The notes under the pieces were generated by a model. That model saw only the letters and a list, made by a program, of their open reading frames with translations, was not told the origin of the DNA and made no database searches. Positions 1-46,120 of a stretch of 46,120 nucleotides of DNA are shown here, piece by piece; positions within the stretch are counted from its first letter, which is position 1; every line of letters begins with the position of its first letter. The position numbers and the translations under genes are program-made. The stretch comes from an uncultured Bacteroidales bacterium (GTDB taxonomy: Bacteria; Bacteroidota; Bacteroidia; Bacteroidales; Bacteroidaceae): NCBI GenBank assembly GCA_902792555.1, contig CADAZW010000013.1, positions 1-46,120 on the forward strand. Reading direction: 5' to 3'.

Positions 1-278
1 AGGAGCAGATGATGTATGTGGTAGGTGCCACTCAGGGTCAGCTCTTTGAGGATATCCGCAAGATTGCTCCTCGCCACTTCCTGTTGGTGCCTGGAGTAGG
101 CGCTCAGGGCGGCAGCCTTGAAGAGGTGTGCCGCTACGGCATGACATCCGACTGCGGCCTGCTGGTCAACTCCTCGCGCGGCATCATTTATGCCGATTCC
201 ACCGAGCAATTTGCCGAGGTAGCTGCTGCCAAGGCACGCGACCTGCAACAACAAATGGCCTCCCTCTTGAACTCATGA
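1..278 (+). CDS. pyrF: Orotidine 5'-phosphate decarboxylase, C-terminal part
   Basis: This is the 3' end of a gene that enters the window already open; the reading frame runs from base 3 and has no start here. The enzyme decarboxylates OMP to UMP, the last step of pyrimidine synthesis in the cytoplasm. The visible part contains VGATQGQLF, the segment [10 protein letters not shown] and the closing NSSRGIIYA, which match the long (type 2) PyrF subfamily, where the phosphate-binding loop lies at the end of the barrel. The following HD-domain gene starts 16 nt after the stop, so the two are probably co-transcribed. The identity rests on these motifs only; the active-site DxKxxD segment lies outside the window. 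Confidence 0.9.
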
Positions 279-294
279 CCCGCGACCCTCTACT

Positions 295-1506
295 ATGATT
301 ATCAACGACCCCGTCCACGGCTTCATCGAGATTCCCAAGGGTCTGCTCACGACCTTGGTTAAGCACCCTGCCTTTGTGCGCCTCAGCCGCATAGAGCAGC
401 TGGGGCCCACATCATATGTCTATCCTGGCGGGTGCCACAGCCGCTTCTCCCACTCAATAGGCACCCTCCACCTCATCACCGAAGCCCTGCGCATACTGCA
501 ACGCAAGGGGTGCGCCATCACCTCCGAGGAAGCCGAGGCGGCTAAGGCTGCCATGCTCCTCCACGACCTCGGCCACGGCCCTATGTCCCACAGTCTGGAG
601 GGCAATTTTGTCTATGGCCTTAGCCATGAAGATATGACCCTTCTGCTGATGCAGCAACTCAACATGGAACTCAACGGCAGGCTTAGTCTGGCAATCACTA
701 TCTTCCGCGATGAATACCCCAAGCATTTCCTCCACGAGCTCATATGCAGCCAACTTGACATGGACCGCCTTGACTACCTCTGCCGCGACAGTTTCTTCGC
801 CGGAGTAAGGGAAGGTAATATCGGCGCCGAACGCATCATCAAGATGCTAAATGTGAAGGACGACCGCCTGGTTGTGGAGCAAAAAGGCATCTACACCATT
901 GAAAACTACCTGATGGCACGCCGCCTGATGTACTGGCAAGTCTATCTGCACAAGACCGCCTTGGCCGCCCGCGAAGCCCTTCATACCGCCCTATGCCGTG
1001 CAGTGGAACTCACAGCGCGGGGATATGCCCTGCCAGCCTCAGCAGTGCTCAACTATTTCCTCCAAAACCGCATCGACCGCCAGTTTATAAAGTCGCACCC
1101 CGAAGCCCTGGCCAACTATCTGCTGCTTGACGACAGCGACATCATCTCCGCCCTCAAACAATGGATGTCATGCGACGACAAGGTGCTCAGTCTGCTCGCT
1201 GCCAACTACATCAACCGCAATCTCTACAAGGCTCGCGAGCTATCCGCTCCCCCTACAGCCGCCGAGCTGGAGCCGCTCAGGCAGGCTGCAGCCGACAAAC
1301 TTGGCATAGCTGCCGAAGATACCCACTATTTTGTACGCCCACTCAAGGTGTCGCAAATGCTCTACTCCACCAGCGACGACCATATCACCATTCTGATGAA
1401 GGACGGATTGGTGCGCGACATCAGCGAATTTTCCGAACTGCTGCACAGTGAGATGGTAGACCGTCGCAGCGAACGCCACTATCTACTGGTACAAAGAGGT
1501 CTTTAA
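295..1506 (+). CDS. HD-domain phosphohydrolase, dGTPase-like (COG1078 type)
   Basis: This 403-residue cytoplasmic protein has the metal-binding HD pattern: His53 in the segment HSRFSHSIG, His90-Asp91 in LLHDLGHGP, and a later acidic motif QLDMDRLDYL around residues 153-161. These match the family of HD proteins related to dNTP triphosphohydrolases and SAMHD1; the true substrate of the bacterial members is mostly untested. The N-terminus (NDPVHGFIEIP) is typical of the family, and its ATG is 16 nt after the pyrF stop. In Bacteroidales this gene commonly sits directly before lpxD, as here. A link to lipid A synthesis is only suggested by position. Confidence 0.85.
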   Translation: MIINDPVHGFIEIPKGLLTTLVKHPAFVRLSRIEQLGPTSYVYPGGCHSRFSHSIGTLHLITEALRILQRKGCAITSEEAEAAKAAMLLHDLGHGPMSHSLEGNFVYGLSHEDMTLLLMQQLNMELNGRLSLAITIFRDEYPKHFLHELICSQLDMDRLDYLCRDSFFAGVREGNIGAERIIKMLNVKDDRLVVEQKGIYTIENYLMARRLMYWQVYLHKTALAAREALHTALCRAVELTARGYALPASAVLNYFLQNRIDRQFIKSHPEALANYLLLDDSDIISALKQWMSCDDKVLSLLAANYINRNLYKARELSAPPTAAELEPLRQAAADKLGIAAEDTHYFVRPLKVSQMLYSTSDDHITILMKDGLVRDISEFSELLHSEMVDRRSERHYLLVQRGL

Positions 1507-1549
1507 GACAAAAAGGACATTTATTCGGCAAAAAAAAGAAGACCATCCG

Positions 1550-1581
1550 CCCTAAACGCATAAAAAGCGGTTCTTTTAGGG
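1550..1581 (+). terminator. Possible hairpin after the HD gene
   Basis: CCCTAAA at 1550-1556 and TTTAGGG at 1575-1581 are complementary, with CGC/GCG as a further inner pair and a bulge. It could be a weak terminator or a structured leader before lpxD. No clear T-run of terminator type follows, so this is low confidence. Confidence 0.3.
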
Positions 1582-1603
1582 GGTTATTCCATTATTTTTT
1601 GCG

Positions 1604-1610
1604 ATATTTG
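1604..1610 (+). promoter_or_regulatory. Weak candidate -7 element upstream of lpxD
   Basis: The sequence ATATTTG ends at 1610, 27 nt before the lpxD ATG. It fits the Bacteroidetes -7 box TAnnTTTG with one mismatch, and no clear TTTG lies at the proper -33 distance. It would give the lipid A genes their own transcript in addition to readthrough from pyrF. Confidence 0.25.
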
Positions 1611-1637
1611 CAATAATTTATAGACACATCAAAGAAT

Positions 1638-2681
1638 ATGGAATTTTCCGCCCGTCAGATTGCCGACTTCCTACACGGAACAATCGAAGGCAACGAAAAC
1701 GCAACCGTCAGCACCTTCTCAAAAATTGAAGAAGGCACGAAAGGAAGCATCTCCTTCCTAGCCAATCCCGCATACGAGCATTACATTTACGAGACGGAGT
1801 CAAGCATCGTGCTTGTCAACGACTCCTTTAAGTCATCAAAGCCCATAGCCACCACCCTTATCCGAGTGCCTAACGCCTATGAGGCCATGGCCAGCCTGCT
1901 AGCTCTCTACGAGCAGAGCAAACCACGCAAAAGCGGCATACACCCACTAGCCTACATCGACCCCACCGCCAAGATAGGCGAAGGATGCTATGTAGAGGCC
2001 TTTGCCGTGGTTAGCGCCAACGCCGTAGTGGGCGATGGCACCCAACTCTATGCCCACGCCACCATAGGCGAAAACAGCAAGGTGGGCTCCAACTGCACCA
2101 TCTATCCCAACGTAAGCATCTACCATGACTGCGTGGTGGGCAATAACGTAATTATACACTCGGGCGCTGTGATCGGCGCTGACGGGTTCGGCTTCGCACC
2201 CGCAGGCGACAGCTACGACAAGATTCCACAGATAGGTATCGTTACCATTGAAGACAACGTAGAGATCGGTGCCAACACCTGCATCGACCGCTCCACCATG
2301 GGCAGTACCGTCATTGGCAAGGGTGTTAAACTAGACAATCTGGTGCAGGTGGCCCACAATGTAACCATTGGCCAGAACACCGTAATGAGTGCCCAAGTTG
2401 GCATTGCCGGCAGTGCAAAGATCGGTGAATGGTGTACGTTTGGAGGCAAGGTGGGCATTACCGGACATATCCACATTGCCGACCACACCACGGCTGGTGC
2501 AACAACTGCCATAGCAGGCTCCATTACCAAGGAGGGCACTACAATCCTCGGCATTCCAGCCATTGATGCACGCCGCTTTGCGCGCTGCAACGCCGTGTTC
2601 CGCAACCTGCCTGACCTCTCACAGGAAGTGCAGCAGCTTAAGCGCGAACTGGCAGACCTGAAATCCCAATTAGAAAAATAA
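1638..2681 (+). CDS. lpxD: UDP-3-O-acylglucosamine N-acyltransferase
   Basis: LpxD transfers a hydroxyacyl chain from acyl-ACP to the 2-amino group of UDP-3-O-acylglucosamine, the third step of lipid A synthesis. The 347 residues match the usual length. The first ~100 residues form the uridine-binding domain. A left-handed beta-helix of hexapeptide repeats follows (about 105-305), containing [11 protein letters not shown] and [12 protein letters not shown], the latter with the conserved His of the active site. The C-terminal helix ([20 protein letters not shown]) is a short amphipathic or coiled-coil tail. It begins a lipid A cluster with lpxC-fabZ and lpxA. Confidence 0.96.
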
Positions 2682-2735
2682 CACTACCAACTTGTTAACT
2701 ATTTTACTCGTTAACTCGCCAATCAAAAAACACAC

Positions 2736-4121
2736 ATGTCCAAACAACATACGCTGAAAGACTCCTTCTCCGTGTCAGGCAAAGGCCTGCACACGGGCAT
2801 AGTAACCACAGCCATATTCAATCCAGCCCCTGAGAACACCGGCTACCGATTCCAGCGCACCGACTTGGAGGGACAGCCTATTATTGAGGGCATTGCAGAA
2901 AACGTGGTGGACACCACCCGCAGCACCGTCATTGCCAAAGGCGATGCACGCGTCGGCACCATCGAGCACGCCCTAGCCGCACTGCTCGGCATGGGCATCG
3001 ACAACTGCCTTATCTGCATCGACGGACCAGAGATGCCCATCCTGGAAGGCAGCGCCCAGACCTTTGTCGACAAGATAAAGGAGGTGGGTTGCGAGGAGCA
3101 GCAGGCAAAGCGCGACTACTATGTCATCAAGAAGAAGACCGAGTTTCGCGACGACCAGACGGGAGCCTCCATCGTGCTACTGCCCGATGAGAAGTTCAGC
3201 ATTACCGTCATGATTAGCTACGAAAGCGACTGGTTCTCCAGTCAGTTTGCCACCGCTGAGGACATCTGCGATTTTGAGAAAGAGATAGCCGGTGCGCGCA
3301 CCTTTGTGTTCGTTCGCGAGGTGGAGCCACTCATCAATGCAGGCCTTATCAAGGGCGGTGACCTCGACAATGCCATAGTTATCTACGAGAATCAGATTTC
3401 TCAGGAGCGCCTCGACCGCCTGGCCGACTCCATCAAAGTTGAGCATCAGGATGCCACCAAACTTGGATTTCTCAACACCAAACCCTTGGTGTGGCAGAAT
3501 GAGCCTGCGCGCCACAAGCTGCTTGACATCGTAGGCGACATGGCCCTCATCGGACGCCCCATCAAGGGACGCATCATTGCCACCAAGCCCGGCCATACCA
3601 TCAACAATATGTTTGCCCGCCAGATGCGCCGCGAGATACGCGCCCACGAAGTGCAAGCGCCCTACTACGACTGCAACGAGGCTCCGCTGATGGATGTCAA
3701 CCGCATACGTGAACTCCTTCCTCACCGCTATCCTATGCAGCTCGTCGACAAGATTATAGAGATGGGCAAGAACTACATCGTGGGGGTAAAAAACGTTACC
3801 AGCAACGAACCTTTCTTCCAGGGACACTTCCCCCAGGAGCCCGTCATGCCGGGAGTGCTGCAGATTGAGGCGATGGCCCAAGCTGGCGGACTGCTGGTGC
3901 TGAGCGGACTGGAAGAGCCTGAGAAATGGAGTACATACTTCATGCGTATCGACGGAGTGAAGTTCCGCCAGAAAGTAGTGCCCGGCGACACCCTCATATT
4001 TAAGGTAGAGCTGTTGGCCCCTGTGCGCCACGGCATATCCTCCATGAAGGGATACATCTTTGTTGGAGAAAAGGTGGTAAGCGAATGCACCTTCACCGCA
4101 CAGATTATTAAAAACAAGTAA
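2736..4121 (+). CDS. lpxC-fabZ: Fused LpxC deacetylase / FabZ dehydratase
   Basis: This 461-residue protein joins two enzymes. Residues 1 to about 305 are LpxC, the zinc-dependent UDP-3-O-acyl-N-acetylglucosamine deacetylase that commits the cell to lipid A. His78 (in IEHAL), His260 and Asp264 (in HKLLD) are the expected zinc ligands, and His287 is the likely catalytic histidine. Residues about 322-461 are FabZ, the beta-hydroxyacyl-ACP dehydratase, with its hot-dog fold signature GHFPQEPVMPG and catalytic His364 and Glu378. The fusion is known in Bacteroidetes. It places two enzymes that draw on the same hydroxyacyl-ACP pool on one chain. lpxA follows after 18 nt. Confidence 0.97.
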   Translation: MSKQHTLKDSFSVSGKGLHTGIVTTAIFNPAPENTGYRFQRTDLEGQPIIEGIAENVVDTTRSTVIAKGDARVGTIEHALAALLGMGIDNCLICIDGPEMPILEGSAQTFVDKIKEVGCEEQQAKRDYYVIKKKTEFRDDQTGASIVLLPDEKFSITVMISYESDWFSSQFATAEDICDFEKEIAGARTFVFVREVEPLINAGLIKGGDLDNAIVIYENQISQERLDRLADSIKVEHQDATKLGFLNTKPLVWQNEPARHKLLDIVGDMALIGRPIKGRIIATKPGHTINNMFARQMRREIRAHEVQAPYYDCNEAPLMDVNRIRELLPHRYPMQLVDKIIEMGKNYIVGVKNVTSNEPFFQGHFPQEPVMPGVLQIEAMAQAGGLLVLSGLEEPEKWSTYFMRIDGVKFRQKVVPGDTLIFKVELLAPVRHGISSMKGYIFVGEKVVSECTFTAQIIKNK

Positions 4122-4139
4122 AACCTTTGCACGTATAAA

Positions 4140-4913
4140 ATGAGCACAATCAGCCCAATGGCTTACATTGATCCCGCAGCCAAGATTGGCGAAGGATGTG
4201 AGATAGGCCCTTTCTGCTTTATCGACAAAAACGTAGTTCTCGGCGACAACAACAAGCTGATGAACGGTGTGACCATACTCTCAGGTGCACGCATCGGCAA
4301 CGGAAATATCTTCTTCCCCGGCGCAGTCATCAGTGCCATTCCGCAGGACCTCAAGTTCCGCGGCGAGGAGACGACCGCCGAGATTGGCGACAACAACAAG
4401 ATTCGCGAGAACGTGACCATCAACCGCGGCACCAATGCCAAGAAGCGCACCATCGTGGGCAATGGCAACCTCCTGATGGAGGGCGTGCACGTAGCCCACG
4501 ACGCCATTGTTGGAAACAACTGCATCATTGGCAACAGCACCAAGATTGCCGGTGAAGTGATTGTTGACGACTTTGCCGTAATCAGCGCCAGCGTGCTCAT
4601 CCATCAGTTCTGCCGCGTGGGCAGCTACTCTATGCTTGGTGGCGGCACCCGCACCAGTCAGGACATTCCACCCTACTCCACCGTGGCCCGCGAGCCTGCC
4701 ACCTACTGCGGACTCAACCTCATCGGCCTGCGTCGCCACAAATTTACTCCACAACAGATTGAGGACATACACGAAGTTTATCGCGTACTCTACAACCGAT
4801 CCTTCACCATGGACGAGCGCATTGCACAGATTCACGCTCAGTTCCCCGACAATCCCGACGTGGACTACATTCTCCACTTTGTACAGGCCTCCAAGCGAGG
4901 TATCGTTTACTAA
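4140..4913 (+). CDS. lpxA: Acyl-ACP:UDP-N-acetylglucosamine O-acyltransferase
   Basis: LpxA performs the first acylation of lipid A synthesis. The 257-residue length is normal for the family. Hexapeptide repeats of a left-handed beta-helix fill residues 8 to about 190, with AIPQDLKF at 66-73 as an LpxA marker and His120 in HVAHDAIVG as the catalytic base. The C-terminal helical part (from about 195, GLRRHKF) closes the trimer. It lies 18 nt behind lpxC-fabZ, so translation of the two is probably linked within one transcript. Confidence 0.97.
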   Translation: MSTISPMAYIDPAAKIGEGCEIGPFCFIDKNVVLGDNNKLMNGVTILSGARIGNGNIFFPGAVISAIPQDLKFRGEETTAEIGDNNKIRENVTINRGTNAKKRTIVGNGNLLMEGVHVAHDAIVGNNCIIGNSTKIAGEVIVDDFAVISASVLIHQFCRVGSYSMLGGGTRTSQDIPPYSTVAREPATYCGLNLIGLRRHKFTPQQIEDIHEVYRVLYNRSFTMDERIAQIHAQFPDNPDVDYILHFVQASKRGIVY

Positions 4914-4941
4914 AACAGTTAATCTTCAATAGTAAATAACA

Positions 4942-5493
4942 ATGCTCTTCAAGATTGCCATTATCTGCGATGAGGCAGAAGATTTCTTCCGCGAGATAAC
5001 TATCGACTCTGAGGCCACCTTCCTTGACCTCAACAATGCTATTCTCTCCGCCTGCGCCTACGACGACAGCCAGATAACCAGTTTCTACACCTGCTCCGAC
5101 GAATGGGACAAGGAGCAACAAATAGTGCGCGAAGACATGGGTACCACGGCAGAGGACGAAGACGTCTACATCATGGCCGACACTCGCCTCAGCGAACTGT
5201 TGGAGGATGAGGAGCAGAAACTTATTTACACCTTCGACCCCGCCAACGACCGCATCTTCTACCTTGAACTCACCGACATCGTCACTGGCAAGACGCTCAA
5301 GCAAGCCGAATGTTCCGTTTCACGCGGCAAAGCTCCGCAGCAGCTCAAAGGCTTTGACCTCGACTTCACCACCCTCGGCAAGGGCGGTGACGCCGACCTT
5401 GACCTTGACCTCAACAACTTCGGCGATGACGGATACAACGACGACGAATTTGACCCCAACTCCTTTGGCATCGACGATGAGTTCAATGGTTAG
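4942..5493 (+). CDS. pRiA4b ORF-3-like acidic protein
   Basis: This 183-residue cytoplasmic protein resembles the plasmid pRiA4b ORF-3 / IS1096 TnpR-like domain found as a single chromosomal protein in many Bacteroidales. The beta-rich domain fills roughly residues 1-120 (FKIAIICDEAEDFFREI, with SFYTCSDEW and LIYTFDPAND as family-like strands). The tail from about 135 is strongly acidic and low in complexity, with alternating Asp, Leu and Gly. Despite the family name nothing here suggests transposition, and no function is known. It sits between lpxA (28-nt gap) and miaA (48-nt gap) in what looks like one operon. Confidence 0.75.
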   Translation: MLFKIAIICDEAEDFFREITIDSEATFLDLNNAILSACAYDDSQITSFYTCSDEWDKEQQIVREDMGTTAEDEDVYIMADTRLSELLEDEEQKLIYTFDPANDRIFYLELTDIVTGKTLKQAECSVSRGKAPQQLKGFDLDFTTLGKGGDADLDLDLNNFGDDGYNDDEFDPNSFGIDDEFNG

Positions 5494-5541
5494 GGAATCC
5501 ACACCGCTTAACTTTATAACCCTTTAATCTTTTCTTTCTTC

Positions 5542-6444
5542 TTGAACACTCTCTTTGTCCTACTCGGCCCTACAGCCGTTGGAAAGACAGAACTGTCGCT
5601 CAAGATTGCCGAGATGCTCGGCTCGCCCATCATTAACGCCGACTCCCGCCAGCTTTACCGCGACATTCCCATAGGCACGGCCGCACCCACTGCAGAGCAA
5701 ATGCAGAGAGTGCGGCACTACTTTGTGGGCTCCCTCGGCTTGGAGGAATACTATAGCGCAGCGGTCTACGAGCAGCAGGTGATAGAGCTACTGCCCGCCC
5801 TCTTTAGCGAGACACCCGGAGTACTACTTAGCGGCGGCAGTATGCTCTATATAGATGCCGTATGCCGCGGCATCGACGACATTCCCACCGTGAACGAAGA
5901 GACGCGCACTCTCATGCATCAGCGCCTGGCCGACGAAGGTCTGGAGCGACTCTGCAACGAGCTGCGACTTCTTGATCCCGAATACTACCGCAAGGCCGAC
6001 CTCCGCAACACCCAGCGCATAGTCCATGCTTTGGAGATATGCTATCAGACAGGGCGGCCGTATTCTTCCTTCCTCAGCCAGCAGACCAAGCAGCGCCCAT
6101 TCCGTATTGTTAAAATCGGATTGCTACAACCGCGCGAGGAACTCTTCAGCCGCATCAACCGGCGCACCCTCCAGATGATGGACCTCGGCTTTGAGCAGGA
6201 AGCGCGCCGAGTATATCCCCTGCGCCACCTCAACAGCCTCAACACCGTAGGCTATAAGGAGATGTTCCGATACATCAGCGGAGAATGGAGCCTACCGCAA
6301 ACAATAGAGAAGATTCAGCGCAACACGCGCGTCTATGCAAAGAAACAGATGACTTGGTTTCAGCGCGATCCCGACATCAATTGGTTCCGTCCCGACGAGG
6401 AAGAAAAGATTTTAGATTTCGTAGAACGAAATTCAGCAGACTAA
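5542..6444 (+). CDS. miaA: tRNA dimethylallyltransferase
   Basis: MiaA adds a dimethylallyl group to N6 of A37 in tRNAs that read codons beginning with U. The 300-residue protein shows the P-loop GPTAVGKT at residues 9-16, the [16 protein letters not shown] segment that binds the tRNA base and diphosphate, [10 protein letters not shown], and [14 protein letters not shown]. The start must be the TTG at 5542: the next in-frame ATG lies after the P-loop. The 3' end overlaps the convergent acyltransferase gene by 68 nt. Confidence 0.95.
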
Positions 6445-7453
6445 GCAGCAGGCAACTGAGCAGCCAGCAAGCTACTGCCAGCAGGAGAGCACAGGCAAAT
6501 ATTCCCAAATAGCCGGCGTGCTCATAGGCGGCATGGCCAAAGGCATTACGATAAGGCACAATAGCAGGCGCACTCTGAAGGAGGTAAACCCCAAGCACGA
6601 AGCGGGCAACAAAGTTTATTTGAGATTTGAATCTGGAATTTTGAGGCTTTAGCACGTCCACACTCCCATACTTTGTAAAGAGGGAGAAAAACGCCACGGC
6701 CTCCAGAATTACCAATGGACAATTGTAATTCCATACCATTGGCGTATGGCGCGGCTGCCAAGCAGCGTGGTCGGCAAGAAACAAAACTGTGATAGCCGCA
6801 ACACATACAGCAATAACCGCCCACGCGTAGCGCCGCACGAAGCGTACCACCGGCGCATCGGGAAACAGTCGGAGGTAGCGTGCCAGCAGATAGAGCAGGA
6901 CGAAATGTACCACATTATAACCGCTGGCGTTTACATAGCCCCAGGCAAAGCCGAAAAGGATATTAAAGACCAGCAAGCAAAGCAACATATACTCCATGCT
7001 ACGCCGCGATACTTTGTCAACGGCGTGCTCCAGCAGCGGCGCAATGAGGAGGAGCATCAGATAGTGGACTATAAACCACCAATTAGTGAACTTAAGGGAA
7101 GAAAAGAAGTCTGGCGCCGAACTTTTCACAGGGACAGACACTGCTTCAAAGAACGGTGGCAGGGCATAGGTGGCTAGGCCATAGGCCGCTGCCCCGAAGA
7201 CGGCGCACACAATGATAAGGCGTAGGAAAGGCTGCCACACACGGCGCACGCCAAACCATCCGGTTATCATTACAAAAAGACTCACACCGATTACTGCCAC
7301 GGAGTTAAGCGCCACGCCAGCCACGCCCTTCGACTCAATGTCATAGGCGCTGAGATAACCGCACACATCAGCTCCGAAAAGCAGAAGATGATGGAGCGTG
7401 ATAAAAAGAATGGCTACAATACGCAGCAACTCAAAACGTGAATCCCTTTTCAA
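6377..7453 (-). CDS. Acyltransferase family 3 membrane protein
   Basis: This 358-residue integral membrane protein begins with [21 protein letters not shown], the pattern of acyltransferase-3 proteins, in which a His of the first helix is needed for acyl transfer. About ten hydrophobic segments follow, and [15 protein letters not shown] near residue 125 is also typical. Members acylate exopolysaccharide, O-antigen or other cell-surface sugars; the substrate here is unknown. The C-terminus ([12 protein letters not shown]) is basic. Its last 68 nt are antisense to the 3' end of miaA. It lies 123 nt downstream of the PBP gene on the same strand. Confidence 0.85.
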
Positions 7454-7576
7454 CGGCTTAATTCTTCTGTAAAGTTGTAATCATACCCACCCTCTCCACT
7501 TCGCGGTACTCTCTCTTTCTTAGGGGAAGACTCGGTTTGCTGCCTGGGCAGGTTTCTCTCATACCTATCCAGCCAC

Positions 7577-9901
7577 CTACTCCCCTGCAGGACTGGCAGC
7601 CGGAGCAGGTGAAGCAGCTTCGCCACCGCCACCGGCCGGAGCCGACGCAGGAGCGCTCCATCGGCGATAGCCGCACTGGTAGCACTCGCGAGGCACCTTC
7701 TTGTCGCTGACCTGCGGGAATTTCTGCTTGTAGCGGGTGAAGCGCGTATCGCTGAGGGTCTTCTGAATAAATCGTCCCCACACGGGCAGTGCCAGGCTGG
7801 CACCTGAGCCGTAGGGATGTATGTCGCGGTATTCTCCGCCCACCCATACACCGCCTACCAAGTTGGGGATTGCGCCGATATAGAGGGCGTCGGAGCTCTC
7901 ATTGGTGGTGCCCGTCTTACCGCCGAAGTCGGTGGTAGAAGTAAATCCATTAATATAACCGTACATGGGCGCTGAGGTTCCTTCCAGTCCAGCATGCAGC
8001 ATCTGCTGCATCAGGAAGGCAGAGCGCTGCGACAGCACCTGCTGGGTAGGTTCCTCGTCCTCACTATACACCACCTTGCCGTGGCGGTCAACCACCTTGG
8101 TCACGATAATGGGAGTGCGCACATAGCCGTTGGCCAGCATCACAGCGTAGGCATTGACCAACTCCACCAACTTAATGGACGACGAGCCGAGCGTCAGATT
8201 CTGGCAGTCATTGTAGAGCTTATCCTTAATGCCAAACTTGCGAGCCAGACGAACCACGCTGTTGGGTCCCACCTTGTAGCAGAGGTTGACGGCGGCAGCG
8301 TTCTTACTGAACTTAAAGGCCGAGCGCAGCAGCATATTGGCTCCCGATGAGCGCGTCTTCTTGAGCTTCACACCGCGGGGCGGCGAGTCGGTAATATGGT
8401 CGCATGGGCTCCAGCCCTGCTCCATGGCCTCGCAATAGACGATACCCTTGAAAGTAGAGCCCGTCTGGTGGCGTGCAATCACATTGTCGTGATTCCAAGT
8501 GCGGAAATTAAGGTTGCCCACCCAGGCCTTCACATGGTGGGTGCTGGGCTCGATAACCACAAATCCCGCCTGCAGGAAGTTGAGCATCGTCTTGATGGAG
8601 TCGCGCGTAGAGAGAATCATCTTCTGCGGACCCGTGTAAGGATTGTTGATTATCACCTCGTGGGGCTGGTGGCTCTCCACGGTAAGGAAATATTTAAGCG
8701 AATCTGGATTATCCTTCAGTTGGCGGTAGCGCGGCAATGTGCGCAAGGCAGAATTGGTATATTTCTCCGCCACGTCAGGGCGCAGGTGGAAGCTACTCTG
8801 CAACTTGTTGACATGGGTGATGGTGGCACTCTCGGCATAGTGCTGCATGCGGCTGTCGATGGTAGTGTAAATCTTGAGGCCGTCGCTGTAGAGGTCCACA
8901 CTGCCCAGGCCGCGCTCGCCGAACTTCTCATTGAGGAAGCGGGCTATCTCCTGCCTCAGGTAGGGCGCCGAGCCGTCATACACCTTCTCCACCTTATATT
9001 TAGATATGTCGATGGGCAGGGCGGAGATGGAGTCATATTCGCGGCGCGTCAGGTCGCCGTGGGTATAGAGGTTGTATAGCACCGTATTGCGACGCGAAAG
9101 CGATTTCTCGTAATTGGAGTGAGGATTATAGGTGCTCGTAGCCTTGAGCAGTCCCACCAGCACGGCGCTCTCCTCCACCTTCAGGCGGTCAGGAGTAGTG
9201 CCGAAATAGGTGTTGGCAGCAGTGCGCAAGCCGTAGGCATTGGAGCCGAAGTCCACCGTGTTGATATACATCTGCAGGATTTCCTGCTTGGAGTAGAGCA
9301 TCTCCAACTCGGCGGCGGCAATGCACTCCTTGGTCTTCATGATGAGCATCTTAAGGCCGGGAATGTTGCCCAGCAGGCCGTTGGAATACTGCGTACGCAC
9401 GCGGAACATATTCTTAGCCAGCTGCTGAGTAATGGTCGAGGCGCCGCGCGGGCTGCCCATAAAGATATCCTTGATAGCCGCCATCACGCCCTGGAAGTCG
9501 ATGCCATGATGCTGATAAAAGCGCTCATCCTCAGTGTCGATGAGCGTCTTGTAGAACATCGGCGACACGTCCTGATAGCGCACCGTCGAGCGGTTCTCGC
9601 GGAAGAACTTGCCCAACTCCACGCCGTCGGCGGAATACACCACCGAGGCCTCGCTGGTCTCAGGGTGCATGATGCTGTCAACCGTCGGCATCTTGCCAAA
9701 GAGCCACAGCAGATTGACAAACACCGCGAAGACATAGAAAAACAGCAGGAGGAAGAAGCTCACCGTAGCCGTGAGCAGCTTCTTATACCACGGCTTGCCC
9801 CTGTAGAGGCCTCTGTACCACCGCCACATCGACACGGGCAGCATACACAGGCTCTTCACCACATACCAAAGCCAGCCGGTAATTCGCTTGAAAAGATTCA
9901 T
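7577..9901 (-). CDS. Class A penicillin-binding protein (PBP1A type)
   Basis: This 774-residue bifunctional enzyme polymerises and crosslinks peptidoglycan at the outer face of the inner membrane. A transmembrane anchor lies at about 45-68. The glycosyltransferase domain follows, with EDERFYQHHGID (catalytic Glu124) and GASTITQQLAKN (153-164). The transpeptidase domain carries Ser482-xx-Lys485 (STFK), the SKN motif at 532-534 and KTGTT at 662-666. The C-terminal tail is low in complexity, rich in Pro, Ala and Ser with a GGGG stretch. It could be called mrcA/pbp1A; paralogues cannot be separated by reading alone. Confidence 0.95.
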   Translation of the reverse strand: MNLFKRITGWLWYVVKSLCMLPVSMWRWYRGLYRGKPWYKKLLTATVSFFLLLFFYVFAVFVNLLWLFGKMPTVDSIMHPETSEASVVYSADGVELGKFFRENRSTVRYQDVSPMFYKTLIDTEDERFYQHHGIDFQGVMAAIKDIFMGSPRGASTITQQLAKNMFRVRTQYSNGLLGNIPGLKMLIMKTKECIAAAELEMLYSKQEILQMYINTVDFGSNAYGLRTAANTYFGTTPDRLKVEESAVLVGLLKATSTYNPHSNYEKSLSRRNTVLYNLYTHGDLTRREYDSISALPIDISKYKVEKVYDGSAPYLRQEIARFLNEKFGERGLGSVDLYSDGLKIYTTIDSRMQHYAESATITHVNKLQSSFHLRPDVAEKYTNSALRTLPRYRQLKDNPDSLKYFLTVESHQPHEVIINNPYTGPQKMILSTRDSIKTMLNFLQAGFVVIEPSTHHVKAWVGNLNFRTWNHDNVIARHQTGSTFKGIVYCEAMEQGWSPCDHITDSPPRGVKLKKTRSSGANMLLRSAFKFSKNAAAVNLCYKVGPNSVVRLARKFGIKDKLYNDCQNLTLGSSSIKLVELVNAYAVMLANGYVRTPIIVTKVVDRHGKVVYSEDEEPTQQVLSQRSAFLMQQMLHAGLEGTSAPMYGYINGFTSTTDFGGKTGTTNESSDALYIGAIPNLVGGVWVGGEYRDIHPYGSGASLALPVWGRFIQKTLSDTRFTRYKQKFPQVSDKKVPRECYQCGYRRWSAPASAPAGGGGEAASPAPAASPAGE

Positions 9902-9939
9902 CTCTACTTTCTGCAGTTATGGTTACTCTGCTTTAGCGA

Positions 9940-9947
9940 CAAAAATA
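9940..9947 (-). promoter_or_regulatory. -7 promoter box for the PBP gene
   Basis: On the minus strand these bases read TATTTTTG, a perfect match to TAnnTTTG, 39 nt before the PBP start codon. No clear -33 TTTG is visible. It lies back to back with the nuclease promoter. Confidence 0.6.
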
Positions 9948-10030
9948 CCATTTTTATTGCTTATACCGAGAATTTAGACAAGGAAATCGTTCTTCATCGC
10001 CACTTTTTCGCTTTTATGCAGCCAATTTAC

Positions 10031-10038
10031 TATCTTTG
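10031..10038 (+). promoter_or_regulatory. -7 promoter box for the nuclease gene
   Basis: TATCTTTG matches TAnnTTTG exactly, 59 nt before the nuclease ATG. A degenerate -33 element (TTTTCG, about 10005-10010) precedes it at the normal distance. Confidence 0.65.
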
Positions 10039-10097
10039 CAAGCAGAAAACAGAGAATACGCCACGCGTCTAACAACAACTGTCATACGCAAAAATAC

Positions 10098-10991
10098 ATG
10101 AAACGCACCACCAAAGCACGACTGATTTTTGCCGCCGCCGCAATAATGATAGTGGCCGGAATAAGCATACTCGTCCACGCCACCATAGGCAGCGCCACCG
10201 CCCAGCCCGTCACAATCGCCGCGGAGCCTGCTGAGCCAACCGCACCCGTAGAGCCCGCTGAGCCTGCCGAACTGAAGGCCGGCAAGGCAAAATACGACAA
10301 ACGCATCAACCCCGAGCCTATCACCGCCGCACCCGTGAGCGGCGAGATACGCCTTAAGCGCACAGGCTACACCGTTTCCTACAATCCCCAGCTACGTCAG
10401 CCCAACTACGTGGCGTGGACACTCACAGCACAGCGCACCTACGGCAACAACAAGCGCGAACCACAGTTCTACGAAGACGCACAACTCGCCTACGAACAGC
10501 GCACACTGCTCAGCGACTACTACAACAGCCGTATGAGCCGCGGACACATGTGCCCCGCAGCCGACAACAAATGGAGCACCCAGGCTATGCAGGAGTCATT
10601 CATCCTCTCCAACGTATGCCCCCAGACCTACACCCTCAACGGCGAAGACTGGGAGCATCTCGAGTCCTTCTGCCGAAGATTCGTGCGCCACAACAAGACA
10701 GCCATCCACATCATCTGCGGCCCCATCTTCACCAGCAAGCCGCCACAGCGCAGGCAACGCCGCCTGTACGTCCCCGACAAATTCTTCAAGGCCATCATCT
10801 GCCTCGACAAAGGCATGGAGCGAGGCATAGCCTTCGTCTATAACAACGATTCCGAGCAGCACCCCATGAGCTATTACGTCCGCACCATCGACCAGGTGGA
10901 ACAGCTCACAGGCCTCGACCTCTTCGCCAGCGTCAACAAAAAAACTCAGGACCGCATAGAAGCCCGCTCCAACCTCCACGACTGGCGATAA
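10098..10991 (+). CDS. DNA/RNA non-specific endonuclease, exported
   Basis: This 297-residue protein belongs to the beta-beta-alpha-metal endonuclease family (NUC, EndA type). The active-site motif is SRGHMCPAADN at 147-157 with His150 as general base. The usual DRGH has an opening Ser here, which is less common. LSNVCPQTYTLNGEDWEHLE (170-189) supplies the metal-binding Asn region. The N-terminus has basic residues and one hydrophobic helix (9-29), a signal peptide or membrane anchor, followed by a spacer rich in Pro, Ala and Glu (about 43-60). The enzyme probably degrades nucleic acid outside the cytoplasm, for nutrition or DNA processing. Confidence 0.9.
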   Translation: MKRTTKARLIFAAAAIMIVAGISILVHATIGSATAQPVTIAAEPAEPTAPVEPAEPAELKAGKAKYDKRINPEPITAAPVSGEIRLKRTGYTVSYNPQLRQPNYVAWTLTAQRTYGNNKREPQFYEDAQLAYEQRTLLSDYYNSRMSRGHMCPAADNKWSTQAMQESFILSNVCPQTYTLNGEDWEHLESFCRRFVRHNKTAIHIICGPIFTSKPPQRRQRRLYVPDKFFKAIICLDKGMERGIAFVYNNDSEQHPMSYYVRTIDQVEQLTGLDLFASVNKKTQDRIEARSNLHDWR

Positions 10992-11057
10992 ATCACACCA
11001 GGAAGGCAGGCAAAGGCCCTCAAACAATATTGCTAAAGCGTGCTCGCGCAGGAAATC

Positions 11058-11246
11058 CGCGACAAGACAAAAAGAATCCGCGTCGAGAAAAGAAATAACC
11101 GCGTCAAAACGAAATTTTACCGCGTCAAGACAAAATCTAATCGCGTCAAGACAAAATCTAATCGCGCCAAGACGAAATCTAATCGCGCCGAACTGAAATC
11201 TAATCGCGCCGAAACGAAATCTAATCGCGCCGGGAACAGCCCTCCC
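11058..11246. repeat. CGCG 21-nt tandem array, locus A
   Basis: CGCG starts at 11058, 11079, 11100, 11121, 11142, 11163, 11184, 11205 and 11226: nine copies at exactly 21-nt spacing. The later units read approximately CTAATCGCGTCAAGACAAAA plus T, with changes mainly in the middle. Read on the opposite strand the unit is CGCGATTAGATTTCGTTTNG, which resembles arrays B and C. Further CGCG cores at 11249 and 11283 are out of register. Confidence 0.95.
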
Positions 11247-11387
11247 CTCGCGATTATTTTTTGGGAGTATGTGATTAGATTTCGCGACGACGGGATTACG
11301 CCGCGGAAACACGGGTTTAAAAGGCGCTACGGGCCACTCCCTCTATCCGGAAGGATGCCGCCTTGGCGGCAGGGGCGAAAAAGAGTA

Positions 11388-11612
11388 ACCAGTAATGCTG
11401 GAAAGGCTAGCCATACTAGAAAAACTAGAAAGACTAGTAATACTAGAGAGGCTAGTGATACTAGAAAAACCAGAGAGACTAGTATTGCTAGAAAGACTAG
11501 TAATACTAGAGAGGCTAGTTATGCTAGAAAGACCAGAGAGACTAGTATTGCTAGAAAGACTAGAAATACTAGAAAGACTAGAAAGGCTAGTAAAACCAAA
11601 AGAACCGGAATA
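11388..11612. repeat. CTAG-rich 9-nt tandem array
   Basis: Twenty-five consecutive 9-nt units of the form RCTAGNRRN fill this interval without a break in register. Of the 21 core units (11406-11594), 19 contain an exact CTAG and two contain CCAG. A higher-order period of 63 nt (seven units) is visible: ACCAGAGAGACTAGTATT occurs at 11469 and 11532, and ACTAGTAATACTAGAGAG at 11433 and 11496. Confidence 0.95.
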
Positions 11613-11645
11613 ACGCCCGATAAACCACGAATAGCCAAAAGACTC

Positions 11646-11673
11646 AGGGGTGGAGCCGCGCGGCTCCACCCCT
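11646..11673. terminator. Perfect 28-bp palindrome
   Basis: AGGGGTGGAGCCGC is followed directly by its exact reverse complement GCGGCTCCACCCCT. As RNA it would fold to a 12-bp GC-rich stem with a GCGC loop. It lies downstream of the second susD (minus strand), and a short T-rich run follows on that strand, so it may help end the large operon. Confidence 0.6.
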
Positions 11674-11688
11674 AAAGAGTAATTATTT

Positions 11689-11730
11689 CCTCCCGAGAGA
11701 AGAGAACTTCTCTCCTGCAAGAGAGGGAGG
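11689..11730 (-). terminator. Nested hairpin just after susD
   Basis: GAGAGAAG (11695-11702) and CTTCTCTC (11707-11714) form an 8-bp stem with a 4-nt loop. CCTCCC (11689-11694) can pair with GGGAGG (11725-11730) outside it. It begins 14 nt after the susD stop on the minus strand and is probably the first part of the operon's end structure. Confidence 0.5.
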
Positions 11731-11744
11731 CAGGTGCCCAGGCG

Positions 11745-14021
11745 CTACGGCATGGGCAGATACCAGTTGGTCTTGTCTTTCATCTTCGACTCGAGGTCCT
11801 TGTCCACCTCGGCGGCGGGATCGGTCACATTCTTGTTGCGACGGCCAATCTTCCATGCGAGCCACTCGGTGCCGTTGGTGCCAGCATCGCTCTTGTGCTC
11901 AGCGAAGCGGATGAGGTCGGTGAAGCGGTGGCCCTCGAAGGCTGTCTCAAGGGCATTCTCGTCAACGATGAGGTTCTCCACGGCATTGATGATGGTCTCC
12001 TTGTCAGTAACGAGGAGTGTGTCGCCGCTATAGAGAGTCTTGGCATAGTCCATCTGCTCCTCATAGGAGAGGCTGTTGGCGCGGGCATAGTCCTCGGCCA
12101 CCTTCTCGGCCACTTGGCGGGCATAGGTATAGACTGTGTCCTCAATGCCACCTATGTCACCGCAGCCGCGGCTATGAACGCCATAGCTTGCATAAGACTC
12201 CGACAAACCGGTGCTGCTCCAGATGGAGGCGTCAGAGAAGTCGAAGAACGGATACTTGGCCATATTGGCACGCTCCTCCTGAGAGAGATAGTACATACCG
12301 CCGGAGAGGGCTCTCGGGTCAAGCATATACTCTACCTCATACCAAGACTCCTGCACGCTCTCGGGAATGTCGGAGAGGGTGAGGGGATATCCCTCGCGGG
12401 GGTTAACCCAAATGGTGTCGCCCACAAAGAGGGTGTCGGTCTCAGTGGCATATACCACGGAGGTGGAGTCGGAAGTATAGTCAGCCTTGGCGCTCAGACC
12501 GTCGTTGACAACCTTGCCCACAAGGACAGCGGGAATGGTGTCCACGCGGATGAGGGTATCGGCCTCGGTGTCCATAATCTTCTCCAGTTTGGTAACCTCC
12601 TTGGCGATGTCGAGGTTGCCGATGGTAGGCATGTTCTCGGTGAAGAGGCCGTCCTTCAGGATACCAAAGGCGAGCTCGGGGAATCCGAGGCGGTTGACAG
12701 CCTCAGCATAGCGCAACAGCACCATGGTGTTGCGGTAGAACGGAATCTGATAGTTCTTGCGGAAGGAACCGTAGCGGATGTCAGAGCCGATATAAATGGC
12801 ACGCCAAGGCATAGCATACTTAGAGATGATATTGCTGCGGTTGCCATTGCGGAAGGTTACGTTGGGAGCCCATGCATAGCGGCGGCCGTCGCCACCGGCA
12901 TACTCCTCGCGCTTAAAGACGCCATTGTCGTCCTGGAAGGAGTTAAAACGCTGGGATTCGTTGAGGGAGATGTACTGATTGGAGGGAACGAGCTGCTGGT
13001 TCTGCTCATGGGCAGAGAGCGAGCCGCGCTCCATATAGAAGCCGGTTACATTCTGCAGTACATCGAGCACGCGGCCGTTGGCAGAAGTGGAGGCTCCGGT
13101 AGCAGCGGAGACAATCTCACCAACGCTGATACCATTCTCAGTAAGCGACGTATGTAGGTCATTGGAACTTACAACCTTGGACTCAACTCCGTCATGAGAG
13201 AACTTGAAGGCTATTGCACCAACAAGACCAGCAATCCAAGAAGGATTCTCCCTGGCCACATACTGATAGTAGTTATAATACTGAGTTGCAGCATTGACAT
13301 AGTCATTCTTCATCAGGTAGGCATCGCCCAGCACGAGCTGCACGGGGAAGAGGTTGGCCTGCGAGCTATAGGTGCCGCCGCCACCGCTGAAGCTGCCGTA
13401 GTCGGGCATGCCGAGGGCGTTCTGCAGCTCAAGGGCGCGGGTCAGACCGGCCTCAACAAGCATGTCAGCCAGATTGGCAGAGTTAACCCTGGGGGCGCTC
13501 TTCTGCAAGGCCTCAGCCTCGTTGGTGCTCATGACGGGAGCGGTAACGAAGGGCACCTCGCCATAGAGGCGAACCAACTGAGTGTAGGCCCAACCCCTCA
13601 TGGCCTGCACCTGTGCCCACTCGCGCTGCATGATCTTCACATTGTTCTGGGTGACGGTGGTGTCCACGTTGGCCAGATAGAAATTGCAGGAGTTGACTAC
13701 ATGGTAGAAGTCAGCCACGTTGAGCAGGGCGGAGGAGCCGTTTTCCGTCTCGCCGAAGTTGATGATGTTGCCAATAGAGTCGGTGGTATAGACGCCGTCG
13801 GTAACGAGGTCGCCGCGGCACTCACCCAGCAGCACTGTGCGCTCAGCCACATTCTGGATGCTGCGCAGCACGCCCAGTGCAGAATAGATGGAATCCTTGC
13901 CAAACTCCTTCTCGCTGGCGTAGCGTTCCAGGTCCGGTGTAAGCATGTCTTCGCATGAGGTTGTCAGCAGCATGGCTGACATTACGAAGGTCAAGAGCGA
14001 AAGGATTGATTTATTTTTCAT
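11745..14021 (-). CDS. SusD/RagB-type outer-membrane lipoprotein (second cassette)
   Basis: SusD-like proteins sit on the cell surface as the lid of a SusC channel and bind the ligand. The N-terminus has a lipoprotein signal ending in LLTTSC (Cys at residue 23). Helical repeats follow, and the C-terminal segment FEGHRFTDLIRFAEHK (about 715-730) is characteristic of the family. At 758 residues it is longer than the common 500-650, with extra material in the middle and before the C-terminus. Its SusC partner ends 12 nt upstream. The ligand cannot be read from sequence; no carbohydrate-active enzyme lies beside it. Confidence 0.9.
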   Translation of the reverse strand: MKNKSILSLLTFVMSAMLLTTSCEDMLTPDLERYASEKEFGKDSIYSALGVLRSIQNVAERTVLLGECRGDLVTDGVYTTDSIGNIINFGETENGSSALLNVADFYHVVNSCNFYLANVDTTVTQNNVKIMQREWAQVQAMRGWAYTQLVRLYGEVPFVTAPVMSTNEAEALQKSAPRVNSANLADMLVEAGLTRALELQNALGMPDYGSFSGGGGTYSSQANLFPVQLVLGDAYLMKNDYVNAATQYYNYYQYVARENPSWIAGLVGAIAFKFSHDGVESKVVSSNDLHTSLTENGISVGEIVSAATGASTSANGRVLDVLQNVTGFYMERGSLSAHEQNQQLVPSNQYISLNESQRFNSFQDDNGVFKREEYAGGDGRRYAWAPNVTFRNGNRSNIISKYAMPWRAIYIGSDIRYGSFRKNYQIPFYRNTMVLLRYAEAVNRLGFPELAFGILKDGLFTENMPTIGNLDIAKEVTKLEKIMDTEADTLIRVDTIPAVLVGKVVNDGLSAKADYTSDSTSVVYATETDTLFVGDTIWVNPREGYPLTLSDIPESVQESWYEVEYMLDPRALSGGMYYLSQEERANMAKYPFFDFSDASIWSSTGLSESYASYGVHSRGCGDIGGIEDTVYTYARQVAEKVAEDYARANSLSYEEQMDYAKTLYSGDTLLVTDKETIINAVENLIVDENALETAFEGHRFTDLIRFAEHKSDAGTNGTEWLAWKIGRRNKNVTDPAAEVDKDLESKMKDKTNWYLPMP

Positions 14022-14033
14022 CGTAATAGAATT

Positions 14034-17000
14034 TTACAGGTTAATAGTTACACCGAAGTTGAAGCTGCGCGAGCTGGGCAGCATGCCTGCGTCGATACCC
14101 TGATAGAGGGTGCCGTTGCCAACAGAGAACTCCGGATCGGAACCGGTGTACTTGGAGAGGGTAAACAGGTTGTTAGCCTCAGCCCATACGGCCAGACCCT
14201 GCAGCCATGAGAGGGAGAGGGGCAGATCGTAGGTGAGACGCACATTCTTGAGCTTGAGGAAAGAGCCGTCCTCAATCCAGCGGTCGGAGAAGCGCTCGTT
14301 GTTAACCCACTCGGAGGAGGAGGTGAGCACTGCGCGCGGAATGCTGGTAACCTGGCCGTCGTAAGTCCAGCGGTTGGCCATAGCGGAGGTCTGGTTCCAG
14401 AGGTTGTTGCCAGCCTCAAGCTGTGAGCGCTGATAGTTGAACACATCGTTGCCAAGCGAATACTTGAAGATCACGTCGAGGGTGAAGTGCTTCCAGTTGA
14501 GCGAGGTGAAGATGTTGCCATAGATATCGGGATTGGGGTCGCCAATCTCTACCATATCGGCCTCGGAGATCCAGCCGTCGCCGTTCTGGTCGATGAAGTG
14601 AACATCACCGGCCTTGAAGTTGCGGTAGGGATCGCCGGCAAAGCCGGTGGGATAGCGCAGATAGCCATACTTGCCTGCGGTGGAGGCAGTGGCATCGTCG
14701 GTGAAGATGCCATCGGTCTTAAATCCATAGAACACACCTGCTGCCTTGCCCTTGGCGGTGAGCACGTTGTTGGTGCCATAGATGGAGGAGGTGTAGCCCT
14801 GGATGGTCTGATAGACATCAGCCTTGGCGCCTGCTGCATCGAGGTTGTAGGTGGTGATGGTGGAAGCGGGTAGGCTGGAGATCTCGTTGGTGTAGTGACC
14901 GATGGAGAAGCCTGCCTTCCACTTGAAGTTCTTGGTGTTGAGCAGGATGAGGTTAGCGTTGATGTCGAAGCCCTTGTTGGTCATGGAGCCGGAGTTGGCC
15001 CACATGGAGGGCAGACCTGCCAGATAGTCGAGGTTAACCTTTGCCAGGAGGTTGGAGGTCTTGCTCCAGAAGAGGTTGACGCCCAGGTTGACGCGGTTGT
15101 CGAAGAGGCTGGTCTCCAGGCCTACGTTGAAGCGGCGGGTGGTCTCCCACTGAATCTTTGAGTTGGCGATGTTGGCCAGGTTGAGCGACGTAGCGCGGTC
15201 CAGATACTTCTGGTTGGCAAAGTAGGTACGCGAAGCGTAGTAGTCGATATTGTCATTACCGGACTCCTCGTAGCCTGCAGAGAGCTTGAGGAAGTTGACG
15301 GCTGAAGCGTCAAACCAAGGCTCGGAAGAGATGAGCCAGGCAGCCTGCAGTGAGGGGAAGAGGCCCCAGTTTACACCGAAGAGCTTGATGCCCTCCTTGG
15401 TGTTCTTGCCGAAGCGGGATGAGGACTCAGCGGTGAGGGTTCCGTTGACATAGTACTTGTTCTTGTAGTTGTAAGATGCGTCGAGGTAGTAGGCCATGTT
15501 GAGCCACTTGTCGTTGGTACCTCCGTAGGTGTGGTACTGGAGTGAGGGCGACATGTTAGGCATCTTATCGTTGGTGTTGTTGTAGGCGGAGATGAAGCTG
15601 TTAGAGAAGTTGTAGGAAGCCAGGCGGAATCCTGCAGTTGCCCTGAGGGCGTGAGCAGCCATCTTCTTGTCGAAGGTGAGGTAGAGATTGTTGAACACCG
15701 TTGACTCGTCGCCATAGAGGGTGCGCACTACGCTGGAGATGGTACCGATGCCCTCGGCATACTTATGTGGCGTGCCGTCGTAAGGCATGTAGTACATCTC
15801 AGATGTGCGGTTAACGATATAGCTGAAGCGGTCAGCCAACTGGAGGAAGGAGTTGATCTGGTAGCGAGGGTTGAAGTTGAGCGAGAACTGTGACTGCTCC
15901 TGGAAGTTCTTGTTGTCGCCATCGCCGTTGCGCAGAATCCAGTAGGGGTTGGCCGTAGCGTCGGTGCCGTAGTTGATACCGAAGCGGAAGGGGTTGTAGC
16001 TGTCGTTGTAGGTCTTGCCGGAGTACACATTGGGGTTGGGGCCCACCTTGTTGGAGCGGGTAGCCTCGTCCCAATAGATGAAGTACTCGGTCTTGCTGAT
16101 CATAGGAGCATCGATGAGACCCAGCACGTTGGGCGAAGAGATGTTGAACGAGCTATAGTCGGGAGCCCAACCGTTGTCGCGGAGGTTGTAGGTTACGCGG
16201 CCATAGGAGATGTCAACCGAAGCGTCGATGCGGCTGCTGAAGATAATATCGGTGTTGAAACGGATATTCAGGCGGCTGAAGTCGTTCTTCTTAGCGGTGG
16301 CATCCGACTCGGTGTAACCGAGCGACAGACCATAGAGGGCGATGTCATCACCACCCTGCACATTAACACGGTAGTTCTGGGTGAAGGCTGTCTTATAGAG
16401 ACCCTTCTGCCAGTTGGTGTTGTTGTGATAGAGGTCGTAGTAGGTATAGGAGGGATCCTCGTTCATGAACGGCTCGCCGGCAATGGCCTGCAGTGCAGAG
16501 GTAACGGAGCTACCGTCGCTGGGCTCGTAGGTACCGAGGATGCCAGTGAGGTAGTTGCGATACTGTGTGCCGTTGAGCACGTCGATGGTGTTGGGGCGGG
16601 TCTCAAAGCCGCCGTAGAGGCGAACATTGATGCGGGTGGCACGCTCCTTGGCACGCTTGGTGGTGATCTCAATCACACCGTTGGCGCCCTTGGCACCATA
16701 GATAGCTGTACCGGTGTTGAGCACGCGTACATTATCTATATCCTCAGGGTCAATGATGCTGAGCACATTATTGACGAAACCCTGGTGGGAGGTCGAGCGG
16801 TCGTACTGCATATCCCAAATCACGCCGTCAACCACGATGAGGGGCTGAGTGGTGGTGTTGAGTGAGGTGATACCGTTGATGAGCATGTTAGCTCCCTGGC
16901 CGGGCATGCCGCCACGCATGGTGGTGAATACGCTGGCATTGAGAGCGTTCTCAATGTCGGTCTCAACGGTGATGGCAGAGGAATTGTCCTTAGAGGCCTC

Positions 17001-17465
17001 GGCCTTGGTGAACACCTGGTTGGCAGACTTGTAGAAAGAGTTGAACACCGAGCTGTACATCATGGTGGTCTGCTCGTTGTCCCTCACAGGAATCTGCACG
17101 GGGTTGTAGTCAGGGGTAGAGATATAGAGGGTGGTAACAAACACTGGGATGGAAAGAGTGTAGGTACCGTCCTCGCCTGTCATGGCCGAATAGCGGGGAT
17201 CATTGAGCGACTGCACGCGCACACCAGCCAGGGGCTTGCGAGTGGCAGCATCAACGATGTAACCCTTCACCTCACGCATCTCGTAGGTGGGAGTCTTGGC
17301 GATAACAGGACGCTTGATCATCACTTCCTCCTGCTCTTCTACCACCTCTTCACCCTCAGTAACGTCGTCCTGAGCATAGAGGGGCGTAGCGCCGGCAAGG
17401 AAGAACAGGCTCAAGGCTAAGCCAAAAACCTTTCCGAATAGATTGTTGCTGATTATCTTTTTCAT
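14034..17465 (-). CDS. SusC-type TonB-dependent transporter (second cassette)
   Basis: This 1143-residue outer-membrane protein has a signal peptide (about 1-31, ending near PLYAQ) and an acidic spacer (DDVTEGEEVVEEQEE). A carboxypeptidase-D-like beta domain follows (REVKGYIVDAATRKPLAGV, about 63-125), then the TonB plug, with PLIVVDGVIWDM and the plug end ANGVIEITTKR. The 22-strand barrel fills the rest, and the chain ends in FNFGVTINL with a C-terminal hydrophobic residue, as barrel assembly requires. It imports a large ligand bound by its SusD partner, driven by TonB. The gene is intact, unlike the SusC of the first cassette. It follows the second FAS1 lipoprotein after 27 nt. Confidence 0.93.
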   Translation of the reverse strand: MKKIISNNLFGKVFGLALSLFFLAGATPLYAQDDVTEGEEVVEEQEEVMIKRPVIAKTPTYEMREVKGYIVDAATRKPLAGVRVQSLNDPRYSAMTGEDGTYTLSIPVFVTTLYISTPDYNPVQIPVRDNEQTTMMYSSVFNSFYKSANQVFTKAEASKDNSSAITVETDIENALNASVFTTMRGGMPGQGANMLINGITSLNTTTQPLIVVDGVIWDMQYDRSTSHQGFVNNVLSIIDPEDIDNVRVLNTGTAIYGAKGANGVIEITTKRAKERATRINVRLYGGFETRPNTIDVLNGTQYRNYLTGILGTYEPSDGSSVTSALQAIAGEPFMNEDPSYTYYDLYHNNTNWQKGLYKTAFTQNYRVNVQGGDDIALYGLSLGYTESDATAKKNDFSRLNIRFNTDIIFSSRIDASVDISYGRVTYNLRDNGWAPDYSSFNISSPNVLGLIDAPMISKTEYFIYWDEATRSNKVGPNPNVYSGKTYNDSYNPFRFGINYGTDATANPYWILRNGDGDNKNFQEQSQFSLNFNPRYQINSFLQLADRFSYIVNRTSEMYYMPYDGTPHKYAEGIGTISSVVRTLYGDESTVFNNLYLTFDKKMAAHALRATAGFRLASYNFSNSFISAYNNTNDKMPNMSPSLQYHTYGGTNDKWLNMAYYLDASYNYKNKYYVNGTLTAESSSRFGKNTKEGIKLFGVNWGLFPSLQAAWLISSEPWFDASAVNFLKLSAGYEESGNDNIDYYASRTYFANQKYLDRATSLNLANIANSKIQWETTRRFNVGLETSLFDNRVNLGVNLFWSKTSNLLAKVNLDYLAGLPSMWANSGSMTNKGFDINANLILLNTKNFKWKAGFSIGHYTNEISSLPASTITTYNLDAAGAKADVYQTIQGYTSSIYGTNNVLTAKGKAAGVFYGFKTDGIFTDDATASTAGKYGYLRYPTGFAGDPYRNFKAGDVHFIDQNGDGWISEADMVEIGDPNPDIYGNIFTSLNWKHFTLDVIFKYSLGNDVFNYQRSQLEAGNNLWNQTSAMANRWTYDGQVTSIPRAVLTSSSEWVNNERFSDRWIEDGSFLKLKNVRLTYDLPLSLSWLQGLAVWAEANNLFTLSKYTGSDPEFSVGNGTLYQGIDAGMLPSSRSFNFGVTINL

Positions 17466-17492
17466 TGTGTACTATTTTTTAAGTTTGTTGGC

Positions 17493-19277
17493 TTATTCAT
17501 CTTTAGCAACCAGGAGGATGCAGTCGATGTTCAAGTTGGGGGTACAGGTCTTACGGTCGGCCAGCTTGAGGGCGCTGGTGAGGGTAAGCATCGGCTGTGA
17601 GTCATAAATCTGATAGTAGCACGAGGGGAACTTGAAGTCCTCGAAGAGGAGGATGGTGTCCACCTGGGTTACATCAGACAGGAAGGAGCCCTTCTCAGGA
17701 CCTTCGGCTGTAACGGTGAGGGGCTTGCCTTCGTCGTCATAGTCGTAGGTGAGCATGGCGTTGAACTTATTGGCCTTGGGGGCTGTGTTGAAGGCGTCGG
17801 TCATGTTCTCGGGAACGATTACAACATAGATGTCGTAGGTGCCGGAGAGGACTTGGCTGAGCCTGAACGTTACCTGCGGGTTGGCAGCCGAGGAGCTCGG
17901 CACGAACTCCTGGTACTGACCCTCGCTGACATGGCCGATGACATCGGGATTGCGATTGCCGTCGGAAACGACATGGCGCACACCGGTGGGCGATGCCGTG
18001 GAGAGAGACTTAGAGTCCTTGGTGCTGACAAGGTAGCCACCCTCTATCTCATAGGGGAGGTCAAACTGCCATGCGCGGTTGGCCTTGAAGTTGAATTTGT
18101 CGAGGATAAAGGCGTAGCCGTTGGAAGCCTCGATGGGAGTCTGATGGTCGGTAAGCTCGTTGCACTCCGGAGCGTGCTGATGGTAGCGGGCGTTGCGGCC
18201 GTAGTACTCGGTGGAGACGAGCGAGTCGGCTGTCTCGAAGAAGTTCTGTACAGACTCTACGCTGGCGTTCTCAACATCAAATCCCTTCTGCTCATAGAGG
18301 CTATAGTAGGTATTCTTGAACAGGGCCTCCACAGCCTTGGCCTCCTGGAGGGAGTCGGAGCGGATGGAGTCGGAGTAGAGGTTGTTGCGCTCGTCGAGGT
18401 AAGCGTAAACGGGCTTGTACTGATAGAAGGTCTTCATGTGGTCGATAGCCTGGGTCCACGCATCGTTGGTGAAATAGATGGCGGCGGCCAGGGAGTCGGC
18501 ACGGTTGGCGATGAAGGGCATCACCTTATTATTCTCGAAGAAGAAGGAGTCAACGTACTGCATCTTGCCTTCCACCACTGAGCCCTCGGTACTGAGGTTC
18601 TCCATGAAGACGAGGGTATCGTTCTTGACGATGTAGTCGTGCATGTTGGAGAGCTCGGGGGTAGCGTCGATGATCTCGCGGAGGTCATAGGCGTAGGGAA
18701 TGTTGGACTCCAGCACATGGAGTGTACCGTTGACAGAGGCTACATTGTTCTCTGCGCCGGGCAGTATCTCAACATTCTTGATGCTGGTGCCGTCGTAGGT
18801 GGCATACTTGCCGTTGGCCAGAGTGATGCGCTTGCCCTCGGCGGGAACGCCGTTGTAGTTGAAGTAGGAGAGGTGGTTCTGCGAGAACTGCTTCTCCACA
18901 ACCTTATATGCCTCGGCTGCAGCCACTCGGTCGCCGGCAGCATCGAGCTCAGCGGCCTCGTCAAGCTTGTCAAGCCAGAACTTGGCGTTGTAGGTGCCGT
19001 TCTTGGGAGCCCAAACGGTGAGGGCCTTGGTGCCCTTGAGCAGCTCGCCATAGGTGAGGGAGGCAGGGGTGCCATAGGACTTCTTGTTGACGATAGACTT
19101 ATTGAGAATCATCAGGAAGGAGTCGCAATCCTCAACGGCCGCGAGGTTGTCGTAGAGAGAACCCGTGGCGTTGGTGCTATTCAAATCATAATGGTCGTCA
19201 GAGCAGGAACCGAGGCTGAAGACAGCTATCAGCCCAAGCAATCCGCCTGTGAGCCATTTAATATACTTGCTGTTCAT
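17493..19277 (-). CDS. FAS1 (fasciclin)-domain lipoprotein (second cassette)
   Basis: This 594-residue protein has a lipoprotein signal with lipobox LGSC (Cys25), so it is probably surface exposed. A first FAS1-like module spans about 38-200, with strand and helix ALTVWAPKNGTYNAKFWL and closing strand NGTLHVLESNIP. A second, weaker one runs from about 205 to 420, with AAIYFTNDAWTQAIDHM and closing NGYAFILDKFNF. The last ~170 residues are beta-rich with another fold that I do not recognise. FAS1 modules elsewhere mediate adhesion or bind glycans and proteins. It opens the second FAS1-SusC-SusD set and is probably an accessory surface protein of that transporter. Confidence 0.75.
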   Translation of the reverse strand: MNSKYIKWLTGGLLGLIAVFSLGSCSDDHYDLNSTNATGSLYDNLAAVEDCDSFLMILNKSIVNKKSYGTPASLTYGELLKGTKALTVWAPKNGTYNAKFWLDKLDEAAELDAAGDRVAAAEAYKVVEKQFSQNHLSYFNYNGVPAEGKRITLANGKYATYDGTSIKNVEILPGAENNVASVNGTLHVLESNIPYAYDLREIIDATPELSNMHDYIVKNDTLVFMENLSTEGSVVEGKMQYVDSFFFENNKVMPFIANRADSLAAAIYFTNDAWTQAIDHMKTFYQYKPVYAYLDERNNLYSDSIRSDSLQEAKAVEALFKNTYYSLYEQKGFDVENASVESVQNFFETADSLVSTEYYGRNARYHQHAPECNELTDHQTPIEASNGYAFILDKFNFKANRAWQFDLPYEIEGGYLVSTKDSKSLSTASPTGVRHVVSDGNRNPDVIGHVSEGQYQEFVPSSSAANPQVTFRLSQVLSGTYDIYVVIVPENMTDAFNTAPKANKFNAMLTYDYDDEGKPLTVTAEGPEKGSFLSDVTQVDTILLFEDFKFPSCYYQIYDSQPMLTLTSALKLADRKTCTPNLNIDCILLVAKDE

Positions 19278-19328
19278 AACTAAATGTATTTTTTTGCGGT
19301 AATATTATTAGTCTGTTTTAATCAGTCA

Positions 19329-21155
19329 TCAGTTCTTGACGATTGTCTCATCAGTTATCCAAGCAGGATTCTGCACAAGGGCAGTGTTAACCTTAATCTC
19401 ACTCTCATATACGGGATTGAAGAGAGAGTTGATGGTTGCCAGCTTGGCCTTGATGGCACTTGCGTTGGTAGAATACTTGAGGGTAAGGATATTGAGCATC
19501 TTGCTGGTGTTGCCCTGGCGCAAGGCGTAGCGCACGAGGTCGAACCAGCGCTTGCCCTCACCAAAGAACTCGCGCTGACGCTCGCGGAGCACGAACTCCT
19601 CGAGAGCCTGGCCGGTGTTGTAGTTCTCAAACTTCAGGTCATCCTCGTCGGTAATCATAGGATTGGAGCGCGCGAAGACGGCCTTGGCTACGCGGAAGCC
19701 GTCGCGCATCTCCTCCTCATCGTCGGTCTGGAGGATGTACTCATGGAGGCAGGCAATAGCCTCGGCCTTCATCAGCAGCACGTCTGACATACGGTAGATG
19801 ATGTAGTTGGCATCATAGTCACCGCCTGAACGCCAGCTGCTGTAAGAGATGGTCGAATTGCTGTTGGTGATGTCGTCAGCTCCGTCAGTCACTACGTTTC
19901 CGGCTGTGTACTTTATAATATTGTAAACAGCTGAGGAGGAAGAGCCGGTGGTCTTCTCTATGTTCTCATAGTAACGGAGGTCGGTCTTGGAGTAGGCAAC
20001 GTTGCCATCGTCAGGCTTGACATTAACGCTCTGATAGGGAGCGGCAGCCGACAGGGCACCACTGGAGAGGCGGTTGCTGCTGGCAGAGCCCAGGAAGGTG
20101 GTAAATACGCTATTCTTGTTTACCGAACCATCGAAGGCAATCTCAAACAGGCCCTCAAGAGAATACTTTTCGCCGAAGATTGTGTTGTAGGGCACATCTA
20201 CTACGCGCCTGCTCTTCTCAGTGGTATAGAGGGGAAGGGGAATAACGTCCTCGCCCTTGAACGGGGAACGGTCGGAGCCGTAGAAATCGGTCCTTGCCTC
20301 GCGGAACAGGCGCAGACCATCCTCAATGAGGTAGTCGGCGTACTCTATCACCTTGCGGTAGTCGGCCTCAGCCTCGCCCGGATACTTGGCGATGGAGTCG
20401 GCGGAGGAGTTCTTGGATGCTCTCCAGAGGTAGATGTCGGCAAGCAGGGCATAGATGCCGTTGCGGGTGAAGCGGGCCTTGTTGAGATCATCGCTACCAT
20501 AGTTAATCATACCATAGTCCTTCACGCCCTCAAGGTCGTTGATGAGGAAGGTGAGAATCTCCTCTGATTCAACCTGCGGAACGGGGTCGGTGGCACCCTC
20601 GCTGGTGTCGTTAGCCTTAGTTACGAACGGAACGTCGCGGAAGGCACGCACCAGATAGAAATAATAGAGGGCACGCAGGGCCTTGAGCTCAGCCTCGATG
20701 GGCTTCCAGTCGTTCTCAGAGAAGCTGGCGTCCTTGTCAACAATCTCGGGACCTTTCTCCAAGCAAAGGTTGCAGTAGGAGATGCCGGTATAGAACATTG
20801 ACCAGTCGAACCACTTGTTGGTGGGCAGGAGGTTAGCGTTCATAATGTTCTTCAAATCCTCATTGCTCTCAGAGGTGAGGAGGAAGTTGTCAGAGCGAAG
20901 CTCTCCCCACACAAACATCTCCTGAATCAGAGGATGATAGCCTGCATTTGCATCACGGTTGGCATAGAACTGGGTGTAGCAGGAGTTGAGCACACTGTTA
21001 AGGTCGCCCTTGTCCTCCCAGAAAGTCTCGCTGGTAATCTGGTTGGTAGGATATACCGTGAGGAAGTCGTCTACCGCGCTACAAGAGGTAAACAATCCTG
21101 CCAGCACCATGCTGAGCGAGAGGATTACCTTATTATATATATTCTTGTATTTCAT
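19329..21155 (-). CDS. SusD/RagB-type outer-membrane lipoprotein (first cassette)
   Basis: This 608-residue lipoprotein has the start MKYKNIYNK chosen here: an upstream ATG at 21185 would run into the 3' end of the preceding susC frame. The signal ends in AGLFTSC. Family features are the N-terminal SETFWEDKGDLNSVLNSCY, the tetratricopeptide-like helices (ALRALYYFYLVRAFRDVPFV), and the C-terminal RERQREFFGEGKRWFDLVRY. It should cap the SusC encoded just upstream, but that gene is broken, so this protein may have lost its partner or use another channel. It is followed after 51 nt by the second FAS1 lipoprotein. Confidence 0.92.
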   Translation of the reverse strand: MKYKNIYNKVILSLSMVLAGLFTSCSAVDDFLTVYPTNQITSETFWEDKGDLNSVLNSCYTQFYANRDANAGYHPLIQEMFVWGELRSDNFLLTSESNEDLKNIMNANLLPTNKWFDWSMFYTGISYCNLCLEKGPEIVDKDASFSENDWKPIEAELKALRALYYFYLVRAFRDVPFVTKANDTSEGATDPVPQVESEEILTFLINDLEGVKDYGMINYGSDDLNKARFTRNGIYALLADIYLWRASKNSSADSIAKYPGEAEADYRKVIEYADYLIEDGLRLFREARTDFYGSDRSPFKGEDVIPLPLYTTEKSRRVVDVPYNTIFGEKYSLEGLFEIAFDGSVNKNSVFTTFLGSASSNRLSSGALSAAAPYQSVNVKPDDGNVAYSKTDLRYYENIEKTTGSSSSAVYNIIKYTAGNVVTDGADDITNSNSTISYSSWRSGGDYDANYIIYRMSDVLLMKAEAIACLHEYILQTDDEEEMRDGFRVAKAVFARSNPMITDEDDLKFENYNTGQALEEFVLRERQREFFGEGKRWFDLVRYALRQGNTSKMLNILTLKYSTNASAIKAKLATINSLFNPVYESEIKVNTALVQNPAWITDETIVKN

Positions 21156-21174
21156 ATTTCCTGATGTTTTGAGT

Positions 21175-24100
21175 TTAGAAATCAACCGTCAAGCTGAATG
21201 TAACGGAACGTGAACGCGGAGTCTTCGAGGTATCGAAGGCAGGGGAGTAACCGGCAGCAGAGTGCTCGGGGTCAACGCCCTTATACTTGGTGAAGAAGAA
21301 GAGGTTGTTGCCGGAGGCAGAGAACCTCAATGAAGTCGCCAGACTCTACGTAGCGGTCGGAGGCCAGTGCATTGTAGGAAGAACCGGCATTGTTGTTGAG
21401 CGCACGGGGAATCTCGGTGATGTCACCATTCTTGCGCCAGCGCCAGTTGACGGCCCTCGACTGATTGTCGTTGGTACGCATCTGCTCAGCCACCATGCGG
21501 GCAACGTTGACGATCTTGGCGCCGGTACGGATGTTGAAGCTGGTCTTCAGCTGCCAACGGCCATAGGTGAAGTCAATACCGAAACCGCCGGTGAAGGTCG
21601 GGTTGGAGTTGCCGAGATAGACGATATCCAACTCATTGATCTGACCGTCGTGGTTGATATCCTCATACATGGCATCACCGCCGGAGAACTGATAGTTGGT
21701 AGCGCCGTAGTTGTAGTACATGCGGAGCGGATTGCCGCTTGCATCGAAGATGATGTTGCCGTTGGCATCGTAAGCGATAGGACAGCTGGCGTTCTCTCCG
21801 CGGGCTGCGGCTGCGGCTGCGGTGTTCTCGCCATAGACTGCGTTCTTCGACTCGTCGGCAAAGTAGCCCGAGTGGTCGTAGTCATAGCGGTAAACGCCGA
21901 GGTAGCGGAAACCGTAGATGGAGTAGAGGGCGTTGCCTATCTGCACACGGCTGAGGTAGCGGCTGGAAGGATCAACATCGGAAATCGCATAATTGAAGTC
22001 CCTGTTGATAGCAGACAGCACGCTGGCGTCCATTGAGGTGATGCGGTTCTTGTTCTGCGAAGCGTTGAACTTGAGCCTGAAGTTAAACTTGCTCTCCTTA
22101 GGCAGGAGCGGACGGGTGTTGGCAGCAAGTTCCCAACCGGTGTTCTTCAGAGAGCCGACGTTAGCCCACTCCAGAGAGGAGAAACCGGTGGAGGTAGGAA
22201 TGCTCACGCCCGACTGCAGCAGGTTGGTGGTGCGCTTCTGATAGATATTGAAGTCAAACTCCACGAGGGCATCAAAGAGGCCGAGGTTGAAGCCCATGTT
22301 CCAAGAGCTGGTCTTCTCCCACTGGAGGGTGGTGAGGCGCATGTTGGTGGGGCGGATGGCTGCCATGTTGTTGCGGCCGGTGGCGTAGGTGCCGTTGCTG
22401 GAGTACTTATTAAATATGGTAGAGTTGGTGGAGGGGGCGTTACCCGTGATACCCCAACCCGGACGGAAGGCCAGCATGTTGACGACCTTCTTGAAGGGAC
22501 GGAAGAAATACTCGTCGCTGATGTTCCAACGGGCGGAAACTGCGGGGAAGTAACCCCAGCGCTTGTCCTTACCGAAGGAGGTGCTACCGTCGGCGCGCAG
22601 GGTGGCGTCGAGGGAGTACTTCGACTTGAAGGAGTAGTGGGCCGTAGCCAGGAAGCTCAAGCCATGGGACTTGGAGGTGCTGGTGGACGGGTAGTTGTAG
22701 ACATGGTCAAGTACGAGGTAAGCCTCAACGGTCGGGTCGGTGATGCCACCTACAAGACCTGTGGACTTCAGCTGCTGGCTGGAGCCGGTGTAGGTGCTCA
22801 GCTCACCACGGAGCAGGAACGACAGGCTGTGGTCTTCACTCAGCTTGGGAATGAAGGTCAGGTCGTGCTGGGTGGTGAAGGTAAGACCGCGCGAGGAGGA
22901 GGTTCCTGCCTCGTTGATGCCGGATGACCAGTCGGAAGAGGAAAGCACGCCGGGATAGTAAGCCTCAGTGGTGTTGGAGGTTGAGTTCATATAAACCTCA
23001 CCACGATAGTTGAGCTGAGTCTTGTTTCCGTCAATACCGAGCAGCTTGTATCTGATTTCAAACTGGGGAACAATCTGATACTGGCTGGTGTGCTTCCATG
23101 AGAGGTTGGCTATGGCCACGGGGTTACCGTTGTCAACCATGTCCTTCAGATAGTAGGAGCTGTAGCCGTCCTTGATGGAACCGTCAGCATTGTAGTAGGT
23201 GGAACCCGTGTTACCGGCCGTGCGGTACATCTTGAAGTACTCACCGGTGTTCTCGTCGCCGTCGTAGCGCCAGATGCTCATGTTAGGCATAGCCTTGTAA
23301 GCCTTGGCAAGAATGTCGGCGTAGTTCTGCTTGTTCTTGGTGTAGGTAAGGCTGAAGTTAGAGCTGAACTGGATGCGGTTAGACACCTGATAGTCGAGGG
23401 TCATACGGGTGGAGAAGCGGTCGAGCACCTGCTTGATGATGGTACCGGTCTCGTGGTCGTAGCCGGCGGAGACGCGGAACTGTGCCTGGTCGCCACCACC
23501 GCTGAGGTTTACATAGAACTTGTGGGCCTGGCCAAACTGTGTTACCTCTTCAACCCAGTCGGTGTTCTTGTTGTAGTTGTTGTAGTACATCGGGCGCTCG
23601 GGGTTGTACATGAGCTCCAGGATGTTTGAGGTGAGGTCGCTCTGGCGGGGGTTGAAGTAGCCCTCCTTGAGCATCATGGTGTAGCCGTCACCGTTGAGCA
23701 TCTTCATGCCTGCGGGCTGCCAGCTGCCTGAGAAATAGTAGTTGCCGCTGACCTTGGTCTTACCCTTGGCACCACGGCGGGTGGTAATCTCAATTACACC
23801 GTTGGAACCGCGCGATCCCCACATGGCGCAGGCACCGGCGTCCTTCTTAACCTCGATAGACTTGATATCCTCCACGTTTACGGACAGCAGGTTGGCAAAC
23901 TGCTCCTGGTTGTCCATATCCTGCAGGTCAATGTCGGTGGAGGAGTAGTTCTCCAGGATGTGGCCATCGACAACGATAAGGGGCTCCTGGTTGCCGCTGA
24001 TGGTGGTGACACCACGCACGCGCATACTCATACCCGAACCGAGGTTACCGGAGTTGGCCACAACGTCGAGACCGGCTATCTGGCCCTGCAGCGCCTGGTC

Positions 24101-24544
24101 GGCAGACTCAAAGGCCAAGCCCTTCATCTCGTCCATATCAAGTTTCTGTGTGGCAACCGACACCTCGCGCTCGGGAATGGTGAGTCCGTTGGACTTAACC
24201 ACCTTGCGGCCGGTGACCTTAACCTCCTTGAGGGCCTGGGTATTGTCCACAAGCTGGATGCGGAAGGATGTCTTGTCACCGATTACCTGCTCAAAGGCGC
24301 GGTAGCCGTAGAAGTAAACCTTCAGCTTGTTCTTGGGGTTCTTGATGGTCAAGGCAAAGTTACCACTCATATCGGTTTGAGTTGAGGACTGAATACGATT
24401 GTTCGCATCAATCTCAAGCACATTTGCCATCATGATAGGACCGTCCTTGGGATTAAAGACATGTCCCGAAATCCTCTTCTGGGCATAAGTCAGGCTCAGG
24501 CCACAGCAAAGGAAGAGTAACAATAGATACTTTATCTTATTCAT
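21175..24544 (-). pseudogene. SusC-type TonB-dependent transporter, C-terminus disrupted (first cassette)
   Basis: The frame opens as a normal SusC: signal peptide MNKIKYLLLLFLCCGLSLTYA, carboxypeptidase-D-like domain (about 24-100), plug with QEPLIVVDGHI and SNGVIEITTRRG, then barrel. After YVESGDFIE the frame moves to VLCLRQQPLLLHQV and stops at 21281. The real barrel end is still present in another frame: FSASGNNLFFFTKYKGVDPE, and a final SVTFSLTVDF stopping at 21175. Compared with the intact SusC of the second cassette, about 20-28 residues between these parts are missing. A frame-changing deletion of roughly 60-85 nt therefore explains the break. It may be real or an assembly error. Confidence 0.85.
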
Positions 24545-24556
24545 AGTTGCACTAAT

Positions 24557-27472
24557 TTATCTGATTGGATACTTTGCCATGAACTTCCTGGCCTTGGCAG
24601 AGGTGTCGTAGAGTCCTTCGTATCTGCCGTTGGGCAGCTTGGTGAAGTTGAGGACACCGTCAATCTGGTGCAGCACAGCAAATGAAGATGTCTCAATGGT
24701 GGTGGCACTTGCGCCTGCCTTATCAAACTGGAGGTCACGCGTCAGGATGTTGTTGCGCGAGGAGTCGATGTGGCGGGTGTTGCCGGCCTGGTCGGTAACG
24801 CTGAAGTTGTTGAGGCCGTTGCGCTGTACGGTAACGGTGATGTAGCGGTTGGTCTCAGCATTGATACAAGCCGTCTCAAAAGCCGTGGCGGGGAGGGCGG
24901 GCTTGTCGTTGTAGATGGCGTCATCCTGGAAGTGGTACTTCACGAAGTTGAGCAGGGCGGTACACATGGCCTGGGCCTTGAGCTTGTAGGCCTTGGTGTC
25001 CTCCTCGGGATTATAGATAGCACTGTGCTCTTCCTTTTCCTGGATCTCCTGCTTGGCATCGTTGATAAACTCCTCAATGCTCTCCCATGTGGGCAGGCCC
25101 TTCTCTATTTCGGCCTCCACAGCGGAGTTGGTGGGGATATAGACGGTGTAGCGATAGGTGCTGAAGAAGCGCACGTTGTAGTCCATACACGGATTGTTGG
25201 CTGTGAAGATGTTGTACTTCTCCAGACCCTTGTCCTTCTTGGTGCGGTCGGGGAAGAGAGTCTCGTCATCTACGAAGCCGGCCTCCTCGATAACGGTGGG
25301 GTTAACCTGGCAGAGCTCGAAGAACCTGCTGTAAGGTGAATCCTCGGCACCGTTGGCGTTGAGAACATTATAAACAGAGTGAACGGTGGACTGGATGGGA
25401 CGGTCGATGATGTAGGTCATACCGTTACCGTAGCCATTGGTCTTGCGGCTCTGGTCGAAAATCTCCTGGAATTTGCAGTACTCGTCATGCTCAATCTGCC
25501 AAGCGCCCTGCACCTTGCCGCCGTTGATGCCCTGCTCGGGGTTGATAACCTTGATGGGGGCACCGCCCTTGGTGGTGTAGAAGGCCTTGCCGCTGAGGAT
25601 GCCGTCAACGTCGTCGGAGTCGTGTACGATAATGTGAGCGTCAAGCATGTCCTTCAGTCGGTTGTTGAGCTGGGCAGCCTTGATGGTGGCGGTCATACGC
25701 ACGGAGTCGGTCTGGTGGGTATAGGGATCATACTTGTAGGCGTATGCCGAGATGGGGGATGACACGTTCTTGCTGTCGAAGTTGAAGGCAAGCATGTAGG
25801 GCTGGCTGTAAACCATCGACACAGGATCGTAGTAGCGCTTCAGCGCGTTGTCGGTGGGGATGAAGAAGCTGAAGTTGGAGCTCATGGCCAGCAGGTAGGT
25901 GGAGATAAATGCATTCAGCGGGGCGGAGTTGGGGTTGGTGATGTACTTGTCATCAGCCGTGATGGCCCAGTTGAATATCCTCAGGCTGTCGCCTACCAGT
26001 GCAGGAGCGGACACAGAGGCGTACTTGGCCGGTGTGCGCACCTCATTCATGATGTAGGCCACGCCGTTGTTGGCAATGAGGCAGGTGTCAATCTTCTGGC
26101 AGTATTCCTCCACGGAGTTGACATCGGAGAACATCGGGTCGCGTGCGTCGTTCATGATGCTGAGATACTTGCTCGGCACGGACTCGACGAAGGAAATCTT
26201 CATCAGGTTGTTGATGAGGGCCTGGATAACCTCCAGGGGAATCTGGTCGAGGTTAACCTCCAGGTTTGCCTCGGTGTTGGGCAGGGTTGAGTAGGCGTTC
26301 ATCAGGAACTCGCCACCGCCGCCGGGGAGGAAGTACTTAGCCATGGCCTCATCGGAGGGCACGAACATGGCAGCGATATCCTGCTGCACGCCGTGGCTGG
26401 CATTGAAGTAGGTGTTCCATCCCGGGTCGTAGTTGAGGAAGTAGCTCACGCGCCTGTTCTGCGGGTCAGTCTCCAGGGCTGAACCACCCTGCGAGCGGGC
26501 GGCGAAGTAGCGCTTCTCAAACACGGAGTCAACGGCCTCGTAGCCGGGCAGCTGACGCAGCGAGTTGGTAAGGCTGGAGCTATAGAACGGAGCACTGAAG
26601 CGGTCCATCAGATGGCTGAAGAGATTGGTATGGCCGTTGGTGCGGATCATCTCGGCCAGGTTGGTCGGAGCCAGCAGCACGCGGTCCATGCGGTCGATGT
26701 AACCGTTCTGGCAGGTGATGTCCTGCTCCACAATCTTACTACCATATATATATACATCATTCTTCTCGCGCGGGCGACCAACGATTACCTCAAAGTCCTC
26801 GTCGGTGATGCCCTGCTCCTCCATCTGGCCGTTGATCCAGTGGATCATCATGGGCACAGTGGCGTCGCCGGCCATGTACATACCGCCCTTCGACTGCTCG
26901 CGGAAGCGTGCCCAGTAGTCGCGGTCGGTAGTGTTGTTGGTGGTCGGAATGGCAGGATTGTTCCAGCTGAAGAATGAAATGGAGTCAGTAATGTTAAGCG
27001 AGGTAGGCCTACGCATACACTGATTCTTCTCCAAGTAGGAGCCGGTAGAATTCTGGTTGTTCGATGAAAGGTTGGGCAACATCTCCAGGAGGTAGGGGTT
27101 GTCGAGCATGGCGGTGTGCAGGAGCAGTTTCTTCTGCGCATCGGTCAGCTCGTCGTAGCTGCTTACGCCCCAGCTGTTGCTTTTGTAGAACTCTGCGAAA
27201 GCCTCGTCGTCGGCCACAAACAGAGTCTTGCTACCCGTCTTACCGAGCACGGTAGCGAAATCCAAATCATCGATCAGCCTGATCATGTTGGTGTAGTTGC
27301 CATTGGCGGGGTCCTTCAAGTAATCATAGATACTCTTACCAAGCCAACCGGGCGTCTTGTCTGGCAGATCATAGTCGTCAGAGCAAGAATACATCAACGC
27401 GCCAATCAATAGCAAGCCCATTGTTCCAAAGAGCTTCTTGCTAAACCTGAATAAACGGTTTTTCATACACAT
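24557..27472 (-). CDS. Large lipoprotein with four FAS1 (fasciclin) modules (first cassette)
   Basis: This 971-residue protein carries a lipoprotein signal (lipobox LMYSC, Cys30, or Cys28 if the second ATG at 27466 is used). Four FAS1-like units can be recognised by their core strand-turn-helix: VADDEAF (86-92), VPSDEAM (371-377), IPTDNAL (538-544) and IPTNSAV (779-785). Each ends with a closing strand: YIDRMDRVLLAP, AYIMNEVRTP, TYIIDRPIQ and FAVLHQIDGVLNF. It is the first gene of the six-gene SusCD unit and is probably anchored outside the outer membrane as a ligand-binding or adhesive accessory protein. susC begins 12 nt after its stop. Confidence 0.8.
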   Translation of the reverse strand: MCMKNRLFRFSKKLFGTMGLLLIGALMYSCSDDYDLPDKTPGWLGKSIYDYLKDPANGNYTNMIRLIDDLDFATVLGKTGSKTLFVADDEAFAEFYKSNSWGVSSYDELTDAQKKLLLHTAMLDNPYLLEMLPNLSSNNQNSTGSYLEKNQCMRRPTSLNITDSISFFSWNNPAIPTTNNTTDRDYWARFREQSKGGMYMAGDATVPMMIHWINGQMEEQGITDEDFEVIVGRPREKNDVYIYGSKIVEQDITCQNGYIDRMDRVLLAPTNLAEMIRTNGHTNLFSHLMDRFSAPFYSSSLTNSLRQLPGYEAVDSVFEKRYFAARSQGGSALETDPQNRRVSYFLNYDPGWNTYFNASHGVQQDIAAMFVPSDEAMAKYFLPGGGGEFLMNAYSTLPNTEANLEVNLDQIPLEVIQALINNLMKISFVESVPSKYLSIMNDARDPMFSDVNSVEEYCQKIDTCLIANNGVAYIMNEVRTPAKYASVSAPALVGDSLRIFNWAITADDKYITNPNSAPLNAFISTYLLAMSSNFSFFIPTDNALKRYYDPVSMVYSQPYMLAFNFDSKNVSSPISAYAYKYDPYTHQTDSVRMTATIKAAQLNNRLKDMLDAHIIVHDSDDVDGILSGKAFYTTKGGAPIKVINPEQGINGGKVQGAWQIEHDEYCKFQEIFDQSRKTNGYGNGMTYIIDRPIQSTVHSVYNVLNANGAEDSPYSRFFELCQVNPTVIEEAGFVDDETLFPDRTKKDKGLEKYNIFTANNPCMDYNVRFFSTYRYTVYIPTNSAVEAEIEKGLPTWESIEEFINDAKQEIQEKEEHSAIYNPEEDTKAYKLKAQAMCTALLNFVKYHFQDDAIYNDKPALPATAFETACINAETNRYITVTVQRNGLNNFSVTDQAGNTRHIDSSRNNILTRDLQFDKAGASATTIETSSFAVLHQIDGVLNFTKLPNGRYEGLYDTSAKARKFMAKYPIR

Positions 27473-27533
27473 TGAGTTTAAATTTATATAATTTTGATTT
27501 AATCACACGGACATAGTTACACTATGTAAGGGA

Positions 27534-27541
27534 CAAAATTA
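27534..27541 (-). promoter_or_regulatory. -7 promoter box of the FAS1-SusCD operon
   Basis: On the minus strand these bases read TAATTTTG, a perfect TAnnTTTG, 61 nt upstream of the first FAS1 gene. No exact -33 TTTG is at the ideal spacing; a CCAA at 27557 (TTGG on the minus strand) is nearest. The next genes have gaps of 51 nt or less without strong boxes, so this may drive all six. Confidence 0.55.
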
Positions 27542-27751
27542 AGAATTCTTATCAAACCAACCACATTTTAGCACCACAAAATGACATTTATTAGTATTTA
27601 TTTCCCTTTTTAATGCTAAAAAACCTGAAAAAACCGCCCTTACACCCATATTCGCGCCTCTCCGCAAACAGCCCTCGAAGCAAAAGAAACAACCGACCAG
27701 ACACTGTATATTATAATAAATAATGTTCGCGCGTACATATTAATATTAAGT

Positions 27752-27808
27752 AATAGGATTTGTATTTAATAACAGGATTTATATTTGACAATAGGAAAAC
27801 TGAATCTT
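27752..27808. repeat. 19-nt direct repeats
   Basis: AATAGGATTTGTATTTAAT, AACAGGATTTATATTTGAC and a third partial copy starting AATAGGAAAA begin at 27752, 27771 and 27790. TATATTTG at 27780-27787 would also fit a plus-strand -7 promoter box, with TTTG at 27759-27762 upstream (17-nt spacer). Confidence 0.6.
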
Positions 27809-27976
27809 TAATGAAAGGAAAGCAGGCTCCCCCACAAGACAGCGGCTTTCTGTGTCCGCCGGCATGCACCCAGGGACATTAAAGAGCATTGCCAGTCCGG
27901 GCAGAAAAATCCCTACCCCGACCTCATACCCCAGCAAGCAGACCGCACCCACTCCAATAGCAAGGGCGCAGACTTT

Positions 27977-28193
27977 CGTCACAAGAAAACGGACTTTCGT
28001 CGCGAGAAACATGACTTTCGTCGCGCAGAGCCCGAATTTTGTCGCGAGAAACCTGAAATTAATCGCGCAGAGCCTGAATTTAATCGCGCAGAGCCTGAAA
28101 TTTAATCGCGATCAAATTTCCGTTAAATCGCGATTAGATTTCCGTTTAGTCGCGATTAGATTTCCGTTAAATCGCGAACAGATTTCAAAGCGC
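27977..28193. repeat. CGCG 21/22-nt tandem array, locus B
   Basis: CGCG starts at 28001, 28022, 28043, 28064, 28085, 28107, 28129, 28151 and 28173, and a degenerate copy lies at 27980. The spacing is 21 nt up to 28085 and then 22 nt. The first modules carry GACTTTCGTCGCG, the middle ones CCTGAAATTAATCGCG, and the last ones CGCGATTAGATTTCCGTT. Unit content thus changes in order along the array. Confidence 0.95.
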
Positions 28194-28521
28194 CCTGCTC
28201 TAATGTGCGCCTTTGCGCATGAAAATCAGATTATTGCGCAGCAAAAACCAATGTCCTCAGAGAAAGATTTTAATTTCGCGGGGAAAAACGGCATTTTCGG
28301 GCACAAAAAGGCTGCGCAAGCGCACCCGTGGCAGACCGCCACATTGGGAAAAGCTGGCCCGTTGCTATTCCCGACAAGCCCGATTGGCAGCAGTGGGCTC
28401 GCCATGATTCGCAGGCTCTTTCTTAGAATCTCGCTCCTGCGGATTGAGGGAAATCTTCAACGATTTATATCTTTCCATATTTTATAGTTACTCTATTTCG
28501 TCCATATTTGACAAAAATCAC

Positions 28522-28529
28522 TATCTTTG
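28522..28529 (+). promoter_or_regulatory. -7 promoter box of the MarR gene
   Basis: TATCTTTG is an exact -7 box, and TTTCG near 28496-28500 lies at about the right -33 distance. It overlaps the TTG codon at 28527, which rules that codon out as a start. Confidence 0.65.
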
Positions 28530-28556
28530 CACAGACAAAACAAAAGATTACTGCGC

Positions 28557-29108
28557 ATGACACCCACCACCACCCTTGACTACCGCCTTATCTTCGCCCT
28601 GATGAACGGCAAGGTAAGCACCGCCCTGCGCCGCAGGCTCAACGCAGACTTCCGTGCCGCAGGCCTTGAGGTTACCGGCGAGCAGTGGGATGTACTTATG
28701 GCCATCAGCAGCCGCGACCTCTGCACACAGCAAGACCTCTGCGATGCCACATCGTTCAGCAAGCCCACAATGACCCGCACCATCAATGCCCTGGAGGAAA
28801 TGCACCTCGTCACCCGCCGCAAGACAAGGGTGGACTTCCGCCGCAACTACATCGTACTCACCATCAACGGTTTGCAGCTGGTGGACCGCGCCCAGGCCAT
28901 TGCCGTACGCACCCTCAAGGAGTGCCTGCGCGGCCTTAGCAAGATAGATATGCTCACCGCCCAGCGATCCCTCAACATCGTGCTCGACAATCTGCGCCGC
29001 CAGGAGCAGCAGAGAGCACAGAGACTGTCGGAAGAGCAGCATCGCACCGCCGAGGCCAACCGCCAAAAGGTAAGGAAAATGCACGCGGCAGCTCCGCACA
29101 AGCGTTAA
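28557..29108 (+). CDS. MarR-family transcriptional regulator
   Basis: This 183-residue protein has the winged helix-turn-helix of MarR: VTGEQWDVLMAISSRD leading into QQDLCDATSFSKPTMTRTINALEEMHLVTR (recognition helix and wing), then a wing with charged residues (RRKTRVDFRRNYIVLT). The C-terminal helix (about 145-183) is rich in Gln, Arg and Glu and could extend the dimer arm. The start chosen is the ATG at 28557, because the longer frame begins inside the promoter. It is divergent from the FAS1-SusCD operon but 1.1 kb away; whether it controls that operon is unknown. Confidence 0.88.
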   Translation: MTPTTTLDYRLIFALMNGKVSTALRRRLNADFRAAGLEVTGEQWDVLMAISSRDLCTQQDLCDATSFSKPTMTRTINALEEMHLVTRRKTRVDFRRNYIVLTINGLQLVDRAQAIAVRTLKECLRGLSKIDMLTAQRSLNIVLDNLRRQEQQRAQRLSEEQHRTAEANRQKVRKMHAAAPHKR

Positions 29109-29183
29109 CCGCCCCACCCCGCCGAAGCAATGTCTCATGGCGATATGCCGCGCTGACGGTATCGAGTGTGCTTGTCGCAAAGA

Positions 29184-29201
29184 AAGTTAAAGCACCTGGC
29201 G
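29184..29201 (+). repeat. Shared 18-nt upstream motif, copy 1
   Basis: AAGTTAAAGCACCTGGCG matches 16 of 18 bases with the copy at 43332-43349. Both lie upstream of genes on the plus strand, and both are preceded by a similar TGTC-containing stretch. Function unknown. Confidence 0.5.
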
Positions 29202-29280
29202 TCTGTCTTAAAAAACGTCTCTTTTGCATCAAAAAGCACAAAAAAGTCCCTCTTTTGTGTAACCTACCATAAAAAATGCC

Positions 29281-29288
29281 TACCTTTG
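29281..29288 (+). promoter_or_regulatory. -7 promoter box of psd
   Basis: TACCTTTG is an exact -7 box, with TTTG at 29254-29257 upstream (23-nt spacer, slightly long). It places transcription start near 29295 and supports the ATG at 29329 for psd. Confidence 0.65.
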
Positions 29289-29328
29289 CATATTGATACC
29301 TGCCTATACGAAGCAGGACTCCACGATA

Positions 29329-30051
29329 ATGAAGACCCTTGGCAAGATAAAAAAGATTAAGAAGATTCGCCTGCACCATGAGGGAACATCCACCCTCACA
29401 GTCAGCGGCCTGCTGCTGCTGGTGCTTAACGCGCTCTGCTTCTGGATTTTCGCCCACCTACTCCACGTTGACTTCGTCTTCTATACTGTGCTCGTCGTGT
29501 CGGTGGTGGTATATGCCATAATGGTCAACTTCTTCCGCTGCCCCATCCGCTGTTTTCAGGGCGCAACTGAAGGAGTAGTGGTTGCCCCCGCCGACGGCAA
29601 GGTCGTGGTGGTGGAAGAAGTGGAGGAAAATGAGTACTTCCGCGCTCCCCGCAAGATGGTGTCCATCTTCATGTCGCTCACCAATGTCCACGCCAACTGG
29701 TTTCCCGTGGACGGCGTGATCAAGAAGGTGGAACACGAGAACGGAAACTTCCACAAGGCATGGCTGCCCAAGGCCAGCATGGAGAATGAGCGCTCCACCA
29801 TAGTCATAGAGACCGAGCAATACGGCGAGATTTTGGTACGCCAGATTGCCGGAGCCATTGCCCGCCGCATCGTCACCTATGCCCGCGAAGGCGACAGTTG
29901 CTTTATCGATGAACACCTCGGATTCATCAAGTTCGGCAGCCGCGTGGACGTATTCCTTCCCCTCGATGCCGAGGTGCTCGTCAAGATGGGACAGCCCACA
30001 GTGGGCAACAGCACAGTTATTGCTCGCCTCAACGGCAAAGAACAACCATGA
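29329..30051 (+). CDS. psd: Phosphatidylserine decarboxylase proenzyme
   Basis: Psd converts phosphatidylserine to phosphatidylethanolamine at the inner membrane. The 240-residue form is the short type found in Bacteroidetes. Two hydrophobic segments (about 24-44 and 47-67) anchor it. The motifs [29 protein letters not shown] and IARRIVTY are typical. FGS at 202-204 is the self-cleavage site, where Ser204 becomes the pyruvoyl group. An in-frame TTG start at 29293 lies at the transcription start and is rejected. The stop overlaps the pssA start (ATGA). Confidence 0.95.
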
Positions 30052-30833
30052 AACGACACATTCCCAACACTATTACGCTGTGCAACCTGATGTGCGGTTG
30101 CATTGCCGTAACCTATGCCTTCCACTCGCGCCCGATGATGGCCCTGCTGTTCATCGTAATGGGCGCCATGTTTGATTTCTTCGATGGATTCGCCGCCCGC
30201 AAGCTAGGCGTCAGCTCACCCCTAGGCAAGGAGCTTGACTCACTGTCAGACCTCATCACCTTTGGCCTTGCGCCCGCCACGATGGTGTTTACGCTGCTCT
30301 CGGCATATATCCAGATCTACGTGGCACAGTCCAATATTTCACTCGCCGGCAACCCGCTGCGCTACCTCAATGCAGCCGCCTTCCTCATTGCCGCCTTCTC
30401 GGCGCTGCGCCTAGCCAAGTTCAACACCGATGAGCGACAGACCTACTCCTTCATCGGCCTGCCCACCCCAGCCAACGCCCTGCTGGTAGCTTCCACGGTA
30501 ATCACCATAGGCAACCACCCCGGATGGCTCGCCGCCAACAGCAGCAGCTGGCACTATAGCCTGGCTGGCATAGTGGTAATGTGCGCTCTGATAGCCATAA
30601 GCTGTGTGCTGCTGATTTGCAATAAACCGATGTTCGCCCTGAAATTCAAAGACTTCGGGTGGCAGGGCAACAAGGTGCGCTACATCTTCCTGCTCAGCTC
30701 TGTTATATTGCTCGTCATAGGTGCAGCATGCAGCATCACCCGCCTCATCGCCGCCGTCGGCGCAGTGATCGCGTGGTATATTCTCCTTTCACTTATCACC
30801 AGCAAGAAACTTCAGAAAAATGAGCGTGCTTAG
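30048..30833 (+). CDS. pssA: CDP-diacylglycerol-serine O-phosphatidyltransferase
   Basis: PssA makes phosphatidylserine from CDP-diacylglycerol and serine, the substrate of the Psd encoded just before it. The complete CDP-alcohol phosphotransferase signature is present: Asp43, Asp46-Gly47, Ala50-Arg51, Gly60, Asp64 and Asp68, in the order D-x2-DG-x2-AR-x8-G-x3-D-x3-D. About seven further hydrophobic segments agree with an integral inner-membrane enzyme. The 261-residue length is normal. It overlaps psd by 4 nt and the next gene by 14 nt, so the three are translationally coupled. Confidence 0.96.
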
Positions 30834-31059
30834 CCTGCTCCTCCTATTTATTATCGTATATTTCTGCGCCAAGGCCATAGGCTCTATCTGGCGCGATGCC
30901 TTCGGCACCATCGGTGACGAGCAGCATAGCCGACAGCAAACAACTTCACGCCGGCAACAGACGAGCTCACGCCAACAATCCACAAACAAAAAAGACCGAT
31001 ACGGCGAACAACCGATCGGTAAAGACGAAGGGGAATACGTAGACTATGAGGAGCTGTAG
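30820..31059 (+). CDS. DUF4834 family small membrane protein
   Basis: This 79-residue protein has one N-terminal hydrophobic helix (about 3-20), then a polar linker rich in Gln, Ser, Thr and Arg, and an acidic end (DEGEYVDYEEL). This agrees with DUF4834, a family usually found behind pssA in Bacteroidales. It overlaps pssA by 14 nt. Its role is unknown; the position hints at a link with phospholipid synthesis. The stop codon lies inside the operon's terminator. Confidence 0.75.
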   Translation: MSVLSLLLLFIIVYFCAKAIGSIWRDAFGTIGDEQHSRQQTTSRRQQTSSRQQSTNKKDRYGEQPIGKDEGEYVDYEEL

Positions 31060-31070
31060 CTCCTTTTTTT
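31049..31070 (+). terminator. Intrinsic terminator of psd-pssA-DUF4834
   Basis: AGGAGCT and AGCTCCT form a perfect 7-bp stem with a GT centre, followed by a run of T at 31064-31070. The TAG stop of the DUF4834 gene (31057-31059) sits in the centre and second arm. Confidence 0.9.
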
Positions 31071-31090
31071 GTTGGAGGTCAGCAAAAACT

Positions 31091-31127
31091 CTAGTACTAG
31101 AGAGACTAGTAAGACTAGTGAGACTAT
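31091..31127. repeat. Short CTAG 9-nt array beside fmt
   Basis: CTAG occurs at 31091, 31097, 31106 and 31115, and CTAT at 31124, with a 9-nt step over the last four positions. The unit (ACTAGNRAG) is the same as in the long array at 11388-11612. The fmt stop codon (31124-31126) is part of the last unit. Confidence 0.85.
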
Positions 31128-32089
31128 ACTAAGACCTCCTCGCCGCTAAACTTAAATCCGTTGAGGAAAGCAGCCACGGGCATTCGCTTCTTGCCCGCGA
31201 GCTGGAGCTCGGTGATGCGCAGCAGTCCACCGCTAACAGCAACGTCGAGTGTCTTGCGCCCTGCCAGCACCCTACCCACAGCGTAGTCGTGAGACTGTAC
31301 CACCTTCTGCGCTCCAAACACTTTTATCTCTTGTTGCATAGCGTTAGTCTGAAGCACTGCCCACGCCCCAGGGTGAGGAGAGAGGCCGCGAACAAAATCG
31401 TAGATTTCATCGAGGGTTTTTGTCAGGTCAATGCGGCATGTCTCCTTGAAGATCTTGGGAGCCGGACGCAAGGGCCCATCAGTGACAAACTCGCTTTGGG
31501 GAGTGCTGCTGACTGTGCCGGCAATGATGCTGTCAACCGTCTTGACGGCAAGGGTGCCGCTGAGAGCCATAAGCTTGTCATGCAACTCGCCAAAAGAACA
31601 ATCGTCATCAATAGGCACACGCACCTGGTCGATGATGTTGCCTGTGTCGATATCATGCTGCAAGAAGAATGTGGTAAGGCCGCTCTCCCTGTCGCCGTTG
31701 ATGATGGCCCAGTTGATGGGCGCGGCTCCCCGATACTGCGGCAGTAGCGACGCATGAATATTAAAGGTGCCAAGGCGCGGCATGGCCCAGACAACCTCTG
31801 GCAACATTCTGAAAGCCACGACAATCTGCAAATCCGCATTGAGAGCCCTCAACTGAGCAATGAATTCCTCATCCTTCAAACGCTCCGGCTGCAACACAGG
31901 CAGGCCTTGCTGCACGGCATATTCCTTAACGGGACTGGCCTGCAGGCGATTCTGGTGCCTACCCACAGCCTTGTCAGGCATGGTGACTACGCCAACGACA
32001 TTGTAACCGCCCTCCACAAGAGCCCTCAGAGCCTCCACCGCGAAATCGGGAGTACCCAGGTAAACGATACGCAAATCTTTCTTTTCCAT
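31124..32089 (-). CDS. fmt: Methionyl-tRNA formyltransferase
   Basis: Fmt formylates the initiator Met-tRNA with 10-formyl-tetrahydrofolate. The 321 residues match the usual length. The formyltransferase domain shows VYLGTPDFAV (9-18), the catalytic Asn110 and His112 in FNIHASLLPQYRGAAPINWA, and HDIDTG with Asp146. The smaller C-terminal beta-barrel domain begins near residue 205 and binds tRNA. It is the last gene of a minus-strand series and follows the ClC channel gene after 45 nt. Confidence 0.97.
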   Translation of the reverse strand: MEKKDLRIVYLGTPDFAVEALRALVEGGYNVVGVVTMPDKAVGRHQNRLQASPVKEYAVQQGLPVLQPERLKDEEFIAQLRALNADLQIVVAFRMLPEVVWAMPRLGTFNIHASLLPQYRGAAPINWAIINGDRESGLTTFFLQHDIDTGNIIDQVRVPIDDDCSFGELHDKLMALSGTLAVKTVDSIIAGTVSSTPQSEFVTDGPLRPAPKIFKETCRIDLTKTLDEIYDFVRGLSPHPGAWAVLQTNAMQQEIKVFGAQKVVQSHDYAVGRVLAGRKTLDVAVSGGLLRITELQLAGKKRMPVAAFLNGFKFSGEEVLV

Positions 32090-32134
32090 ATAAATATTGC
32101 CAACCTCCCTGTCCTTTAATTATTAATTATCCTT

Positions 32135-33898
32135 TTACTCTTCTGAGAAATCCACAAGCGTCTGCCGATAGGTCTCGAAAAGCGCAGTCTTATGGATGAT
32201 TCCTACAAAGCGCGCGTTCTCGTCCACCACAGGCAGCACCTCAGCGCCAAACTTCTCAAAACTGGCCATCACATGAGTCATGGGAGTATTGATGCTGATA
32301 ATATCCGGTGCATCCTGCATCAATTGCTCGGCCGTGAAGATATTGTAAAGTTCCTGCCGGAAGAGCACCTTGCGGATATCCGCCAGATTAATGAGGCCGC
32401 GCAGATTGTTGGCACCGTCCACCACGGGAAAGGTGTTCTCCTTTTCCTTAGCCAGGAGGTGAACCAGATTGCCAAGCGTCATATCGGGGGCAATCCTCAT
32501 GCAATACTTGTCGATCACACTGTCGAGACTCATCAGGGTAAGGATGGCCTGGTCCTTGTGATGGGTAACGAGCTCGCCCTTCTGGGCAAGGCGCCTAGAG
32601 TAGATACTGTGGCGCTCAAAGATATTGATGGTAATGTAAGAAATGACCGTCACGAGCATCAGCGGCACTAACAAGTCGTAGCCTTCTGTGATTTCTGCAA
32701 TAAGGAAGATGCTCGTCAGCGGAGCGTGCATTACAGCTGCCATTACAGCAGCCATACCCAGCAAGCAGCTGATTGTGGCGGGCATGGGAGAAATGATTCC
32801 CCACATATTCCACAGGCTCGCAAAGAGAAAGCCGGTGATGCAGCCCAGAAACAAAGAGGGGGCAAACAGTCCACCGCAACCTCCAGCGCTGGTGGTAACC
32901 GTAGAAGCCACTGCCTTGAACAAAACCACGCATCCCAATATAGCAAGCAGCATATTGGTGCCATAGAAAGGAGAATTGTTGAGCAAATCAGCGGGATTGC
33001 CGTTAAGAAGATTGTTGATAGTGCCATAGCCTTCACCATAAAGCATCGGGAAGAAAAAGACCAACGTGCTGAGGATTATGCCTCCTATCACCCACTTTAG
33101 ATACATACCCTTAATCCTGCGGAAAAGGGCCTCTATGGCATTGGTAACCTTAGTGAAATACAGCGACACAAGGCCACAGGCGATGCCCAGCACTATCACG
33201 GGCCACACATAGACAATGCGGAAACTCTCCACATTATGGCAAACAAACATAGAGTCAAAGCCACTGATGGCAAAGGTAAGGATAGAGGCCGTCACGCACG
33301 AAACGAGCAGCGGCACCAGATGAGCCATCGTAAGATCAAGCATCAACACCTCGAGGGTAAACAGCAGTCCGGCAAACGGCGCCTTAAAAATCCCAGCTAT
33401 AGCGCCAGCAGCACCACAGCCAATAAGCAACATCAGCGTTTTCTGATCAACGCGGAAGACCTTGCCCAGCGAGGAGCCGATGGCAGAGCCCGTAAGTACA
33501 ATAGGCGACTCAGCACCCACCGAGCCACCAAAACCGATGGTAATACTGCTGGCTATCACGCTAGACCAGCAATTATGACTCTTTATCCTACCCTGGCGGC
33601 GCGAGATAGCAAAGAGAATCTTTGTCACTCCGTGACCGATATCATCGCGCACAACATAGCGAATGAAAATAGCGCTGAGCAGCACACCTATAGCAGGATA
33701 GACCAAATAAAGCCAATTGATATGAGTAATATCAAATCCATGGGTAAGCAGATGGGCAATCAACTCGATAAGATTCTTAAGCACCAAGGCTGCCAGCGCG
33801 GTAAACACGCCGACAATGAAACTCAAGAGCACTATCAGCTGCTTGCGCTTGAGATGAGCCTCAATCCATGTGATTATATTCTTCAAGATATTACCCAT
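32135..33898 (-). CDS. ClC-family chloride channel/transporter with CBS domains
   Basis: This 587-residue inner-membrane protein has the ClC signatures GSVGAESPIVLTG (around 125-137, with the gating Glu130 present), GIFKAPFAGLLFTLEV, and GGLFAPSLFLG. About ten or more membrane helices end near residue 430. A pair of CBS domains (about 455-585, including ENTFPVVDGANNLRGLINLADI and VLPVVDENARFVGIIH) forms a cytoplasmic nucleotide-sensing module. The external Glu suggests either a proton-coupled exchanger or a gated channel; the internal proton-path residue cannot be judged here. Confidence 0.93.
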   Translation of the reverse strand: MGNILKNIITWIEAHLKRKQLIVLLSFIVGVFTALAALVLKNLIELIAHLLTHGFDITHINWLYLVYPAIGVLLSAIFIRYVVRDDIGHGVTKILFAISRRQGRIKSHNCWSSVIASSITIGFGGSVGAESPIVLTGSAIGSSLGKVFRVDQKTLMLLIGCGAAGAIAGIFKAPFAGLLFTLEVLMLDLTMAHLVPLLVSCVTASILTFAISGFDSMFVCHNVESFRIVYVWPVIVLGIACGLVSLYFTKVTNAIEALFRRIKGMYLKWVIGGIILSTLVFFFPMLYGEGYGTINNLLNGNPADLLNNSPFYGTNMLLAILGCVVLFKAVASTVTTSAGGCGGLFAPSLFLGCITGFLFASLWNMWGIISPMPATISCLLGMAAVMAAVMHAPLTSIFLIAEITEGYDLLVPLMLVTVISYITINIFERHSIYSRRLAQKGELVTHHKDQAILTLMSLDSVIDKYCMRIAPDMTLGNLVHLLAKEKENTFPVVDGANNLRGLINLADIRKVLFRQELYNIFTAEQLMQDAPDIISINTPMTHVMASFEKFGAEVLPVVDENARFVGIIHKTALFETYRQTLVDFSEE

Positions 33899-33911
33899 TA
33901 GCCTTTGCTCC

Positions 33912-34499
33912 TTACTCCCTAATAATTTTTACCTCACCGCCACGGCCCAGCTTAATGACGGACGATGGAGATGCGAGTTTTATATCATCCTGCCTATAGC
34001 GGACGACATAGTCCACCTGCTGGCGAATTTCCTCGATGATTTCGCGAAAAATGCGAGGCGAAGGCTGACCGCTGACATTGGCAGAAGTAGAAACTATAGG
34101 TTTGCGCAGATGGAAGCACAGCTGACTGGAGAAAGCCTCTCGACTAAGCCTTATACCCACACTGCCATCCTGCGCCAGCAGATTGGGAGCGAGGTTGAGT
34201 CCCCGGTCAAAGATGACCGTGGTGGGCCTCGTGGCCAACTCAATGACATCCCATGCCACCTCGGGCACCTCAGCCACATAGCGACTAATCATGGCTTCGC
34301 TGTCGGCCAGCACAATGAGAGCCTTACTGTCCTGGCGCTGCTTGATCCTATAGATGCGCTCCACAGCCTCAGCATTGGTGGCATCACAACCCAGCCCCCA
34401 GACAGTATCCGTGGGATAGAGGATTACTCCCCCGGCCTTGAGCACCCTCACAGCCTCAGCCATGTCTTCCTTATCAAACGGCCATTCTCTATTGCGCAT
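33912..34499 (-). CDS. YrdC/Sua5 L-threonylcarbamoyladenylate synthase
   Basis: The family makes threonylcarbamoyl-AMP, the activated intermediate for t6A37 on tRNAs reading ANN codons. The 195-residue protein starts MRNREWPF and shows GGVILYPTDTVWGLGCDATN, KQRQDSKALIVL and the later SVGIRLSR and VSTSANVSGQPSP motifs, the usual nucleotide-binding positions. The ATG at 34499 is taken as start; a GTG directly before it is also possible and touches the prfC stop. With mtaB elsewhere in the window it links to hypermodification of A37. Confidence 0.93.
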   Translation of the reverse strand: MRNREWPFDKEDMAEAVRVLKAGGVILYPTDTVWGLGCDATNAEAVERIYRIKQRQDSKALIVLADSEAMISRYVAEVPEVAWDVIELATRPTTVIFDRGLNLAPNLLAQDGSVGIRLSREAFSSQLCFHLRKPIVSTSANVSGQPSPRIFREIIEEIRQQVDYVVRYRQDDIKLASPSSVIKLGRGGEVKIIRE

Positions 34500-34502
34500 C
34501 AC

Positions 34503-36068
34503 TTAGAAATCATTGGTAAAGTGGAACTTTATATGCTTGAAATCCTGCTGTGCCATCTGCAGCACATAGCCGCTGTCAGCCAGAAATACATCACGACCGT
34601 CGCGGTCCTTGGCCATATACTGATACTTGCGGCGCTTGAAATTGTCGAGCTCGGCTTCATCGTCGCTCTCAATCCAGCATGCCTTGTACAGGCTGATAGG
34701 CTCCCAGCGGCACTTGGCGTTGTACTCATTCTCCAAGCGATACTGGATAACTTCAAACTGCAGCTGGCCAACTGTGCCGATTATCTTACGGCCGTTAAAC
34801 TGGTTGACAAAAAGCTGCGCCACGCCCTCGTCCATCAGCTGCTCTATACCCTTGTTGAGTTGCTTGGCCTTCATAGGGTCAGCATTCTCAATATATTTAA
34901 ATAATTCAGGAGAGAAACTGGGCAAACCCTTAAAATGAAGCTGCTCTCCCTCGGTAAGAGTGTCGCCAATCTTAAAGGTCTGATTATCGGGCAAGCCCAC
35001 GATATCACCGGGCCAAGCCTCATCAATGGTACTCTTGCGCTGCGCCATAAACTGGGTAGGCGAAGAGAAGCGCACCTGCTTACCGCTGCGTACAAGGAGA
35101 TAGGGTGCATTTCTGACAAACTTGCCGCTGCACACCTTGCAGAAGGCGATGCATGAGCGGTGGTTGGGGTCGATGTTTGCAGTAATCTTAAAGATGAATC
35201 CTGTGAATTTCTTTTCCTCTGGCTCCACCATGCGCTCCATGGCCTGCACATGCCTGGGCGAAGGAGCTATCTCAACAAAACAGTCAAGCAGTTCCTGCAC
35301 TCCAAAGTTATTGAGGGCGGAACCAAAGAACACCGGCGCAACGTCAGCGCTAAGATAGGTGTTAACATCAAACTCGGGATAGACACCATCTATCAGTTCG
35401 AGGTCTTCACGCAGTTTGGCGGCGTCCTTGGCGCCCACGTGGGCCTCAAGGTCGGAACTGTCGATGTCCACCTCCACATGTTCAGTAACCTTCTGCTTAT
35501 CGGGGGTGAAGAGGTTGAGATTGTGCTCATAGATATTATACACGCCCTTGAAACGCTCGCCCTGATTGATGGGCCAACTTAGTGGACGCACCTTAATCTG
35601 CAACTCTTGCTCCAACTCGTCGAGGAGGTCAAAAGGATCCTGGCCTTCACGGTCCATCTTGTTGATGAAGATGATGACAGGAGTCTTGCGCATGCGGCAC
35701 ACGGTCATCAGTTTGCGTGTCTGAGTCTCTACGCCCTTGGCGCCGTCGATTACTATGATTACACTGTCCACTGCGGTAAGTGTACGGAAGGTATCCTCCG
35801 CAAAATCCTGGTGGCCGGGAGTATCGAGAATATTTACCTTGTAGTCCTTATAGTCGAACTCCATCACGCTGGTGGTGACAGAGATTCCACGCTGCTTCTC
35901 GATCTCCATCCAATCGGAGGTGGCTGTTTTGCGTATCTTATTATTCTTCACCGCACCGGCCACCTGAATCTGCCCACCAAAGAGCAGCAGCTTCTCTGTG
36001 AGCGTGGTCTTACCCGCATCAGGATGGGAGATGATGGCAAAGGTGCGACGACGTGTTATCTCGTTCAT
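34503..36068 (-). CDS. prfC: Peptide chain release factor 3
   Basis: RF3 is the GTPase that recycles RF1 and RF2 from the ribosome. The 521 residues match the family. The G domain contains [18 protein letters not shown] (P-loop, about 15-32), the switch region with [22 protein letters not shown], and [14 protein letters not shown] near residue 36 separates RF3 from EF-G. Domains II and III follow. The next gene (YrdC/Sua5) starts within 4 nt of the stop. Confidence 0.97.
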
Positions 36069-36084
36069 TGATTATTCTTTTTTT

Positions 36085-36129
36085 ATAGTGGCGATAGTAA
36101 CTATAGTAATTATAGTTCCTATAGTTTTT
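36085..36129. repeat. Short ATAGT 9-nt array between rfbD and prfC
   Basis: ATAG occurs at 36085, 36094, 36103, 36112 and 36121, an exact 9-nt step. The unit is approximately ATAGTNNNT and resembles the CTAG arrays with CTATAG in place of CTAG. It fills most of the 67-nt gap between the rfbD stop and the prfC start. Confidence 0.85.
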
Positions 36130-36135
36130 TCAGCG

Positions 36136-37002
36136 TTATTCGGCTGAGGCGTTCAGCCTCTGGAGGCAGAGACGCAGCGAATCCTCCCAATAGGGAACGC
36201 TCACCCCATAGGTATGCTTAATCTTATCCTTGCAAAAGACTGAGTAGGCAGGACGGGCGGCCGGGGTGGGATACTGGGCGCTCAGAATGGGTTGCACATC
36301 GCAGGCGGTGATGCCAGCCAAGCGATGAATGGCCTTGGTAAAGTCATACCATGATATCACACCCTCGTTGCTGTAGTGGAAGATGCCATAGGTCTTGTCC
36401 TTGGTCGCGGCAATGCTGAGCAGCGCCTTGGCAAGGTCGGCAGCGTAAGTGGGCGAGCCCACTTGGTCGAAGACCACATTGAGCCTGTCGCGCTCGCGGC
36501 CCAGACGCAGCATCGTCTTGACAAAGTTGTTGCCATAGGGTGAATAGAGCCACGCCGTACGCACAATGATGTGGCGGGGGGTAGCTACCATGACGCCCTT
36601 TTCCCCTTCGAGTTTGGTACGGCCATAGACGGAGCAGGGAGCAGTAGGCATGTCCTCGGTGTAGGGGGTACATTCCTGACCGCCAAAGACATAGTCGGTG
36701 GAGATATGGATTATCTCGCCTCCACGACGTGCCATGGCATTGGCCAGCAAGGCGGGAGCCTCGGCATTGAGCACCCTGGCGCGCTCCTCATCGGTCTCTG
36801 CCTTATCCACTGCAGTATAAGCCGCACAGTTGATGATGAGGTCAATCTCGTTTTCCTCCACGGCTGCCTCTACGGCTGCGGCATCGGTGATGTCAAGCTC
36901 GGCTACGTCGGTAAAGAAAAAAACGCATCCCGCGCAATTGGGCGCAAGGTTGCGCAGCTCAGTGCCCAGCTGACCGTTTGCTCCAGTAACAAGTATCTTC
37001 AT
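36136..37002 (-). CDS. rfbD: dTDP-4-dehydrorhamnose reductase
   Basis: RfbD (RmlD) reduces dTDP-4-keto-L-rhamnose with NAD(P)H in the last step of dTDP-rhamnose synthesis. The 288-residue protein begins with the Rossmann motif ILVTGANGQLG (3-13). It has INCAAYTAVDKAE, ISTDYVFGG, and the YxxxK dyad in VYGRTKLEGE. No other rhamnose genes (rfbA-C) are nearby. It follows DUF4924 after 4 nt. Confidence 0.95.
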   Translation of the reverse strand: MKILVTGANGQLGTELRNLAPNCAGCVFFFTDVAELDITDAAAVEAAVEENEIDLIINCAAYTAVDKAETDEERARVLNAEAPALLANAMARRGGEIIHISTDYVFGGQECTPYTEDMPTAPCSVYGRTKLEGEKGVMVATPRHIIVRTAWLYSPYGNNFVKTMLRLGRERDRLNVVFDQVGSPTYAADLAKALLSIAATKDKTYGIFHYSNEGVISWYDFTKAIHRLAGITACDVQPILSAQYPTPAARPAYSVFCKDKIKHTYGVSVPYWEDSLRLCLQRLNASAE

Positions 37003-37006
37003 AGCA

Positions 37007-37555
37007 TTAAAATTCCAGTGACTCTTCCTTATCCTTTTTATAATAATCGCTCAAACTGCCGAGAAAGGCAGACACGGTCTCCACTGCCTTGGCAGTATCG
37101 GCGCTTATCTCATGCTTCTGCATCTTGAGCAGCATCACTCCGTAGAGCATCTCGAAGCAAGTCTCAAGCTCAGAGTGCTCATCAGCATCACCCTGCTTGG
37201 CGCGCAACTCCACAATGAGTGGCAGCACCTTATAGTAGGCAGCATGGTAGTAGGGATACTTCTGCGAATCCATAAGTCTCCGGTGCAGATCGGTAAGATT
37301 GATTATCACGTTACGGCAAATCTGCATATGGCCCTTTGCCGTCACGCCCTCGCTGCGCATCATCTCGATGATGTCGGCATACCACTGGCGCAACTCTTGC
37401 TGCTGCTCGGCTGTCAGATTGTCGAAACGCGACAGATAGTTATCGTAAAGTTTGTCGATATCCAAGCCGAAGGCCCTGACGAGGTCCTCCACCTGCCACA
37501 TATAAATAAGGTATTCGGCTATATTCTCTGCCCTGAGTTTTTTTGCGACAAACAT
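37007..37555 (-). CDS. DUF4924 family protein
   Basis: This 182-residue, mainly helical cytoplasmic protein matches DUF4924, a family found in Bacteroidetes (N-terminus FVAKKLRAENIAEYLIYMWQ). It has many charged residues, no signal peptide and no membrane segment. The function is unknown. It lies 21 nt after the LysE-type gene and 4 nt before rfbD, so it is part of the same transcript. Confidence 0.75.
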   Translation of the reverse strand: MFVAKKLRAENIAEYLIYMWQVEDLVRAFGLDIDKLYDNYLSRFDNLTAEQQQELRQWYADIIEMMRSEGVTAKGHMQICRNVIINLTDLHRRLMDSQKYPYYHAAYYKVLPLIVELRAKQGDADEHSELETCFEMLYGVMLLKMQKHEISADTAKAVETVSAFLGSLSDYYKKDKEESLEF

Positions 37556-37576
37556 ATCTCCTCTCTCCTTACTCTC

Positions 37577-38227
37577 TTAATACCAATGCAGGCCGGTGAT
37601 GGTGAAAACAAATCCCGCAATGGCGGCGGCAATCACTATGGATCCGATGGTAATATTAAGACAGCGGATGTATTTGTCGCTGAAAGCATTGCGAATCTTA
37701 TTGATAACAAAAGAGAGGAAGAACCACCACAGCATGGCACCCACAATGATGGCCAGAAAGCCGAAGCCCATGTTGATAGGAAGGTCGGGGGTGATGAAGT
37801 CGAAGCGCGCAAACAGCACCAGGAACAGCAGGATGATAAGCGGATTGGAGAAGGTAAGAAGGAAGGCGGTGAGGAAGTTGTTGAGGAATGTCTTGTCCTG
37901 CGAAACCCTCACGTCATGCTTCTTGGGGCGGCTCAGCAGCATAAAGAGTCCAAACACCAGCAGCATGGCGCTACCCGCCAGCTGCATTATCAGTTTGTTG
38001 CTCTCATTCTTCACAAACTCAGTCACGAAGCTCATGCCTAATCCCGACACCAGCGCATAGATTATGTCGCTCAGCGCGGCACCCATGCCCGTGATTATGC
38101 CGAAACGGAAGCCCTTCTTCAGCACACGCTGGATACATAGCACACCAACCGGTCCGCACGGCGCGGAACATATCACGCCGATAAACAAACCTTTAATAAT
38201 TACTAAAACGAGTGCTATTAAATCCAT
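37577..38227 (-). CDS. LysE-type amino-acid/metabolite exporter
   Basis: This 216-residue inner-membrane protein has about six hydrophobic helices and the family pattern GLFIGVICSAPCGPVGVLCIQRVLKKG near the start, equivalent to the GxxPGP segment of LysE/RhtB exporters, followed by GMGAALSDIIYALV. The substrate is unknown. An upstream ATG at 38320 would add 31 residues, but a -7 box lies inside that stretch (38281-38288), so the ATG at 38227 is preferred. It heads the seven-gene series that ends with fmt. Confidence 0.85.
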   Translation of the reverse strand: MDLIALVLVIIKGLFIGVICSAPCGPVGVLCIQRVLKKGFRFGIITGMGAALSDIIYALVSGLGMSFVTEFVKNESNKLIMQLAGSAMLLVFGLFMLLSRPKKHDVRVSQDKTFLNNFLTAFLLTFSNPLIILLFLVLFARFDFITPDLPINMGFGFLAIIVGAMLWWFFLSFVINKIRNAFSDKYIRCLNITIGSIVIAAAIAGFVFTITGLHWY

Positions 38228-38280
38228 AACAAGGTGCAAATTTGCCACTTTTTTTTGGAATAAGCCCCCCGCAAGGGCCA

Positions 38281-38288
38281 CAAATGTA
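38281..38288 (-). promoter_or_regulatory. -7 promoter box of the LysE-type gene
   Basis: On the minus strand this reads TACATTTG, an exact match to TAnnTTTG. CAAA at 38311-38314 (TTTG on the minus strand) lies 22 nt upstream. Confidence 0.65.
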
Positions 38289-38351
38289 ATATTCGCTCCC
38301 TCTGCCAACACAAAAAGCAAAAGTTTGCGCCATTTTGCCGACAGAAAACAC

Positions 38352-38359
38352 TACCTTTG
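38352..38359 (+). promoter_or_regulatory. -7 promoter box of the DUF486 gene
   Basis: TACCTTTG is an exact -7 box, 24 nt before the ATG. TTTG at 38324-38327 is a possible -33 element at slightly long spacing (24 nt). It is divergent from the LysE promoter. Confidence 0.65.
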
Positions 38360-38383
38360 CACGCCGAATAAAAAAACTCTCTC

Positions 38384-38752
38384 ATGTCAGCACTATACAC
38401 TATCATCTTGCTTATCATCTCCAACACTTTCATGACCCTTGCCTGGTACGGCCACCTCAAACTGCAGCAGACCGGCCGCATAAGCCACTGGCCGCTGATA
38501 GGCGTAATCCTGTTTTCGTGGTTCATCGCCCTGGCCGAATATATGTGCCAGGTGCCTGCCAACCGCATAGGATTCCGCGAAAACGGAGGCCCCTTTTCGC
38601 TAATGCAGCTGAAGGTGATTCAGGAGGCCCTCTCGCTCATAGTGTTTACAGTGATAGCTACATTCATGTTTCGCGGCGAGCAGCTGCAGTGGAACCACGT
38701 GGTGGCATTCTTCTGCATAATGCTGGCCGTTTTCTTCGCCTTCCTGAAATAG
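38384..38752 (+). CDS. DMT-like membrane protein, DUF486 family
   Basis: This 122-residue protein has four hydrophobic helices and matches DUF486 (NTFMTLAWYGHLK, then SWFIALAEYMCQVPANRIG and FSLMQLKVIQEALSL), a small family related to drug/metabolite transporters that probably works as a dimer. The substrate is unknown. It forms a single-gene unit with its own promoter, divergent from the LysE-type exporter, so two putative exporters share one control region. Confidence 0.88.
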   Translation: MSALYTIILLIISNTFMTLAWYGHLKLQQTGRISHWPLIGVILFSWFIALAEYMCQVPANRIGFRENGGPFSLMQLKVIQEALSLIVFTVIATFMFRGEQLQWNHVVAFFCIMLAVFFAFLK

Positions 38753-38833
38753 GCGCAATTGGCGCCCAACGCCCCTTTTTTTGCAGAAAAAAACACATCC
38801 TTAGTCACAAAAAGGTTGTTTTTCTAAAAAAAA

Positions 38834-38865
38834 TTTGGTCGTTTCAGGAAAAAAGCGTTTCTTTG
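38834..38865 (+). promoter_or_regulatory. Promoter of the ECF sigma factor gene
   Basis: TTTG at 38834-38837 and TTTCTTTG at 38858-38865 (one mismatch to TAnnTTTG) are separated by 20 nt, the ideal spacing. The start codon follows after 91 nt, so the leader is long. Confidence 0.6.
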
Positions 38866-38956
38866 CACCGAATTTACAACCCATATCTTACTAACAACAC
38901 TAAAAAACTATTGCCTATCGGATTGACATTACTCTAAATTTTCATTTTACAAAGTA

Positions 38957-39550
38957 ATGATTAAATTCCAAGCCCTGACTGACGACGAACTGGTCAGTCT
39001 TTATGCAGAAGGCAATAACACGGCTTTTGACGTCCTGCTGAGCAGGTATCAGTCAAAGCTTTATTCTTATATCTTTTATATTGTACACGACGAGGAAGTG
39101 GCCAACGATCTCTTTCAAGACACTTTCCTCAAGGTCATCATGCGCATACAAGACGGCAGCTACACCGGCTACGGAAAATTCCAGGCATGGCTTACGCGCA
39201 TTGCCCACAACCTGGTGATGGACTATTTCCGCGACAAGGAGCAAGCCCTCACCATCTCCAACGACGAGGCCGACTATGACCTGCTCAACAATGCACGCCT
39301 GGCCGAGCACACCACTGAGGACCAGATGCTCGTGAGCCAGTCGCTCAAGGACGCCAAAGCCATTATGGACCTCCTGCCCGAGCCGCAGAGCGAGGTTGTC
39401 AAGATGCGATTCTACGACAATATGTCCTTCAAGGAGATAGCCGAGAAACTCAACATCAGCATCAATACAGCCCTTGGGCGCATGCGCTATGCCGTCATCA
39501 ATATGCGCAACATTGCCCAGGAGAAAAACATCGCTCTCTACGCAGAATAA
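38957..39550 (+). CDS. ECF-type RNA polymerase sigma factor
   Basis: This 197-residue protein has sigma region 2 at about 22-90 (FDVLLSRYQSKLYSYIFYIV, LFQDTFLKVI, FQAWLTRIAHNLVMDYFRD) and region 4 at about 135-185 (LPEPQSEVVKMRFYDNMSFKEIAEKLNISINTALGRMRYAV), which recognise the -10 and -35 elements. No anti-sigma (FecR-like) gene follows, unlike sigma factors that control SusCD loci, so it is probably a stand-alone housekeeping or stress sigma factor. Confidence 0.93.
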   Translation: MIKFQALTDDELVSLYAEGNNTAFDVLLSRYQSKLYSYIFYIVHDEEVANDLFQDTFLKVIMRIQDGSYTGYGKFQAWLTRIAHNLVMDYFRDKEQALTISNDEADYDLLNNARLAEHTTEDQMLVSQSLKDAKAIMDLLPEPQSEVVKMRFYDNMSFKEIAEKLNISINTALGRMRYAVINMRNIAQEKNIALYAE

Positions 39551-39592
39551 AAAAATATTTTATGCTCCGCATAATATAGTGGCATTTCTTGC

Positions 39593-39615
39593 GTTATAGT
39601 AATGTACCCTATAAC
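39593..39615. promoter_or_regulatory. Inverted repeat before the 40-codon ORF
   Basis: GTTATAG (39593-39599) and CTATAAC (39609-39615) are perfect inverted repeats with a 9-nt centre, 5 nt before the small ORF. This could be an operator or an RNA hairpin over the ribosome-binding region. Confidence 0.45.
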
Positions 39616-39620
39616 ACAAA

Positions 39621-39743
39621 ATGCCTATGAATGAAACTTTACGCTCAGAAATCTGCCCCCGTCCGGAAACCCTTGCCTTACTAAGATTTGCTGCCCGAGT
39701 AATGCAGCGCAGTGACAACCACAACGACATCTGCAGAGCCTAA
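39621..39743 (+). CDS. Small ORF (40 codons) after the sigma factor
   Basis: ATG at 39621 (or 39627) opens a frame of 40 codons ending in TAA, reading MPMNETLRSEICPRPETLAL and continuing to CRA. The protein has no signal peptide or membrane helix. Small proteins in this position, with a similar NETLR...C...ETLA start, seem familiar from other Bacteroidales, but I cannot confirm this without a search. It lies 70 nt after the sigma factor stop and may be co-transcribed. Confidence 0.45.
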   Translation: MPMNETLRSEICPRPETLALLRFAARVMQRSDNHNDICRA

Positions 39744-39773
39744 GAGCCTGCTTCCCGACGAACAAAGCAGACA

Positions 39774-39814
39774 CAAAGAAAAACGGCCCTGAAAGCTTCA
39801 CGCCTTCAGGGCCG
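39774..39814 (-). terminator. Intrinsic terminator of trxA
   Basis: CGGCCCTGAA (39784-39793) and TTCAGGGCCG (39805-39814) form a 10-bp GC-rich stem with an 11-nt loop. On the minus strand it is followed by TTTTTCTTTG. It begins 31 nt after the trxA stop. Confidence 0.88.
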
Positions 39815-39845
39815 CATTGTCTTTCATTGCGCGTCTGCCAGCGGG

Positions 39846-40160
39846 CTAGAGCAATGCCTGAATCTTCTCCTCCACAACGGCGGGAGTAACGGCGCCGACA
39901 ACCTTGTCGACCACCTGGCCGTCCTTCAGGAAAAAGATGGCGGGAATGTTGCGTATGCCAAACTTGGCCGTCAGATCATCGTTCTCGTCCACATTGCAGG
40001 AGCCGATAATCACCTTGCCGTCGTACTTCTTGGCAAATTCCTCAATCACGGGGGCCATCTTGCGGCAGGGACCACACCACTCAGCGGAGAAATCCACCAC
40101 CATAGGCTTACCCTGGGCCACGAAGGCGTCGTAGTTCTGATCGGTAATGTTGAAATCCAT
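39846..40160 (-). CDS. trxA: Thioredoxin
   Basis: This 104-residue cytoplasmic protein is a small disulfide reductase of normal thioredoxin length. The active site WCGPCRK has Cys29 and Cys32, preceded by VVDFSAE, and the cis-Pro is in IRNIPAIFFLKDG (about 73-85). No signal peptide is present. It has its own promoter and terminator. Confidence 0.97.
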   Translation of the reverse strand: MDFNITDQNYDAFVAQGKPMVVDFSAEWCGPCRKMAPVIEEFAKKYDGKVIIGSCNVDENDDLTAKFGIRNIPAIFFLKDGQVVDKVVGAVTPAVVEEKIQALL

Positions 40161-40197
40161 AGTCTTTTCGTTTTAAATGTTGTTGGTATTGCGGCGA

Positions 40198-40205
40198 CAA
40201 AATTA
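40198..40205 (-). promoter_or_regulatory. -7 promoter box of trxA
   Basis: On the minus strand this reads TAATTTTG, an exact TAnnTTTG, 37 nt before the trxA ATG. No clear -33 element is visible. Confidence 0.6.
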
Positions 40206-40241
40206 CGCATTTGTTTTCAAACAGCCGCCCTGCCCCGCCTA

Positions 40242-41264
40242 TTATTTGAGGTCGGAGTATTTACGTTTTCTCTTGACATAGTATGCCCACAGCAGGCAGC
40301 GCGGCCGCTGCTCGGCGATGCGGGTGACCGTGGCGGCCTCCATATTCTGTCGGCGCTGACTGTCAAACTCATGCCTGATGTGGGAATATTCAAACCGGGC
40401 CCTCACCACTGCCAGGGCCTCCTTGCGTCTGCCGCCAAGCAGCATCTGCAGGGCTGCCAGGTAGTCAAGGAAATAGCGCGCGGCGAGCACCGAGGTGCGA
40501 CGGCCGTCAGGCAGATTCTTATAGAGCATCAGCAGATTGTTGCGGAAATTGAGGAATGTCTTGCGGGGGTTGCTCTTGTCAAGAGTGGCGCCGCCCAAGT
40601 GATAGACCACGCTATCGGGCACGCACCACACGCCGTAGCCGCGACTCTTGAGGCGCCAACACAGGTCTATCTCCTCCTGATGGGCAAAGAAGCGGGCGTC
40701 AAGGCCTCCCACCTTATTATATACGCGCGTGCGCACGAGGAGAGCGGCTCCTGTGGCCCAGAACACCGGCACGGGGGCGCCGTCATACTGGCCCTCGTCC
40801 TTCTCCACGTCGCTCATCACTCGGCCGCGGCAGTAGGGATAGCCCAGCGAATCGAGAAACCCGCCGCAAGCGCCGGCATACTCAAACATCTCCTTATGAT
40901 TGTAGTTGCGCAGTTTGGGCTGACAGGCGGCCGCCTCGGGATGGGCCTCCATAAACTCCAGCAGGGGCGTCAGCCATCCGGGCGTGACCTCCACATCACT
41001 GTTGAGCAGCAGGGTGTAGGGAGTCTCCACCTGTGCCAGGGCCTTATTGTAGCCCTCGGCAAAACCATAGTTGCGGTCGAAGGCCATTATCTCCACCGAG
41101 GGAAACTCCTCGCGCAGCATCTCGAGCGAATTGTCGGTGCTGCCATTGTCGGCCACTATCACGGCGGCCTCGGGCGAGTGCTCCACCACCGAGGGGAGGA
41201 AGCGGCGCATCATCTCGGCGCCGTTCCAGTTAAGGATTATGACTGAAATCTGTTTCACACTCAT
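40242..41264 (-). CDS. Family 2 glycosyltransferase
   Basis: This 340-residue enzyme has the GT-A fold of GT2: VIILNWNGAEMM (8-19), ADNGSTDNSLEML (38-50), the metal-binding LLLNSDVEVTPGWL, and the later QEEIDLCWRLKSRGYGVW with the catalytic acidic residue. The last part is basic (YVKRKRKYSDLK). No membrane helix is clear; it probably works at the cytoplasmic face. GT2 enzymes of this rhamnosyltransferase-like type build cell-surface glycans; donor and acceptor are unknown. It stands alone behind mtaB on the minus strand. Confidence 0.9.
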   Translation of the reverse strand: MSVKQISVIILNWNGAEMMRRFLPSVVEHSPEAAVIVADNGSTDNSLEMLREEFPSVEIMAFDRNYGFAEGYNKALAQVETPYTLLLNSDVEVTPGWLTPLLEFMEAHPEAAACQPKLRNYNHKEMFEYAGACGGFLDSLGYPYCRGRVMSDVEKDEGQYDGAPVPVFWATGAALLVRTRVYNKVGGLDARFFAHQEEIDLCWRLKSRGYGVWCVPDSVVYHLGGATLDKSNPRKTFLNFRNNLLMLYKNLPDGRRTSVLAARYFLDYLAALQMLLGGRRKEALAVVRARFEYSHIRHEFDSQRRQNMEAATVTRIAEQRPRCLLWAYYVKRKRKYSDLK

Positions 41265-41283
41265 TGATTGTAAATTGAAAACG

Positions 41284-41291
41284 CAAAGTTA
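41284..41291 (-). promoter_or_regulatory. -7 promoter box of the glycosyltransferase gene
   Basis: On the minus strand this reads TAACTTTG, an exact TAnnTTTG, 19 nt before the start codon, so the leader is very short. Confidence 0.6.
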
Positions 41292-41306
41292 GGAAAAAAT
41301 CCTCAT

Positions 41307-41350
41307 TTCCAATTCCTAATTCCTAATTTCTCATTCCTAATTCCTAATTT
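41307..41350. repeat. Short ATTCCTA 7-nt array after mtaB
   Basis: ATTCCTA-like units recur with a step of 6-8 nt (TTCC at 41307, 41313, 41320, 41334 and 41341). The mtaB stop (41344-41346) is formed by the last unit. This is a different unit from the 9-nt arrays but sits in a similar place. Confidence 0.75.
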
Positions 41351-42675
41351 CCCTCCACCGTTTCCCCAATCAGGGCGCTCCCGTCGGCATTGAAGCCCGT
41401 GAGGCGGTAGCCGACCACGGCATTGTCGGGCTGCGGAGCCGCCGCGGCGGGTACCTCCACGTGGATATAGTTGTCGGTAAAGCCCTTGGCAGCCAAGCCC
41501 TGATGGCTGTGCTCGGTCAGCACTGGACGCACCTGGCCGATGTGGCGGGCATAAAAGTCCTTGCGCTTCTGCTCAGAGAGAGCTATGAGCCGTTGACTGC
41601 GCTCGTGCTTGACGGCCTCGTCCACCTGATGGGGAATACGCAATGCCGCCGTGCCCGGGCGCTCGGAATAGCTGAAGACATGAAACTGCGACACATCGAT
41701 GCTCCGGGCAAAGGCATAGCTCTCCTCAAAGAGAGCGTCGGTCTCGCCGCGGGTGCCCACAATTATGTCGACGCCTATAAAGCAGTCGGGCATCACCTTC
41801 TTAATATATTCCACGCGCGAGGCAAAGAGGCCGGTGTCATAGCGGCGGTGCATCAGCCGCAGCACCTCGTCGCTGCCGCTCTGCAGGGGGATGTGGAAAT
41901 GGGGCATAAAGTGGCTGCTCCGGGCGCAGTAGTCGATTATCTGCTCCGTCAGCAGATTGGGCTCAATCGACGAGATGCGATAGCGCTCGATACCCTCCAC
42001 CCGGTCCAGCGCCTTGACGAGATCGAAAAAAGTCTCACCGGTGCTCTTGCCGAAATCGCCGATATTCACTCCAGTGATGACAATCTCCCGGCCACCCCTC
42101 CTGGCGGCATCCTCTGCCTGGCTGACTATGCTGGCAATGCTGCCGTTGCGGCTGCGGCCTCGGGCCAGGGGTATGGCGCAGTAGGTGCAGAAATAGTCGC
42201 AGCCGTCCTGCACCTTGAGGAAGAAGCGCGTGCGCTCGCCGCTGGAGCAGGAGGGCATGAAGGTGCGTATGTCCTTGCGGTCCACCTCCTCGTAGCGGTG
42301 AAGCCTTGCGCCGTCAACGCGCTGACCGAAGGCTTCTATTATCATCTCAGCCGCCCGAGCCTTGTGCTCCATGCTGATCACGAGGTCCACGCCCGTCATC
42401 TCGGCTATCTGTCGCGCCGCCAGCTGGGCATAGCAGCCCATCACCACCATCATGGCACCGGGATGCTCGCGCAGGGCGCGGTTGATGGCCTGGCGGCACT
42501 TATGGTTGCTGGTCTCGGTCACGGTGCACGTGTTCACCACGCAGATGTCGGCCTTCTCTCCCCTGCCCACACGCCTCACGCCGGCGACCTCCAGCCGGTC
42601 AGCCAGCGAGGAAGTCTCCGCAAAATTGAGCTTGCAGCCCAGGGTAATGTATAAAGCCTTAGTATCCTGCATCAT
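41344..42675 (-). CDS. mtaB: MtaB-type tRNA t6A37 methylthiotransferase
   Basis: This radical-SAM enzyme converts t6A37 of tRNA to ms2t6A37. The protein (about 443 residues) shows the N-terminal UPF0004 domain (ALYITLGCKLNFAETS with its first cluster Cys, then VVNTCTVT and MGCYAQL), the radical-SAM CxxxCxxC motif in GCDYFCTYCAIPLARG, and a C-terminal TRAM-like domain. The longer frame from 42780 is rejected because a full promoter (42708-42738) lies inside it; the adjacent ATGs at 42675 and 42672 are the likely starts. A YrdC/Sua5 protein that makes the t6A precursor is also in the window. Confidence 0.92.
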   Translation of the reverse strand: MMQDTKALYITLGCKLNFAETSSLADRLEVAGVRRVGRGEKADICVVNTCTVTETSNHKCRQAINRALREHPGAMMVVMGCYAQLAARQIAEMTGVDLVISMEHKARAAEMIIEAFGQRVDGARLHRYEEVDRKDIRTFMPSCSSGERTRFFLKVQDGCDYFCTYCAIPLARGRSRNGSIASIVSQAEDAARRGGREIVITGVNIGDFGKSTGETFFDLVKALDRVEGIERYRISSIEPNLLTEQIIDYCARSSHFMPHFHIPLQSGSDEVLRLMHRRYDTGLFASRVEYIKKVMPDCFIGVDIIVGTRGETDALFEESYAFARSIDVSQFHVFSYSERPGTAALRIPHQVDEAVKHERSQRLIALSEQKRKDFYARHIGQVRPVLTEHSHQGLAAKGFTDNYIHVEVPAAAAPQPDNAVVGYRLTGFNADGSALIGETVEGN

Positions 42676-42707
42676 AAAAAGACCGTCATAACGGCTAATT
42701 TGAAACG

Positions 42708-42738
42708 CAAAGTTAGCATTTTTTTGTAATCTGGCAAA
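42708..42738 (-). promoter_or_regulatory. Promoter of mtaB
   Basis: On the minus strand TTTG (42735-42738) and TAACTTTG (42708-42715) are separated by 19 nt, a complete Bacteroidetes promoter. It ends 32 nt before the start codon at 42675. Confidence 0.8.
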
Positions 42739-42826
42739 ATGGCCGAAAAAAAATTTCTCGATTTTATTGCTGAATGTCAACGAGTTACAAAAAAGTTACA
42801 TTTTTTAGCATAAAAAAAAGCATGAT

Positions 42827-42860
42827 TTTGTTTGTACTTTCAAAAAAGTGCGTACCTTTG
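42827..42860 (+). promoter_or_regulatory. Promoter of the small lipoprotein gene
   Basis: TACCTTTG at 42853-42860 is an exact -7 box. TTTGTTTG at 42827-42834 offers -33 elements at spacers of 22 or 18 nt. The gene's codon choice suggests strong expression. Confidence 0.75.
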
Positions 42861-42910
42861 CACTCGGTTTTAATAAAACAATATTGTTTAACTCTAACTA
42901 AGACAAGAAA

Positions 42911-43081
42911 ATGAAGAAGCTTTTATTCGCTTTCGTTGCTCTCGCAGCTATGTCTTTCGCTTCTTGCGGCAACGCACAGAAGGGTCAGGCTACCGACTCT
43001 GTTCAGGACAGCACCGTTGACACCACCGCTGTTGACACCGTAGCTGCTGACACTGTAGCTGCTGACACTGTTCAGGCTTAA
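42911..43081 (+). CDS. Small secreted lipoprotein, 56 residues
   Basis: ATG at 42911 opens a 56-codon frame to TAA at 43079-43081. The start MKKLLFAFVALAAMSFASCG is a clear lipoprotein signal with Cys19 as the lipidated residue. The mature peptide has only about 38 residues, no Lys or Arg beyond one Lys near its start, and short repeats of VDTTA, VDTVA, ADTVA and ADTVQA. Codons are strongly biased to GCT, GTT, GAC and ACC, unlike neighbours, as in highly expressed genes. It has its own promoter and terminator. The function is unknown; an abundant small surface or periplasmic lipoprotein is the best guess. Confidence 0.88.
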   Translation: MKKLLFAFVALAAMSFASCGNAQKGQATDSVQDSTVDTTAVDTVAADTVAADTVQA

Positions 43082-43109
43082 TCTTAGCGAATTAACTAAG
43101 AGAGATTGA

Positions 43110-43138
43110 AACCTGCGGATTTATCCACAGGTTTTTTT
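43110..43138 (+). terminator. Intrinsic terminator of the small lipoprotein gene
   Basis: AACCTGCGGA and TCCACAGGTT pair (one mismatch) around a TTTA loop, followed by a T-run at 43132-43138 and further T-rich sequence. Confidence 0.92.
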
Positions 43139-43214
43139 ATTTTTTCTATCGCAGGGCAGTCTGCATCCATAGCATAAGGCACCCTTCTCCATCGCGAGCG
43201 GACCAGAAGAAACA

Positions 43215-43310
43215 CCGTACGCACGACCCGGAAATGCGTGAAGAAAGTACTGAAAAGCGTAAAGAAAGTACTGAAATTCACGAAAAGAAATCCGAAGTCC
43301 GTGCGTGCGG
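43215..43310. repeat. Inverted repeat enclosing 21-nt direct repeats
   Basis: CCGTACGCACGAC (43215-43227) pairs with GTCCGTGCGTGCGG (43297-43310) over 13 bp with one bulged C and one G-T pair. The 69-nt interior has AAGAAAGTACTGAAA at 43241 and again 21 nt later at 43262, and a degenerate third copy near 43285. It could fold as a long RNA stem or be a dispersed repeat. Confidence 0.7.
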
Positions 43311-43331
43311 CGTTTTTTGCTGTCAATAAGC

Positions 43332-43349
43332 AAGTTAAAGCCGCTGGCG
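43332..43349 (+). repeat. Shared 18-nt upstream motif, copy 2
   Basis: AAGTTAAAGCCGCTGGCG matches the copy at 29184-29201 in 16 of 18 positions, in the same orientation relative to the next gene. Confidence 0.5.
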
Positions 43350-43360
43350 CTGAATTTTTC

Positions 43361-43514
43361 TGCGAGAAGATTAAAAGTGAATCGCGATTAACTGGAAATT
43401 TAATCGCGATTTAATTTCCGTTAAATCGCGATTAAATTTCAATTTCCGCGCGACTAATTTCAGGCTTCGCGCAACGAAAGTCAAGATCTACGCGAAAAAA
43501 GTCAGGCTCCGCGG
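43361..43514. repeat. CGCG 21/22-nt tandem array, locus C
   Basis: CGCG cores lie at 43383, 43405, 43427, 43447/43449, 43468, 43491 and 43510, with a TGCG at 43361. Spacing is 22 nt at first and then irregular (19-23). The first half contains ATTTCCGTTAAATCGCGAT, which is also in array B. Read on the minus strand the order of modules (GACTTTCG, then CCTGAAATTA, then AATTTAATCGCGAT) is that of array B, so C is an inverted relative. Confidence 0.9.
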
Positions 43515-43704
43515 AAAGAAATCCACTCTGGTCATAGAAAAATCTGCCTTCCTCGGAGAGGAATTTCATTTGTTCGGACGAAGGATAACTGCGCCCACAG
43601 ATAATTATTTTGCCAGCGCTGAGAGGATGCGGCCCTGCGCCCGTTGCTGAAACGGATTGGCGATTTATGCCTGTAAAAAGGGTAATAAAAAGAGCCTGCT
43701 CGCC

Positions 43705-43735
43705 TTTGAAAAATGAGGGATTTTTCTTAACTTCG
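43705..43735 (+). promoter_or_regulatory. Promoter of dnaE
   Basis: TTTG at 43705-43708 and TAACTTCG at 43728-43735 (one mismatch to TAnnTTTG) are 19 nt apart. The dnaE ATG follows 23 nt later. Confidence 0.65.
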
Positions 43736-43758
43736 CAGCATAGAATAACAGATGCTTT

Positions 43759-46120
43759 ATGGAAGATTTCGTTCACCTACACGTACACACGTACTACTCT
43801 ATTCTCGACGGCATGTCGCCTATTCCCAAGCTAGTCAGCAAGGCGGTCAACAACGGCATGAGGGGCATGGCCATCACCGACCACGGCAATATGTTTGGCG
43901 TCAAGGAGCTCTTCGACTGCTGCGCCAAACTCAACAAGGACCGCAAGAAGGAGGGCCTGGAACCCTTCAAGCCCATCTGCGGCTGCGAGATGTATGTGGC
44001 CCACCGCAACAAGGAGGACATGGACCACATGCAGGGCGACCGCGGCGGCTACCACCTCATCGTGCTGGCCAAGAATGAGACGGGCTACCACAACCTGGTG
44101 AAGCTGGTGTCGCGCTCATGGGTGGACGGATTCTACAGCAAGCCGCGCACCGACCGCCGCGACCTGCAGCAGTTTCACGAGGGCCTGATAGTCTGCTCGG
44201 CGTGCATTGCCGGCGAGGTGCCCAGCAAGATACTGGAGCAGGACATCGAGGGCGCACGAGAGGCCATCGAGTGGTACCACGGCATCTGGGGCGACGACTA
44301 CTATCTTGAGCTGCAGCGCCACGAGGTGAAGAACCCCACCCAGCGCGCCAACCGCGAGACATTCCCCCTGCAGCAGAATGCCAACAAGGTGCTGCTGGAG
44401 CTGGCTAAGGAGTACGGCATCAAGGTAGTCTGCACCAACGACTGCCACTTCGTGGACGAGGATGACGCCGAGGCCCACGACCACCTGCTCTGCCTCTCCA
44501 CGGGCAAGGACCTCGACGACCCAACCCGAATGCTCTACTCCAAGCAGGAGTGGTTTAAGACCCGCGAGGAGATGAACGCCATCTTCAGCGACCTGCCCGA
44601 GGCCCTTGCCAACACTTGCGAGATACTGGACAAGGTGGAGCTCTACAGCATTGAGAGCAACCCCATCATGCCCAACTTCCCCATTCCCGAGGAGTTCGGC
44701 ACCGAGGAGCAGTGGCGCGCCAAATTCAGCGAGGAGGAGAGACGCCGCGAGTTCACCACCGACGAAAACGGCGAGAACCCCCTGCCGGCCGAGGAAGCCG
44801 AGGCTAAGGTGAAGAAGATGGGAGGCGTCGACAAGCTCTACCGCATCAAGTTTGAGGCCGACTATCTGGGCAAACTGGCCTACGACGGCGCCAAGCGCAT
44901 TTACGGTGACCCCGTGCCCAAGGAGGTGGAAGAGCATATCCGCTTCGAGCTGCACGTGATGAAGACCATGGGATTCCCCGGCTACTTCCTTATCGTTCAG
45001 GATTTTATCAACTCCGCCCGCAACGAGCTTGGCGTATGGGTGGGGCCCGGCCGTGGCTCCGCCGCCGGCAGCGTGGTGGCATACTGCCTGGGCATCACCA
45101 GGCTCGACCCCCTGAAATACAACCTTCTGTTTGAGCGCTTCCTCAACCCCGACCGCATATCGCTGCCGGATATCGACACCGACTTCGACGACGACGGCCG
45201 AGGCAAGGTGCTGCAGTGGGTGATGGACAAATACGGTGCCGAAAACTGCGCCCACATCATCACCTACGCCACCATGGCAACCAAAAACTCGCTCAGAGAC
45301 GTGGCCCGCGTGGAGAAGCTGCCCCTGGATATCAGCAACGCCCTCTGCAAGGCCATTCCCGACCGACTCAACTATAAGGGCAAGGAACTGAAGATGAACC
45401 TCGAGAACGCCATCAAGTGTACGCCCGAACTGCAAAATGCCGAGGCCAGCAGCGACCCGCGCGAAAGCAACACCATCAAGTACGCCCGTAAGCTGGAAGG
45501 CACCGTCCGCGGCACAGGCATCCACGCCTGCGGATTCATCATCTGCCGCGATCCCATCAGCGACCACGTGCCCATATCCACAGCCGACGACCCCGACTTC
45601 CCAGGTGTGAAGACCACTGTCACACAGTATGACGGCCATGTCATAGAGTCCACCGGACTCATCAAGATGGACTTCCTGGGCCTCAAGACTCTCTCCGAGC
45701 AGAAGGAGGCCGTCAAGATCATCAAGCGCACCCACGGCGTCGACATCGACCTCGACAATATCCCGCTGGACGACGAGCTGACCTACAAGCTTTATCAGGA
45801 GGGCCGCACCATCGGAACATTCCAGTTTGAGTCGCCGGGCATGCAGAAATACCTGCGCGAGCTCCACCCCACGGTGTTTGAGGACCTCATAGCCATGAAC
45901 GCCCTCTACCGCCCTGGGCCTATGGACAAGATTCCCTCATTCATCAGGCGCAAACACGGCGTGGAGAAGATAGAATACGACATCCCCGTGATGGAGCAAT
46001 ACCTTAAGGAAACCTACGGCATCACCGTCTACCAGGAGCAGGTGATGCTGCTCAGCCGACTGCTGGCAGACTTCACCCGAGGCCAGAGCGACTCGCTGCG
46101 CAAGGCCATGGGCAAGAAGC
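43759..46120 (+). CDS. dnaE: DNA polymerase III alpha subunit, 5' part
   Basis: This is the replicative polymerase subunit; the first 787 codons are present and the gene runs out of the window. The start MEDFVHLHVHTYYSILDG is preferred over an out-of-frame ATG at 43752. The PHP domain follows (VHLHVH at 5-10, AITDHGNMFG), then the polymerase palm with GPGRGSAAGS and the catalytic acidic motif PDIDTDF, where Asp471, Asp473 and Asp475 correspond to the metal-binding positions. Later motifs are YRPGPMDKIPSFIRRKHG and YQEQVM. A 583-codon antisense frame is a shadow of its codon bias. Confidence 0.97.
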   Translation, partial: MEDFVHLHVHTYYSILDGMSPIPKLVSKAVNNGMRGMAITDHGNMFGVKELFDCCAKLNKDRKKEGLEPFKPICGCEMYVAHRNKEDMDHMQGDRGGYHLIVLAKNETGYHNLVKLVSRSWVDGFYSKPRTDRRDLQQFHEGLIVCSACIAGEVPSKILEQDIEGAREAIEWYHGIWGDDYYLELQRHEVKNPTQRANRETFPLQQNANKVLLELAKEYGIKVVCTNDCHFVDEDDAEAHDHLLCLSTGKDLDDPTRMLYSKQEWFKTREEMNAIFSDLPEALANTCEILDKVELYSIESNPIMPNFPIPEEFGTEEQWRAKFSEEERRREFTTDENGENPLPAEEAEAKVKKMGGVDKLYRIKFEADYLGKLAYDGAKRIYGDPVPKEVEEHIRFELHVMKTMGFPGYFLIVQDFINSARNELGVWVGPGRGSAAGSVVAYCLGITRLDPLKYNLLFERFLNPDRISLPDIDTDFDDDGRGKVLQWVMDKYGAENCAHIITYATMATKNSLRDVARVEKLPLDISNALCKAIPDRLNYKGKELKMNLENAIKCTPELQNAEASSDPRESNTIKYARKLEGTVRGTGIHACGFIICRDPISDHVPISTADDPDFPGVKTTVTQYDGHVIESTGLIKMDFLGLKTLSEQKEAVKIIKRTHGVDIDLDNIPLDDELTYKLYQEGRTIGTFQFESPGMQKYLRELHPTVFEDLIAMNALYRPGPMDKIPSFIRRKHGVEKIEYDIPVMEQYLKETYGITVYQEQVMLLSRLLADFTRGQSDSLRKAMGKK

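Follow-up and report, generated by a model that had tools for sequence, protein, structure and literature searches.

A high-copy intergenic repeat family of 21–22-nt units arranged as mirror-image dyads in a Bacteroidaceae genome

Three arrays of short units with a CGCG core lie between genes in the window, the whole 46 120-nt stretch of contig CADAZW010000013.1 (assembly GCA_902792555.1) analysed here, which comes from an uncultured rumen bacterium of the family Bacteroidaceae. The question that they raise is what kind of element they are, and what keeps them in the genome. A sequence-only reading had taken them for a single dispersed family; one family it is, but its dyad plan, its hairpin-forming centre, its bias towards convergent genes and the order of its unit variants had been overlooked.

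Three related arrays in the window

The arrays exist at about the places where that reading had put them, except that the second starts at ∼27971 and the third reaches ∼43525 (by eye). The proposed unit length of 21–22 nt holds as a spacing but conceals two forms: array 1 is of a 21-nt form, while arrays 2 and 3 are mixed, with 22-nt units in mid-array and 21-nt units further out. Their parts are as follows:

11054–11229, minus strand: array 1, arm made of repeated 21-nt units, with exact CGCGATTAGATTTC in the final three
11230–11248, no strand: array 1, centre (loop region of the dyad), 19 nt
11249–11300, plus strand: array 1, opposite arm; CGCGATTATTTTTT, followed at 11270 by another, degenerate unit, TGTGATTAGATTTC (from inverted repeats)
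27971–28096, minus strand: array 2, outer units; stepwise change toward the centre from GACTTTCGTCGCG through GAATTTTGTCGCG to GAATTTAATCGCG
28097–28120, no strand: array 2, central palindrome, 24 nt; a minus- and a plus-strand unit overlap at one CGCG
28121–28193, plus strand: array 2, 22-nt units
43350–43394, minus strand: array 3, outer units, within a 57-nt inverted repeat without spacer (43350–43463)
43395–43440, no strand: array 3, central dyad, predicted to fold as a perfect stem of 21 bp closed by a 4-nt loop
43441–43525, plus strand: array 3, outer units in the order CGCGACTAATTTC, CGCAACGAAAGTC, CGCGAAAAAAGTC (last unit by eye)

Array 2 is a palindrome about an axis within 28097–28120, and array 3 about one near 43417. 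Their predicted hairpins are strong (z = –4.2 and –6.6), while those of array 1 are modest (z = –1.8 and –1.7); for the 63-nt stretch at the centre of array 3 the predicted folding energy is –25.8 kcal/mol (z = –6.55). The 35-nt stem-loop of array 1 (11222–11256) departs from the centre pattern of the family, described below, by one mismatch on one strand and three on the other.

That the three arrays share a sequence was borne out. When up to three mismatches were allowed, the 14-mer CGCGATTARATTTC was matched 21 times in the window, 19 of them inside the arrays, while 100 shuffles gave a mean of 5.82 matches and at most 14. No Rfam family matched the window at its gathering score. The arrays are not CRISPRs, as had also been stated, since their units recur every 21–22 nt, are inverted about a centre and have no unique spacers between them.

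Copy number and distribution

The expectation of many further arrays proved right. The draft genome (2.29 Mb; G000) contains 98 exact copies of CGCGATTARATTTC, against none of the reversed control, and at least 245 of the 12-mer CGCGATTARATT. Among the 19 genomes available for the genus, two congeners contain 19 and 2 copies of the 14-mer, and the other 16 contain none. The sister species (G016) has 71 exact 12-mers, and a third genome (G002) only a trace. A scan of the bacterial family gave matches in three of 399 genomes, and the 14-mer occurs in two genomes besides G000 among the 117 of the phylum scan (three places in total, taken as chance level). In the GTDB r220 contig collection, 14 stretches matched, belonging to RUG13363 (13) and RGIG3638 (1); viral contigs gave no match to the two-unit pattern.

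Arrays with an exact match to the 14-mer, the 12-mer or two units were fetched, yielding 88 (67 from G000, 20 from G016 and one from G002). This sample is not random, since it was picked by sequence match; array positions are those among the matches listed, from which arrays on later contigs may be missing, and a stem with a CCCG core (C7:32290) was excluded. Same-strand units were spaced by 21 nt in 113 cases, by 22 nt in 13, and by 42, 43, 63 or 142 nt in the remaining 8. None of the 88 arrays lies inside a gene called by a simple in-house caller, in agreement with the intergenic location first proposed. Several arrays lie at or near draft contig ends (e.g. C56:130, C69:112, C82:67 and C102:37), and so have a bearing on assembly.

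Arrays are dyads with multi-unit arms

Exact 12-mer units were present on both strands in 22 of the 88 arrays, and in all 22 the minus-strand units came first, followed by the plus-strand units. Of the 79 arrays labelled 21-nt at that stage (L070 and L133 were reassigned by hand to the 22-nt form), 63 showed a recognisable centre with a degenerate opposite arm, and the centre measured 19 nt in 58 of these 63. In the 22-nt form, the units are themselves palindromic. The plan of the array is thus a dyad, with multi-unit arms around a hairpin-forming centre.

Of 22 pairs tested in the centre stem, covariation was detected at 17–29 (P = 0.002), 18–28 (P = 0.004) and 14–32 (P = 0.022), and none at 19–27, 20–26 and 21–25. 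The control for this analysis was impure, in that sliding the partner by +1 left an inner-pair excess of 15.2, compared with 17.4 in register, probably due to runs such as GGG/CCC and AAA/TTT; the excess is also inflated by the relatedness of the sequences.

The arms have no sharp common end in the 63 elements, over the 4–5 left-arm units and the 90 nt of right arm covered. Instead, similarity fades outward along both arms, CGCG being present in 62/63, 58/63, 49/63, 21/62 and 10/62 elements at units 1 to 5.

Unit variants are ordered, and arrays change between sister genomes

In the opposite arm of the 21-nt form, unit +1 carries CGCG (G at position 4 in 54/63) and unit +2 carries CGCA (A in 26/39). 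In the 22-nt arrays, variants follow the outward order ATT, ACT, ACA, ACG, with 97 concordant and 3 discordant pairs (21 and 2, P = 0.001, without the ATT class); classes were typed by hand in one hand-picked arm of each of 11 arrays, omitting most innermost CGCGATTTAACGG units and leaving AAA and ATA units unranked. The recurrence of a like order at different loci suggests copying in blocks. Both arms can also share a variant: CTCAGTG-type units are mirrored in L141 (the G016 orthologue of L048), and AAGAGCC-type units in L120 (both by eye).

Unit number differs between G000 and G016 at the orthologous sites of L051, L057, L068, L088 and L127. At the marR and L032 sites G016 has no array, with flanks too divergent to fix the exact ends, and the sequence before its dnaE was read as a degenerate array remnant. 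No insertion intermediate or target duplication was seen in this comparison.

A possibly conserved period, and the spacing of arrays along the chromosome

In stretches of other genus genomes chosen blind to repeats, 32 of the 54 noncoding tandem arrays had a period of 21–22 nt, as did 8 of 14 in other genera of Bacteroidaceae and 1 of 5 in more distant controls ('noncoding' meaning outside long open frames, and the control samples being small: 165, 164.5 and 200 kb). Their sequences are mostly unrelated within the genus and family despite the common period. Copy number was ≥2.5 in 22 of the 32 genus arrays and in 4 of the 8 from other genera, many of the others having about two copies. Dyad symmetry exceeded that of shuffles (P < 0.05) in 8 of the 32 units of 21–22 nt, repeat families being counted repeatedly, and in 5 of 24 when one unit per recognised family was taken (binomial P = 0.006); for other periods the count was 0 of 56. 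Unit length may be kept in relatives while the letters change.

Along 18 contigs of G000, none of the 22 gaps between neighbouring arrays was <7.5 kb, while 5.7–8.2 such gaps were expected. The median distance was ∼16 kb, and the spacing was even (P ≤ 0.0005 with each of three nulls) among the arrays listed, with positions typed from match listings and structured nulls built on guessed parameters. In G016 evenness was not significant (11 gaps, P = 0.06–0.16, the length of its contig C16 being assumed). A purely selfish element does not predict the even spacing of G000.

These data bear on the idea of a chromosome-organising or regulatory platform, namely that a protein binds each dyad-symmetric unit, that the two-turn spacing allows cooperation, and that arrays recur at chromosomal intervals, their sequence drifting between species along with the protein while the period stays constant. 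The prevalence of the 21–22-nt period over mostly unrelated sequences and the excess of dyad symmetry would fit this idea, and the even spacing in G000 is the one result that leans towards an architectural role. However, evenness did not reach significance in the sister species, many arrays elsewhere have only about two copies, and purging of nearby arrays by recombination could space them evenly without any function. The absence of the 14-mer from 16 of the 19 genus genomes also means that its sequence is not essential. The earlier suggestion that the cores lie on one helix face is a matter of arithmetic, and fits a 21-nt spacing, while 22-nt units would drift by ∼1 bp per unit at 10.5 bp/turn. 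Overall, a protein-binding role of this kind is regarded as rather unlikely. Its broader version, in which Bacteroidaceae possess satellite-like arrays constrained in length (two helical turns) and dyad, with a sequence that turns over and an even spacing through which segments of the chromosome are marked for a DNA-binding protein that evolves along with the arrays, would offer a bacterial parallel to the fast-evolving centromere satellites, but is speculative and quite improbable.

Gene context

Gene context could be assigned to 66 of the 88 arrays (15 had no flanking gene and 7 were too distant from one). Arrays of the 21-nt form lay in convergent gaps in 28 of 55 cases, orthologous pairs included, compared with 16 of 116 background gaps (P = 5 × 10–7, genes being called with the in-house codon-usage caller); in G000 alone the figure was 20 of 41 (P = 2 × 10–5). 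The 22-nt arrays showed no supported preference for divergent gaps (5/11 versus 33/116 in the background, P = 0.30), although the two forms differed in gap type (P = 0.03).

Such a bias would be expected if the arrays were transcription terminators or hairpins at mRNA ends between convergent genes. The consensus of the opposite arm in the 63 elements, CGCGATTAAATTTTTTCTT, lies 3′ of the stem and resembles the U-tract of a terminator, and the strong predicted hairpins of arrays 2 and 3 would suit the same role. Nevertheless, the T-rich arm has no polarity in tandem gene pairs, being oriented with the genes in 8 and against them in 9, and a strand-specific terminator was rejected on this count. 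Moreover, 10 of the 55 arrays are in divergent gaps, array 1 folds modestly, a terminator scan of 10950–11760 reports none at that array, and the multi-unit arms are left unexplained. Termination as the main role is therefore judged unlikely.

Comparison with known elements

Among the open-access literature on Bacteroidetes intergenic 21–23-nt repeats, REP/RAYT systems, minisatellites and template switching, BrickBuilt was the sole close match recognised. This element of Porphyromonas gingivalis is described as having 23-nt spacer-less tandem units, always intergenic, in 19 copies in one strain, with a unit number that varies among strains, unlikely translation products, a leader and tail that bear terminal inverted repeats of the IS5 type, and both occupied and empty sites, where small target duplications occur (PMC4596501). 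As described there, it resembles the present family in its Bacteroidales host and in its intergenic, multi-copy, spacer-less tandem units (23 nt there, 21/22 nt here), as well as in its variable unit number and the low likelihood of translation, but the central inversion, the fading arms and the higher copy number (67 arrays fetched) set the latter apart. No comparable leader or tail terminal inverted repeats were found within the 4–5 left units and the 90-nt right arm, and the published consensus unit, AGAYCATARTATCCTCTCRTRTG, is unlike the units here when compared by eye. REP elements of the GTAG and CGTC families are reported as palindromic, high-copy and intergenic, between convergent or unidirectional genes, and as single palindromes of 20–40 bp that bear a tetranucleotide tag and are often accompanied by a RAYT gene (PMC3733652). 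They share with the present arrays the palindromic, high-copy, intergenic character and the location between convergent and unidirectional genes, but lack the tandem arms; a search of the genome for a Y1 transposase gave none. BOX elements of Streptococcus pneumoniae are modular and intergenic; their internal units vary in number, and a hairpin is predicted for them. The modular plan is alike, but BOX modules are larger and distinct, and belong to an unrelated organism and sequence.

A MITE or REP moved by a specific transposase, acting on IS-type terminal repeats or of the RAYT type, would likewise be multi-copy, intergenic and lineage-specific, as is the BrickBuilt MITE (PMC4596501). Its ends should be sharp, however, and the arms here fade outward. 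The Y1 transposase domain (PF01797) gave no match in G000 or G016, so that no Y1/RAYT mover was found, and this search linked no transposase to the family; the domain is present in 4 of the 19 genus genomes, and the two drafts are 81% and 86% complete, which makes its absence weak evidence. Movement by a dedicated transposase is accordingly considered very unlikely. That the arrays encode a repetitive small protein is extremely improbable and was rejected: a 21-nt unit would span seven codons, and both strands of array 1 are open, but 22-nt units, 30–31-nt steps at the centre and the inversion would break any frame, and none of the 88 arrays is in a called gene.

DISCUSSION

The explanation preferred here, which has about an even chance of being right, is that the family is an intergenic element of high copy number, noncoding and non-autonomous: a dyad-based minisatellite, MITE/REP-like but without sharp ends, whose symmetry would be maintained by template switching and whose growth would come from slippage. 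Its architecture, copy number, intergenic and convergent bias, ordered variants and changes of unit number at orthologous sites are observed directly; the processes behind them would be the following. Recombination, gene conversion or a transposase would carry copies of unit blocks between loci, and slippage would alter the number of units. Template switching at quasi-palindromes is an established process in organisms that include E. coli. As a mutational process, it makes the arms of a hairpin complementary (PMC8794818); here it would act during replication on a dispersed repeat family, keeping the two arms matched. Elements would persist mainly where they are least harmful, between convergent genes, and the hairpin may also end transcription where the T-rich arm sits downstream of a gene.

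Since the sister species share ∼90% protein identity and carry orthologous arrays in different states, growth, copying and symmetry should be directly observable in this pair. If the length of the unit is conserved and its sequence is not, a measurable physical constraint would be at work, such as a protein footprint, the helix phase or a replication step.

Arrays of the window and their range across genomes

The three intergenic CGCG-core arrays that the sequence-only reading had claimed exist, far above chance level, and lie in the window, contig C13 of a draft genome of 2.29 Mb (145 contigs, 80.5% complete):

Array 1, near 11058–11246, 21-nt form: between a DNA/RNA non-specific endonuclease gene and a SusD-like gene, convergent
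Array 2, near 27977–28193, 22-nt form: between a fasciclin-domain gene and a MarR-type regulator gene, divergent
Array 3, near 43361–43514, 22-nt form: between a short lipoprotein-like frame (lipoprotein reading by eye) and dnaE

Other short repeats occur in the window. A further array adjoins array 1 (11391–11598); its 9-nt unit is ACTAGAAAG or a variant of it, and higher periods of 18, 27, 45 and 63 nt are superimposed; immediately ahead of array 3 (43231–43277) is a 21-nt direct-repeat pair, GAAATGCGTAAAGAAAGTACT, equal to array 3 in period and unrelated to it in sequence; and at 41300–41352 a TCCTAAT 7-nt repeat has a 21-nt higher period.

Further arrays had also been predicted, and a search of the genome and its relatives found them. 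An exact 14-mer from the repeat unit occurs 98 times in this genome (reversed control, 0) and an exact 12-mer 245 times; the sister species G016 holds 19 and 71, respectively, and the congener G002 two 14-mers, while the exact 14-mer is absent from 16 further genomes of the genus. The 14-mer background in other genomes of the phylum was 3 places, in 2 of 117 genomes. When two units in tandem were used as the query, 3 of 399 family genomes matched. A scan of GTDB contigs returned only records RUG13363 and RGIG3638 (goat rumen), the window's own genome perhaps lying outside that collection; since these records are the congeners with the repeat, we take the host to be a Bacteroidaceae species of the rumen.

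Architecture of the elements

Arrays were fetched from this genome (67), G016 (20) and G002 (1). Of 134 same-strand distances between units, 113 are 21 nt and 13 are 22 nt. In 22 arrays both strands carry exact units, and in all 22 the minus-strand units come before the plus-strand ones; from one arm to the other the step is 31 nt in 12 of these arrays, 30 in five, 52 in four (one extra degenerate unit) and 8 in one (a shared CGCG). Among 79 arrays of the 21-nt form, 63 had a recognisable centre followed by a degenerate arm on its other side; this centre measures 19 nt in 58, 18 in four and 17 in one. The consensus runs from (GAAATCTAATCGCGCC)n through CCGAAACTGACCATCTCTG or a similar sequence to CGCGATTAAATTTTTTCTTCTCGCAATAA. 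Units of the 22-nt form, such as GAAATTTAATCGCGATTTAACG, are each near-palindromic. The predicted fold of array 3 contains a perfect 21-bp stem (z = –6.55), and that of array 1 is modest (z = –1.8 and –1.7).

Some arrays border other sequences. At six loci (L007, L037, L040, L041, L058 and L061) the array adjoins another dispersed sequence, GCCGCCAAGGCTCTCAGATTTCC...GGACCGCGCTTG..., and units in which AAAGCC replaces the CGCG core with the 21-nt step kept; at the outer ends of five others (L039, L046, L047, L055 and L059), ∼21-nt units of the TTCGACAGGCTCAGCAT type or the reverse TATGCTGAGCCCGTCGAAG type are joined on.

Covariation of stem pairs across 58 elements was found at 3 of 22 tested pairs (14–32, 17–29 and 18–28), but is by itself weak because a register slid by +1 gave an almost equal inner-pair excess (15.2 versus 17.4 in register). 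More telling as evidence of symmetry are mirrored changes in the arms, read by eye. At L120, AAGAGCC-type letters replace the TCGCG core on both arms; at L141 (G016 contig C2, ∼50.6 kb; orthologous to L048), a ∼600-bp palindromic mosaic of 21-nt units from several sequence families, CTCAGTG-type units on one arm have their mirror image on the opposite arm. The L141 mosaic also includes AAAATTCCTAAGTAATTTTC, which resembles a palindromic 22-nt family of the congener G009.

Unit variants are ordered. Counting outward along the opposite arm, CGCA was found in 26 of 39 units at position +2 versus 9 of 63 at position +1, which has CGCG. A separate variant, CAAAACTAAT, marks the innermost unit of the left arm in 7 of 63 elements and is seen only there among the five commonest variants per position. 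In the 22-nt arrays, whose variant classes were typed by hand, the outward series is ATT, ACT, ACA, ACG (across 11 arms, 97 pairs were concordant with this order and 3 discordant; with just the outer classes, 21 versus 2, P = 0.001). Had each array arisen in place from one founding unit, its outer, old units should have decayed differently locus by locus; the order common to different loci instead suggests copying in blocks.

Chromosomal distribution and turnover

Gene context was classified with our own gene caller for 66 of the 88 arrays. The 21-nt form lies in 28 convergent, 10 divergent, and 8 and 9 tandem gaps, against 16 convergent, 33 divergent and 67 tandem among the remaining gaps of 100 bp or longer at the same loci (convergent excess, P = 5 × 10–7); in this genome alone 20 of 41 are convergent (P = 2 × 10–5). 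The 22-nt form (n = 11) was divergent in five cases, tandem in four and convergent in two, its divergence not differing significantly from background (P = 0.30). The T-rich arm of the 21-nt form had no polarity: in tandem gaps it points with the genes in 8 cases and against them in 9.

Among the matches listed for this genome (18 contigs, C1–C48), neighbouring arrays are unusually evenly spaced. The 22 gaps between them span 7.9–39.7 kb and none is below 7.5 kb, where 8.2 would be expected at random, 7.1 under an intergenic-restricted null and 5.7 under a mostly-convergent one (P ≤ 0.0005; for the coefficient of variation, P ≤ 0.0065). G016 has a like trend that is not significant (11 gaps, one below 7.5 kb; P = 0.06–0.16).

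Ten array sites of this genome with both flanks found in the G016 stretches analysed were compared. Five (L051, L057, L068, L088 and L127) have a recognisable G016 array with unit number or sequence changed, L048 has a different mosaic as its counterpart, the site beside dnaE holds what was read as a degenerate remnant, and L032 and the marR site have no array in G016; at L130 the flanks are 1674 bp apart in G016 versus 637 bp here. The share of common sites is inflated, as the G016 stretches were mostly chosen for holding arrays; an intact array was present at none of three G016 loci not picked for arrays (L145, L165 and L256).

Period 21–22 arrays in the genus and family

Tandem Repeats Finder was run, with controls, on stretches from fourteen other genomes of the genus and ten other genera, selected by contig number or dnaE/marR genes and not by repeats. 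Among 54 noncoding arrays in 885 kb from the genus, 32 had a period of 21–22, as did 8 among 14 in 312 kb from the family's other genera. Of the controls, 165 kb from other families of the class held four noncoding arrays, one with this period; 164.5 kb from the remaining phylum held none, and the single array in 200 kb of E. coli had another period. By density this is 40 in 1197 kb versus 1 in 529.5 kb of controls (small samples; P = 6 × 10–6). At least 2.5 copies are present in 26 of the 40. Their unit sequences mostly differ from genome to genome: AAATTCTTATAAGAATTT (≤2 mismatches) occurs at 172 places in G009, whereas none of 18 other genomes has more than one, which makes it a dispersed palindromic 22-nt family specific to the G009 species. 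Dyad symmetry above shuffles was detected in 8 of 32 units of 21–22 nt (5 of 24 with one unit per recognised family, P = 0.006) and in 0 of 56 units of other periods.

Interpretation

The repeats are classed as intergenic minisatellite elements whose closest known counterpart is BrickBuilt, a MITE of Porphyromonas gingivalis. Compared with BrickBuilt (PMC4596501), the present arrays have a central inversion and fading arms, and no terminal repeats were seen in them. A bolder reading takes the arrays as a platform for a protein, the period being conserved and the letters not. Most likely, they are a noncoding element that would be copied in blocks and enlarged by slippage, with arms probably kept symmetric by template switching (a known process; PMC8794818), and that may be tolerated between convergent genes.
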